Shown piece after piece: positions 1 through 64,000 of a stretch of DNA of 64,000 bases (the stretch's first letter is position 1; each line of letters opens with the position of its first letter). The DNA is from Utricularia gibba (taxonomy: Eukaryota > Streptophyta > Magnoliopsida > Lamiales > Lentibulariaceae): NCBI GenBank assembly GCA_002189035.1, contig NEEC01000002.1, positions 5,789,001-5,853,000 on the forward strand, read 5' to 3'. A program made the position numbers and the translations under genes. The notes beneath the pieces were generated by a model, which did no database searches, was not told the origin of the DNA, and saw nothing but the letters and a program-made list of their open reading frames with translations.

Positions 1-3000
1 CGGCCGTCTCAACCAACTCTTCAAACGCGTTTCTTCTGTCAGTTTTAGGCAGTTACAGATTGCTTTCCCCAGAATTGTTGAATCATTTGGGGTCATTACA
101 GATTTTACCTGCGGATTTTCAGGTGACGAAGTCTGCTGGGCCATTTGACGTGCTTTTTTGCGTTGGTCAGTTTTTTCCAGAGTCGCCGGAGCAGTTGGAG
201 GAATTCCATGCTTACATAGAAGGGAGCTGTGAGATCCCCTTACCCACTTACTTCATTGGCGATTACGGCGTTGGGTCCGCCAAGATTTTGTCTGCCGTGG
301 CGAAGGAATCTTCTAATCTGGGGTTTAAGATGGATGGCTTTAAAGTTTGCCATAATTTGTATTGGTTGAGAGGAAGCGGAAAGTTCATAGTCCAAGGTAA
401 GTGTAATATGTTTCAAGTTACATTCATTCACGAAAGAACAAGATGTTTATTCTGAAGGTGTTTGCTTTCTCGTTGGTCGCACCACCTAAAGTGAAGTGTC
501 ATTCTTTTGTACCTCAAAGAGAAATAGAATAAGCTTGGTCCTAAAACTACGTGTCTGTGTTGTTGTGTGTGCCTGGAAAACATTGAAACTTATGCATTCC
601 ATCTTTTCCATGTACAAAAATGTCCAATTAAACAAGCGTATGCTTAGTGGGCTATTTGCTAATCCGCATTCATCTAAGCAACTCTTTGTTTGTTAAAGTA
701 TCAGAACCACTGAAAAGTCTTTTTTTGGATTGGATGTAACATATGCATTTGACCCTTATGTTTAATCCATCATAGGTCTCTCTGTAGCATATTTATCAGG
801 CACGCAAGCTACGAGCAATGGAAAATTTGGGGTATACAGCCAAGATGACATTGATTCACTGAGGGCATTATCTGAGGAACCAGGAATTGTTGATATCTTC
901 TTAACATATCCTTGTTATCAGCTTACTTTTGTCAAAAAAATTTGTTCTCACCTTTGGACTCCTAATGTTTATGTTAAATAATTTGCATTTCCTTCACCGA
1001 GTTTCACTAATGAATGGCCCTTTGGAGTCACAAATGGAGCATCTGCATCTAAAGTTTCCTCACTGTCGCTACCGCCCACATATGGTGATTCAACCATATC
1101 AGAGGTAGTAGCAGAAATAAAGCCACGGTAAGATCTTCGTGATGGGTTTATCCTTGAATGCCACTCTGCAGTCTCTTTTTTGTTTTCTTCAAATGTTTAG
1201 TTTTCTCTTTATTTGGATTGTAGAATTTTCTTTTTTTTTTAGAGAGTTCATTTCTTGTAGCTATCATATTGCTGGTACAATGGGATTTTTTTTTGACCGA
1301 GAGCCTTATTCAAATGTTGGTGCTACCCATGTGACTCGCTTTATCGCACTTGCTCCAGTTGGAAATAAAGATAAACAGGTGCTGTGATTTTTGCATTGTT
1401 TTTTTCGACTTCCGATGGTATGCAGCTGTTTTTAAAAGCATTATTTTGATTTTATTCCATATTTGTGTCATTTTCTGATTTTTCAATTGATGAACGCATG
1501 GCGAAATATAGCTTGTAAAACACCTGAGTTCACTTTAGATGTCACTGTTTCTGCTTCTACTTCCAGAAGTTTGTTCATGGGCTTTCACTGAATCCAGCAT
1601 CCAAAATGTCCCCCACGGAGATTCATGCAAAACCTCCAAACACTACTTTGTCTCCCTACACTCATGTAGAGGAGGCTAGACCTACTGAAAAACGGAGATT
1701 GCTTGACACCCCGCCTGATGAACAGTACTGGAGGTATGATGTTTCCCAGAAGAAGCCGAAGCATGGAGATGGTAATGGTGATAAGTTGTGCTTTAAATAT
1801 ATATCGTCTGGTTCCTGTACAAGAGGCGAGGAGTGCCACTTTCGCCATGACGAGGATGCTAGGGAACAAAGTATTAGGGGAGTCTGTTTTGAATTTTTAA
1901 ACAAGGGAAAATGCGATAGAGGCCCAGATTGCAAGTATAAGCATAGCCTGCAGGAAGAAGGTCAGGGGTTTTCTGGAAGGAGATCCGAGTCAGTTACTGG
2001 CAATGCAAACAGGTTGGAGGATCAATTGCTTCCCACTCTAAAAAAGACTACAACTGGCATTTCTAGTGACAGTTTATGTGTTTCCTATGCTTCAGATCAA
2101 GGGAATGCTGGTTTTGCTTGTCAAGTCCTAGCGTTGAATCACATCTCATCACAAGCATAGGAGAATATTTCTATTGTGCACTTGCAAAGGGACCATTGGT
2201 TGAGGACCATGTGCTGATAGTTCCTATAGAACATCAATTTAACACTCTTCATATACGTCCAGAATGTGAGAAAGAATTATCTTTGCTACGAAGAAGCCTT
2301 CAAGATTTCTTCAAGAGCCAAGAGCGCGATGTGGTATTCTTTGAGTGGGCTCCTAGTCGTGGGACTCATGCTAATCTTCAGGTTTGAATAAACTGCTTGT
2401 TTCTTCCTGAATTTCTTTTCAGATATCCTGTAGTATCCTGCACCATTTCTTCCACCCAACTGTTTCATTTAATGAGCAGAAATAACTGACAGATTTTTGT
2501 TAGGTGGTTCCAATTCCATTATCCAAAGCACCTTCTGTTGAACATATTTTCAAGTTAGCAGCAAAGAAGTTGGGTTTCACGTTCCAGACAATCAAGGGTC
2601 AGTTTTTCTGTTTTCTTACACTTGCATAACAGTTACCAGCATCCAGTTGTAGGAACTTCGTGACATAGCGTGATATTCCTCTCCAGCTTACTCTCTTGGC
2701 CATACTTTTACTGTTGAATTTTGTGTGACTCTTTAGAGCTTATTAGAACCAAGTTCTCTCTTTGTTGGGATTTGATTTTGGGTTCTTTTTTTTTTAACGT
2801 TGGAAAAATAAAAGGTGCAAATTTGGATTTAAAACAGTTGATAAGTATTGCAAATCCTGAATTGCTGTGTATATGTCAGTGTGTTGACCATCTTTTCTTT
2901 CTTTTTTAGTATCTTCCGTATAATTCTTATTCTCATTGTTTTGTAGATTTTAATTTTTCATCTTCATTTCGTATAATACCCATTGATTTTCAAACTTGGT

Positions 3001-3465
3001 GATCATGTTTATGTTTATTCATGGCGCAACACAGCATAGCAGTCATAATGTGGTTGCATTCAATGCAGGGACCAAAGATTTAGAAGGACGAAAATTGTTG
3101 GGAGCAGATCTTGAGAAAGGCAGGAGTTTATTTTATGTTGAGGTTCCTGGGGGATCATCCTCAAACACTTGGTGGAGGAGAATGAGAAGTTTCCAACCCA
3201 GTTTGGTCGAGAGGTAACACTTGGAACCTACTCCAGGCACCGGGATTTGTAGCATATACTCGCCTGTTTCCTTGCCTGCTTAACTCTGTCCATGTTCTAC
3301 TACTTCAGCATGCAACCACCTGTTTGTGTGTAGGTTATGGCTGGGTTGCTGAATTTGGCTGATAAAGCTGATTGGAGGAATTGCCAAGTGAGCAAGCAGG
3401 AGGAAGAGAAAATGGCAGAAGACTTCAGGGTTCTGTACAAGGAGTATGATCCCAACACTGGTTGA
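1..3465 (+). CDS. CCCH zinc finger / CwfJ-domain (CWF19-like) protein, 5' end outside window, apparent frameshift
   Basis: CWF19/CwfJ-like proteins are linked to spliceosomes and lariat handling; plant versions carry two CCCH fingers (similar to Arabidopsis At5g56900, from memory). Exons: 2-37, 123-396, 776-905, 1008-1127, 1261-1378, 1567-2012, 2096-2381, 2504-2597, 3069-3213, 3334-3465. The N-terminal part has the family phrase KSAGPFDVLFCVGQFFP. Exon 6 encodes two CCCH fingers (CFKYISSGSCTRGEECHFRH, then CFEFLNKGKCDRGPDCKYKH). Exon 7 begins the CwfJ C-terminal domain (ECWFCLSSPSVESHLI) and the last two exons give NEKFPTQFGRE / VMAGLLNLADKADWRNC. Two oddities: intron 3 is AT-AC (U12 type), and exon 9 needs one extra base in the G run at 3149-3153 to stay in frame. 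Read as given, translation leaves the frame there and stops at 3350-3352, losing the last domain. The initiator codon lies upstream of the window. Confidence 0.88.
906..1007 (+). other. U12-type AT-AC intron
   Basis: This intron of the CwfJ gene begins with ATATCCTT, a perfect minor-spliceosome 5' splice site. It ends in AC, with the branch-site match TTCCTTCAC at 989-997, so the branch A is about 11 nt before the 3' end. Joining TTAAC to TAATGAATGG gives the uninterrupted reading FLTNEWPFG. No GT donor gives a comparable join. Confidence 0.9.
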
Positions 3466-3941
3466 TAACTCCTTGCTCTTACTGTAGAAGATCACTCACA
3501 TAAACACAAGCACTTGGGGACCTCGTTTATCAACAATGGAGTTTGTTCCGTTTTTTCAACAGCTTCTCTGCAGCTGCATCTTTGATCAGTAGCTGTAATG
3601 AACATCTTCTCCATAAGCACTAAACCCACAAACAGCTAGGAACAAGAGTGATGATAGGGATTTTGGCAAGACCCCATGAAGGAGCAGCAGTTTCCTTCTC
3701 ATGAACTCCATGACCCCATCCTTCTCCTCCCCGCCCACACCACAGCCATTTTCAGAGCTTTTTCGTGTGGGCATCTCTGTCTTCTTGAATAAGAGATGCG
3801 CACAAAGAAGGTTTACTGGTACAGGGAGGAGGGGTAACCATTGCAACCCAAGTGCTTCTTTCCCCTTAAGGGGTGGTACATATAACGGGAAATGGAAAAC
3901 CTCAAGTCATCCCCTTCATGTTGGCGACGCAGGATCCATAT
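3466..3941 (+). other. 3' UTR and intergenic DNA of the CwfJ gene
   Basis: No gene is supported. Open frames on both strands around 3586-3946 lack start context, splice signals and recognisable domains; the proximal part is probably 3' UTR. Confidence 0.5.
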
Positions 3942-4240
3942 TGTGATGTCCCGCCCCGCGGAAGGGTCGATGAGAAGGGCTTTAGGTGAGTCTCACATCT
4001 TTAGGTCGATGAGAGGATAGCATTAAGAGGAATGATCATGCAAATCTACTACAAGGCCTTTTCCACAGCACGGTAGAGGATTCTTCACAGGAATTCCAGA
4101 GTTAAGTATGTTGGTTCAAGGGTAATATGAGGATCGGTGATCCCTTGGGACGTTGGACGGTATGTGGGAAAAACGTAAAATCGTGAGGATTAGATGTCTA
4201 AAGCGGACAATATCGTGTTAGATGTGTGCGGATCGTTACA
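3942..4240 (-). mobile_element. Small LTR/TRIM-like repeat (TGTAACGA family)
   Basis: A 299-bp block runs from TGTGATGTCCCGC to GCGGATCGTTACA, so it has TG...CA ends. Its reverse complement begins TGTAACGATCCG and contains CGATATTGTCCGCTTT and a GATTTTACGTTTTTCCC motif. The same ordered motifs recur in the FLZ array (37.0, 37.3, 53.85 and 54.1 kb). It has no coding capacity. Target-site duplication is unclear. Confidence 0.55.
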
Positions 4241-5280
4241 ATAAAGATCAAGGGATATAGGCATTAGACACATTCACAAAGGAGAGCTGAGCAGCACGTA
4301 CAGCCCAGGTTTTCATCTCACAAGTGTACAAGTTAGTTGAATCGGTTAATCGATTTTAGACAATTTGTTGATTTATCCGAAGCTTTGATCATGAGTATTT
4401 TTACATCCAAAATTCAATTCTTTTAAAATCTAAAAATTAAAAGGACGAACAAATGGATAGAGTAGTGGCTTTCGCAAGTATGGTTTTGAACTTATGATTA
4501 GGATGGGATCTTAGAAGTTGAGCTGGGGAATGTGCTTTTTTAATATTATTTAAATCAGAGGGTTGACATTTCTGAGATTTTGTTGGGCCTACCTCGGCCC
4601 AAATGAGAATGCGCAGATTGTCGCTTCCAATTATCCAATATTTGGGTGGCCGATTGCGCTGGGCCGCTTGGTTTCTCCGTCTTCGCTGCTTCTCTTTCTC
4701 TGGTGCCTAGTCGACGATACCTGCTCCAAAATGAAGGGTAGCTATGTTAGCTATATTTACTGTTGCTCATTCTTGGATTTCGATGATCATTTTTTTTTTC
4801 CTAGAATGTGAAAATTTGAGGAATCTTTATTTTGTTTCAGTGATACTTTAGTTATGCAGAACCGTGGTCCATAAGGTTCAAAACAAATGGATTCTTGTTG
4901 TTGATCAAATTTTCTGCTTTAGTTGTGTGAGGGGCAATGGTGTACACTTTCAGCTACGGAATTTAGAATGTTTTTTGAACTAATTGCTAGGAAAATGCTT
5001 TGTGAAATCTTCAACTCCATTGGCCTAATATATAATGTTACTGAGTGGTAATTTCTTCTACTCCAAGTTATTGGTGGTTTATACAAAGGATTTAGCGTGA
5101 GTTTGGAAGCATTGGAAGTGCCTTGTGAAATGATAATAAAGAGGGAGCTGATGGTGACTTTCCTAATGGTGGTGCTTATTCTGAAATTTGATGAGGCACA
5201 TGGAGTAGCAACTCTAATGTTGGTACTATGTTTTAAAAATTTCTTATGCAGCTTTACTTGGGAAGGTTTTTCCACACTCA
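4241..5280 (+). other. Promoter and probable 5' UTR of the phosphoglucomutase-family gene
   Basis: No protein-coding exon is convincing. A pyrimidine-rich leader-like stretch (about 4675-4730) and a possible acceptor ending at about 5250 suggest a spliced 5' UTR. In-frame TAA at 5215-5217 precedes the chosen ATG at 5281. Confidence 0.45.
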
Positions 5281-8200
5281 ATGGCAGCACACTGCTGCCA
5301 GATGGATAGACTGTTAAGCAACAGGCATCGGAGGGATTGTTTTTCACCTTGTAGTCAGAACTCACATGCATATATAAAAGGGCAGTTGGCACGGGCTGAG
5401 ATCCCTAGAATGAAATTTCCTAATTTCCAAAAATTTAAGCTGGGAGTTGTTCATTGTAATGGTTTGTTCTAGACTCAAATTATTTCACATCATTCCTCTG
5501 TTTTCAATTTACTGACTCATTCACGTGTTGATTATCTCTTTAATCCATCCATGGGTTACTATACCAAGTTTCCCTACAGTTTATTGTATTGCCCTCCTCT
5601 TTGCAGTACTTAGAATGCATGATTATAAGGAAATTAAAGTTGTATTTTTTTTTTCTGTCTTCTCATTTCAGCTGCTCATTCAAGCGTCATCATTCCAGAT
5701 GTTGAGAAAAGCACTCTTCTGAAACTTCAGAATGGCAGGTGTGCGTTGCTAATTATTTCCTTCAAGTATTATGTGTTGTATATCATTCATTCTGCACCAG
5801 GGTTATCTTCCAGCGTTCTGCATTGTCTTTTTCTCACATTAGGCGCCTAGTATTTTTTGTTTCGAAACATATATGAGAATTCTGGTTATGTTTTGTTGGA
5901 GCAGTGATATTCGAGGTGTTGCTGTTGATGGTGTTGAGGGAGAACGTGTCAACCTCACTGAACTAATTACAGAAGCAATTTCTGCTGCTTTTGTGGCATG
6001 GCTAAAGGTGAAAAAAGCGCATTTTGAATCTAAACGAATGAAAGTTTCTGTAGGTCATGATTCAAGAATATCTGCTAACAAATTACAGGTGTGTAGTCAG
6101 TTCAGTTGCATGTGATACATGTTATTTTTTCTACCTCTTGCTGTAATTATTAACTTAATGAGGGTAGGCTGCAGTGGCTCGAGGTTTAGCTGGTGCTGAT
6201 GTTGATGTAATTCTGTATGGGTGAGAGAAGCTTCTTTATTTCATCCTGCAAGGTTCAAATGTGCCGGGAAAATTTAGTTTGCAACAACTTCTACTCATTT
6301 ACTCACTTAGAATTCAGAAATTATACGGAAAGACTCTAATATATGGCCTAAAATGAGTATTCTGAGGTAAAGTGATCCATTGGGCATTGCAAGATACCAG
6401 TGTTGAGTTAATAAGTCCTTTTTTGTAGATTGGCATCCACTCCTGCAATGTTCAACAGCACTCTCACTGAAAATGCTGACTTCTTCTGTCCTGTCGATGG
6501 ATCTATTATGATTACTGGTGATTATTTGATTCAATCCGTTTTCTTTGCGTTTTCCATTGTACATGTATTATTCCATTTGTATTAAGCCCCTTGGTTTCTA
6601 CACAAAAAAAGTTGGATTTCCTAACTTCTCCATTTCGTGAGTTGAACTTGTTAATGTAAATGTAGTTTTTCTTATGGTGAGATCTATAGGGGAATTATTG
6701 ATATTTAGGATAGTTATATTGTTTTGAACAGCGAGCCATCTTCCCTTCAATCGAAATGGGCTTAAATTCTTTACAAGCGATGGTGGACTTGGGAAGGCAG
6801 ATATCAAAGACATATTGGAACGTGCTTCTGATATATACAAGAGCTTCACAGATGATTATCTGAGGCATACAGAACGAAAAGCTATGGAGGCAGTGAAAAA
6901 AGTGGATTACATGGGTCTATACACTTCTTCTTTGGTTGCAGCAGTTCGAAAGGCTGCTGGAAATATAGGCATGTTCTTTTAGTAGAATATGCCTCTATAT
7001 GAGACTGCAATAATTAAGTCTTTTTGTGTAGTATTAAGCCGACTCATGCTTAATATGCCTCATGATCTTTCCTTGTGATCTGTCGCCCAAAAACTATTTT
7101 CTGCTTCTTTTTTCCATATGCAAGAACTATTATCATTCTACAGTGATGAGCTTTCTTTGCTGACATGATGTTCATGTTTCAGAGAAGCCATTGGAAGGGT
7201 TTCATATAGTTGTTGATGCCGGCAATGGAGCAGGGGGGTTTTTTGCTGTAAGCTTGACACTGCATTTGAATGTCTCTTTAGTTTATTCCTGTTTTAGTTT
7301 CTCTAAAATATGCTTTGTTATGATAAAAGCACCTGCATTTGAATATCTTTGCATCTGGGAGATGCTAATGGTGATGAGTTTTCTTACACCTGTGTTAATT
7401 ATGTATCAGGGAAAGGTACTTGAGCCTCTCGGGGCTATTACTTCCGGCAGTCAGTTCTTGGATCCTGATGGTAGCATAAACTCTACAGGCTTTTATGAAG
7501 ATCTATTCGTTGTAGATGTTCCGATCCAACACCGCAAACTTTTCAGGACTTTTTCCCAATCATATCCCGAATCCAGAAGATAAGGAAGCCATGAGGTCTA
7601 TTACTCAGGCTGTACTTGACAACAATGCAGATTTGGGCATCATTTTTGATACAGATGTTGATAGGTGAGAATGCGGGGAAGTTTATGTATGGTTATATGC
7701 CAATCACTCAGCTCATTTCGTTCCAAATTGCCCCCCTCATTAGATCTGCTGCGGTGGATTCAAGTGGCAAAGAGTTCAACAGGAATCGGTTGATAGCCCT
7801 TATGTCTGCTATTGTCTTAGAGGAAGTATAATACAGTTATATGCATTTTAGAAAAAAAATGTCAGTTTGGTGCCTTCCTGATTTCAGTTCTTACATTCAG
7901 CACCCTGGAACCACTATCGTCACAGATAGTGTGACTTCAGATGGATTGACTTCATTTATTGAAAAGAAGCTTGGTAAGCTCGGTAGCATAGATACGTTCT
8001 GAGAGTGAACTTGCTTACGGACCATTTTACTGCAGGTGGAAGGCACCACAGGTTCAAGAGAGGGTATAAGAATGTGATAGATGAAGCTATTCGTCTGGTA
8101 TTTCTTGTTTATGAAAGACTAGTTATGAACCTAGTTCGTTTTCTTAACTAATTTTTGAAACTGCGGCCAATTGACCTATTTTGCTGGTTTAACAGCCTGT

Positions 8201-9189
8201 TATGTTTCTTTTTTCTGAGTTTGAGGCGAAATTCAGCTATCTACATGTTTGATATATGTTGCAGAACGCTGTTGGTGACGAATCACACTTGGCAATTGAA
8301 ACCAGTGGCCATGGGGCGCTCAAAGAGAATCACTGGCTTGATGATGGTGCCTATCTTATGGTACCGTTCTTTGTGCGCCAGACTTACTTTCCCTTCATTT
8401 CCGTAGTTATTGTTTCTGCAATTATCATGCATCATTTCGTTGATCAGGAAGTGAAATGTGTGGATGTCCTGAATGTTTAACCATTTCATAGGTCAAGGTT
8501 TTGAACAAACTTGCTTCAGTCAAGGCGTCTGGTTCTAGCAATGGCAGCAGGGTTCTGACTGACCTGGTAGATGGCCTAGAGGAACCGGGTTTTGCCAATG
8601 AACTCAGACTCAAAATTGATCAGACCCATCCAGATCTTAAAGAACGGTAACATTTTCTAAAGCTTCCACCTTCTCCCTGAAATCCTGCACACCAAAGTCA
8701 CTATGCTGCCTTCCTTCTTCAGGGCATTTGCCTCTTTCCGTGATTATGGAGAGGCCATTCTTCAGCACTTAACAACTGCAGTTGATTCAGACCCAAGACT
8801 CCAGAAAGCCCCTGTGAACTATGAAGGGGTTAAATACGATACTCTTCACATCATATCCATCTCCTAAACTGCTTTCTGACCCCATGATAACCAAGTTTCT
8901 GGTTTCTCAACAACAGATAAGGGTGTCTGGCTACGGCGGGTGGTTCCTCCTGAGGCTCTCCCTTCACGATCCTGTTTTACCCCTTAATATAGAGGTTGAC
9001 ATTTTACTGATACCCGAGCTCCTTTGATTCTCTTCTGTGAAGACACCTGAGTTATTCTGGCAAACAAAATCTTTCCTGCAGGCACCAAACCGGGAGGATG
9101 CTGTGCAGCTTGGCCTTGCCGTCCTCTCCGCCGTGAAAGGATTCCCAGCTCTTGATACCACCTCTTTGGAGAAGTTTGTCCAAGCTTAA
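5281..9189 (+). CDS. Phosphoglucomutase/phosphomannomutase family protein, probably plastid
   Basis: Alpha-D-phosphohexomutase superfamily enzyme, most like Arabidopsis At1g70820 (from memory). The true sugar substrate of this clade is uncertain. Seventeen coding exons: 5281-5461, 5672-5738, 5905-6088, 6168-6220, 6429-6517, 6732-6968, 7183-7247, 7410-7470, 7547-7664, 7744-7825, 7901-7973, 8036-8097, 8265-8360, 8492-8646, 8723-8828, 8917-8994, 9082-9189. Together they give 604 residues in one frame. Landmarks in order: NGSDIRGVAVDGVEGE after a basic Cys/Ser-rich leader (likely transit peptide); the phosphoserine loop TASHLPFNRNGLKFF; DAGNGAGGFFA; metal loop FDTDVDR; sugar loop ETSGHG; and phosphate-binding RVSGYGGWFLLR. 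All catalytic loops are present, so the enzyme should be active. The intron after 6968 has a GC donor. The start is the first ATG after an in-frame stop. Confidence 0.9.
6969..7182 (+). other. GC-AG intron
   Basis: The donor reads ATAG|GCATGT and the acceptor TTTCAG. The join gives AGNIEKPLEGFH, the expected family sequence. No usable GT donor in the right phase lies nearby. Confidence 0.75.
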
Positions 9190-10265
9190 CGGAGCACAAC
9201 TTCAACATGCCATGAGCTGCATCACTGCGGGTGGCATGTCGGGATAGTATCCAATGCATGCAATAATTGAATAAATACCCTGAACTGGGTTTTTTTTTTT
9301 TTTTTTTTTTTTTGTATCCGTTGATCAAAAATCGGTGAAGGTGACATGGGTTAGTCTATGATTTTAGATCATTGGTTTTTTATTTGAAATTAATATCAAA
9401 TTATGAGGTTGCTTAGAACATTTTTTTGGTTTTAAAAAAATATCTCAAAATCAATTTAAAATGTAATGTGAGGAGGTTAATGACAGAATCGTATATTAAT
9501 TATGAATTGAGACAGATGTGTGCTTGAATATAGAGATTATTTTAATTTTGCATGATCCATTTTCTTTGGAATGATATAATATAAAAATATGAGATTTGAA
9601 TACCTAAAATAGGCAATATCAATATCAAAGTTAAACCCAAGTATGTATCAATGATGGAATGAGAGGGCATTCAATAGTAGTATTAGTATCTAAGAAAAAC
9701 TGAATATAATGTCAATGAACTAATAATAATATTTCACATTGGTGACAAACAAAAATCAGAATATACTTTAAATAGAAGAACATTCTTAATCTTGTACAAG
9801 TCATTTTTTTTTTCAAAAAAAAGAAGTAAAACTATAAGGATTGATTGTCCAAAATAGTTAATATCATGTAAAATAAATATGATTTGTTATATTTTTATTA
9901 AATATGAAAGGTTTGTTTTTAAAAATATTAAAAATTTAGAAAATATTTATTTTTCTAATAAAAGCAATATTTCATAAACAAGTTTTTTTTTATAAAATAC
10001 GAACAATTTATATATTTAAAAAATATATATTTAGATGTATTTTTATTTTTAAAAACTATTCCGAGGTGTCCACGTCTGCAATTCGAGCCCCTCGAGCAAT
10101 TGGGCAATTTTCAAAATTCCACTCCCTGGCGGTTGACGCCTTGCTCCGGTACTCGTTCATCTCTGTTGCTTCCGCATAGGCTTCCGGACAATGCTTGTTT
10201 CCAGATTTCATAGCAGCCCCGACTCTGAGTTCTGAATTGGAGGGGATTCGAGTTAGGGTAAGAGA
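9190..10265. other. Intergenic AT-rich spacer and RMI1 promoter/5' UTR
   Basis: Contains a T run at about 9290-9313 just after the phosphoglucomutase gene, then about 700 bp of AT-rich DNA with no coding signal. GC-richer sequence from about 10060 leads into RMI1. Both ends of this spacer are repeated at 13.1-14.05 kb. Confidence 0.6.
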
Positions 10266-13093
10266 ATGTCTTGGAGGCGGGTGCTGTTAGTGTCTTCTTC
10301 CTCAGACGAAGAACTATCGCAGCGTCAGGAAGAAGATGAAGAAAATGCAGACATTACGGAGCATTTAGGTGCGGATTTGGAGCCAATGACTCTGGATTCA
10401 TCGAATCTTGCACCAAACGCCAACTTATGCACCACACCTCGAAATGGGAATGGCCACGCTGAGCCGATTCTTCTTGATGTCTCGGATGAAGAGGAGCATG
10501 TTACGGACCTGGAAGTGATGGAGGACAGCGGTATTTCTAGTAGGGTTTTCGCGGTTTCGGAGTCACCGGTTAGTGGGGTTCTTGAAAAAATGGGGCTGAG
10601 GTTGAGGAGGGAATGGCTTAATTCTTGTTTGAATGAGCTGGAGTCATCTGTGCGCGGGGTTCAAGGGATGAATAATGAGATGAAGGCAAAGCTTTGTTTT
10701 GCCAACTTCTTAAACTCCGACATGAACTACTGTGGAGCAGGAGTGCTTCCTCCCAACGTCAGTGGCTTACATATGATTGACCTCAAGGGGCCTTTTGTCT
10801 TGCAGGTAACACAAGGAGCGCTCTTTTCCATGTATTTTGTTTTCCTCCAAAAGCTGCGAATCTGTTCTGTGTTCTGGAGGTTTTGTTGCAATTTCTCACA
10901 AAGTCGAGTTGGTAAAATTGGGATAATCACTTGACTTAGTGGTACATTACGGTTTGAAGTACTTCGCGTGGACTGCTGCAAGAGTTTGAATTTTCTAACT
11001 ATTTTTCCTGTCACCACTTTGCAGGTTGATGAAGTAGTTAACATTAGTTGTCCTCTGCGTGGAAGGTACCAAAAGGCCGCTGCAGGAGTCAAGAGATGTC
11101 TTAAGTTGTCTATGACTGATGGCGTGCAGCGTGTGTTTGGTATAGAATACAGGCCAATCAAGGATCTTGAAGTACTAGCACCTTCTGGTTTGAAGGTTTC
11201 TTTTGTATTTCAAGTTACAATAGCATGTTGGTTGTTCATTGTGCGGCACTTGATAGGGTAGTAATGGGTACCTCTTGCAGGTTGCTGTGTGTAATGTGCA
11301 CATTAGGCATGGCCTCCTGATGTTAGTCCCTGAAGTCCTTGAAGTTTTAGGAGGCGTTGTTGAGGAGTTAGAAGCTGCTAGAACAAGGGTTGCTAATGAA
11401 GTTAACAAGCCACCAAGGGGAAGAAGGTTTAAAGATGTGTTGTCAAGATCATTGCTTGAATTTTCTGGCCATCCTTGGTAACTTGTTGCCCTTTAGACCA
11501 TATTTAGTGCTAAGCATGGCCATATTTTCTTATCCTAGGAATAGCACAAGCATTGCTCCTCTGTCTACACGAGCAACTCTTGCCGCATGGCCACCAAGCC
11601 ATGTATCCAACAACACCACACCCGGGATGTCACCTCCACGTGCAAACGGGCAAGGTATTTGTATGATTAGGTATTGCAGATTCAGATACCAGATAGGAAG
11701 CTTCTCTTCTGTACACTTTACTTCTTTGTTCTCAATATTTTTTTTTTCATTCAAGCTCCACAGAAAATCCAGTCCGTGGCTCAGTCGATGCAATGCATGA
11801 ACAGGCCTCTACTGCAGGTTATAATAGCACAGACCGTAAGACATCATCTATACCTGGGTCGCATGGACGTGGTGACATTCATAGGTTTAATGATTTCACG
11901 CAAGGTAACTCTTCTCAAGGTTTTCCCATTTAGCCAGCGTGAATTCATGTGTTTTGATTTATATGTTTTGCATGATCTGCAGGAAGTACTTCTGTTGCTC
12001 CTGCTGTTTATTCATCTAGAATTGATGTTGGAGTTCTTCCCAACCCCAACAATGATGAGCCCACTGTGAGTTTCCCCTTTCAGTCAATTTCCTCCATTTC
12101 GCATCCTACGGCAGCAACTCCAGGGGCAGGATCAACCAGTTATGGTATTTGATTTGAATATTAAGTTTCACGCTCAAGAAATTGCACGTGGTCTAACTTT
12201 CTGTACCGTATGATCATTTGCATGTTGGCCTCTGCAGTCGCCATGCAATCTGATGAAATAGGTGGAGGCCATAATGAAACGTTGGATGTTCCCATGGCCA
12301 CTGAGGAGATTTCTATGGCTTCAGAGTTGAAGCGGGACTTTTTACTTGCCAGAGATAACGAAGCTCCCTTCATCTACTTGGATAGTTTATCCGCCAAGTT
12401 TGAAACTGCTGAAAACAAATCTCGTCCTGTACGGGGCATGATAAAGGTATAATTTTTGAATAGCATTGTTACCTTTATTTTTGTTGAAAACAAATCTCTC
12501 CCATTGGAAAAAGGCTGATGATTTCTGTTCTGGGTTCATGACATATTGCTATTGCAGTGTTTTCTAACTAGTGTGAAAGGGTTCCAATATAAACAAAGAG
12601 ATAGATATGAGCTCCGGGTTCATGTTGATGATGGCAGCCTCATATCTGAGATCCTGGTTGATAACAAGGTGTGTAGTGTGATCTTCAGAAACTCATCATA
12701 CAGTTTATTAATTGTTTTCATCACACAGATCGTACAGGATGGAATAGGTTGTTCTCCTCAGGAGGTTACAAATGCTCTTGCATCTCCAGACCCCAAACGG
12801 GTGGCTGAGATGAAGGAGACATTAAAACATTTCCAGACATTCTTAATGAATTTCGAGGTACGTTTTGGTTCATCTCGAGCATAACAGGCATCTCGAAAAC
12901 TTCTTGCATTGTATGAGCATCAGGGTTCTTGTGTTGCATCAATGGTGAACATGCCTTTTTTGAACAGGGAACAATGCTTGTGGAGATGAACAACTCCTCC
13001 CCTCTTCCAATAGCAGTTGAAATGAAACAGGGCTTTTCAGCACCTGATACATGGCTTCTCCTCAGGAGGCTCAACGCCTTCCTGCGTAAATGA
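10266..13093 (+). CDS. RMI1: RecQ-mediated genome instability protein 1
   Basis: RMI1 is the OB-fold partner of topoisomerase 3-alpha and RecQ helicase (BTR/RTR complex), which dissolves double Holliday junctions in the nucleus. Ten exons: 10266-10805, 11025-11195, 11281-11426, 11539-11670, 11756-11904, 11983-12144, 12238-12446, 12558-12668, 12729-12857, 12968-13093 (624 residues). The acidic Ser-rich N-terminus (SSSSDEELSQRQEEDEE) leads to an RMI1 N domain: LRREWLNSCLNELESSVRG, MNYCGAGVLPPNV, PLRGRYQKAAAGVKRCLKL, VFGIEYRPIKDLEVLAPSG. A Ser/Pro-rich linker (about residues 300-400) is followed by the plant C-terminal OB-fold (VKGFQYKQRDRYELRVHVDD; EMKETLKHFQTFLMNFEGTM). Exon 3 could instead use a donor at 11479 in the same phase, and exon 4-5 borders in the low-complexity linker are less certain. 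The stop codon sits directly against a duplicated fragment of the upstream gene. Confidence 0.88.
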
Positions 13094-14045
13094 ACAAAAT
13101 CTTTCTTGTAGGCATTTTACTGATACCCGATCACGTTTTCTCCCTTAACATAGAGGTGACATGGCGCTCCTTTGATCCATCTTCTGCAAGGAAACCTACT
13201 GTGAAGCTTGCTTGGCCTTGCCGTGCTTTCTGCCGTGAAAGGGTTCCCAGCTCTTGATACCAGCCCTTTGGAGAAGCCTGTCCAAGCCTAACGAGGCACG
13301 AGCTCAACATACCATGAGCTGGATCAGTACGGGTCGCAGGTAGGGAGATAGCATCCAATGCATTGCAATAATGATAAATACCCTGAACTAGGCAGTTTTC
13401 CTTTTTGTTATTGTATCCCTTGATCACAAAATCGGTTGTGACAAAATGGGTTAGTCTACGATTTTAGATTAAAACATTTTTAATTAATGTATTTTTAAAG
13501 TGTATAAAAAATAAATAATGCAACTTTTTAATTAATTATTGAAACATGTATTTAAGAAATTTAATAATTTCTAATGTTAATATCAAAATCTAAATTCTGA
13601 TTTAATTATATAGGCAAAAAATTAGAATTTATATAAATTAAACGATATTACTTCATGAAATTAATGAAACTGAATAGGTTTATTTCTAATTTTTTTAATT
13701 ATATTTTATATGTAGAAGTACATCATCATAAAAAAATTATTAAATTCATATTTATGTAAATGAATATCATGTTATATATGCTTGAAGTAAATCTGAAAAT
13801 TCAAATAAAATGATATTCAGATGTATTATGGATGCAAACTTTCTAATTTTAATGAAGTTTGAAACCACAAAATGTTTTTTAATGTTATTTTCTGGTGAAT
13901 GAAAGGACGCAATTGCCCTTATCCGTAGGTATCCACGTCTGCAATTCCGAGCCTCTCCTCGAGCAGTTTCATAATTCCACTCCCTTGCGGTTGACACCTT
14001 TCTCCGGTACTCGTTCATTTTTCTGTTGTTTCCAGATTTCATTGC
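13094..14045 (+). repeat. Duplicated tail of the phosphoglucomutase gene plus head of the RMI1 5' region
   Basis: Positions 13094-13460 repeat the last exon, stop and 3' UTR of the phosphoglucomutase gene (about 8970-9360): GTGAAAGGGTTCCCAGCTCT, then the TTGATACC and CCATGAGCTG segments, then GGGTTAGTCTACGATTTTAG. Positions 13925-14045 repeat the RMI1 promoter/5' UTR (10062-10215): TCCACGTCTGCAATTC, GGTACTCGTTCAT, TTTCCAGATTTCAT. The AT-rich spacer lies between them in both copies. The copy carries no RMI1 coding sequence and its phosphoglucomutase exon is frameshifted, so it is a dead duplicate. Confidence 0.8.
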
Positions 14046-14455
14046 CAGAATGCTAATTTTTCTGTTGAAGAAGCCTTTATTTAGGAAATCGACACTGTGA
14101 CTGATCCCTTGAAAGTGTGGCGTATTTTCTTTCTTATTGAATTCCGATGTCATATTCCTTAGGATAGTTAGGGGGGATTTTCTTTTGAAGGGTTGCCCTG
14201 TTATGGTGTTTTTATGTTTGGCGTATTCAAGGTTTTGAATTTTGGCTTTACGTATTACTAGCAAATGATTTGGTGCTGGTATGTATCGCATCTTACCTTT
14301 ATGGTGGTTTGATGTTAAGAGAAGGATCATTTTTTTTTCTTTTTCTTTTTCTTGAAGGATTTCAACTCAGCGTGGAGATACAGATGAGTTCATCATTGCT
14401 GCTATAATTTTATACGTGAAAATTGTTACAGTTAGTGTCATTAGGTAGGTGGAAG

Positions 14456-15612
14456 ATGTCTCTAGCCACAAGCATTGCAAGTTCAGTCACTTCACTGCCC
14501 CTAGGTGCGTAGTTGTGTACATTTATTTTAGCGAGTTTCATGGCTGTAGAGGTTGCTTGTGTTTATCTTCGTGTTTGAACTGTTTAGTATTCTTAAAATC
14601 ATTGTTTATCATGTGAAATAGTTTTCTTTCTTAAGCTATAAACCTGCGTAGCTGGATAGGAACCTCAGATGGGACTTCAGTCAGTGTGATGTTGCAACAT
14701 CTTGATAGTATAACCGAATTGCATTTCTCATTTGTGCGGGTACTTTTCTATTACTCACTAGTCCCAGAACCATAAACGAGCATTGTATGAAAATTTGATT
14801 GAAAAAGTGTAATCACACACGCTTAGTTCTCTTTGTTTATCTATTTCTCACAGCTCATTCAGAAGGGCAGTGTTTGAAGCTTAAGAAAAATGTTTCGCCT
14901 CGGGCAGCTTTTGGCAAACAATTAAGCTTGAAGTTTCATCAGTTAGAGAGAGGAGTCAGTATGAATGGTGTTTCTAGATCAAAGTATTCTTCTGTAACAT
15001 GCAGTGCAGCCCTGGTAATTTTTGCTCCACATAAGAAATTTAGAATTTTCAGTTCTGATGTCCTGCCATCATCTTTTGTGCATGTTACTTTTGTGCTGCC
15101 ATCGTCGTTGGAAACACCCTTGCTCTTCATTAAGCTGATTTTTGGGATATTCTCATGCACTCAGATCTATTTTTTTCCTCTGTAGAACGCCAGATGTGGT
15201 GCTGAGCAGACCCAAACAGTAACAAGGCAATCATCAACTATAACAGTTGCACCTGGTAAATCACAATTTTCTTCGTCCTTGGTTATAAAATTCATTTGAT
15301 GTGAAGAAACAAGGCACATGAGGTTGTTGAATCTTTAGGTACATTGGATACTTCAAACTTTAGATGGGATTCAGGAAGAATGTATCCTCAAATTATAACA
15401 AACTTAATCGGAAGCTTGTTTCAGGGAAAGAAAAGTCTCCAGAGCTGGATGATGGTGGAACCGGATTTCCACCACGCGATGATGGTGATGGCGGAGGCGG
15501 GGGAGGTGGCGGTGGTGGCCACTGGTCTGGAGGCTTCTTCTTCTTCGGCTTTCTTGCGTTCCTTGGTTTCCTCAAGGATAAAGAGGGGGAGGGTCGGTAT
15601 GCAGATGAATGA
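14456..15612 (+). CDS. YELLOW LEAF 1-like plastid protein
   Basis: Four exons (14456-14504, 14854-15014, 15186-15255, 15425-15612) join in phase to 155 residues. The N-terminus MSLATSIASSVTSLPL is Ser-rich and uncharged, like a chloroplast transit peptide. The last exon encodes GKEKSPELDDGGTGFPPRDD, a run of ten glycines, then HWSGGFFFFGFLAFLGFL (a hydrophobic, probably membrane segment) and a charged tail KDKEGEGRYADE. This Gly-run plus WSGGFF-FGFLAFLG layout is that of plant YELLOW LEAF 1-like proteins, reported in rice as a chloroplast protein associated with ATP synthase. Earlier candidate acceptors for exon 4 (after 15340 or 15363) do not give the family frame; CAG at 15422-15424 does. 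Just upstream lies the dead RMI1/phosphoglucomutase duplicate, so its promoter may lie close to or within that copy. Confidence 0.75.
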
Positions 15613-16053
15613 TCAGACCTTGAGTTGGAGCCGTGAGGAGAAGGGAAGCTATTGTATTGCATTAATCCTTCAACTAGATTTTGTTGCTTCATTGAACGGG
15701 TTTTGTTCTTATTTTGAACCCCCAAATACTTCATCCTCTTCATCTCAACATATAGATCTTGAACCCAGGGAGTAAAAGTCCATATCTTGACCACTGACCA
15801 CGGTAACTTGTTACACAACGACTTGGCTGTTTTACTGGGGCATCTGATTGCTCTCTGTTAACTAACTCTTCCGCATCTGCTGGTAAGATCCCATACTTCA
15901 GACTCCAGCATGCGTGCTGTCGTTGACTCCATTGCAGCTATTTATCAGAGTTCTTTTCTGATAGGTTTGCGAAGTTTCCATCTTGGGTTTCGTTTGATCG
16001 AGAAAGCCGAAGAAACCTACTTTCTTGACTTCTGGCGCTACCAGATCGCTAAA

Positions 16054-17514
16054 ATGGATTCCGAAACCGTACCAGTGTTGACCTCGATTGATAAAGTATC
16101 CGAATCTGTGATTCTCGAAGAAGAAGACCATTGTGATGCGGCTCTTCTATCGCCAGTTTCGGACTCTTCCTCTCCTGATTCCATCAAAAAATCTGCATCC
16201 ACCACTGGTGCGTTCATGTGCCTCGTTCTCACTACATGCATTGCTCTGTCTGCAGCCGCTGCCTTTGCGTTCTTGTTTTTCTATACTTCATCGGCGAATT
16301 CGAGGCATGGGAGAGAAGTATCGAGACCACTGAAGAAGCTGAAAAGCCCAGTTGTTATACTGATTTCTTCTGATGGCTTTAGATTTGGGTACCAATTCAA
16401 GGCGAATATGCCGAATTTAGAGAGGCTAATCAAGAACGGGACTGAAGCTGAGATGGGCTTGATTCCCGTATTTCCAACTCTAACTTTCCCGAATCATTAC
16501 TCTGTTGCCACAGGCTTATACCCAGCTTACCATGGGATAATCAATAACTTCTTCTCTGATCCAGAAACGGGTGATTTCTTCACAACATCTAACCATGAAC
16601 CGAAATGGTGGCTTGGTGAACCCTTGTGGGAAACAGTGGTGAACAACGGGTTGAAAGCTATGCCATACTTTTGGCCCGGTTCTGAGGTAAAGAAAGGATC
16701 CTGGAATTGCCCTGAGAAGTATTGCATGTCTTACAATAGCTCTGTGCCTTTTGAAGATAGAGTTGAGACTGTTCTTGGGTATTTTGATTTGCCGAATGAT
16801 GAGATTCCTTCTTTTATATCATTGTACTTTGAAGATCCTGATCATCAAGGGCACAGAGTTGGGCCAGATGATCCTCAGATCACTGAGGCAATTATCAGAG
16901 TGGACGATATGCTCGGAAAGTTAATCAAAGGCTTAGAAGCGAGACAAGTCTTTGAGGATGTGAGTATCATTTTGGTTGGTGATCATGGAATGGTTGGCAC
17001 CTGTGACAAGAAGTTGATCTTCATAGATGATCTTTCAAAATGGATCGACATCAAGAGTGATTGGATTAATTCGTATTCACCGGTGCTCGCCATTCGTCCT
17101 CCATCCAACTTTTCGCTCAAGGAAGTTGTGAACAAGATGAATGAGGGGCTGAAGTATGTGGATAATGGTCAGCACTTGAAAGTGTACCTAAGGGATGATC
17201 TTCCAAGCCGGCTTCACTATTCCTCCGGTGATCGGATTCCGCCGATCATAGGATTGCCTGAAGAAGGATACAAGGTTGAGCAAACTAGAGGCAAAAATCA
17301 GGAATGTGGAGGATCACATGGATATGACAACGCATTTTTTTCCATGAGATCAATTTTTGTTGCTCATGGGCCTCGGTTTCGGAAGGGGTTCAAGATCCCT
17401 TCTTTTGAGAACATTGAGATATACAACGTAGTTATAGCCATCCTCAACATCCATGGAGCTCCTAATAATGGGAGTTCATCATTTTCAGAGAACATTCTTT
17501 TGCCTATTCACTGA
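16054..17514 (+). CDS. Ectonucleotide pyrophosphatase/phosphodiesterase (NPP, alkaline-phosphatase superfamily)
   Basis: Intronless 486-residue type II membrane-type protein. Residues about 1-55 are an acidic Ser-rich tail, 56-75 a hydrophobic anchor (CLVLTTCIALSAAAAFAFLF), and the rest the catalytic domain. Two-metal site residues are visible: Asp in LISSDGFRFGY, nucleophile Thr in FPTLTFPNHYSVATG, Asp/His in YFEDPDHQGH, DHG in VGDHGM, and His in GSHGYDN. NPPs hydrolyse nucleotide and nucleotide-sugar phosphodiester bonds in the secretory system or outside the cell. The frame is open back to an ATG at 15910, but MDSETV at 16054 is chosen because the upstream part lacks family likeness and would displace the anchor. 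Length and motif order are normal for plant NPPs such as Arabidopsis At4g29680 (from memory). Confidence 0.9.
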   Translation: MDSETVPVLTSIDKVSESVILEEEDHCDAALLSPVSDSSSPDSIKKSASTTGAFMCLVLTTCIALSAAAAFAFLFFYTSSANSRHGREVSRPLKKLKSPVVILISSDGFRFGYQFKANMPNLERLIKNGTEAEMGLIPVFPTLTFPNHYSVATGLYPAYHGIINNFFSDPETGDFFTTSNHEPKWWLGEPLWETVVNNGLKAMPYFWPGSEVKKGSWNCPEKYCMSYNSSVPFEDRVETVLGYFDLPNDEIPSFISLYFEDPDHQGHRVGPDDPQITEAIIRVDDMLGKLIKGLEARQVFEDVSIILVGDHGMVGTCDKKLIFIDDLSKWIDIKSDWINSYSPVLAIRPPSNFSLKEVVNKMNEGLKYVDNGQHLKVYLRDDLPSRLHYSSGDRIPPIIGLPEEGYKVEQTRGKNQECGGSHGYDNAFFSMRSIFVAHGPRFRKGFKIPSFENIEIYNVVIAILNIHGAPNNGSSSFSENILLPIH

Positions 17515-18123
17515 ACATGATCTCTAGTGTTCCTAAGATGGGTTGTTGATTCATAGTACAGGAAAGCTGAGTTCTTTCTTTACCTATTGTGATGGTACTT
17601 GACTTCCTTGTTGCGGATTGATAGACAGAATCTCTTAAGAGTGAGTAAGAGCAGTGCGCATGAATACATTCTGTTTGCTCATGTTTCCTGCACTGTCAAC
17701 AAATACGCAGAACAAGTGCCACCATTGAAGCGTAAAATAATGCATATGTTTCGAATTGGGGAGGACGGAGAAGCCAGAAATGGTTGGCCCAGCTTCTGTA
17801 GACAGCTACAAGTGTATATCCTCCGTGATGACAAGTTTATGGTTGACATTCGCCCACATATCCATATTCCTGAGTTGCTTTAATTCCAACATTTCTACTC
17901 GCGTTTTGCGTAGTCCTGAGATGAATTGGTAAATTGTATCAGGAAAAAAGATGTGGCCTGGGGTGTCGCTTTTCCAGTCCAACGTTTCTTTGCAACTTGA
18001 GCTTCCCCTGTGTTGGTTTTTGACTCCCCAATTTCGTGTGACTAGCACAGCATCTTCTATTTGAAGTTGTACGGGTACCTGATCAAAAGGGCCGGTAGTG
18101 GATAAGAATTGATCGGAGTTGAA
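17515..18123 (+). other. Intergenic: NPP 3' UTR and thioredoxin 5' region
   Basis: An open frame at 17599-17883 has no recognisable domain or splice context and is more likely 3' UTR. Nothing else is supported. Confidence 0.4.
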
Positions 18124-19874
18124 ATGGATGGTTTGGTCAAATTGTCTTCCAATTCCTTGGGGATTTCTTCTTCGCTGTTGCCTCCTGTTTGCAACATATT
18201 GAATCTTCATCGACGGGCTTCTCCAGGAGGTAATAAACGAAGAGCAGCTTCAATTTCGGAGGTGTGTTCTACCCCTTCCGGTTTCCTTTACCCAATTACC
18301 TTCGCATCCCGACAGCGGACGGCTTCTTTGAAGGTGATGAAAGAGCTCAGAGTATTGTGTCGTAAACATATTGGATGATCAAATTCTCCTTGGGCTACAT
18401 GTTTTTCCTTCTATTTGAATGCTGGAGGCATATAAGCTTGCAAAGTTTCTGCTTTTTGTATAATTGACTGATAGAAGAGAAAGAGTCTCGTGAAAAATGC
18501 TAACCCATTGTTTATGGGTGGACATCCTTGTATCTGATACTATCGAACGCTGTTCATGATGATTTTTTGTAGTCCATGCGACTATGCTGCTATTGTTCCT
18601 TGTCTTTTGAATGCATTCCCAGCATTTTAATGCTAGTACATGCTTTTGACTGGCCATAGTCGATCATAACTCCTTTCTTCTCCCTTCTCAAGCTATTTTT
18701 AGACCTGTTTTCATTTTCCGTATCAGGTACATGCAACTGTGACTGAAACCGAGCAACCCAAATGGTGGGAAAGAAATGGAGGCCCCAACATGATTGATAT
18801 TCATTCAACTCAGGAATTTCTAAATGCCTTGAGGGAGGCTGGAGAACGACTTGTTATCGTGGAGTTCTATGGAACATGGTGTGCTTCATGCCGAGCACTG
18901 TTTCCCAAGGTAATCATTCTGTACCCTTTATTGGCCTAATCAGTATCATTTTCTGGTGAAACATAATTTTCGTTTGTTGGGGGTTTACGAGCTCCACTTC
19001 TCTCTTTCTGGCCTGGCTGTTCTATACTCATTATTACTACACGTCATACTAAGTTCATGATAGCTTCACATGTTTTACTTGTATATGTACCCTATCGAGG
19101 TATTCCAGTTCTCAAGTTTCATCATTTCAATTCTTCATTGACGTTGACACTTGGAGATTCTGATTATAAGCAATATGGCTACAACTCCTTCTGGCAATTG
19201 TGATAACTGCTCTTTTTTGCATACCTTCTTTGGTGCATGTTTTTTACCTTATCAAGACGTTCCCTTTGATATTGTGCTTGCATCGTTTGCATAAGGATGT
19301 TTTCCTAGCAACCTTACTTATGGGCTCTAAGTTACCAGCCTTTTCATTTGATTGGTAACAGGGAAGACAAGTTAGGGTGATTCTTTAGGACCCCATTCTC
19401 TTTATTTACGGTTCACTGTACTCCATGGCTGTTATTGTTGTCTGGTTCCAAAAATTATGAAAATTTTATAACAGTGAGTGTGATACTCAGCTCTGCCGAA
19501 CAGCCAAGGATCATGCAGACATCTTGTTTCTGAAAGTTAATTTTGATGAAAACAAGCCCATGTGCAAGAGCTTGAACGTCAAGGTGCTTCCCCATTTCCA
19601 CTTCTACCGTGGAGCTGATGGACAGCTAGAGTCCTTCTCATGCTCCCTGGCAAAGGTAAGTGACACCAGCTGCTTCCTCTTCTTCATTCCCAACACCGTA
19701 GCATTTACAGGATCCCTTTTCTAATTTGATGTTGTGCTTTCCCTTTAGTTCCAGAAGGTGAAAGAGGCCATCGAGCTGCATAACACCGCTCGTTGCAGCA
19801 TCGGCCCCCCGAGAGGCGTTGGTGATCTCATCCTGGAAACCTCACCTCAGCTACAGGAATCAACTGGAGCATAG
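18124..19874 (+). CDS. Atypical Cys/His-rich (ACHT-type) plastid thioredoxin
   Basis: Four exons in phase 0 (18124-18333, 18727-18909, 19491-19655, 19749-19874) encode 227 residues. The N-terminal ~70 residues ([20 protein letters not shown], then Arg/Ser-rich) look like a plastid transit peptide. The thioredoxin fold follows: [39 protein letters not shown] with active site [23 protein letters not shown], cis-Pro in [20 protein letters not shown], and the C-terminal ARCSIGPP typical of the ACHT/thioredoxin-like 2 group. Those proteins oxidise or reduce plastid targets such as 2-Cys peroxiredoxin and APS1. The gene is next to the NPP gene, as Arabidopsis ACHT2 (At4g29670) and NPP (At4g29680) are, from memory, so this pair may be conserved microsynteny. 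Exon 3 starts at CTCTGCCGAAC after TACTCAG (19490). Confidence 0.88.
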
Positions 19875-22108
19875 CGCGCTATGGATGAATGAATAGCTCA
19901 AAGTTGATATCCTATTCAACTGCTGCTCTGCTTTCTTCTTGTGCGTTTAGCTTTTGATTTACCATGTACCAATGTCTTGATTCTTGCAGAAAGAATGACA
20001 GGGGCTCAATCACCACATTGGGAATGAAAAAGCTCTTCGCTTTACAAATGGATAAAAGACTCAAAGTGATCGCAGAGAGAATGAATTGCAATACACATAT
20101 CTATTCCCCTCCCAGTGTTCTCCATCCCATATTTCTGTGTACAAAACAAGAATTTTATTGGATCCCATCTGAACTTCGAGCATCAAATGGAACACTTGGT
20201 TTGTATCTGGAGAGGATATTCTCAGCCTAACTTTTTTAAAATAAATTTTAGAGTTGTGATAGGTTCAGAACGGTTTTCTCAAATTGTCCATTCATAAACT
20301 ACAGTTTACTATAAACTTTGGTTCTAGTTTCGAACCGAAATCAAATTTTTAAATTTTGAATCGAATTGAAATCACAATCGAATAATTATTTTGGAGATTA
20401 ATTTTCAGACATTTACATGAGCTTTTGTGGTTATCTGTAAAATGTGTTATTTTTTTAAGAGATTTTTCAGATTTTCATAATGATTGTAATGTTTATAAAC
20501 AATCTTAAAAATAATGAATATTTTCTAAGCATTCATATGAATCGTTAAATGTATCTAGAAAATGCATAATTCTTTAAAATATTATTTCAAGTTCTCAAAA
20601 CATCTATTAAATGTGCCTAGAACCATTTCAAACTGAAATCGTCGGTTCCATTGATTTTGCACTAATCGGAAACACGATTTTTCGATTTCAAATATCTCAA
20701 TCCGGCCTGAAATTTATTAGAGTTCTTGAACCATGCAATTCCGATTCGAATCGAGTACAACTCTAACAAATTTGTATGCCATCTACTGCAACATGTTAAA
20801 GTGACAAGAAATCCCAAATCTGCAACATACAACAAAAGCTAACCCTACAACCTAAGCCTCCCGGAAGCAGCTTGTACTGGAGCAATACAGCTATGAGAAT
20901 TTAGAAGTTACAACACACAAGGAGTCACCATGTTTTACTAAATCTTACTCATGAGATAATTCATGAATGGTTTTATGAATTTATTTTAGAAAATTCAATT
21001 TTGAGAAAATTTGATTCCATTTCGTTGTGAATTTGGGGATATTTGATTAATATTTTTTTTACATATTTATTTAATATTATATGTTTAATATAGGGATTTA
21101 ATGTTATAATATATATATTCAGATATCCTATTCACTAATAATGTAATTAAATGTATTATTTAATTTATTCTCTTTTTGAATTTATAACATAATCAACTAT
21201 ATTTTTTGAATAAATATATTAACAAAACTTATAAACAATATAATTGAAGAAAACCTAATTAAATTTGTAGTGTTACATTATTCGATACAAGGGTTTATAA
21301 CAAAATATTAATACAAGGGAAAACTATAAAAGCTGATAAAATTGAAAATGGAATATTTAAATGATCGGTTTCTAAATTATTATATGTCCAATATATTGAA
21401 AATTAATATTTATAATTTATGGATAAAAAAATAATTTTTGGTTTTATTTGTGAATATGGTTTTAAGGAGTGAATTTTAGATTTTGTAATATTGAAATGAA
21501 ATAATAATTAGGGTTGGCTTGATGAGTTCGAGAGCGTTATGACCTACACTAGTGTTATCTTCTTCTATGAAACCCACATTGAGTTATTGCTTACAATCTT
21601 TGCATTCGGCCTCCAGTACAATCGTTTTTATATTTTGAGATCGAGTTCTCTAATTCTATGCATTTGTTCCTATCTTTAAATGGTTGGAAGGTTTCAAACT
21701 TATGACCCACACTCAATTTATACGATATTTTCCGTTTTAGATATTCAAACTTCATGGTTTTACGTTCTATTTTTTTGAAGAAAATATTCTGTATAAGATT
21801 AAGAAGATCTTTGTATTTAAGTATGTCTCTTCTCCCGTTTATAATCAATATGGTGTATTGTCATTAGGCCCATAATCTTATATTCTACCATTATTAGACA
21901 CTCAGTATTTTAATTGAATGACCCTTGTCCCACCATTAACATGTGTTTAGATTTAATTCTAATACCAAATATAACCTCAAAACAAGTGATCATCATGTTA
22001 TTATAGAAAGTTATAATATTGCTCATATTAAATAATAGTAAGATGATTGTAGTTTAAGATACATGCACCAATTTGTATATCTACAAAAGTTACTATCTAT
22101 CAAGGCTC
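19875..22108. other. Intergenic AT-rich DNA at the left edge of the FLZ array
   Basis: About 20230-20770 is degenerate sequence rich in GAACCG/CGGTTC-like words, as in decayed plant DNA transposons. From about 20930 the sequence matches spacers inside the FLZ array (for example 28955-29460 and 33735-33880). Positions about 21500-21980 hold one decayed copy of the conserved block and TGTAACGA-family repeat that recur in each array unit. No gene is supported. Confidence 0.5.
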
Positions 22109-22423
22109 TCAAGTCAATCGTAGTTCTGACATCATATAATACTTGCGGCAATCACTACAACAGAATTTGTAATTCCTGCAAACCAAATATCTCCACTTAG
22201 TGCCATGTTTATTTTGTCTATAGAAAAAAAAAATGAAAGTTATCATTTTAGTACACTCTGCTTACTTGTATTTGAAGGCATCACAAGCATAGCGGATTGG
22301 CGTCTTGCACTCATGGCACAAATAACCAATTAGGTTTGCTTGTGTAGACCCAGACCCAGAATCTTTGGCTGAGGATTTGGAGTCTGATTTCTTTTCCTTG
22401 TTGCTTGTTTTGTTTTTCGACAT
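22109..22423 (-). CDS. Small FLZ (FCS-like zinc finger) protein, Ser/Lys type, array copy 1
   Basis: Exon 1 is 22266-22423 and exon 2 is 22109-22175 (both read on -), with GTAAGC...TTTGCAG splice sites. The protein is 74 residues: MSKNKTSNKEKKSDSKSSAK, a Gly/Ser stretch, then the FLZ zinc finger YLCHECKTPIRY...YKNYKFCCSDCRKYY. Cysteine pattern is C-x2-C, 18 residues, C-x3-C, as in the FLZ family; the FCS signature is FCC here. FLZ proteins bind SnRK1 kinase subunits, and this gene retains only the finger plus a short basic/Ser tail. A TATA-like CTATATAAT lies about 30 nt before the ATG. It is intact by reading frame and splice sites; expression is unknown. The short C-terminal tail after the finger is typical of the Ser/Lys type here. 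Confidence 0.72.
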
Positions 22424-23559
22424 CGTTGTGATTATGGAGTGTGCAATGATATTATATAGAGGTTAATATTATATATAAATATAAAAATGAAGTAATAACT
22501 ATTGTCTTTTTATTCTTTTTTAATTAATACAATGAAATATTAGAAATTAAATGTTGTTACAATAATTTGAATAATTAAAGTGTAAAAAATTAATAGGAAT
22601 TCATATAATAAGTTTTCTTCAACTATAAAATCATCGAAAATTAATTTAATAAAAACGAATAATATCATACAAATAAGTCAAGTATATGAATATTTGGTGT
22701 ACTACTACAAAGATTAACATAACATAAAAACGTTTAGAATATATGAACCACATTGTTATTTGTATTAAAATAGTTATATTTATAATAAAAAATTATTTTG
22801 AATGATAAGTATAAAACACAAATTTCTATTTAAATATTTAAAAGATTAGTAATTTTCAAAATTAAAAATTAAAATCAAAATTGGGTAACCGATTAATATT
22901 AAGTTATAATTGAGTTAGTCGATTTAGAAGGAACTTCTAAGAAGCTATTTGTGCAATAACAAATAATAATTATAATATTTAATTTAATTATTTTTTACTA
23001 AAACATATCAACATTTAACATTGAATACATTTAAAACTTTAATATTATAAATGATGATGTTAGTGTTGCTTCTATTTCGAGATTACATTTAAATTATTTC
23101 GAAAATTCAATATTCAAAAAATTTAATTCAATTTCGTTGTGAATTTTTGATTATTTGATTAATATATTTTACATATGTATTTAATTTTATATGTTAGAGA
23201 TAGAAACTTAATGTTATAATATTATATATATTTTTATATATCGCTAAATGAATTTAATGATAATATAATTAACTATATCATTTAATTTAATTTTAAAATT
23301 TATAATATTGTAATTAAATATAACATTGTGATTAAAGTCGTGTGTATGAATTATATATTTTTGAATAAAAATATTAACAAAACCTCATATATAATATAAT
23401 ATTATTTTATTCGATATAGAATTTTATAAATAAAAATAAAATTATATGTATAATATATAAATATTATAAAATAAAGCATTAATAATTGAGGGATTTCAAA
23501 ATCAATCTCATCAATGTCAATTTTGTAGGTATTTAGTATACCTCCAAATCTTCAAGTTA

Positions 23560-23840
23560 AGTGAATAATCATACTAATGAAAGTCATAGTGTTGCTCATA
23601 CTTAGTAATAAAAAAATAACTGTAGTTTTAAATATGCACACGGTAATTTGTGTATTTGTAAAAAGTACTATCTATCAACTCTATGAAGTATGTCATCCTC
23701 GCAGTATAAGATAAGACATATGATATGTACTAATATATAATCTTAGTACATATATACATATTCATTGAGTATCATGTTTACTTTATTCAAAAATAATAAT
23801 AATAAAGCATGAACGGTACCACTTTAATACCACTGATAAT
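23560..23840 (-). pseudogene. FLZ gene relic (3' flank and intron only)
   Basis: Positions 23565-23700 match the conserved 3' flank found after other copies (GAAAGTCATAGTGTTGCTCAT; AATTTGTGTATTTGTA; ACTATCTATCAA). About 23757-23830 resembles the FLZ intron (TATCATGTTTACTTTATTC ... AAAGCATGAA). No exon 1 remains. Confidence 0.5.
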
Positions 23841-24771
23841 ACATAAATTTCAATAGTTTTGGATGAAAAAAAGAATGGTGTTATCCGAAAAAGTTAGGAT
23901 TTTAAATAGAATTTTAATATTTTTGCGAGTATCAGCATGATTTTAACATTATATTTAAGATTGTGATTAAATCTTTGATTTAATATCAATCTTAATTTAA
24001 TCTTCTACATTAGAGTTATGCGTCGCATTTTTAGCAAATCAAATCCCAATAAGCCAATGGTGCATAGGATATGAGAAGAAAATTGGAGATAAAAGGAGAG
24101 AGAAAAATTGAAAAGGTGTGAAGCTGTTTTTATTAATGTTGTTGTTTGATTTCTTTTTGTTACTTTGAGACTTGAGATATGTTGATGATATTATTTTGTA
24201 AAATCAATTTTGTTGTTCTTTGAGGCCAAAATGAAGTAAGTATAATTATTGATTATTAGATCATACTAATTAGATTATTATACTAATTCTTTATGAAAAC
24301 AAAATAGTTCCAAAAGGAAGAATAGATGATATATTTATTTTAATATAAACCTAACTAGAAGTAGAGCAAAGGTTAGGGAGAATAAAGAATTTAGATAGAT
24401 TTAAACCTTCTATTTTATTTGATGAATGATTTTTAGTTTGGATGAAATACTTATATTGATGAACATATCACTTGTGAAAAGATTCAAAGTATCGTATTAT
24501 TTATTTTTATACAATAATTTGATTTGCTTATTTATCGATTTTGTCGTATCCTACAATTGAATTTTGTTAGTTCTAGATTAGACCTAATATTCAATTTTAA
24601 TGAAACAAAATGCATTAGTATTCACACACAAAAAATCTTGCTCTTCATGTTCTACACTCATTCCATTATGCTCATATTTGATTGATGTTTGACTGAGAAT
24701 GCATTTTATAAATTTATTTAATATAAAAATTAACAATTGAACATGATTGGTGAAATTTTTAGTTAATCGAA

Positions 24772-25163
24772 TTGGTGTCATTGCCAAGGAGGGGTGTTTA
24801 ATTGTTAAGTGTTATAATTGATGCATTTGCATTTCTTCTTGTATAGGTGATTTTGATTTCAATTCTCAAATTGAGAGGGTTGCTAGGAAGAACTAAAATA
24901 GAATAAGAGAAGCAGCCAAATTGAGGAGAATCCTAACTACAAACTAATTTAATTTGAGTATGGTAAAACAAGAGACAACTTTGAACAAACTATATGCATC
25001 AGATTACACATATAGGGAGTTGTGTTTAGATTTTTTTTATAATACAACTAATGAATTAAAACAAATCATGATAAATTTTATGTCAAAGTATTATGAAAAA
25101 GAGGTAGATAATCCATATGAACACTTGGACAATGTTAACAATTTATATATCCTTCAAAAATAG
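24772..25163 (+). mobile_element. Ty3/gypsy retrotransposon fragment: primer-binding site and gag start
   Basis: TTGGTGTCATTGCCAAGGA at 24772 resembles the TGGCGCCGTTGCCGGGGA primer-binding site of Athila/Tat-like gypsy elements. A gag-like reading follows: RELCLDFFYNTTNELKQIMI, then NPYEHLDNVNN, which fits the gypsy gag pattern FELKP...F.G...ED P..HL..F. The frame is interrupted upstream and no later domains (pol) are present. The sequence before it (about 23870-24771) resembles the LTR-like insertion at 54.2-55.35 kb. Confidence 0.55.
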
Positions 25164-25933
25164 TGAAATGATAGAGTATGTTATCTATTTGAAATCATTT
25201 CAATTCATAATAAAAGAGAACACAAAGATGTGATTTAAGTATGTTAGATGTCGAAAAATAATTGATTGATCTAAAACGAAAAAAAATGGTTTAATTAAAT
25301 ATTTTTCAGTTTTTAAGATAGAGGAAATTAAAAAAAAAAAAAATCAATGGTATCGAACAATTGAATGAAGAATAACTTCACAAATATTGATAACATTTGA
25401 ACCATCATTTAGGATCTTGTACGTACCACAAATTTTGGACTAATGTACTGGTAAAGTATTTTTTATGATGGATTACTTTGTATTAATTGTGCAATAGTTG
25501 ATTCAGGTGTTATAGATTTATTGAGAAAAAAAAACACTCACAGGAGGCTGTAGGTTTACTTGAACAATTGGCTGAACACTACAGTCATATTATCAAATTA
25601 TAAGATTCAAATATAAGAGTTTATAAAGTGTAGTGCAACCTAAAAACATCAAAAATTGATCTGACAAGAAATGTTAGTTGAAGAAGAGCATGTTAGTATC
25701 CAAACTTACTGATAGGTATCCAAACTTATTAGTATGCAAAATTGAGACATATTACTAATAAGTATTCAAACTTACATGAAGAAGAACATGTAAAAGTCAA
25801 TGGGATATTTAGAACTGCAAACAAGAAAGAAATACAATCCATACTTAAATACCTACAATTCATGATGGACAGACTATCCCAATTTTAGATAGAGCAACAA
25901 ATGATCACTCCTACAAGGAGCCACCATGTTTTC

Positions 25934-27759
25934 CTAAATCTTATGCACAGTGTACCCAGTATCCTCTGTTTTAAAGTCTTCCTGCCAATTCTCCATTTCA
26001 GTTCCACCAAAAGTCATTTGCTTGATTCCTATGTAACTGCATAGCAACAAGCGTGCAAACTAAAGTCTCTGAAGTCATGGAATGCGTAGAATTCAAAAGT
26101 GAATGCAAAGCTCCAGAGACAGCCATATTCATGAGGACGGGTACTTGAGATTCTTACTCAGAGCTCACTTGAGTCAGGGCATTAATCAAAATATCCAGCA
26201 GCAAAGGTTCTGAGGTGCCAATATCCACCCTGGAATTACGAACTCTAAGTCTCCGAATGAAGAAAGCAAGGGAACAAACCCATAAAGATATCCAAATTTT
26301 TACCATATTCGAGCTAAGTTATCTTGGATTTCAAGTTCACCGATGTTGTAAAAGGTGGTTGGTGTAACATTTGCACCTTGAATAGCATCATAACTTGGTG
26401 TTTTGTCGAGAGGGGATTGTGACAACTGTTGAGAAAAGAAATCAAATATCAATATGAAACAGGTTTCGAAATGGAGTCACCCTAGACCCCTTCTCTTCTA
26501 AAGTTTGCAGTATAAACAATACAGAGATATGAGAAGCATACCTGCATATTCATGGCATTGCACCCACCAAGCCGTCCAACAATGTGCCATGCACGAATAG
26601 TCTGAACATTTTTTCTGGTAATAATTGAAATAGGCATGATACAAATTATATCAATGAAACTAAAGCTGAATACACTTACATCACATATCAGGGAAACATC
26701 CTTCTCGAGTGGGGCATTGTAGAACTCCAACCATATGTATGAATTAGAGAAGTCAAACCTGGGTCGTGTCCAGAGAAAATTGATTCCTCAGCAACTAGCT
26801 TATAATTGCACAGACCAATGCAGGAGTGCTAGAAGGAAAAAAAACACATCCTAAAGCATGCCAATGAACTCTCTACTGCAGTAACCCCTCCAGCAAAATC
26901 CAAGTCTCATTAATGCGAATGGCTGAATAAACTATTTTTTGGTTCTTAGTTCCATAAAAAAAGACACTCAACCTAGGTGCTCTAATGATCCATGTACACC
27001 GCTAGAGAAGAAAATGATTTTATTTACCAAGGTCACTTGAGTAGCCTGCACAGAGGCACATAACTTTCAACAAACTACACATTTCTCTGTTCCAATCAAC
27101 CAAAACCTGGGAAAGGGGATGCGGGGAGCCAAACTAATGCTACTTGGATTTATTCAACGACACCAATGTAAGTGCAGAAATCTTCAGAAAGCTCACTTGT
27201 TAAACTTTACTTTCATTGGGTGTGGCGAGCCAGTTTTGGTATGCAATATCTTATCCCTCTTCCTCCTCAGTCGCTCTTCCATCTAGCAAAGGATTTATAA
27301 ACTAAATCATATAACATCACTTTCCAACAAAAGAAATCCGTAAAGAAGCAAAACATATCACAGTGGGTAGTTTCCTCTAGAATCAAAATCGAAACATCAG
27401 CATAGAGATTACGCAATTTTAAAGCCACTTACCTTTGACTTAGCCTTTGCAGGGTCATCAAGGGAAGCGCCAATAATCTCCGCAAGCTCAGGATCTCTGT
27501 CATAATCCTTTTCTCTTGCTTCACCCCGCCAAGAGAAATCTGTATCATCCTCCATTTCATCATCACTCTCAACACCAGAACCGAGAATTTCCACCCGGGA
27601 CCCGATATTGTCGCTTCTCTTCACACAGACGAAATGCCAACCCCGCCATGGGGATCTTTTATTACAAAAAGACGGGTTGGAGCTTAGAAACGGAAGTTTC
27701 CATGATATTGCAGGAAATGAGGGGTAGAGCGGACGCAAACCAGGCTGGAGAGCCAGCAT
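25934..27759 (-). CDS. DUF3531 family protein, probably plastid-targeted
   Basis: Seven exons on -, in transcription order: 27433-27759, 27197-27282, 26680-26758, 26542-26601, 26304-26425, 26158-26229, 25934-26036. They join in phase to 282 residues with no internal stop. The N-terminal ~45 residues are basic/Ser-rich, like a transit peptide. The conserved core follows: EAREKDYDRDPELAEIIGA, MEERLRRKRDKILHTKTGSP, FDFSNSYIWLEFYNAPLEKD, TIRAWHIVGRLGGCNAMNMQ, LSQSPLDKTPSYDAIQGANV, VDIGTSEPLLLDILINALTQ, ending YTVHKI. These match plant and cyanobacterial DUF3531 proteins (Arabidopsis At4g29400 and At5g08400, from memory); function unknown. It is the only large intact gene inside the FLZ array. Its 5' part is duplicated and broken at 31.3-32.0 kb. 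An alternative ATG at 27802 is in another frame. Confidence 0.85.
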
Positions 27760-28451
27760 CACGAGGCTTGAAGTTCGGCTTCAGGAAACGGAAAATCGCC
27801 ATGGAAAATATAATTCACAGAAACATTGAGCCGCAATAATTGAAAGATCCGGGCCCAAGCCCAATATATTTTCCACACAATGATTTGAAAACCCTAATAA
27901 ACGGATAATTCTAAAAAAATGACATATAAAATAATCATTTTTTGCACATATTCTGACAAATGATCAATTTTCTAATTGATCCCAATAAATTTCAATTAAA
28001 TTAGATCATGTTTGATACAATTCGTTAAAATCATCGATTTTTTTTTTTGAATTTCAGACTCTCAATTTATTCTAATTAAATTATAATTGAATCACAGTTG
28101 AATTGTTATTGAATCGTGATTCATATTTTTTTTTCTATTTTAAAATGACTCAAGTTTAATTTAAACATTATGATGAATGATTAATGGTTGAAAAATGTTA
28201 AACTGCGATTGAAGTATAGTTTTTAATACATGGACTTTTATTAAACTGTTGATTTTCACAGAGTGAAGTAGGACTTTTTAGTCTAATGAGAAGAGAACAA
28301 TAGCTATCTAATCATTAACTTAACATGCATTTCCATTAGAATTGTGTCATTTATGTTTTTATATTAAAATTTTTATTTAATAATAATTTTTTAATATATC
28401 AATTTGACACCAGTTACTATAATCCATTAAAAATATATAATTACCCGTCAT

Positions 28452-28830
28452 TTACTTATCCTTCTTATTTTTCATATACGCCGACGTCATTCTAAAATAG
28501 GGTCTTTCTATATTTAGATCCGTTCCCGGCGCCGCCCTCCTTTGCAATGCAGCTTCATCGAGCGCCATCTGCAAACGCCGGCATTGCTCGGAGCAGTACC
28601 CACAGTCCCTGAAAAGTGAAACCCACCGCATCTCAGAGCGTCGTCACCCACCACAAATGCGATGCATAGAGAGTGCGAGTGAGTTACCTGTACATGAAGA
28701 CGTTCTTCTTGCAGTAATCGCAGCGCTCCAGAAGCTTCTCACCTGCTCCATTTCCGATGGGTTTCGTGTCTGGGACGATGGAGAAGATGCTGGAACTTGT
28801 TGACGTATCTTCGTCCGTTGGGTAGTCCAT
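28452..28830 (-). CDS. Small FLZ zinc finger protein, MDY type
   Basis: Exon 1 is 28688-28830 and exon 2 is 28452-28608 (read on -), with GTAACT donor and TTTTCAG acceptor. The protein is 99 residues: MDYPTDEDTSTSSSIFSIVP, GEKLLERCDYCKKNVFMYR, then across the intron DCGYCSEQCRRLQMALDEAA and a basic tail ending MTSAYMKNKKDK. CSEQCRR..MALDEA is a canonical FLZ C-terminal half. Compared with the copy at 33.2 kb the finger lacks 18 nt between the two Cys pairs, so the spacer is 12 residues instead of 18. A TATA box (CTATATATTC, 28871-28880) lies about 40 nt before the chosen ATG. An upstream in-frame ATG at 28923 would lie before the TATA box and is not favoured. Confidence 0.78.
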
Positions 28831-28870
28831 GTCGCTGCGCTGCGGTGTCCGATACGCTTCACAAGTGTCT

Positions 28871-28880
28871 GAATATATAG
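28871..28880 (-). promoter_or_regulatory. TATA box of the MDY-type FLZ genes
   Basis: CTATATATTC lies in a segment conserved at the same distance from the ATG in all MDY/MDP-type copies: 33701-33710, about 50491-50506, 60081-60090, and the relic at about 58700. The surrounding words are TTCAGCTATA...CAGACACT. With TSS about 30 nt downstream, the 5' UTR would be only about 10 nt. Confidence 0.6.
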
Positions 28881-28923
28881 CTGAAGGGTGGGAAGTCTTT
28901 GGGCACTTGTAATCACCTGACAT

Positions 28924-29979
28924 TGAAAGAGTTGAGGGAAAGGGAATTGGGATAATTTATTAATGGTTTTATGAATTTTATTTTAAAAAATTCAATTTAC
29001 AGAAAATTTGATTTCGTTTCATTGTGAATTGTGGATATTTCATCAATATTTTTTACATATATATTTAATATTATATGTTCAAGATAGGTATTTCATGTTA
29101 TAATATTATATATTTTTCAGATATCTTATTCATGATTAAATGTATCATTTAATTTAATCTTTTTGAATTTATAATATAATCAATTATATTTTTGAATATG
29201 AGTATTAAAAAAATATATAAAAACAATATAATTCAAGAAATTTTAATTAAAATGTGTTGTATTACATTATTCGAGATAGAAATTATAATAAGATATTAAT
29301 ATAAGAGAAAATTATAAAAACTGATAAAATTGAAATTGAATAATTAAATGATCTGTATCTAAATTATTTTTTGTCCAATATATTTAAAATCAATATCTAT
29401 AATTTATGTATAAACATAATTTTTGGTCTTGTTTGTGAATATAGTTTGAATGAGTGAATTTTAGATTTTTTTTTACATTAATGTCATCTTATCCTATGAT
29501 GATCAACTTATATACTTACAATAAGCTCTTTTTATTGTACTTATGTATTTTTTTCAATGCAATAGTTTTGATATTTCTAAACCTAGTTTTTCAAACTCAT
29601 CACCTATACTTCCTTTGTACGATATTTTCCGTTTCGAATAATCTATTTTCACGGTTTTATGTTATTCTTTTTTCTAAAAAAAATATCATATAAAATTATA
29701 AAGATCCATGAATTTAAACATACACTTTTCACAGCACATAATTAATGTGGAATATCATCATTAGATTTCTGATCTTACATTCATCTCATTTTATACTAGA
29801 ATGCGTTCGGGTTTGGCTATGATACTGAATGATCCATCCCTCAAAACTACAAGTTAAGGTGATCATCCTACTACTATAGAAAGTTATAGTATCATATTAA
29901 ATAATAGTAAGATAAATGTAGTTTAAGATACACATAGCAATCTGTGTATCTACACAAGGTACTATCGATCAAGGCTATG
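28924..29979. other. FLZ-array spacer
   Basis: AT-rich DNA matching other array spacers. About 29580-29830 carries a decayed TGTAACGA-family segment, and 29840-29980 is the conserved 3' flank of the next FLZ copy. No gene seen. Confidence 0.5.
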
Positions 29980-30280
29980 AAATCAAAAAAAAAAAAAATA
30001 CTTGCAGCATTTACTATAACAAAATCTATAATTCATGCAAACCAAACACTTATATTTAATATCATATTTACTTTTTCTATAAAAAAAGAAAGCATGAAAA
30101 TGTATCATTTCAATGCACCCTACTTATATACGTGGCCATCATGATAAGAACGGATTTGCATTTTGCACCCATGGCACAAATCAACAATTGGGTTTGTTTG
30201 TGTAGACCCACACCTAGAAGATTCAACTTAGGATTTGTAACTGATTTCTTTTCTTTGTTGCTTGTTTTGTTATGTGACAT
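29980..30280 (-). pseudogene. FLZ pseudogene, Ser/Lys type
   Basis: Starts MSHNKTSNKEKKSV at 30280. A deletion in the Ser-rich linker shifts the frame relative to the finger, which is still readable as DLCHGCKMQIRSYHDGHVYK. The donor is weakened (AAGTAGGG) and the acceptor is GCAT instead of GCAG. The second half keeps only RFCYSKCCKY before an A/T run. Three independent lesions mark it as dead. Confidence 0.72.
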
Positions 30281-30499
30281 CGTTGTGATTATATATTGTG
30301 ATGATGTTCTATAGAAATTAATGTTGTATATAGATATTAGAATAGAGTACTCTCTTCTATCTTTTGATTCCTTTTTAATTAATACAATGAAATATTAGAA
30401 ATTGTATTTTATGATAATAACTTCAATAATTAATGCGTGAAAAATTAATATACATTTATATGATAAGTTTTCTTCAACCGTAAAAAGCATGAGATCTAA

Positions 30500-31067
30500 T
30501 AAATTAGACTTCACATATGTTCTATCCTCATTCCATTATGCTCTTCTTTGATTGATTTTTGAATGAGAATAAGTTTTATAAATTTATTTGATTCGAGAAT
30601 TAGCAATTGAACATGATTTATGAAATTTTCTGTTTATTAAATTGGTGACATTGTTGACGAGCGGTGTTTAATTTTTATATGTTATAAATGATGCATTTTC
30701 ATTCTTCTTATATAGGTGATTTTGATTTCAATTTTGAAATGGAGAGGATTGTTAGGAAAAACTAAAAGAGAGAAAGGAAATCAGCCAAATTGAAAAGACT
30801 CCTAGCGACAAACCAATTTAATCAGATTATGGCAAAACTTTGAATAAGCTAGATGCAACAGATCACACACATAGAGAATTGTGCATTAGATTTTTTGATG
30901 ATACAATCAATGAATTAAAACCAGTCATGATAAGTTTTATGTCAAAGTATTATGGAAAAATAGAAGAGAATCCACATGAACACTTGAACAATGTTACAAC
31001 ATATTACATGTCTGATAAATCAAAATTTCGATATCATTGCAAGAAATTAAATTTTCGTATCAAATAA
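30500..31067 (+). mobile_element. Second copy of the Ty3/gypsy LTR end/gag fragment
   Basis: Matches 24630-25163: CATTCCATTATGCTC, primer-binding-site-like TTGGTGACATTGTTGACGA at 30642, then gag-like RELCIRFFDDTINELKPVMI and NPHEHLNNV. Its position between an FLZ gene and DUF3531 DNA is the same in both copies, so it was copied as part of a segmental duplication rather than inserted twice. Confidence 0.6.
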
Positions 31068-31299
31068 ATTTGTAAGCGTTAATTTTCATAAAATACAAAT
31101 AAAACACTAATTGCACCATAGAATTTCGAGATCAATTATAAAGAACAAATATTTGCTATGTATCTTAACTTATACAGGATCACATAATGATTTCAATCTT
31201 AGTTTAAGATTGAACTAACAACGATGCATAAATTCATTAAATAAAATCTAGTTATAGAGCAAAATGTAACAAATATTAGTTCTAAATAAGAAATAACAA

Positions 31300-32012
31300 T
31301 AGGCCGCACAGAGTCACATAATTTTCAACAAACTACACATTTGTGTGTTCCCATCAACCAAAACCTGGGAAAGGGAGGAGCGAAACTAATGCTACTTGGA
31401 TTTGTTCAAAGACAACAATGTAATCGCACAAATTTTTAGAAAGCTCACTTGTCAAACTTTACTATCATTGGGTGTGGCGAGCCAGTTTTGGTATGCAATA
31501 TCTTATCTCTCTTCCTCCTCTACCTCTCCTCCATCTAGCAAAGGATTTATAAACTAACTCATATAACATAACCTTTCCCAACAAAAGAAACCGTAAAAAA
31601 GCAAAACTTGTCACTCTGGGTCGTTTCCTCTAGAATCAAAATCAAAACATCAGCATAGAGATTAAGCAATTTCAAAGCCAATTATCTTTGACTTAGCCTT
31701 TGCAGGGTTATCATGGGAAGAGCCAATAATCTCCGCCAGCTCAGGATCTCTGTCATAATCCTTTTCTCTAGCTTCACCCTGCCAAGAGAAATCTGCCTCA
31801 TCCTCCATTTCACCATCACTATCAACACCGGAACCGAGAATTTCCAACTGGGATTCAATATTGTCACTTCTCTTCACACATACTAAATGCCAATCCCGCC
31901 ATGGAGAACTTTTATTACAAACCGATGGATTGGAACTTAGAAACGGAACTTTCCATGATATCGCAGGAAATGAGGGGTAGAGTGGACGAAAACCGAGGTG
32001 GAGAGTTAGCAT
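31300..32012 (-). pseudogene. Truncated duplicate of the DUF3531 gene
   Basis: Exon 1 (ATG at 32012, MLTLHLGFRPLYPSFPAISW..., EAREKDYDRDPELAEIIGSS) is open. The donor after KAKSK has changed from GTAAGTGG to ATAATTGG (about 31685), and exon 2 (31445-31534) has a stop at codon 5 (MEER then TAG). Homology with the intact gene continues into intron 2 to about 31300 and then ends, so exons 3-7 are absent. Read through, exon 1 would give a 116-residue product ending IIGFEIA. It is a non-functional partial copy carried by a segmental duplication. Confidence 0.85.
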
Positions 32013-33193
32013 ATTGAATTTCAGGATCCGATGGATCTAGCAAATGATTACATTAAGTCTAAGTATATAATAAACGTAAATAACAATAGAAAAGATTAGA
32101 TACAATCGATTATTTATGATTTATAATTTCTTATATACTTGATTATTTAATTTTCATTTTTCAATATAGTATTGCGTATTCTAATATATGCCCTCAAGTC
32201 AAATTGGTCTTCGATTCTGTTAAGACTTGTTTTTTTTTGTTTTTTTTTTGTTTTTGTTTGATTATAGGTAGTATTTATATAATATATCGATCTAATTTTT
32301 TGTCGTTTAAATCCAATGCATTGAAAGCTTTAATCATTTTTCCCAAAATTTAATCTAAATTTCAATTTTTGGATTCAATCCAAAATCCAAAATTTTTTCA
32401 AAAAAATTGACATGATATTTAAATATGAATGTTGTCACATTTTACATTATTTAAGTTTCTTTAAACATGTTTAAAATTAAAAAAATGTGTTTGATATATC
32501 AATTTAAATTATTTAAATTTATGTTAGATATCCCATGGTATATAAATTTGAAATAGTTGGTTTTAAAAATGATTTTGATTAAAATTATGTTACTATGATT
32601 AAATTACTAACCTGCTTAAAGTTTAGTACAAGAATGCTACTATGGTTAAAATTTAAAAATACATTAATTTTTAAATTTTAATTTTAATACAAACCTGTTT
32701 AAATTGTTGTAATAATATAAAATATAATTTACCGATTTATAATATTTATAAATACAATTATTTAAAAAATATAATTTCAAAAATTTATATATTTACAAAA
32801 TATGAATTTTTATGTATGATTATATATATATATATATATATAATTTATAAATTGACATGTCTTTTTTTTTTTAATTTTGAAATATTAAATTATTAATTAA
32901 ATCATGATCGAGTTGTTAATGATTCATGGGGTGTTCCTATTCGTTTTGGAGTCGTTAAACAACCCTTGTGAGAAGAGAACAATTGCTATCTAATCATTAA
33001 CTTAACATGCATTTCCATTAGAATGTTTTTATAATAAATTTTTTTAATATATCAATTTCACGCCAATCACTATAATGTTGCTCTAATATATAACGAGCGT
33101 ATAATAACGTCCCCAAAACTTACATTTTTTTTTATTTACAAAACTTAAGAACAGTTCATTATAATCCACTAAAAATATATAGTTACTGGCCAT
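32013..33193. other. AT-rich spacer
   Basis: No coding signal. Contains T-rich runs near 32230-32265 and a (TA)n tract at about 32822-32842. From about 32950 it matches the 3' flank of the MDY-type copy at 28.3 kb. Confidence 0.5.
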
Positions 33194-33661
33194 TTATTTA
33201 TTCTTCTTATTTTCCAGATATGCCGACGTCATTTCAAAATAGGGTAATCTTATACTTGGATTTGAATGCGTCTCCTTCCTGTATAATGCAGCTTCATCGA
33301 GCGCCTCCTGCAAACGCCGGCATTGCTCGGAGCAGTACCCAAAGTTCCTGAAAATTGTATTGTAAATCGAATACCAAAAAGACAAAAGATTAAAATAAGC
33401 CAAGTTCACTCTTAAAACCATCAACATTGATGAATTAATATATCATATAAATAAGTTTAATTTCTCTTCAACTAGCAATGTGGGATAGCAAGTTATTCTC
33501 GTGAGTTAGTACCTATACATGAAGACAGTATCCTTCGGGGAGAGACCCTTCTTGCAGTAATCGCAGCACTCCACAAGCTTCTCACATGTTCCCTTTCCGT
33601 TCGGTTTCGTGTTTCGGACGACGGTGGAACTTGGACACGTCTCTTCGGTTGTGTAGTCCAT
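33194..33661 (-). CDS. Small FLZ zinc finger protein, MDY type, full-length finger
   Basis: Exon 1 is 33513-33661 and exon 2 is 33194-33347 (read on -); 100 residues. MDYTTEETCPSSTVVRNTKP leads to the finger EKLVECCDYCKKGLSPKDTV / FMYRNFGYCSEQCRRLQEAL. The cysteines are C-x2-C, 18 residues, C-x3-C, the most canonical finger of this subtype. The tail ALDEAALYRKETHSNPSIRL ends MTSAYLENKKNK. Splice sites are GTACTA and TTTTCAG; the intron (165 nt) is longer than in other copies because of inserted AT-rich DNA. A TATA-like TATAAATACA at 33701-33710 is about 40 nt upstream of the ATG. Duplicate of the 28.5-kb gene. Confidence 0.8.
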
Positions 33662-33980
33662 GTTACTGAGCTGCGGTGTTTGATACGCCTCACGAGTGTC
33701 TGTATTTATAGCTGAAGGGAAAAGGGGATTGAGATAATTTATTAATGGTTTTATGAATTTATTTTAAAAAATTCAATTTCATGAAAATTTGATTTCATTT
33801 CATTGTGAATTTATGGTTATTTGATCAGTATTTTTTAGTTAATTTGTTTATGTTCAAGATAGGGTTTTCATGTTGTAATATTAGTAGTACCTCCAGCTTT
33901 AATGAAGCACATTAATCGAAACTCTAGTACAATTTTCCATGAAGTGTTGAAGATTTCAATACTTCTAAGCCCTTAATTAC

Positions 33981-34150
33981 TTGGGTCGGGCCTTGAGGTA
34001 TCGAGTCGAGCTCATGCTTGATAGGCTTGACTCGATTACGTGCATCGAGTCCGATTGATAGATGAAGCTCGGGTTCAGACTCATGTAAATTGAACTCAGG
34101 CCGAGTCTTTATCGAGCCAAGCTTCGAGCAGCTTGATAAATGCTCGGCCC
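33981..34150. mobile_element. Short MITE-like inverted-repeat element
   Basis: Begins TTGGGTCGGGCC and ends GCTCGGCCC, imperfect terminal inverted repeats, flanked by AATTAC on both sides. It is GC-richer than its surroundings (TCGAG/GCTCG words). No coding capacity. Confidence 0.5.
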
Positions 34151-34156
34151 AATTAC

Positions 34157-35070
34157 TCAATTATATTTTTTGAATAAAAATATTGACAAAAATTTACAAA
34201 AACAATATGATTTAAAAAAACTTAATTAAAATTTATAGTATTACATTATTCCAGATGGAATTTATAATAAAATATTAATGTAAGAATACTATACAAATTT
34301 ATAAAAATTAAGAAATTTGATTATTATATGTCCAATATGTTGAAAATTAATATATATAATTTATGAATTAAAAATTAATATTTGGTTTTATTTGAGAATA
34401 TGGTGTTAGGGAATGAATTTTGGATTATTTTAATATTGAAATGAAATAGTAATTGAGATTGGTTTGATGATTTGCAGAGCATTACACCTTGCATTAATGT
34501 CATCTTCTTCTATGATACCCAACTTGGAATGAATGTTTACAATGAACTCTCTGCATTAGACTCATGTATCTCTTCAAATATAATCATTTTGATACTTTGA
34601 GACCTAGTTTTTTGATTTTATAAATTTGATCCTCTCTTGGAATGATTGGGAGTTTTCATATTCATGATCTACACTCCCATATATGATATTGTTTGTTTTA
34701 AATATCTAATCATTATGTTTTACGTTTATTTTTTCAAGAAAAAACCTCACACAAGATTAAGATAAACCCTTTATTTAAGTGCGTCCCCACTCATATTCGT
34801 AATCAATGTGAGATATTGTCATTAGATCTCCGACCTTCAATATCTCCTTTTAAACACACAACATTTTTGCCATGTGCCCTTGTCCCACCCATTAGCATGC
34901 GTCTACATTTGGCTATAATGCTAAATGTACTCTCAAAACTACAAGTTAAGTCAATCGTCATACTACTATAGAAGTTTATAATATTACTCATATCAAATAA
35001 TAGTAAGATAATTATAATTTAAGATACACCAAGTAATTTATGTATCTACACAAGATTCTATATATCAATA
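34157..35070. other. FLZ-array spacer
   Basis: Holds a decayed conserved block (about 34440-34660) and TGTAACGA-family segment (34680-34930) followed by the FLZ 3' flank. No gene. Confidence 0.5.
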
Positions 35071-35397
35071 CTATGTCAACCATCGTTCCAACTTAATATA
35101 ATACTTGCGGCATTTACTAGAACAGAATCTGTAATTCCTACAAACCAAAAATCTCCACTTACTTCCATGTTTATCTTGTTTATAAAAAAAAAAAAAAAGA
35201 ATGAAAGATGTCATTTCAGTGCACCCCACTTACTTGAATATGCGGGCGTGGGCATCACAAGAATAGGGAATTTGCTTCTTGCACAAATGGCACAAATCAA
35301 CAATTGGGTTTGCATGTGTAGATGCAGACCCAGAAGCTTCGGTGGAGGATTTGGAGTTTGATTTCTTTTCCTTGCTGCTTGTTTTGTTTTGTGACAT
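35071..35397 (-). CDS. Small FLZ zinc finger protein, Ser/Lys type
   Basis: Exon 1 is 35234-35397 and exon 2 is 35071-35137 (read on -); 76 residues. MSQNKTSSKEKKSNSKSSTE, ASGSASTHANPIVD, then LCHLCKKQIPYSCDAHARIF / KNYRFCSSKCRKYYIKLERW. All four zinc ligands and the FCS signature are present; the spacer is 20 residues, two more than usual, as in the 38.8-kb copy. Donor GTAAGTGG is good; the acceptor is TTTGTAG. Likely functional by frame. It sits in the unit that is repeated at 51.9-57.1 kb. Confidence 0.75.
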
Positions 35398-37008
35398 TGT
35401 GGTGACTGTGTAGTATGTAATAATGTTCTATAAAGATTAGTATTATATATAGATATCAGAATATAGTGTTTTATTCTATATTTTATTCTTTTTTAATTAA
35501 TATAATAAAATATTAAAAATTTTATTTTGTGATAATAACTGAAAGTGTGAAAATTAACAGCATTCATATGATAAATTTTCTTTAACCAAAAATAAAATAA
35601 AAAATGAATAGTATTGTGCAAATAAAATGAAGGTAGGAATATTTGATGTACAATCACAAAGATTAACATAATGCAAAAAAGTTTAGAATATATGACATAC
35701 ATTGTTATTTATATTAAAAACAGTTATATATATAATAGCAATTGATATTTAAATGATAAATATAAAACATAAATTTTTATTAAAAATATTTAAATAATTA
35801 ATAATTTTCACAATATGAAATTAAAATCGAAATTGGTTAATCGATTAATATTAAGTAGATTTATTTTCATATAAATCAAGTGAGTTAGTCGATTTATTAA
35901 TATTAATTATTATAATTTATAAAAATGTGTATAATCGTAATTTCATTCTTAATTTTCATATAAATGCTATTATCTATTGATTTTTATAAAATTGAATTTA
36001 TTCTGAAATATTAATTCTCATTAAAATAGAATTTGATATATATTTCGAAGAAAAAAATAATTCTATTAGAATAAAATTGATTTTAAAGAATTCCAAACAT
36101 TCATTTAGTCGATTTTGAGCAAGTTTCTACAAAACTAATATTTAATTTGATTACCTTCAACAAAAATATATTAAAAATTAATATTGAAGACATTTAAATA
36201 ATTTAATATTATAAATGATGGTGTTAGTTTTGCTTATTTTTCGACATTGCATTCAAATTATTTCACAAAATTAAATATCCAGAAAATTTGATTCCATTTC
36301 GTTGTGAATTTCTGGATATTTGATTAATATTTTCTACATATGTATTTAAGTTATATTTTGAAGATAATAAATTACATATATATATTTTCATATATCCGTA
36401 AATGAATTCATTTATAATATAATTAAATATAGCATTTAATTTAATCCTTTCGAATTTATTATATTATCATTTAAAAAATATTTATGAATCTTATATTTTT
36501 TGAATAAAAATATTAACAAAACCTTATATATAATATAGTATTACATTTTTCGATATAAAATTTTATAACAAAATTAGAATATATTTATTAATATAACAAT
36601 TTTATAGAACATGATAAAAATTGAAAATCAAATAATCAAGTGATATAACAAAATTAGAATATACCTAAGTTATTATATATCCAATATATAATATATTGAT
36701 ATATTTTTTTTTGGTTTGTGAATATAGTTTGGACTAGTAAAGGTGGGAATGAGTGAATTTTAGATTTTCTAATGTTGGAATGAAATAGGAATTGAGATTG
36801 GTTTTTCACACCCAACTTTAGTTATTGCTTTGGATGAGATCTGTATTAATACAAATTGTATATGAAAAATTGAAAGTGAAATTATTATGCATATAATAAA
36901 TTCCAAATCAATAGTAATTCATTGATTCTAATTTTTTTAATCTGATCCATATTTATGTGTGCTTGCTCGATCTATCGAATTCTTAATTTCAATAATCATT
37001 GTATTAGT
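35398..37008. other. FLZ-array spacer
   Basis: AT-rich; matches 43900-44580 and 52250-53660 over most of its length, ending in the shared segment TAGTTTGGACTAGTAAAGG (about 36726). No gene seen. Confidence 0.55.
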
Positions 37009-37480
37009 GTAACGACTCAATCTTGACTTGCATGATATTGCTTGTTTCGGGCTCCCAACCATTATGGTTTTACGTTATCCCCTTTTAGGAAAGAAGCCTC
37101 ATACAATATTAGGATGGTTCATCTATTTAAGCACGTCTCCTCTCTTATTCGTAGCCAATGTAAGATACTGTAATCATCATAAGTCATTTGGTCTTACATT
37201 CTTCCCCTCTTAGACACTTAATGTCCTCGTTGAATACCATCTCATCCCACCATTGGTTCAAGCTAGAATTGACTTTGATATCAAATGTAACGATTCACCC
37301 TGGTTTTGCATGATATTGTCCACTTTGGGCATTTGACCCTCATGATTTTACATTTTCCCCTTCGGAGGAAAAGACCTCATGCAAGATTAAGATGTTTCCT
37401 TTATTTAAGCATACTTTCTCTCTCGTTCATAACCAATATGAGATATCGTAACCGTCACAAGGTGCTTAACCTTACAATTA
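37009..37480 (+). repeat. Two adjacent TGTAACGA-family repeat units
   Basis: Unit 1 starts TGTAACGACTCAATC (37009) and unit 2 TGTAACGATTCACCC (37287). Each has GATATTG(C/T)..., a GGTTTTACG/GATTTTACA CCCCTT segment, a CTCATACAA/CTCATGCAA segment, TATTTAAGC and a CGTAGCCAATGTAAGAT-like block. The same pair recurs at 53850-54200. In reverse complement it matches the element at 3942-4240. Confidence 0.6.
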
Positions 37481-37720
37481 GACTATCGTATCCTTTTCAA
37501 TATAATCATTTTGATATTTCAATACCTAGTTTTATGATTCTATGCATTTCATGCTCTCTATGAATGATTAGGAACTTTCAAGCCCAACCTGATCAATCTC
37601 AATATTGATGGGTATTCAACATAACCCCAAAACTAAAACTTAAGGCAATCAGCATATTACATTTGTTTATGTACCAAAGATGCTATCTATTAATAGTCTG
37701 AAAATCAATCATCCAATATG

Positions 37721-37989
37721 CTATAGTTCCAGGGCCATATAATATGAACAACATTTACCAGTATAGAATCTTTTATCCCTGCAAACCAATACATTTCCAT
37801 TCAGTACCATGCTTTCTTTATCTAAACAAAGAACGCATGAAAGGTAGCATTTGTGTGCAGCCGACCTACTTGTATATGAAGGGACTTCGACAACTGATTT
37901 TTTCCTTGCATGTATGACATATATAAAGAAGAGAGTTTCTAGACCCAAATGCAACAACTTTGTGATGAGGTTCGTTTGTTCTCTGACAT
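37721..37989 (-). pseudogene. FLZ-derived copy with frameshift and altered finger
   Basis: Starts MSENKRTSSQ at 37989. A 17-nt deficit in the linker, compared with the 56.3-kb copy, puts the finger out of frame. The finger reads YICHTCKEKISCRSPFIYK then DKRFYTGKCCSYYMALEL, so the FCS cysteine is Tyr. The donor is GTAGGT. The tract that corresponds to the intron is open in one frame. Probably inactive, at least as a zinc finger. Confidence 0.65.
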
Positions 37990-38806
37990 GGTTGCAACCG
38001 TGTAGTTTGTAATGATGTGTTGATGGAGGTGAGTTCTATATATAAATATCATATTGAGTCATCTACCTTTCTATTTGTTTTTAATTAAAACACCTGAATC
38101 TTGGAAACTAGATTTTGTTACAAAGATTTAAGTAATTAAATTATGTATATTCATATGATACATCTTTTTGACAGAAAAAGGCGTAAAACTGTAAGAAAAT
38201 GGATTTGATAAAAATGAATTATATTGTGCAATGCGTATGTCAATATTTAGTGTAATACCACAAAGATTAACAAAATACAAAAAAAACTTTAAAATATAGG
38301 ATCTACATGTTATTTTTATTTAAAATAGATATACTTATAATAAAAGTGATATTTAAATAAAAATAATTTTTAATTTGATTACTTTTTCCAAAAAAAATAT
38401 TACCATTTAACATTATTGTATATGATTTATGTTTAGAGTGCCGACACTCTATGTGATATTACACATCATTTTGTTAACACATCATGGGAGTCCTTTACAT
38501 TCCAGATTGTGATCCCACTCATGTCAAAAGGCAATGTGACATATTGTCATTATGTCCATGACATTACATTATCTCCTTTTAAGCACTCAACATTTTTGCT
38601 ATGTGCTCTTGTCCCACCCATTAGTATGCGTTCACATTTGGCTATAATTCTAAATATATTCTCAAAACTACAAGTCAATCATCATACTACTATAGAAGTT
38701 TATAATATTGCTCATATCGAATAATAGTAAGATAATTATAGTTTAAGATACAACAAGTAATTTATGTATCTACATAAGGTTCTATGTATCAAGGCTATGA
38801 AATCAA

Positions 38807-39122
38807 TCATCGTTCCAACGTAAGATAATATTTGCGGCATTTATTAGAACAGAATGTGTAATTCCTGCAAATTAAACATCTTCACTTAGTTCCATGTTTA
38901 TTTTGTTTATAGAAAAAAAATAAGAATGAAAGATATCATTTCAGTGCACTCCACTTACTTGTATATGTGGGCATGGGCGTCACAAGCATAGCGGATTTGC
39001 TTCTTGCACGCATGACACAAATCAATAATTGGCTTTGCTTGTGTAGATGCCGACCCAGAAGCTTCAGCGGAGGATTTGGAGTTTGATTTGTTTTCCTTGC
39101 TGCTTGTTTTGTTCTGCGACAT
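38807..39122 (-). CDS. Small FLZ zinc finger protein, Ser/Lys type
   Basis: Exon 1 is 38959-39122 and exon 2 is 38807-38864 (read on -); 73 residues. MSQNKTSSKENKSNSKSSAE, ASGSASTQAKPIID, finger LCHACKKQIRYACDAHAHIY / KNYTFCSNKCRKYYLTLER. C-x2-C, 20 residues, C-x3-C. Splice sites are GTAAGTGG and TTTGCAG. TATA-like words TATATAG and TATATATAC lie about 30-55 nt before the ATG. Closest relative is the copy at 45.1 kb, its segmental duplicate. Confidence 0.76.
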
Positions 39123-39563
39123 CATGGTGATTGTGTAGTATGTAATAATGTTATATAGAGATTAGTATTATATATACACATCAGAATGGAGTAATTACTT
39201 CTGCCTTTTTATTCCTTTATAGAATAAAATAATGGAAATTGGATTTTGTTACAATAACTTAAATAATTAACGTGTGAAAAATTAACATACATTCATATGA
39301 CACGCCTTCTCTAATGGAAAAAGTTGTAAAACTGTGAGAAAATGATTTTAATAAAAACTAATAGTAGCGTATAAATATAATGAGTGTATGAATATATGAT
39401 GTACAACTGTAAAGATTAACATAATACAAAAAAAGTTTATAATCTATGTACATTTATTAAAACAATTATATTTATAATAATAAGTGATATTTCAATGATA
39501 AATATAAAACAAAAATTAGTATTTAAAATATTTAAATGATTAATGATATTAGAAATTAAAATC

Positions 39564-40057
39564 TGATGGGATATAAATCAGTTGGGGATGATCGGATTTT
39601 AAAAGGCTTCCAAAAGGAGCTCTGACAGGATAACACCAGTCAGCAACCGATATGTGTCAGAGATTTGACAGCGATGACCGTATGACAGGAATAGGCAGCC
39701 GATGTTTGAAAAGCAGGGTCGCATAGCAGGTCCAAAAGTAACCGACACGAGGTGAAGAATCGGCTAGACTGGCCTCCTCTATAAATAAAAGGAATCATGA
39801 CAGGAGAAGGGATTGGATCCCTAGCCTCCCAATTTGTACCAATCTGTATCTTTCTCCATCATCTCCGTTTAGTAAACATTTTCTCCAGCGAGTTCCGACA
39901 GCTCCGTGGTTTTTCAGCCTCACGGTGGTTTTCCGTTAAAAATCCCCGCCTACTTCTATGTTATCCAATCAAACTGAACAGACAGCAAAAAGGACACAAT
40001 ACCACCCGCAACCCGAAAAGTCGGCCCAATCCTGCATATCAATTTTCATCCGTAAAA
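39564..40057. mobile_element. Solo-LTR-like insertion
   Basis: A 494-bp block of non-AT-rich DNA starting TGATGGGATATAAATCAG, flanked by AAATC on both sides (39559-39563 and 40058-40062). It interrupts sequence that is continuous in the duplicate at about 45830 (ATTAAAATCAAAATTGG). It contains a promoter-like CTCTATAAATAAAAGG at about 39778. The 3' end does not show a clean CA, so the class (LTR versus other) is uncertain. Confidence 0.6.
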
Positions 40058-41931
40058 AAATCAAAATTAGTTAATCGATTGATATTATGCATAATGGCAA
40101 ACAATTCAAACTAGAATCATAGTTTAAGTTTTTGTACCATTCTCAATTTAAAACGAAAACTGAACAAAAACAAGTCAATTTGTCAATTTTGGATCCAATG
40201 GAATCAATGGTTCGAATCCACAAACTATCATTTCAAACACCCACGTGATCCGTTGTGAGTATCTAAAAAAACTTAAAGAAATGATGTTGTGAATACATGA
40301 AACATTTTTCGCAGTGTATGCATACATACATAACAATCATTATAAGTACATAAAAAAAACTTCGAAAAATATTGTGTTTATCAGATATCCACAATGGTTC
40401 ATATGAATATATTGAAAATATAAATATTTTTTGGAATATTTTCATACACGCAAAAAAGAGATTATGGATGATTGAAAATAGAATTTTTATTTTTAAATTA
40501 ATTTTTAATAATTAAAACCATGGTTTGAATTAAACCATATGGTTCAATTATGATTTTAGTTCCGGTTTGGTTCAAGTTTAATGATTTCGATTTTAAACTG
40601 AAACCATAACTAAATTAAAAAAAAATTAATTTGATTATTTTCTACAAAAAGATATTGACTTTAACATTAAAGGCATTTAAAGAATTTAATATTTTAAATG
40701 ATGACGTTCGTGCCGATTCTCTTTCGACATTGCATTCAATTTCAAAAAATCCAACATCCGAGAAATTTGATTAGCAAACCGTATGTATTATTTACTATTA
40801 CATTATTCGAAATAGAATTTTATAAAAGAAATAAGAGAATTTTTATTAATATATGAATGTTAAAAAAACATATAATTAAAAATTGAATATTCAAATGATA
40901 TGCATCTATATTATTATATATCCAATATTTAATATGTGGATCAAAAATAAATTTTGGTTTTGTTTGTTAAAATAGTGTGGACATGTAGGCAATGAGGGAA
41001 ATGAAATAGGAATTGAGGCTATGCTGCAAAAGTTATTTTAAAATTGATTTTAATAAAAAAATTTTTGGATAAAATAAGAATTGACATATACTTAGAAGTA
41101 TTTTTTTAGAATAATTATTACATAATGAATTCATATTTGATTTGTAAAAAAATAAGATTTGATTTCAACAATTAAATGATATACTTCTAAATAATTATTG
41201 ATAATTATATTTTACAAATTTAAAACATATATTTATATTTCATTTATATTATAAAATTATTATATTATTTTTTAATTATAATTGATGTTTAATTTAATTT
41301 AAACATTTTTATATTAAAATTATAATTTTAAATTAAATTAATTAATTATTGATAATAGTATTAATTATAACTATTTATAAATAAATAGATATAACTATAA
41401 TTTTAATTTTAAGAACACTTTTCAAAAATCAATTTTTAGAAAGAAGTTATCATTTGATGTTTTTAATAGAATATAAATGATTTTTAAAAATTAAATTTAA
41501 TAATGTTCAAAATATGGAAAAATTCTATCAAAATAGTTTTGATTCTATGGATTTCAAAACATTGATTGAGAATGGTTTGTCATCCCCAAGTTGGATATTG
41601 CTCCCAATGAAGTCTTTGCATTAAACTCGTGTATCATTTTCAACGTTTTGATATTTTGAAAAGTTGTTTTCTGATTCTATATATTTTAACCTCTCTCTGA
41701 CTGATTTTGGAACCTTTCAAACTCAGCTTGATCAATCTCAATTTTGATGGGTATTTCACATAACTCAAGTTACAAGTTAAGGTGATCATCATACTAACAT
41801 AGGAATAAATAATAATGTTCTTATTGAATAATGGGCAAATAATTGTTGTATAATTGAGTACACGAAGTAATTTGTGTATATACAAAAGATGCTATCTATT
41901 AACGTTTTGAAATCAAACATAAAAAATGCAA

Positions 41932-42225
41932 TAATTCCAAGGCCATATAATATGAATAATATTTACTACTATGGAATCTTTGATTCTTGCAAACCAATAC
42001 ATCTATATTCAGTACCTTGTTTCCTTTATCTAGACAAAAAATGCATGAAATATAGCATTTGAGTCCAGCCCGCTAACTGGTATATGAAGGGACTTCAACC
42101 ACTGCTTTTCAATTGCATGTATGGAATATATAAAGAAGAGAGTTTCTAGAATTAGATGCAGTAGCTTTGAATAAAGATTTTGAATTTGATGTACTTTTTT
42201 TGCTGGTTGGCTTGTTCTCCGACAT
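41932..42225 (-). pseudogene. FLZ pseudogene
   Basis: Starts MSENKPTSKKSTSNSKS at 42225. The first zinc-ligand Cys is Phe (LYIFHTCN) and TGA follows two codons later. The acceptor is GCAAG and the second half is eroded (KDSIVVNIIH-like). Related to the 37.7- and 56.3-kb copies. Dead by several lesions. Confidence 0.75.
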
Positions 42226-43536
42226 AGTTGCGTGATATTTTGTTAATTATAATATTATTTATAAATACGAGACAAGAAACAAGAAGGAACATAATTGATA
42301 TTTAGCTGCCCATGGTCTATAAGTTCTGGCCAACAATAGTATGAGTGTTATGAATAATATTTGCATTGAAAAAAAAAAAAGAGGAGAGAATAACATATTT
42401 TTCTAGAGTAGAGAGAAACCAAAAAAAAGACAAAAACAAAACCAAAACCGAAGAGGAGAAAGGCGACGATTCACAAGTAGATTTCAGTTTGGAATTCTTA
42501 CAGCACTAAATCTAGTTCCGAGATACTGTTTCGTGCTGAAAACAATAGCTACGGAGCATTAAGAACTAAACTTGACTTTTTTTATCTATTGTAAACGTTT
42601 TATGTTTATTGTTTTATTTTCAAATTTATGACCACTAATATAATTCAATTTTTAATTTTTGAAGTACTGATTTTGTTTTTCATCTTGAATAGTTAAATTT
42701 ATGGATGACTTAAGGTATGAAAAAATGATATTTAGGTGGTCTGCAGTCAAATGATCATATATTCAATAATTTTGAAAGGGATATTAAAAAAAATGTAAAT
42801 GATTTTGTTTACAAATATAGCATATTAGTATGAATGAACCACAAACACACAGCAAAATGTTACTGTCAAAAGGTTGAATCGGAGTTTATTCTTACAAAAG
42901 AATATCAAATTATGATTAAATTATAGTTGAATTATGATGAAACGATGATTGAATCACTATTGATCGAAACATATTGTTCGAAAATAAAGTATTCATGTGA
43001 GTTCATTAAGAATTTCGATCAAAATATATTACTTCTCCTATTATGCCTAACTTAGATTACTTCTTACAATGATCTCTTTATACTAGACTCATGTACATTT
43101 TTTCAACATAATCCTTTTGATATTTCTAGACCTAGTTTTTCAAACTCATGATCCACATCTTCTTTGTACGATATTGTATGTTTCGAATAGTCAATCATTA
43201 CGATTTTATGTTTTTCTCTTTCAGAAAAAAACAATTCATCTAAATTAATAAATATATCTCTATTTAAGTACATATTCTCCGTCGCATATAATCAATGTAG
43301 GATATTATCATTAGGCATTTAATCTTATATTAATTCCATCTTAAACCTACATGCATTCGGATATGACTATGATACTAAATACTTCCTCAAAACTACAAGT
43401 TAAGGTGATCATCATACAACTATAGAAACTTATAATATTGCTCATATTAAATATTAGTAAGATAATTATAGTTTAAGGTACACTTGGTAATTTGTATATC
43501 TACATAAGGTACTATAGATCAAACCTATGAAATCAA
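42226..43536. other. FLZ-array spacer
   Basis: Purine-rich segment 42360-42480 is shared with 48175-48290. About 42710-43030 is shared with 51060-51430 and 58800-59160 (TGATCATATATTCAATAATTT; ACAGCAAAATG). No gene. Confidence 0.55.
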
Positions 43537-43877
43537 TTATCCTTTCACAATAAAATAAGCCTTACAACATTTATTGCAGCAAAATCTATAACCTATTGCA
43601 GCAAAATCTATAACCCCTGCAAACCAAACAATTCTATTTAGTACCATGTTTACTTTGTTTATAAGAAAGAAAACATGAAAGGTATCATTTCATTGCACCC
43701 CACTTACTTGTATATGTGGATATCATCATAAGGGCGGATTTTCATCTTGCACCCATGGCACAAATCAACAATTGGCTTTGTTTGTTTAGACTCAGACCCA
43801 GACCCAGACCCAGAAGCTTCAGTTGAGGATTTGGAATCTGATTTTTTTTCCTTGTTGCTTGTTTTGTTCTGCGACAT
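43537..43877 (-). pseudogene. FLZ gene truncated by a perfect 22-bp tandem duplication
   Basis: Exon 1 (43708-43877) is intact: MSQNKTSNKEKKSDSKSSTE, a (GS) repeat, then KPIVDLCHGCKMKIRPYDDI and HIYK. In exon 2 the 22 bp at 43572-43593 are repeated exactly at 43594-43615. On the - strand this gives GYRFCCNRL and a stop at 43586-43588, so the last zinc Cys and the tail are lost. Without the repeat the reading would match the 51.9-kb copy through to a stop at 43537-43539. Splice sites are good. Probably a recent inactivation. Confidence 0.85.
43572..43615 (-). repeat. Perfect 2 x 22-bp tandem repeat in FLZ exon 2
   Basis: Two identical 22-bp units, 43572-43593 and 43594-43615, over the FCS-coding segment. 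The paralogue at 51.97-51.99 kb has a single unit. Confidence 0.95.
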
Positions 43878-44579
43878 CATTGTGATTGTGCAGTGTGATG
43901 ATGTTCTATAGAATTTAATGTTATATATAGATAAAAAAAATAGAGTGTTCTCTTCTATCTTTTTAATCTTTTTTAATTAATATAATGAAATATTAGAAAT
44001 TGTATTTGCGATAATAACTTGAAGTATGAAAAATTAACAGCATTCATATGATAAATTTTCTTTAACCGAAAAAATAATAAAAACATGAATAGTATTGTGC
44101 AAATAAAATGAGTGTAGGAATATTTGATGTACAATCACAAAGATTAACATAATGCAAAAAACTTTACAATATATAACCTACATAGTTATTTATATTAAAA
44201 ACAGTTATATTTGTAATGGCAAGTGATATTTTAAATTTATATTTAAAATATTTAAATGATTAATGATTTTCACAATATGACATTAAAATCGAAATTGGTT
44301 AATCGATTAACATTAAGTAGAGAACAATCAAGTGAGTTAGTAGATTTATTAGTATTAATTATCATAATTTAGAAAAATGGGTATAATCGTAATTTCATTC
44401 TTAATTTTCATATAAATGCTATTATATATTGATTTTTCAAAATTCAATTTTTCTAAAATATTAATTTTCATTAAAATAGAATTTGATATATATTTCAAAG
44501 AAAAAAAGTAATTCTATTAGAATAAAAGTGATATTAAAGACTTCCAAACATTCATTTAGTCGATTTTGATGGAGTTTTA

Positions 44580-45084
44580 TAGTTATTTATTATGTATTAT
44601 TATGTGTTAATTATATATTAAATCGTTCAATTAGAAATTATATTGATAATTAATTTATTTTCCTTAGAAAAATTCGATTTTCCTATTTTGTATATATTTT
44701 CTGTTTTTTTTTCGTGCTCTTTGACCGAAACATGTCATGAGACTGTCGTGTAGTGTTGCAGTAGATCAGACTTTGACTTTTCGTATATTATATATATTCG
44801 TAATCAATGTGAGATATTGTCATTAAATCTTTGAACTTACATTATCTCCTTTTAAACGCTCAATATTTTTGCTATGTGGCCTTGTCTCACCCATTAGCAT
44901 GCATTCACATTTGGCTATAATGCTAAATGTACTCTCAAAACTACAAGTTAAGTCAATCATTATACTACTGTAGAAGTTTATAATATTGCTCATATCGAAT
45001 AATAGTAAGATAATTATAATTTAAGATACACCCATTAATTTATGTATCTACACAAGGTTCTATGTATCAAGACTATGAAATCAA
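44580..45084. other. Spacer between FLZ copies
   Basis: About 44580-44790 is sequence not seen elsewhere in the window. From about 44790 the segmental duplication partner of 38480 begins. No gene. Confidence 0.5.
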
Positions 45085-45393
45085 TCATCGTTCCAACATA
45101 AGATAATTTTTGCGACATTTATTAGAACAGAATTTGTAATTCCTGCGAATCAAATATCTCCAGTTAGTTCCCTGTTTATTTGATCTATATAAAAAAATAA
45201 GAATAAAAGATATCATTTCAATGCACCTCACTTACTTGAATATATGGGTATCACAAGAATAGCGGATTTGCTTCTTGCACGCATGGCACAAATCAACAAT
45301 TGGGTTTGTTTGTGTAGATGCAGACCCAGAAGATTCGGCTGAGGATTTGGAGTTTGATTTCTTTTCATTGCTACTTGTTTTGTTCTGCGACAT
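45085..45393 (-). CDS. Small FLZ zinc finger protein, Ser/Lys type
   Basis: Exon 1 is 45236-45393 and exon 2 is 45085-45142 (read on -); 71 residues. MSQNKTSSNEKKSNSKSSAE, SSGSASTQTNPIVD, finger LCHACKKQIRYSCDTHIF / KNYKFCSNKCRKNYLMLER. C-x2-C, 18 residues, C-x3-C. Donor GTAAGTGA and acceptor TTCGCAG. TATA-like CTATATATAAT is about 50 nt upstream. Intact by frame; duplicate of the 38.8-kb gene with two residues fewer in the spacer. Confidence 0.75.
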
Positions 45394-47754
45394 GGTTGTG
45401 ATTATAGTATGTAATAATGTTCTATATAATTTAGTATTATATATAGATATCAGAATGGAGTACTTCCTTCGGTCTTTTTATTTCTTTATAGAATAAAATA
45501 ATGGAAATTGGATTTTGTTACAATAACTTGAATAATTATCGTGTGAAAAATTAATAGGCATTCATATGACAAATCTTCTCTAACAGAAAAAAATGTAAAA
45601 CTTTGAGAAAACGACTTTAATAAAAACGAATAGTAGCGGATAAATAAAATGAGTGTATGATGATATACAACCGTAAAGATTAACATAATACAAAAAAAGT
45701 TTACAATATATATGTACATTTATTAAAACAATTATATTTATAATAATAAGTTATATTTAAATGATAAATATAAAACAGAAATTAGTATTCAAAATTTTTA
45801 AATGATTAATGATTTTCAAAATTAGAAATTAAAATCAAAATTGGCTAATCGATTGATATTTATGCATAATTGTAGTCAATTCAAATTGTAATCTCAGTTT
45901 AAGTTTTTGTATGGTTCCCATTCTATAACCAAAACTGTACAAATTCAGATGGGTTTGTCATTTTTGGATGAGATGGAATCAATGGTTTGAAGTCGCAAAC
46001 TGTCATTTTAGACATCCAGATGATTCGTTGTGGGTGTCTACAAAAACTTAAAGAAACGCTGTTATGAATGCATGTAAAAAGTCAACATTTTTTGCAGCGT
46101 ATGTAGACATACAAAACAATCGTTATGGATACTTAAAAAAACTTTAAAAAATATTGTGTTTATCATACATTCACAATGATTCATAGGAATGTGTTGAAAA
46201 TATAAAATATTTTTTGGAGTGTTTCAAGACACCCATAAAAGATATTATGTATGCTTGAAAATAGAATTTTTATTTTTAAATTATTTTTTTATAATTAACA
46301 CCGTGGTTTTAATTAAACCATACTGTTCAATTCTGATTTTAGTTTCGATTTGGTTCAAGGTTCATAATTTCGATTTCAAACTGAAACCATAACATAATTT
46401 GACATTGAACCGCATTTTATAATTGAGTTAGTCAATTTATTAATATTGACATTTATAACTGGACACAACACTATTATTAAGTAACCAAGGGTCAAGTGAG
46501 TTAGTCAATTTAGAGGGAGATTCTACAAAACTCGTTATGCATTAAGAAAAAAAAATAAATTTAATTTGATTATTTTCTATACAAAGATATTGACATTTAA
46601 CATTAAAGTCATTTAAAGAATTTAATATTTTAAATGATGACGTTAATGTTGATTCTCTTTCGACATTATGTTCAAGTTATTTCAAAAAATTCAACATCTA
46701 GGAAATTTGATTCAATTTCGTTGTGAATTTTGGTCATTTGATTAATTTTCTCTACATACGTATTTAATTTTATATGTTAAAGATAGAGACTTGATGTTAT
46801 AATATCATATATATTTTCATATATTCTTAACTGAATTTAGAGATAATCTAATAAATATATTATGTAATTTAACATTTTAAGATTGATAACATTTTGTTTG
46901 TCAAAATAGTGTGAACAAGTAGTGGTGGCAATGAGTGAATTTTAGGTTTCCAATATTGAAATGAAATAAGAATTGAGGCTATGCATGTAAAAATTATTTC
47001 AAAATTGATTTTAAAAAAAATGAAAATTTTGAAAAAAATTTCAATTGAAATATTCTTAGAATTATTTTTTTTAGAACAATTATTACATAATGAATTCATA
47101 TTTGAATTGTAAAAAAAAAATAAGAATTGATTTCACCAATTAAATGACATTTATATATAATTATTATTAATTATATTTTATAAATTAAAAAATATATTTT
47201 ATATGTCATTTGTATTACAAAATTATTATATTATTTTTTAATTATAATTGATGTTATTAATTTAATTTAAATATATTTATATTAAGATTTTAATTTAAAA
47301 TTAAAGTAATTAATTATTTATAATAGTATTAATTATAACTATTTATAAATGAATAGATATAACTATAATTTTAATTTTAATTTTAATAACACTTTTCAAA
47401 AATCAATTTTTAGAAAGAAGTTATCATTTGATGTTTTTAATAGAATCCAAATTATTTTTAAACACTAATTTTCATTAATTAAATTTAATATATGGAAAAA
47501 TATGGAAAAATTCTATGAAAATAGAATTGATTTTATGGATTTCAAAACATTGATAGGGAATGGTTTGTCATGTTGAAGTTGGATGTTGCTTCCAATGAAG
47601 TTTTTGCATTGAACTCATGAATCCTTTTCAACACCAACATTTTAATATTTTGGGATGTTGTTTTCTGATTTTATACATGTTAACCTCTATGTGAATGATT
47701 GGGAGTTTTCAAACACAACCTCATCAATCTCAATTTTGATCGGTATTCCACATA

Positions 47755-47890
47755 ACTTAAGTTGATCATCATAGGAAGAAATAGTATTGCTTATATTGAA
47801 TAATGGACAAATTTTATATATTCTTTGCTAGTTGGTTTGTTATGCGATATAGTTGCATGATAATTTTATTCGTATTTTCAGATTATAAAA
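47755..47890 (-). pseudogene. FLZ gene-body deletion scar
   Basis: The 3' flank (TGATCATCATAGGAAG..., ATTGCTTATATTGAATAATGG) runs directly into the gene start (TTTGCTAGTTGGTTTGTTATGC; the start codon is itself mutated). Exon 2, the intron and most of exon 1 are missing relative to the 41.9-kb copy. Confidence 0.7.
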
Positions 47891-48560
47891 TTACGATATT
47901 TGATGATAAAACAAGGTATTTTAATTGTGATTTTTAATATTTTTTAATTATAATATTATTTGTATTTTTATACATAATATAGATTAAATTAGATAGTATG
48001 ATTTTTAGTGTTCTTCTAAATATTCGTAATAGCATTATGAATAAAATTTAGCTAGTTTGTAAGCACAAGTCAATGGTCACAAAAAACAATAAGGAGCATG
48101 ATTGATATTCAATTGTCCATAGCCTATAGGTTCAAGTCAACAACAGTGTGGGTGTTAGTAATAGTATTTGAATTGAGAAAAAAAAGAGAAGAGAAGAGAA
48201 TAAGATATTTTTCTAGAATGGAGAGAAACCAAAAAAAGAGATGAAAACAAAATGAAAAACCGAAGAGGAGAAAGGATGTGATTCAGAAGGAGATTTCAAT
48301 TTAGAATTCTTTCACTAAATCTAGTTCTATGATAATGTTTCGTGATGAAAACAATAGCAACCGAGAATGAAGAGCTAAACTTGGATTTTTTATGCATTGT
48401 GAATGTTTTATGTTTATTTCTTTATGTTCGAATTTGTAACTATGAATATAACTCCATTTTTAGTTTATGTAGTAATGATTCTATTTTTCATCTCGAATAG
48501 TTAAATTTAGGAATGCTTTAAAGTGTGAAAAAGTGATGTAGTTTAGGGTTTATGAGATAA

Positions 48561-50063
48561 TCTATCGTTATGTATATTAGATTTTGTTTCTAACATCTTT
48601 TGGGTAGACTCAGGGAGGGGGATGGGAACGAGCAGTGGCGTAGCTCGGAAGCTTAGTTTAAAGATATACCAACGAATTAAGATTAGGATAGTAGATATTA
48701 ATTCTAGGTAGAACAGAGTATACCTAATTTTACACATTTTGCATAGACATAAGTGTGAAATGAATGATGATATTAAAGATTGACTTACCAAAAATATAAG
48801 AAACAACTTGGTTACATTACATCGTTTAGAATAAGCATATAAATAAATTGCAAATTAGAATAGAAACTTGAACACCACATCATCTAAAATATTTTTAGGC
48901 ATCTTAGTATTATTTTATGTTTAAAACTTACATTTTTTATTTTTAGCATTGAGAATCGATTATACTTATTGAACTTCATTCTGTTGTTAACTTGATATTG
49001 GATTAAAAGTAGCGTTTATTTTAAAATCTTCGTCTCAAAAAATACATGACAAACACATACTCTTTGTGATCGACACCAAATTCCATTATACATTTTGTAT
49101 TGAATTTATTTTTGTAAGGATTAAGACTTATAAATTTAATTTGATATGAGAATTTATTTTTATGCAAGATATTAAATTCTGTATATTCATATGATATGTT
49201 TTTTAACTGAAAAAGGCATATATCAACATTTGGTGTAATACCATAAAGATTAACACAATATAAAAAAGTTTAGAATATCATATCTACATTGTTATTCGTA
49301 TTAATAATAGTTATAGTTATAATAACAAGTGATATTTAAATAAAAATAATATTAATTTTGATTACTTGTTACAAAAAACATATTAACATTTAACTTTATT
49401 GTAAATAATTTATGTTTATAGTGCCCACACCCCATGTCATATTACATGTGATTTGTTTACACATCATGGGAATACTTCACATTCAACATTGTGATCCCAT
49501 TCATGTCAATGTTTGCATATCCCTATTAACTAAACCCCTCTCCAATTGCAGTACTTGGGAGATGTGGGTTAAATTGAATTTTGTTAAAATTAAGGATACA
49601 ATAGATAGAACAACCATATATATGATATCCAAACACACAAAAAATGTAGATTCCATTCTAAAAATTTGTGTTCAATTAATTAATAACAAAACACAAATAT
49701 ATTTCACAATATCAATTTAATTTTCTGAGATTTTTTAACTTGAATGTATTTCCTTGCTTTATTTTAATTGAGACTTACACCAATACGAATCTCTCTTTAC
49801 AAATCAAGTCATGCTTCAAGAGAGAATTTCATACCATGCTCAAATTAAGGTTCGATAGATTAAGCAAGTATACGTAAAACTCATGTAAACAAAATACATG
49901 GATCACCTGTTCCTTTACCAAAATCGGGTTGAGGTATTTGGTTCTATTATTTTCTACAAAATATATATATATAACAGTTGATTCTTCTATTTTGCACATA
50001 TTTTAAATAAGTTGATTCTGATAAGCAATTCTAATAACAGTTCTATAATTATTTTTATTTTAT
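48561..50063. other. Intergenic DNA between array blocks
   Basis: About 49180-49570 is the promoter-distal flank seen upstream of the 37.7- and 56.3-kb copies (GTGCCCACACCCCATG; ACATCATGGGA). The rest is AT-rich with no gene. An open frame at 48543-48806 (-) is hydrophobic, unsupported noise. Confidence 0.5.
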
Positions 50064-50460
50064 TCAGATTTGGCGGCGTTTTTTCAAAGCGGGGTCATCC
50101 ACCTGTTTATCCGATTCGTTCTGTGCGCCCGACGACATCATATTCTTGATTACTTCTTCATCAAGCACCAGTTGCGAATGGCGACATCGCAGGGAACAGA
50201 ACTCGCAGTCCCTGAAAAGCGAAACCGAACACATCTCAGGCCACCAGAACCCGTACATGAAGACATTCCCAGTTATTCAGTTACCTGTACATGAAGACAT
50301 CAGTGTTGGGTTCGAGATACTTCCTGCAGTAATGGCAGTACTGGAGAAACGTCTCAATGGTTAGCCCTCTGTATTGTTTCGTGACGGGGGCGATGAAGAA
50401 AATGCTGGAACGCGAAGATTTGTCTTCGCCCACTGCGTCAATCTTAGTCACTGGGTCCAT
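50064..50460 (-). CDS. Small FLZ zinc finger protein, MDP type
   Basis: Exon 1 is 50285-50460 and exon 2 is 50064-50211 (read on -); 107 residues. MDPVTKIDAVGEDKSSRSSI, a linker, then the finger FLQYCHYCRKYLEPNTDVFM / YRDCEFCSLRCRHSQLVLDE, with C-x2-C, 18 residues, C-x3-C. The tail is hydrophilic (MMSSGAQNESDKQVDDPALK, KRRQI) and differs from the MTSAY tail of the 28.5- and 33.2-kb genes. Splice sites are GTAACTGA and TTTTCAG. A TATA-like CTACATATACAG is about 35 nt upstream. The 74-nt intron contains a second, imperfect copy of the exon 1 end (GTACATGAAGACAT at 50252 and 50287). Confidence 0.8.
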
Positions 50461-50524
50461 GTCTGAGTGTCGTCCTCGCTGCATGAGTGTCTCTCTGTAT
50501 ATGTAGTTGAAGGTTGGGGCAAAT

Positions 50525-51932
50525 GTTCAACGCTTCAGTGAAGACGATCTTATTCTTTGCCGTGAAGTTTAAAGCCCAAAGTCATGGGAAGTTTTTGAGG
50601 AACCGGAGATTGAAGCGATGTGGGAGGAGATGATTTGGTAATTACATCAAAGAATGAATTTAGGGGAAAGGGATTGAGATAATCGAAAAGGCAAAAATGG
50701 GTTTTGTGAATCATGCTAGCGGTTGCTTCTCTTTCGGCACAATTCCATGGGTGCTTGTGAACCTTTCGGTAGCACTCCCCAAATCTTGAACTATTGATAA
50801 TGTTGTGTGCTACATGAAATGTCGAAAATATTTTGAAAAATTCGATATTTGAAAAATCTGATTCCGTTCTTCTTATCAATGTATAAACTATAATGCGAAT
50901 TTGATAATCTAATATTCGATTCATATTGGAAAAGTATTCTTTTTTTTAATTTTTTTTTTGTATTTAAAAAAGTTGTGCATCAATTGTATATTTTCGAAAA
51001 AACATTATTCGTAATATGACATTATCGGATGCAGATTTTTTTTTTTAAAAAAAGAAAAGACAATATTATAGAAAATTGAAAATCAGATATTTAGGTGTTA
51101 TGCAGTCAAATGATCATATATTCAATAATTTCCGAAAGGGATATTAAAAAAATTAATATTCATAATTAATGGAAATGATTTTATTTACAAATATAAGATA
51201 TTAGTATGAATGAACCACAAACCCACAGCAAAATGCTATTGCCGAAAGGTTGAATCGGAATTTATTCATACGAAAGAATATCAAACTATGATTAAATTAT
51301 AGTTGAATTGTGATGCAACGATGATTGAATCACTATTGAAGAGTTATTTGTTTATTTTGATCGAAACATATTGTTCAAACATAAAGTATTCACGTTAGTT
51401 CATTAAGAATTTCGATCAAATTATATTACTTCTCCTATAATGCCTAACTTAGATTACTTCTTACAATTAGCTCTTTGTACTAAACTCATGTATATTTTTT
51501 CAACATAATCCTTTTAATATTTCTACACCTAGTTTTTCAAACTTACAATCCACATCTTCTTTGTACGATATTGTTTATTTCGATTAATCAATCTTTACGA
51601 TTTTATGTTCTTCTCTTTCAGGAAAAAAAAATCATGTAAATCTATAAACATATCTCTATTTAAATGCATATTCTCCGTCACATATAATCAATGTGGGATA
51701 TTATCATTAGGCATTTGATCTTACATTAATTCCATCTTAAATCTACATGCGTTCGGATATGACTATGATACTAAATACTTCCTCAAAACTACAAGTTAAG
51801 GTGACCATCATACAACTATAGAAAATTATAATATTGCTTATATTAAATATTAGTAAGATGATTATAGTTTATGGTACACTTGTCAATTTGTATATCTACA
51901 TAAGGTACTATAGATCAAACTTATGAAATCAA
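50525..51932. other. FLZ-array spacer
   Basis: About 51060-51430 and 51460-51780 match 42710-43030 and 43060-43370, followed by the FLZ 3' flank. No gene seen; the open frame at 50550-50924 (-) has no supporting homology. Confidence 0.5.
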
Positions 51933-52242
51933 TTATCCTTTCGTAATAATAAAATAAGTCTTGGAACATTTACTACTGCAAAATCTGTAACCCCTGCAAA
52001 CCAAACAATTCTATTTAGTACCATGTTTACTTTGTGTATAAAAAAGAAAGCATAAAAGGTATTATTTCAATGCACCCCACTTACTTGTATATGTGGACAT
52101 CATCATAAGGTTGGATTTGCATCTTGCACCCATGGCACAAATCAACAATTGGCTTTGTTTGTTTAGATCCAGACCCAGAAGCTTCAGTTGAGGATTTGGA
52201 ATCTGATTTCTTTTCCTTGTTGCTTGTTTTGTTCTGCGACAT
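51933..52242 (-). CDS. Small FLZ zinc finger protein, Ser/Lys type
   Basis: Exon 1 is 52085-52242 and exon 2 is 51933-51993 (read on -); 72 residues. MSQNKTSNKEKKSDSKSSTE, ASGSGSKQTKPIVD, finger LCHGCKMQIQPYDDVHIYK / GYRFCSSKCSKTYFIITKG. C-x2-C, 18 residues, C-x3-C with the FCS signature. Splice sites are GTAAGTGG and TTTGCAG. A TATATATAAC box is about 45 nt before the ATG. Closest paralogue is the 43.5-kb copy, which was broken by the 22-bp duplication. Confidence 0.78.
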
Positions 52243-53849
52243 CGTTGTGACTGTGTAGTGTGATGATATTCTATAGAAATTAGTGTTATATATAGATAAC
52301 ATAATAGAGTGTTCTCGTATATCTTTTTATTTTTTTTAATTAATACAATGAAATATTAGAAATTGAATTTTGTGACAATAACTTGAAGTGTGAAAAATTA
52401 ACAGTATTCATATGATAAATTTTCTTTAACCTAAAAAATAATAATAATAAATGAATAATATTGCATAAATAAAATGAATGTAAGAATATTTGATGTAAAA
52501 TTACAAAGATTAACATAATGCAAAAACTTTAGAATATATTACCCATATTGTTATTTATATTAAAAATAATTATATTTATAATAGCAAGTGATATTTAAAT
52601 TATAAATATAAAACATAAATTTGTATTTAAAATATTAAAATGATTAATGATTTGCACAATATGAAAGTAAAATCGAAATAGGTTAACCGATTAATATTAT
52701 GCAGAGAACAGTCAATTGAATTAGTTGATTTATTATTATTAATTCTTATAATTTATAAAAATTGTTATAATTATAATTTCATTCTTAATTTTCATATAAA
52801 GGCTACTGTCTATTGATTTTTATAAAATTGAATTTATTCTAAAAAATTAATTCTCATGAAAATAAAATTTGATATATATTTAAAGAAAAAATAATAATTC
52901 TATTAAAATAAAATTCATTTTAAAGACTTACAAACATTCATTTTGTCGATTTAGAGTGAGTTTCTAAAAAACTAATTATATGTTAACAAAAAAAATAATA
53001 TTTAATTTGCAAAAATATATTAACACTTAACATTGAAGACATTTAAATAATTTAATATTATAAATGATGGTGTTAGTGTTGCTTATTTTTCGACATTAAG
53101 TTAAAATTATTTTGCAAAATTAAATATCCATAAAAGTTGATTCAATTTCATTGTGAATTTCTGGATATTTCATTAATATGTTCTACATATGTACTGAACT
53201 TATATTTTAAAGATAGTAACTTGTATATATTTTTTCATATATCCGTAAGTGAATTCTTTAATAATATAATTAATTATAGCATTTAATTTAATCCTTTTGA
53301 ATTTATTACATTATCATTTAAAAAAGACTTAAGAATCAATTATATTTTTAGAATAAAATATTAAGAAAACGTTATATATAATATAATATTACATTTTTTG
53401 ATATAAAATTTTATATTAAAATTAGAATATATTTAATAATATAATAATTTTCTAGAACATGATAAAAATTGAAAATAAAATAATCAAGTGATATGTACCT
53501 AAATTATTATATATCCAATATATAATATATGGATAAAAAATAATTTTTTGTTTTGTTTGTGAATATAGTTTGGACTAGTAAAGGTGGTAATGAGTGAATT
53601 TTAGGTTTTTAATGTTGGAATGAAATAGGAATTGAGATTGGTTTTCCACACCCAACTTGATTTATTAAAACAAATAATCATATATCAAGAATTGAAAGTG
53701 AAATTATCATACATATAATAAATTCAATACCAATAGTAATCCATTAATTCTATTTTTTTCTAATATGATCTATATTTATTATATAATTAGAATTTATGTG
53801 TGTTTGTTCGATCCACTGAATCCTTAATTTCAAAAGTCATTGTATTGAT
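52243..53849. other. FLZ-array spacer
   Basis: AT-rich DNA colinear with 35398-37008. No gene. Confidence 0.55.
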
Positions 53850-54212
53850 GTAACGACTCACTTTCACCTTGCACAATATTGTTCACTTCGAACATCCAAT
53901 CCTCACGAATTTACATTATCCCCTTTTAGGGAAAAAATTTCATACAAAATTAGAAAAATCCATCTATTTAAGCATGCCTCATCTCTCATTAGTAATCAAT
54001 GTAAGATATCGTAACCATCACAAGACACTTGGCCTCACATTCATTCCCTCTTAGACCCTTAATGTCCTCGTTGAATATCATCTCATCCCACCATTTGTTC
54101 AAGCTAGGATTTGTTTTAATATCAAATGTAACGATTCACCCTCGCCTTGCAAGATATTATCCATTTCGAACTTCCGGCCCTCACGATTTTACGTTTCTCT
54201 CCTGAGGAAAAG
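53850..54212 (+). repeat. TGTAACGA-family repeat pair, second unit interrupted
   Basis: Units start at 53850 (TGTAACGACTCAC) and about 54127 (TGTAACGATTCACCC). The second unit breaks off after CCTGAGGAAAAG at 54212 and resumes at 55353 (CCTCATGCAAGATTAAG), as judged against 37287-37480. Confidence 0.65.
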
Positions 54213-55352
54213 GTATTGATAACAAATATTTTTGAATGTTTAAGAATAGGAAAATAATTAATATTTTGATGTAAAACTCAGATTTTATTGTTTATTTGTA
54301 CGTTTTTGTGATTAGTGGCATTTTTTGCATCTTTTATTTCTAATTATAACTAAATCTTGATTTAGTCTCAATTTTAGTTCTAATCATTCTCTTGAGCAAT
54401 GTAGCACGTTTTAGCAGCCCAAATCCCAAGTAGTCGAAAGTGTACAGTGGAAATGGCAGAGAAATGGAGATAAAAACTGAAAATAGAAGATACTAAATTC
54501 CAAGGTGATAAAAAGTGGATTTTGGATATGATAAGGAGTGAGTAAAATATCTATACCACCTAGGAGAGCATGCCACAGAATTATGGGGAGGGGGAAAGGA
54601 AGAAAAATCACAAAAACCATGAAGAAGAAGGAAGACAAAGAAGAAGCTTCTTTTCATGAATACTACTCCTAGCCGAGAGTAGTTTTAGCTTTCCGTTTAT
54701 GTTTATATTTCTTTCTTTGTTGTTGCACTGCAACATGAACATGTTTTGGTTGCTATATTATGAACGTATTTTGTTTTACCTTATTATGAATGTCTAAACA
54801 CTTAGAGGTGCTTTGGGATAAAGATGGATGAGCAAGTTTATTACTAGACCACATTACCACTTAATCATTCTATTTTCTTATCAAACCAAGATAGATTCAG
54901 GAGATGGAGTTAATAGTTTTCATCATAAACAATACTAATTAGAGGTAGACAAAAAATTAAGAAAAAATAAAGGTTTAAATAGACTTGAACCTTTGTTTAT
55001 TAGATGAATGATTTTAGATTTAGATAAGATAATTGTAATTATTAGCATGCTACCCTTGAATGTCTCAAGTCATCAGCTTCTTTTATTTTAGATAAAGATT
55101 TACTTTTACTTGTTTACCATCAATCTACATAATATTGTTGAACTAACTTAATCTTAGTTTTCATTAAATCTCTTAAGCATGAAGAAAGCAGTATGTATCA
55201 ACCTTTATATAACAAGCACATAACTCTTTTTTTTCGTTTCTGATTCATTATGCTCATATTTTTCATATGATTGACTGTGAATTAGGGTTACAAATTTTAT
55301 TTGATAGAAAATTTTGCATATTAACGACATGCATCATTTTTCGTTTATCTAG
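54213..55352 (+). mobile_element. LTR-like retrotransposon insertion (probable solo LTR)
   Basis: About 1.14 kb inserted into the second TGTAACGA unit. It shares ordered segments with 23870-24771 (CAAATCCCAA; AGGTTTAAATAGACTTGAACC versus the 24.4-kb version; TGATGAATGATTTT; TTCATTATGCTCATATTT), which in that copy lie just before a gypsy-like primer-binding site. No coding region. Borders are estimated from the uninterrupted repeat; no clear target duplication. Confidence 0.6.
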
Positions 55353-55461
55353 CCTCATGCAAGATTAAGAAAATTTCTCTATTTAAGCATGTTTTCTATC
55401 ACGTCCATAATCAATATAGGATATCGTAACTATCACAAAGCACTAGGCCTTACAATTGGAC

Positions 55462-56059
55462 TAGAGCTGGGCACGGTTACGGGTTGACCCATGTATCCGG
55501 TGGGTCAACCTGATGACGGGTCCAACCCGTGACTCGTAACCGTCGAAAATAGGTACAAGACGGGTTGGTTGTAAACGGGTGTGAGTCGACCCGGTGGGTC
55601 ATCAAGAAGATGTCCAGGCACTGCCATAGCATTTTTTAGGTGCCTAGTGAATATTGAAGTGAGGCTCTTTCAGGCACCGCAATGACATGTTTACAATGCC
55701 CATAGAGTATTGAAGCCAGTGTCTTTCAGGCATCACAATGGCATGTTCGCAATGCCTGGCAAATATTGAAGACAGTGTCTTCCAGGCACCGCAATGGCAT
55801 GTTTGCGGTGCCTGGCGAATATTGAAGTCAGTATCTTCCAGGCACCGCAATGGCATATTTATGGTGCCTAGAGAATATTGAAGGGAGTGCTTTCCAAGTA
55901 TCGCAATGGCATGCTTGCAGTGTCTAGAGAATTTACTAACCCGTGTCAACCCGTGACTCGGGACGGGTAAGCCTGTCTAACCCGTCAACCCGTACCCGCC
56001 GAGTCAAACATTTCATTTTTTACCCGGTGGGTCCGACCCGTGACCCGTGCCCAGCTCTA
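55462..56059. mobile_element. hAT-like MITE
   Basis: Terminal inverted repeats TAGAGCTGGGCACGG ... CCGTGCCCAGCTCTA in a 598-bp element, flanked by the direct repeat CAATTGGAC (55453-55461 and 56060-56068). The TA at the ends makes 9 versus up to 13 bp ambiguous. Subterminal DNA is rich in ACGGGT/ACCCGT words, common in plant hAT-like non-autonomous elements. It interrupts the TGTAACGA repeat at the site equivalent to about 37478. The interior carries a 56-bp minisatellite. Confidence 0.78.
55615..55932. repeat. 56-bp minisatellite of hairpin units inside the MITE
   Basis: Unit starts at 55615, 55671, 55727, 55783, 55839 and 55895: an exact 56-bp period, five full units and a partial sixth. 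Each unit can fold AGGCACCGCAA against TTGCGGTGCCT (best at 55784-55813) and continues with GAATATTGAAG. An ORF through the array on the - strand is a repeat artefact. Confidence 0.9.
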
Positions 56060-56305
56060 CAATTGGACTATTGTATTCTTTTCTATATAATCATTTCAAC
56101 ATTTCAAGATTTACTTTTCTGATTCTATGCAATTGATGATCTCTCTGAATGATTGGGAACTTTCAATCCCAACCTGATCAATCTCAATATTGATGGATAT
56201 TCAACATAACCCCAAAGCTACAAGCTAGGGCAATTTGCATACTATATTTGTGTATGTACCAAAGGTGCTATTTATCAACGGTCTGAAAATCAATCATCGA
56301 ATATC

Positions 56306-56587
56306 CTATAGTTTCGGGGCCATATAATATGAACAATATTTACCAGTACATAATCTTTTATCCCTGCAAACCAACACGTCTCCATTCAGTATCATGCTTT
56401 CTTTATCTAAACAAAGAACACATGAAAGGTAGCATTTGTGTGCAGCCCACTTGTATATGAAGGGACTTTGACTACTGATTTTTCCCATGCATGCATGGCA
56501 TATATAAAGAAGAGGGTTTCTAGATCCAAACGCAACAGCTTTGTCTGAAGATTTGGAATCTGATGTGGTTGGTTTGTTCTCCAACAT
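56306..56587 (-). CDS. FLZ-derived gene whose former intron is open reading frame
   Basis: ATG at 56587; the frame is open through the place of the intron to TAG at 56306-56308 (93 residues). MLENKPTTSDSKSSDKAVAF, GSRNPLLYICHACMGKISSQ, SPFIYK; then, where others have AAGTAAGTGG, only AAGTGGG, so TAAG is missing. That removes both the donor core and the in-frame TAA. Read-through adds WAAHKCYLSCVLCLDKESMI, LNGDVLVCR, which ends in frame with exon 2 (DKRLCTGKYCSYYMAPKL). The second Cys pair is C-x4-C instead of C-x3-C. It may be a new Cys-rich protein or a decaying pseudogene; a weak GTGGGC donor could still be used. Confidence 0.5.
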   Translation of the reverse strand: MLENKPTTSDSKSSDKAVAFGSRNPLLYICHACMGKISSQSPFIYKWAAHKCYLSCVLCLDKESMILNGDVLVCRDKRLCTGKYCSYYMAPKL

Positions 56588-58649
56588 GATTGCCACCATG
56601 TAGTTTGTAATGATATCTTGATGGAGGTGAATTCTATATATAAATATCATAATGAGTCATCTACCATTTTATTTGTTTTTAATTAACATACCTTAATCTT
56701 GAAAACTAGATTTTGTTACAAAGATTTAAGTAAATAAATTATGCACATTCGTATGATACATCTTTTTAACTGAAAAAGACATAAAACCGTAAGAGAATGG
56801 ATTCAATCAATAAAAATGAATTATATTGTACAAATAAGACACATATGTCAATATTTGGTGTTAATACCACAAAGATTAATATAATACAAAAAACTTTAAA
56901 ATATAGGATCTACATGTTATTTGTATTAAAAAATAGATATACTTAAAATAAAAAGTGATATTTAAATAAAAATAATATTTAATTTGAATACTTTTTACAA
57001 AAAAATATTACTATTTAACATTATTCTATATAATTTATGTTTAGAGTGCTCACACCTCACGTGATATTACACATGATTTTTTTTTTACACATCATGGGAG
57101 TCCTTTACATTCAACATTGTGATCCCACTCATTATCAAAAGGCAACATGATTGGGAGATGTGGGTTAAATTCAATCATAGTTAAAATTAAGGATACAATA
57201 GATAGTACAAACATGTATATGAAATCATAGTTAAATGATTATATTCTAAAAATTTGATTTCAATTAATTAATAATAATACACGACATCTTATATATTTTA
57301 CTATACCAATCTAATTTTTTGACATTTTTTAACTTTAATGTATTTCCTTGTTTTCTTTTAATTGAGACGTAGGCCAATATGAATCAATATTTACTAATCA
57401 AGTCATGCTTTAAGACAAACATTTGGATATTATGCTCAAATTAAGATTCCGATAGATTGAGAAATCATGTGTAAAACTCATGTAAACAAAATATATCTAT
57501 CACACTCAAAAATTTTGGACTAAATTAATTGTTAATAATTCATAATTTATTATATAATTACCATATCACATTAATTCTGAGATTGTTGGTTCTAATAATA
57601 AATATGTGCTCTGCATGATCAACTCATACACTGTGTCACAGCTGATGACCATACAATTCATAACTAGGAGAAAGATATACCGTAAAATATTATTTCAAGA
57701 TAATATTTGTAATCCCTAACATTGAACACAATCTATATACTAGTTATATGAACATGAAATCAGGGTTTAACTCCTAAAAAATAATAAGTGATTTTAATTT
57801 TTTTAGATTAAAAATCATTCATATTTGCTAACAAAATTATTTTTGTAATAATTTTTTAATAGTACAATATTACACGTGTTTACATTTCTGTGCAGCAAAA
57901 TAATTCTACTGTATTGAAGTCCATCGTTCATGACTAACCCGGTCGGGCAGACCGGGTCACGGTTCCTAAACTAAAATTGGATTCAGGTATTTTCTACAAA
58001 AAAATATTTTTTAAATAACTTCCACTTTTTATTCATCTATTTTGCACATATTTTAAATAAGATGATTCTGATAATCAATTTGAATAACAGTTCTATATAT
58101 AATGATAGATAGTTGTGAGGAAGTTGTGTGATAAAATAAGACTGGCCACCTAATCGAATGAGCCCAAACATTGGATGTTCATATTCGTTCGTAATATTTT
58201 TTATCCAAAAATGTTGTTCAAACACAAGTATTCATGTTCGTTTACTAAGAGATATTATTCATGTTTGTTGAAAAGAATTTTGTTTTCAAATAATAAATAT
58301 TCAGTTAGCTAACTAACCCTAAAGATAAAAGTACAATTGGAGATGAGAATTCCTATCTGTTATTTTTTTCCTTGTAAATGTCATAGTTATCATTGACTTA
58401 ACATGTGACATAGTTATTTAACTGTTACATTATTTTTTTTATTTTTTAAGTAGTGAATAATAATTTTAATAGCATATATATCAAATTGACACCAATATGT
58501 AACGTTTAAGATGTCTGATAACACGCTTAATATTATCTTATAATAACACGCTTTAAACTAACACAATTTTCAATCCTTACATTTGAACCCTAGGAACACT
58601 CCATTATCAAATATATCAATTTACATGTCATTAATTATTATTTTTTTTT
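56588..58649. other. Array spacer and AT-rich intergenic DNA
   Basis: About 56620-57150 matches 38010-38540. About 57480-58640 includes a short GC-rich patch (57940-57965) in otherwise AT-rich sequence. No gene supported. Confidence 0.5.
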
Positions 58650-58735
58650 AGATTTGCCGACGTTTTTTTAAAGTGGGGTCATCGTTGCATGAGTGTCTCT
58701 CTGTATATATAGTTGAAGATTGGGGCAAATGTTCA
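58650..58735 (-). pseudogene. MDP-type FLZ gene-body deletion scar
   Basis: The last ~35 bp of exon 2 as in the 50.06-kb gene (GATTTGCCGACGTTTTTTTA, AAGTGGGGTCATC) is joined directly to its promoter (GCATGAGTGTCTCTCTGTAT, ATATAGTTGAAGATTGGGGC). Everything between was deleted. Confidence 0.85.
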
Positions 58736-59602
58736 TAATATATTATCGGATGCGGAATTATATAAAAAAAAAAGAAAAGAAAATATTATAGAAAATTTAA
58801 AATCAGATATTTAAATGGTCTGCATTTATATGCTCAATAATTTCCGAAAGGAATTTTTAAAAAATAATATTCATAATTCATGGATATGATTTTGTTTACA
58901 AATATAAGATATTAGAATGAACCACAAATACACAGCAAAATCCTACTGTCGAAAGGTTGAATCTGAATTTATTCTTACGAAAGAATATCAAAATTTGATT
59001 AAATTATATTTGAATTATGATGAAACGATGATTGAATCACTATTGAATCGTTATTTTTTTATTTTGATCGAAATATATTGTTCGAACATAAAGTATTCAC
59101 GTTCGTTCGTTAAGAATTTCGATTGTAACATATTATTCGAAAACGAATATTCATGTTAGTTCATTAACCATTTCTAATAGAATTTTGTTTTCAAACAACA
59201 TTAGATTATTCAGTTACCATTGAATTTTTAATTTGTTGAGAATTCAATTACCGAACAGTCAAAATAAGAAAAGGGCAATTGGAGACATTGATTTCTATCT
59301 AATTTTTTGCATTACAAATGTTATAATTATCATTCGGTAGTGTTTTTTATGGTAGCTTCAAATTAATAAAATTATTATCTGGTATTTAATTTTTTTCTAT
59401 TTTACAATTAGTAATATTATCATGCGAGGTCAAACGTATAACGTTTAACAAATATGATTATCATAAAATAACATAATTAATGTATAGCGTTTAACAAGCA
59501 TTATTTTCGTAAAATAACATCTTTAGAACTTATACACTTTTGAAACCCTCCAATTTGAAACTTAGTGACAAACCATATAATCCATTACAGTTTAGATGTC
59601 AT

Positions 59603-60041
59603 TTAATTATTTTTCTTATTTGTCCAATATGCCCACGTTCTTTTAAAATAGGAGTCATCCACCCGTTTACCCGATTCGCTCTGTGAACCCGCCGCCATCT
59701 TCCTCTCTATAGCTTCGTCGAGCGCCATCTCAGAACGGCGGCACTGCTCGGAGCAAAACCCACAGTCCCTGCAAATTGAAACCCAGCACATCACAAGGCG
59801 AGCCCGCACCGCCGTCATCGACTACAAAAGCGCAGAGAGTTTGAATTTCACAGACAGTCAATCCGTCAGTTACCTGTACATGAAGATATCCTTCTTCGGG
59901 AGAGAAGGCTCCTGCAGGAATGGCAGTACTTGAGAAAGTTGTCGCCTGTTTGCATTCCGCAGCGTTTGGAGACGGCGGCGATGATGAAAATGGTTCAACC
60001 TGAAGGGATGCCTACGCCCATCGGGAAACATATGGGTCCAT
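59603..60041 (-). pseudogene. MDP-type FLZ gene with broken exon 1
   Basis: Exon 2 (59603-59769 region, after TTTGCAG) is fine: DCGFCSEQCRRSEMALDEAI, ERKMAAGSQSESGKRVDDSY, FKRTWAYWTNKKNN. Exon 1 begins MDPYVSRWA and meets TAG; frameshifts follow. The finger start YCHSCRSLL is separated from KKDIFMYR by a missing base in TCCCG (TCCCCG in the 33.2-kb gene). Donor GTAACTGA and a TATATATACA box at 60081-60090 are kept. Exon 2 shares the KNKK tail of the MDY genes and the QSESGKRVDD segment of the MDP gene, so it is intermediate between the two. Confidence 0.75.
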
Positions 60042-60179
60042 TTCGCCGGTGTGCGGTGTCTGATAAGCTTCAGGAGTGTCTGTATATATAGCTGAAAACT
60101 GGGGAAAGTGCAGTGAAGACCGTCTTTACTTTGAACCAAAGCATGAATTCAGGGAAAGGGGATTCAGATAATGCAAAAG

Positions 60180-61130
60180 GCATTCATGGTTTGTGAAGAT
60201 GATGGTAGCATTGATTCTCTTTCGGCATTACACTCATGGCGTGTTTTGTTTTATTAATTTCATGAATTTTTTTTTAAATTTTTTAACATTTGAATCTTTA
60301 TTAGTTCGATAGTAAAACAAAAAATTTAGATTATGTGATTAACTTTACAAATTATTATATTTATTAAATTTCTATTTCAAAGATTAAATAATATATTAAT
60401 TAAAAAGATTATACTATTCAATTTTTATCTATTTATATTGTAATATTAATTATATAATAATTTAATATATTAAACTTTACAATATATATATATATATTAT
60501 TAAAATTTATAATAATTTTATATTATCACACAAAACAATTTTACAATCTTAAATTGATTATATTTACATAATCTGAATCATAGTTTCAAATTATAAAACA
60601 AGCCCTCAACTTTTTGAACAAAGAATTGAATATTGAAAAAATCTGTTGAATTTATGGACATTCGATTAATATTTTTTTATATACTAAAGAGACGATTTTG
60701 ATGTTCTAATATTGTATGCATTTTCTAGATATTCATGTATGAATTCATTAATAATTTAATTAAATATATTATTTAATTTCATCCTTTTAATTTTATAATA
60801 ATTTATAAATTATAATGATTTATTGTGATTTTAAAAGGTTATGGTATCACTTATATTTTTTTTAATAAAAATATTGTCTTAACATTATAAATAATATCAT
60901 TCAAGAAAACTCAATTTAAAATTTCAAATTTTATAATGTCACAGTCTAAGAAGATATTTATGAATGCAAGAATGTTACAGAAAATTGTAAAAATAAAAAA
61001 TTGTAATGATGAAAATCAAAATCAAATATTCGATTAATTTGTATCTGAATTATCGGATATTCAATAATTTCGACTACAGATATTAAATTTGCAAATATAC
61101 ATATTCAGCAGGTGGCAACAAATGAATTTT
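60180..61130. other. AT-rich spacer
   Basis: No coding signal; matches other array spacers only weakly, in line with a long separation. Confidence 0.45.
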
Positions 61131-61390
61131 AGGGTTTTGATGTTGGAATGAAATGGGGATTGGGAGTGGTTCGTGGTTGCTGCTTCTGGCATGATAAGTT
61201 CTAGAGCACCACGGCCTGCATTGGTGTCATCTTCTCCGAGGCGGCGACGCCCAACTTGGGTTTCTGCACGTAGTGAGGTCTCTGCATTGGATTCATGCTC
61301 CTTGTCCGATACGATCGTTACGATATTCAGCAGTGGATGCAGTCTCTTTAATTCTATGCATTTGTTCCTCTTGGAATGATTGTATAAATC
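61131..61390 (+). other. Conserved coding-like block, least decayed copy
   Basis: GC-richer than its surroundings, open on + as MVAASGMISSRAPRPALVSS, SPRRRRPTWVSARSEVSALD. This is a Ser/Arg-rich, transit-peptide-like reading. Decayed versions lie at the same relative place in other units (about 21500-21680, 34440-34660, 41560-41700, 47570-47720). I do not recognise a family. It could be a remnant of a gene that was carried along when the array expanded, or a 5' UTR/regulatory block. Confidence 0.35.
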
Positions 61391-61843
61391 AAACCCGAGA
61401 CAAGCGAGAGTCTTTTAGGGTCGTTTTTGCATCTCCTGCACGTATAGACTTTTGGATTTCGGGGCATTTCTGAAACTCAATTCGATTTAATAAATTAGAA
61501 TCCTACGTATACATGAGGCTAAATTCACTTTCAAATCTATCAAAATGAGAAGGTTGATATCTAATATTAACTAATTGAAATTTTCTTCAACTAGCAGTAT
61601 GAGATCACGTTTTTACTTTTCCAATATATGAATTTTCAACAGATTGTGTGCTTCCAAACTCAGCCTCATAAATTTCAATTTTAGTAGGTATTGAGTATAA
61701 GCCCAGAGCTACAACTTGGTATCATAATCATACACTCGCAACTTCAATATATTATAAGAAGTCATAGTATTGCTCATATCGAGCAATAGGAAGATAAATG
61801 TAGTTCAAAACACAAGCAATAAGTTGTATATCTATTTATCAGA

Positions 61844-62152
61844 TCATCTGGCGCGCTTTTGTTCATCCTGCGCAATCTGATTTCTGCGGCATCTGGTAGA
61901 ACAGTATCTGTTATCCCTGCAAACCAACACATCTCCATTTCGCACAATGTCTCCTTTATCCAAAGAAATAGAGCAGAAAGGCACCCAAACCACTTACTTG
62001 TACATGTAGACAGTTCCGCTTGGGTGCATTGCAGTCCCGCAGCCATGGCATAAATCGGCAGGCGGGTTTCTCTCTGTAGACCCCGACGCATCAGCGCTGG
62101 CCGAAGATTTGGAACCTGATGTCTTTTCCTTGCTGCTTTTTTTGTTCCACAT
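61844..62152 (-). CDS. Small FLZ zinc finger protein, Ser/Lys type, rightmost and most canonical
   Basis: Exon 1 is 61998-62152 and exon 2 is 61844-61916 (read on -); 75 residues. MWNKKSSKEKTSGSKSSASA, DASGSTERNPPAD, finger LCHGCGTAMHPSGTVYMYK / DNRYCSTRCRRNQIAQDEQK, RAR. C-x2-C, 18 residues, C-x3-C; VYMYK, RRNQI and QDEQK match the general FLZ consensus (IYMYRG..FCS.ECR..QI..DE) better than the other Ser/Lys copies. GC-richer than its paralogues. Splice sites are GTAAGTGG and TTTGCAG. TATATATACC at 62199-62206 is about 47 nt before the ATG. It may be nearest to the founder gene of the Ser/Lys subtype. Confidence 0.82.
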
Positions 62153-62699
62153 CTTTGTAATTGTGTAGTTTGTAGTAATATTTGATGGAAGCTAGCGGTA
62201 TATATACAAGCCACCATAAGGAAAAAAAAATTATGAGAATTGAGTTTGTTACAATAACTTAAGTGTTAATAATAAAGTTACATTTATATAAAAAAAATTT
62301 CCACCGAAAAAACTGTAAAACCGTAAGAAAATTAGGTAACTAAAAAATGAATAATATCGTTCAAATGAAATAAGAGTAACAATATTTGATTACGACCACA
62401 AGGATTATGATAATACAAAATATAGCATATTAGAATATATGACCTACATTGTTATTTGTAGGTAAAAAAAGTTATATTTATAATAATTATAAATAAATAT
62501 ATTTAAAATATGAATTTAATGTGGAAATTTTTAACCTATAATAGTATTGTATGGCTTGAAGCACGCTCATTCAATCTATAATATAAGGATATATGCATAC
62601 TTAGTTGAATAGCTGTCCTCATGAGAATGTTTTCTATGTTCCAATCATAGAGAATTGTAATTATTTGCCTTTATATTGATGATTGAATTTTCAATGACT

Positions 62700-63450
62700 T
62701 AGAAATGGAAGGTGTAGATGAGTTCAAGAACAATATGTAATAGAAATTTGAAATGATAGATTTAGGCCTCATGCCATTTTACTTAAAACTTTTAAGTAAG
62801 GCAGAAACATATAGCGTACCTTCCTTTCTCAAACATGGTTCACTAAGGATAGATATTCTGAAAAAATTTCATGTAAAAAAAATAGATGCAATAAGAATAT
62901 TTCTCAGAAATGTCATTACTCCTAATACTACTCTCAGTCCAAGCATGTTAATTTTTCATGTTTTGATGTAATACTATGAACACACTTATTGAATCCGGAA
63001 TTAATTATTCTCTAATGATATATTTGTTGAACAAGTAGATACTTCAACTTATAGAAGATTTAATTGGGAGTTTGAGGTTGTTATGTTTGATATAGCTTCT
63101 TGAAAAAAAATACTAAATTGAGGTTTTTTAACTTTTTAAAAATAAAAAATATTTCTAAATTTTTAAATTTTTTGAAGTGTAAATCACTAATGCTATATAG
63201 CAAAATTGTTATTAGAACATTTTCCAGAAGTATAATTTTTTTTTTCAAATAAAACCTAATATACCTTATAAATGTTAATTCTAGCATGCATTTTGGAGTA
63301 CTCCTAGTGTATGGATTCGTGGAAAAACCAACTCAACTCACACACTGCATGAATTCTGCAGACCTTATATTAAAAGCACTATTGATTATGGTTTGCGGTA
63401 TGGAGGATCTGAAAATTTTGAGTTAAATGGTCTTAGTGATAGTGATGAGC
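62700..63450 (+). mobile_element. Ty1/copia reverse transcriptase-RNase H remnant
   Basis: Frame-broken but readable pieces in copia order: EFEMIDLGLMPFYL (as in SDLG.L.YFLG), DILKKFHVKK (as in Y..DLLKKF.M), VDTSTYRRFNWEFEV (as in VD...YR.LIGSLRYL), and YIKSTIDYGLRYGGSENFEL / NGLSDSD (as in Y..GT.DYGL.Y....L.GYSDSDWAG). Many stops; no LTRs seen in the window. Confidence 0.7.
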
Positions 63451-63861
63451 AGATAAAAAAGATGATTAAAACAACACAGAAGGTGTTATGTTCTTTATAA
63501 GAAACTCAATTTTTATATAAAATTCAAAGAAGCAACTCTTTCTATTTGTAAAGATGAGTATGTTAAAAAGAGTGTATTACAAATGTGGTCATTTATAATA
63601 CAGAAAATTCACATAAAAGTGGTTATCCTTAAAAAAAAATTTCTAAATATGTGAGATAGAATGAGAAGGTGGTCACATTTATAAATGAAACGTATGGTAA
63701 ATATCTTTGTTTGGGTCATATTTTTACTTGAAGGGACTGTAACCATTGAATATATTGCTGCAAATCTACCATTACCATATGAAAGAACCCTGCGATGCAT
63801 GAGCAAAGCAACACACATTGAAACCAGGCAGGTTTCATTTTATCAAAGATAAAGAGATTAA

Positions 63862-64000
63862 GCTGCTGTGTCGAACATAGAAGCCGCTTCTTTGATCCCC
63901 TCCCACCGCCGCCAGTCATTTATTTTGTCAACGCAGTGTACTTTGCTTCTTGTACAAATATCGTCCATGTTGAAATGAAACGCCAGTCGATGCCTCATGG
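63862..64000 (-). other. Open stretch at the right edge, possible terminal exon
   Basis: Read on - from the window edge: MRHRLAFHFNMDDICTRSKV, HCVDKINDWRRWEGIKEAAS, MFDTAA, then stop near 63862. GC content is higher than the neighbouring repeat DNA. Family not recognised; it may be the 3' end of a gene starting beyond the window. Confidence 0.25.

Follow-up and report, generated by a model that had tools for sequence, protein, structure and literature searches.

The window, a 64,000-nucleotide stretch of the Utricularia gibba genome (C451:5789001-5853000), contains an array of short two-exon FLZ genes that extends from position ~20952 to ~62535 (~41 kb), with every copy on the minus strand. 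It comprises nine intact two-exon copies, together with six coding copies that are damaged and seven or more relics. A first-pass annotation had claimed nine complete copies, six damaged ones and at least three relics between 21500 and 62220; the nine could be rebuilt, the six were found as well, the relics proved more numerous, and the bounds had to be widened. FLZ proteins adjust SnRK1/TOR energy signalling and reportedly evolve under strong purifying selection; short FLZ copies that have multiplied and are kept open yet fast-changing would provide a natural test of a minimal FLZ acting on SnRK1. Gene finders that require long open reading frames may undercount FLZ genes.

Structure of the intact copies

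The exons were joined by hand at recurring minus-strand splice sites, which gave nine full coding sequences of 71-107 aa with consensus GT..AG introns of 73-165 nt at a constant position, in agreement with the figures of the first-pass annotation. The intron lies inside the finger, after MYR/YK, both in the nine array copies (9/9) and elsewhere among the FLZ genes of this genome. Pfam zf-FLZ (PF04570, DUF581) was indeed the top family for all nine spliced products (best E 3.4e-14), confirming the FLZ identity that had been proposed. The proposed single strand, two exons and short products are supported too. The suggested profile search was less uniform when the curated zf-FLZ cut-off of 23.4 bits was applied: seven of the nine scored above it (24.1-52.5 bits), and B35 (20.4 bits) and B22 (17.4 bits) matched below it. 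Exon 1 of A50 was also retrieved by a six-frame family search of the whole genome by itself. A search for solved structures by sequence returned no FLZ structure, the best chains being ribosomal L24e (E 0.2).

The family signature is CX2CX17-19FCSX2C (PMC4047054). In class A, A50 (exons 50460-50285 and 50211-50064, minus strand; 107 aa, 52.5 bits) matches it exactly as CX2CX17FCSX2C, A33 (exons 33661-33513 and 33347-33194, minus strand; 100 aa, 37.1 bits) has the YCS form CX2CX17YCSX2C, and A28 (exons 28830-28688 and 28608-28452, minus strand; 99 aa, YCS, 28.7 bits) departs from it in that its cysteine pairs are just 11 residues apart. The class B copies, likewise on the minus strand, include four exact matches: B35 (exons 35397-35234 and 35137-35071; 76 aa, CX2CX19FCSX2C), B38 (exons 39125-38959 and 38864-38807; 74 aa, 24.1 bits), B45 (exons 45393-45236 and 45142-45085; 71 aa, 28.0 bits) and B51 (exons 52242-52085 and 51993-51933; 72 aa, 29.8 bits). 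The YCS form is found in B61 (exons 62152-61998 and 61916-61844; 75 aa, 37.7 bits), and B22 (exons 22423-22266 and 22175-22109; 74 aa) has FCC in place of FCS. Nine complete fingers had been claimed: eight copies carry FCS or YCS, and the claim needs correction for the FCC of B22 and for the 11-residue loop of A28.

Classes A and B

Class A proteins are acidic and have a complete finger with a C-terminal helix. They start with MD(Y/P)..T, and the finger lies mid-protein, followed by CRxxQxxLDE, so that in A28, A33 and A50 the helix is present at the fourth cysteine. Class B is recognized by a conserved K/S-rich N-terminal stretch (MSQNKTSSKEKKSNSKSS...). Five of the six intact class B copies (B22, B35, B38, B45 and B51) terminate shortly past the fourth cysteine and lack the helix signature RxxQIxxDE. 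B61, the most upstream copy of the array, is the sole intact B copy with the canonical CRxxQIxxDE helix (CRRNQIAQDE), and its retention there suggests that the absence of the helix from the other B copies is probably a derived state.

Duplication and decay of the array

Self-alignment of the window revealed duplicated blocks, the longest reaching 2.5 kb (81% identity) and others 1.9 kb (86%) and 1.0 kb (88%), and this segmental duplication excludes chance as the source of the array. With segmental self-similarity over 41 kb, the locus is a tandem FLZ cluster in the sense of at least two FLZ genes within 200 kb that arose by local duplication. A search of 20 kb beyond each end of the array found no related sequence and no continuation of the duplication. 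Along the strand the copies follow the order B61, A59, A58, B56, A53, B51, A50, A47, B45, B43, B42, B38, B37.9, A36, B35, A33, B30, A28, B23.5, A23, B22, A21. The two classes roughly alternate, as expected from an amplified B+A unit, from which we infer that a B+A block was amplified and later underwent partial deletions and duplications. B35 has a mosaic make-up, with a 5' flank closer to B51 and a 3' flank closer to B38/B45, which is consistent with unequal exchange.

The damaged copies, all on the minus strand, carry diverse lesions. A59 (59603..60041) has an in-frame stop and a frameshift in exon 1 and an intact exon 2. B30 (29985..30280) has a frameshift in exon 1 and has lost the acceptor AG, and in B43 (43537..43877) exon 1 is intact and a 22-bp tandem duplication shifts exon 2. 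Three further copies are divergent and B-like: B37.9 (37722..37990; NSLLYICHTC...RFYTGKCC), with a frameshifted N-terminus and the third cysteine gone, B42 (41900..42225; MSENKPTSKK...), with a stop in exon 1 and its cysteines gone, and B56 (56307..56587; MLENKPTTSDSK...), which has lost the last cysteine.

The relics, also on the minus strand, comprise promoter-only pieces of class A, one class A copy with a deleted coding sequence and one 3' piece of class B. Only the upstream part is left in A21 (20952..21520), which forms the left end of the array, and in A23 (23102..23322), A36 (36255..36804), A47 (46674..46892) and A53 (53104..53644). In A58 (58632..58735) the C-terminal tail is joined to the 5'UTR, the coding sequence being almost wholly deleted, and only the 3' part remains of B23.5 (23494..23687). 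The birth-and-death amplification that the first-pass annotation had envisaged is thus supported by the mixture of intact, broken and fragmentary copies together with the segmental duplication.

Evidence for and against constraint on the open copies

We estimated dN/dS by NG86 and ML. For class B, the ML omega was indistinguishable from 1 (lnL -892.28 with omega free vs -892.56 at omega = 1), and class A pairs also gave dN/dS near 1. NG86 values were 0.34-0.42 among B35/B38/B45 and 0.6-1.2 in pairs with B22, B51 or B61. Exon 1 had diverged by 14.6% vs 21-24% in the flanks, with 0.38 indel events per 100 bp vs 1.35-2.18, and the tree length was 0.63 for coding vs 0.98 for noncoding sequence (0.65 times). 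Class B exon 2 (22.3%) evolved as fast as the flanks.

This last rate, the omega near 1, the loss of FCS in B22 and of part of the loop in A28, and the broken or fragmentary state of at least half of the copies would fit a dying array, in which one or two copies still function (A50 and B61 being candidates) and all others, open or not, became pseudogenes recently and drift neutrally. We regard this as unlikely, since exon 1 is depleted in indels, the B35/B38/B45 pairs have low dN/dS, and five B copies all retain their frame, splice sites and four cysteines, contrary to the neutral expectation. In neutral simulations over the whole tree, the probability that at least five of seven B copies stay intact was 0 to ~7e-4 (in most settings none of the 400 to 3000 runs kept five of seven), and the joint probability for terminal branches alone was 3.5e-6 to 2.8e-3; these figures are rough, because a single tree was assumed despite recombining copies and the oldest relics were left out. 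In our reading, frame, splice sites and cysteines would be under real constraint and the other residues under a weak one, with copies dying often. It has been shown in part that at least several copies are preserved by selection acting on the open frame, the splice sites and the four cysteines.

Origin of the array

The six-frame family search of the genome assembly (~100 Mb in 516 contigs, which may be incomplete) detected roughly 16 FLZ loci outside the array, and by single-protein searches the array is restricted to one locus as far as the assembly shows. The best non-array match to A50 (8e-7) was a single-copy FLZ gene at C375 (1349.5 kb), whose spliced product is an FLZ protein of 96 aa (zf-FLZ, 59.7 bits). 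In the FLZ-domain tree, the nine intact array copies cluster together with C375 (SH-aLRT 99, UFBoot 98), but the branching order within this group is not resolved. The C375 gene shares with the array two exons, a short intron, the R-D-x-C knuckle and a minimal FLZ, and differs in being single-copy, lying outside the array and having a complete canonical finger. As this nearest relative is itself only 96 aa long and single-copy, the short size appears to be older than the array. Most likely, the ancestor of the array was already a short FLZ gene, with no need to assume that a long FLZ shrank within the array. A further FLZ tandem pair, of the canonical type, lies at C321:1572924 and 1573912, ~1 kb apart.

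Proposed explanation and predicted function

Overall, we consider it likely that one short, C375-like FLZ gene duplicated and gave rise to classes A and B, that a B+A block was then multiplied through repeated unequal crossing-over into the 41-kb one-strand array, and that the array products would be one-finger adaptors. Protein binding needs no more than the FLZ domain, which alone reaches about half strength (PMC4047054). For OsFLZ18, both binding to SnRK1A and its repression are on record (PMC8380221), 13/13 tested Brassica FLZs bound SnRK1 alpha1 (PMC11641214), and SnRK1 alpha binding with repression of its output is known for FLZ proteins (PMC8380221, PMC11641214, reviewed in PMC9664234). 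The A copies and B61 combine a complete finger with the helix, come close to a minimal FLZ domain and have no long disordered N-terminus. They would probably bind SnRK1 alpha, or else a different partner of FLZ proteins, and we predict that they act as competitors or dampeners rather than as scaffolds. Judged from sequence features, a link to SnRK1 is plausible for these copies but doubtful for the derived B copies, because the conserved C-terminal helix is missing there. The first-pass annotation had called FLZ proteins SnRK1-binding adaptors; this agrees with the family literature, but as most of class B lacks the helix signature, extending the label to every copy exceeds the evidence.

For the derived B copies, which combine the lack of the helix with the K/S-rich N-terminus, the partner may have diverged or the function may be fading. 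It would be a long shot to see in them a family of rapidly changing microproteins, reduced to the C2C2 core, that work as decoys or as rewired partners within the SnRK1-FLZ network and were amplified at this locus as a dosage or arms-race device. Class B, and perhaps class A, could instead have moved off SnRK1, with the C2C2 core and the basic Ser/Lys N-terminus serving a different task that evolves fast, such as one in reproduction or defence. Frames that stay open while residues shift fast, the loss of the helix signature from every intact B copy but B61 and the confinement to one locus, as far as the assembly shows, would agree with such neofunctionalised microproteins; omega is not above 1, however, and there is no direct sign of positive selection or of another partner, which makes this reading rather improbable. 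Manual splicing in AT-rich DNA could in principle produce spurious joins, but a duplicated assembly or a chance union of unrelated exons can be practically dismissed, given that copies differ by 12-35% and in their lesions, the window is free of N, Pfam E values go down to 3e-14, and the splice sites are identical in the nine copies and C375. We therefore retain the amplification of a short FLZ gene as our explanation.

Comparison with known FLZ clusters

The array had been presented as unusual, which holds only in part. It exceeds the FLZ clusters found in the open-access literature in size, density and degree of decay. Nevertheless, tandem FLZ clusters and FLZ proteins as short as 69 aa have already been published. 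Tandem duplicates are known from sorghum (13), Brachypodium (10), rice (8), Medicago (4) and Arabidopsis (FLZ17/18) (PMC4529292), and short proteins from Brassica nigra (BniFLZ19, 69 aa; PMC11641214) and maize (90 aa; PMC8037668).

The closest likeness is to BniFLZ19-BniFLZ25 of B. nigra, a tandem cluster on one chromosome whose genes have one intron and include the very short BniFLZ19; its seven genes spread over 108 kb, whereas the 41 kb of the U. gibba array hold nine intact copies and no fewer than nine broken ones, and neither two interleaved classes nor helix-less fingers are described for the B. nigra cluster (PMC11641214). The duplicates of sorghum, Brachypodium and rice are likewise lineage-specific tandem expansions, but these grass genes are reported to include block duplicates as well and to be under strong purifying selection (PMC4529292), whereas here omega is near 1 and decay is heavy. 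Arabidopsis FLZ17/FLZ18, tandem two-exon genes of identical structure, consist of two copies only; their transcription is induced by starvation, salt, ABA and KIN10 (PMC4529292, PMC4585328). We found no description of A/B alternation with helix-less fingers in the open-access literature. The novelty is therefore modest: the array is a large, fast-evolving example within the known phenomenon of tandem FLZ genes and not a new type of system.

Neighbouring genes and repeats

Both flanks are ordinary gene-dense plant DNA, with RMI1-like and phosphodiesterase ORFs (Pfam) on the left and, on the right, a legumin backed by matches to solved 11S globulins as well as ORFs that we take to be a WRKY protein and a WD-repeat protein. 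The array stretch itself had been described as looking empty by ORF length, but in addition to the FLZ copies a DUF3531 gene lies inside it (27768-25900, ~27.8-25.9 kb, minus strand; DUF3531, PF12049, E 5.6e-12, in 26787-26485). This gene has a putative plastid-targeted N-terminal exon at 27768-27432 (donor GTAAGT), with the next exon near 27282-27196. Its 5' part is duplicated at 31300-32012 (88% identical), where the splice donor is mutated. A transposon was considered for the repeat at 27.0-27.8 and 31.3-32.0 kb and rejected, as it is the 5' part of the DUF3531 gene and has only two copies in the genome; this low number indicates that the FLZ duplication took a fragment of the neighbouring gene along. 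An Rfam search of the window matched nothing. Within the array, a 56-bp tandem repeat (55641-55932; 5.2 copies, 79% matches) is crossed by a 110-aa open frame. To the left of the array, a dispersed repeat pair (81%) occupies 9108-9369 and 13210-13469 and recurs in part at 10060 and 13922.
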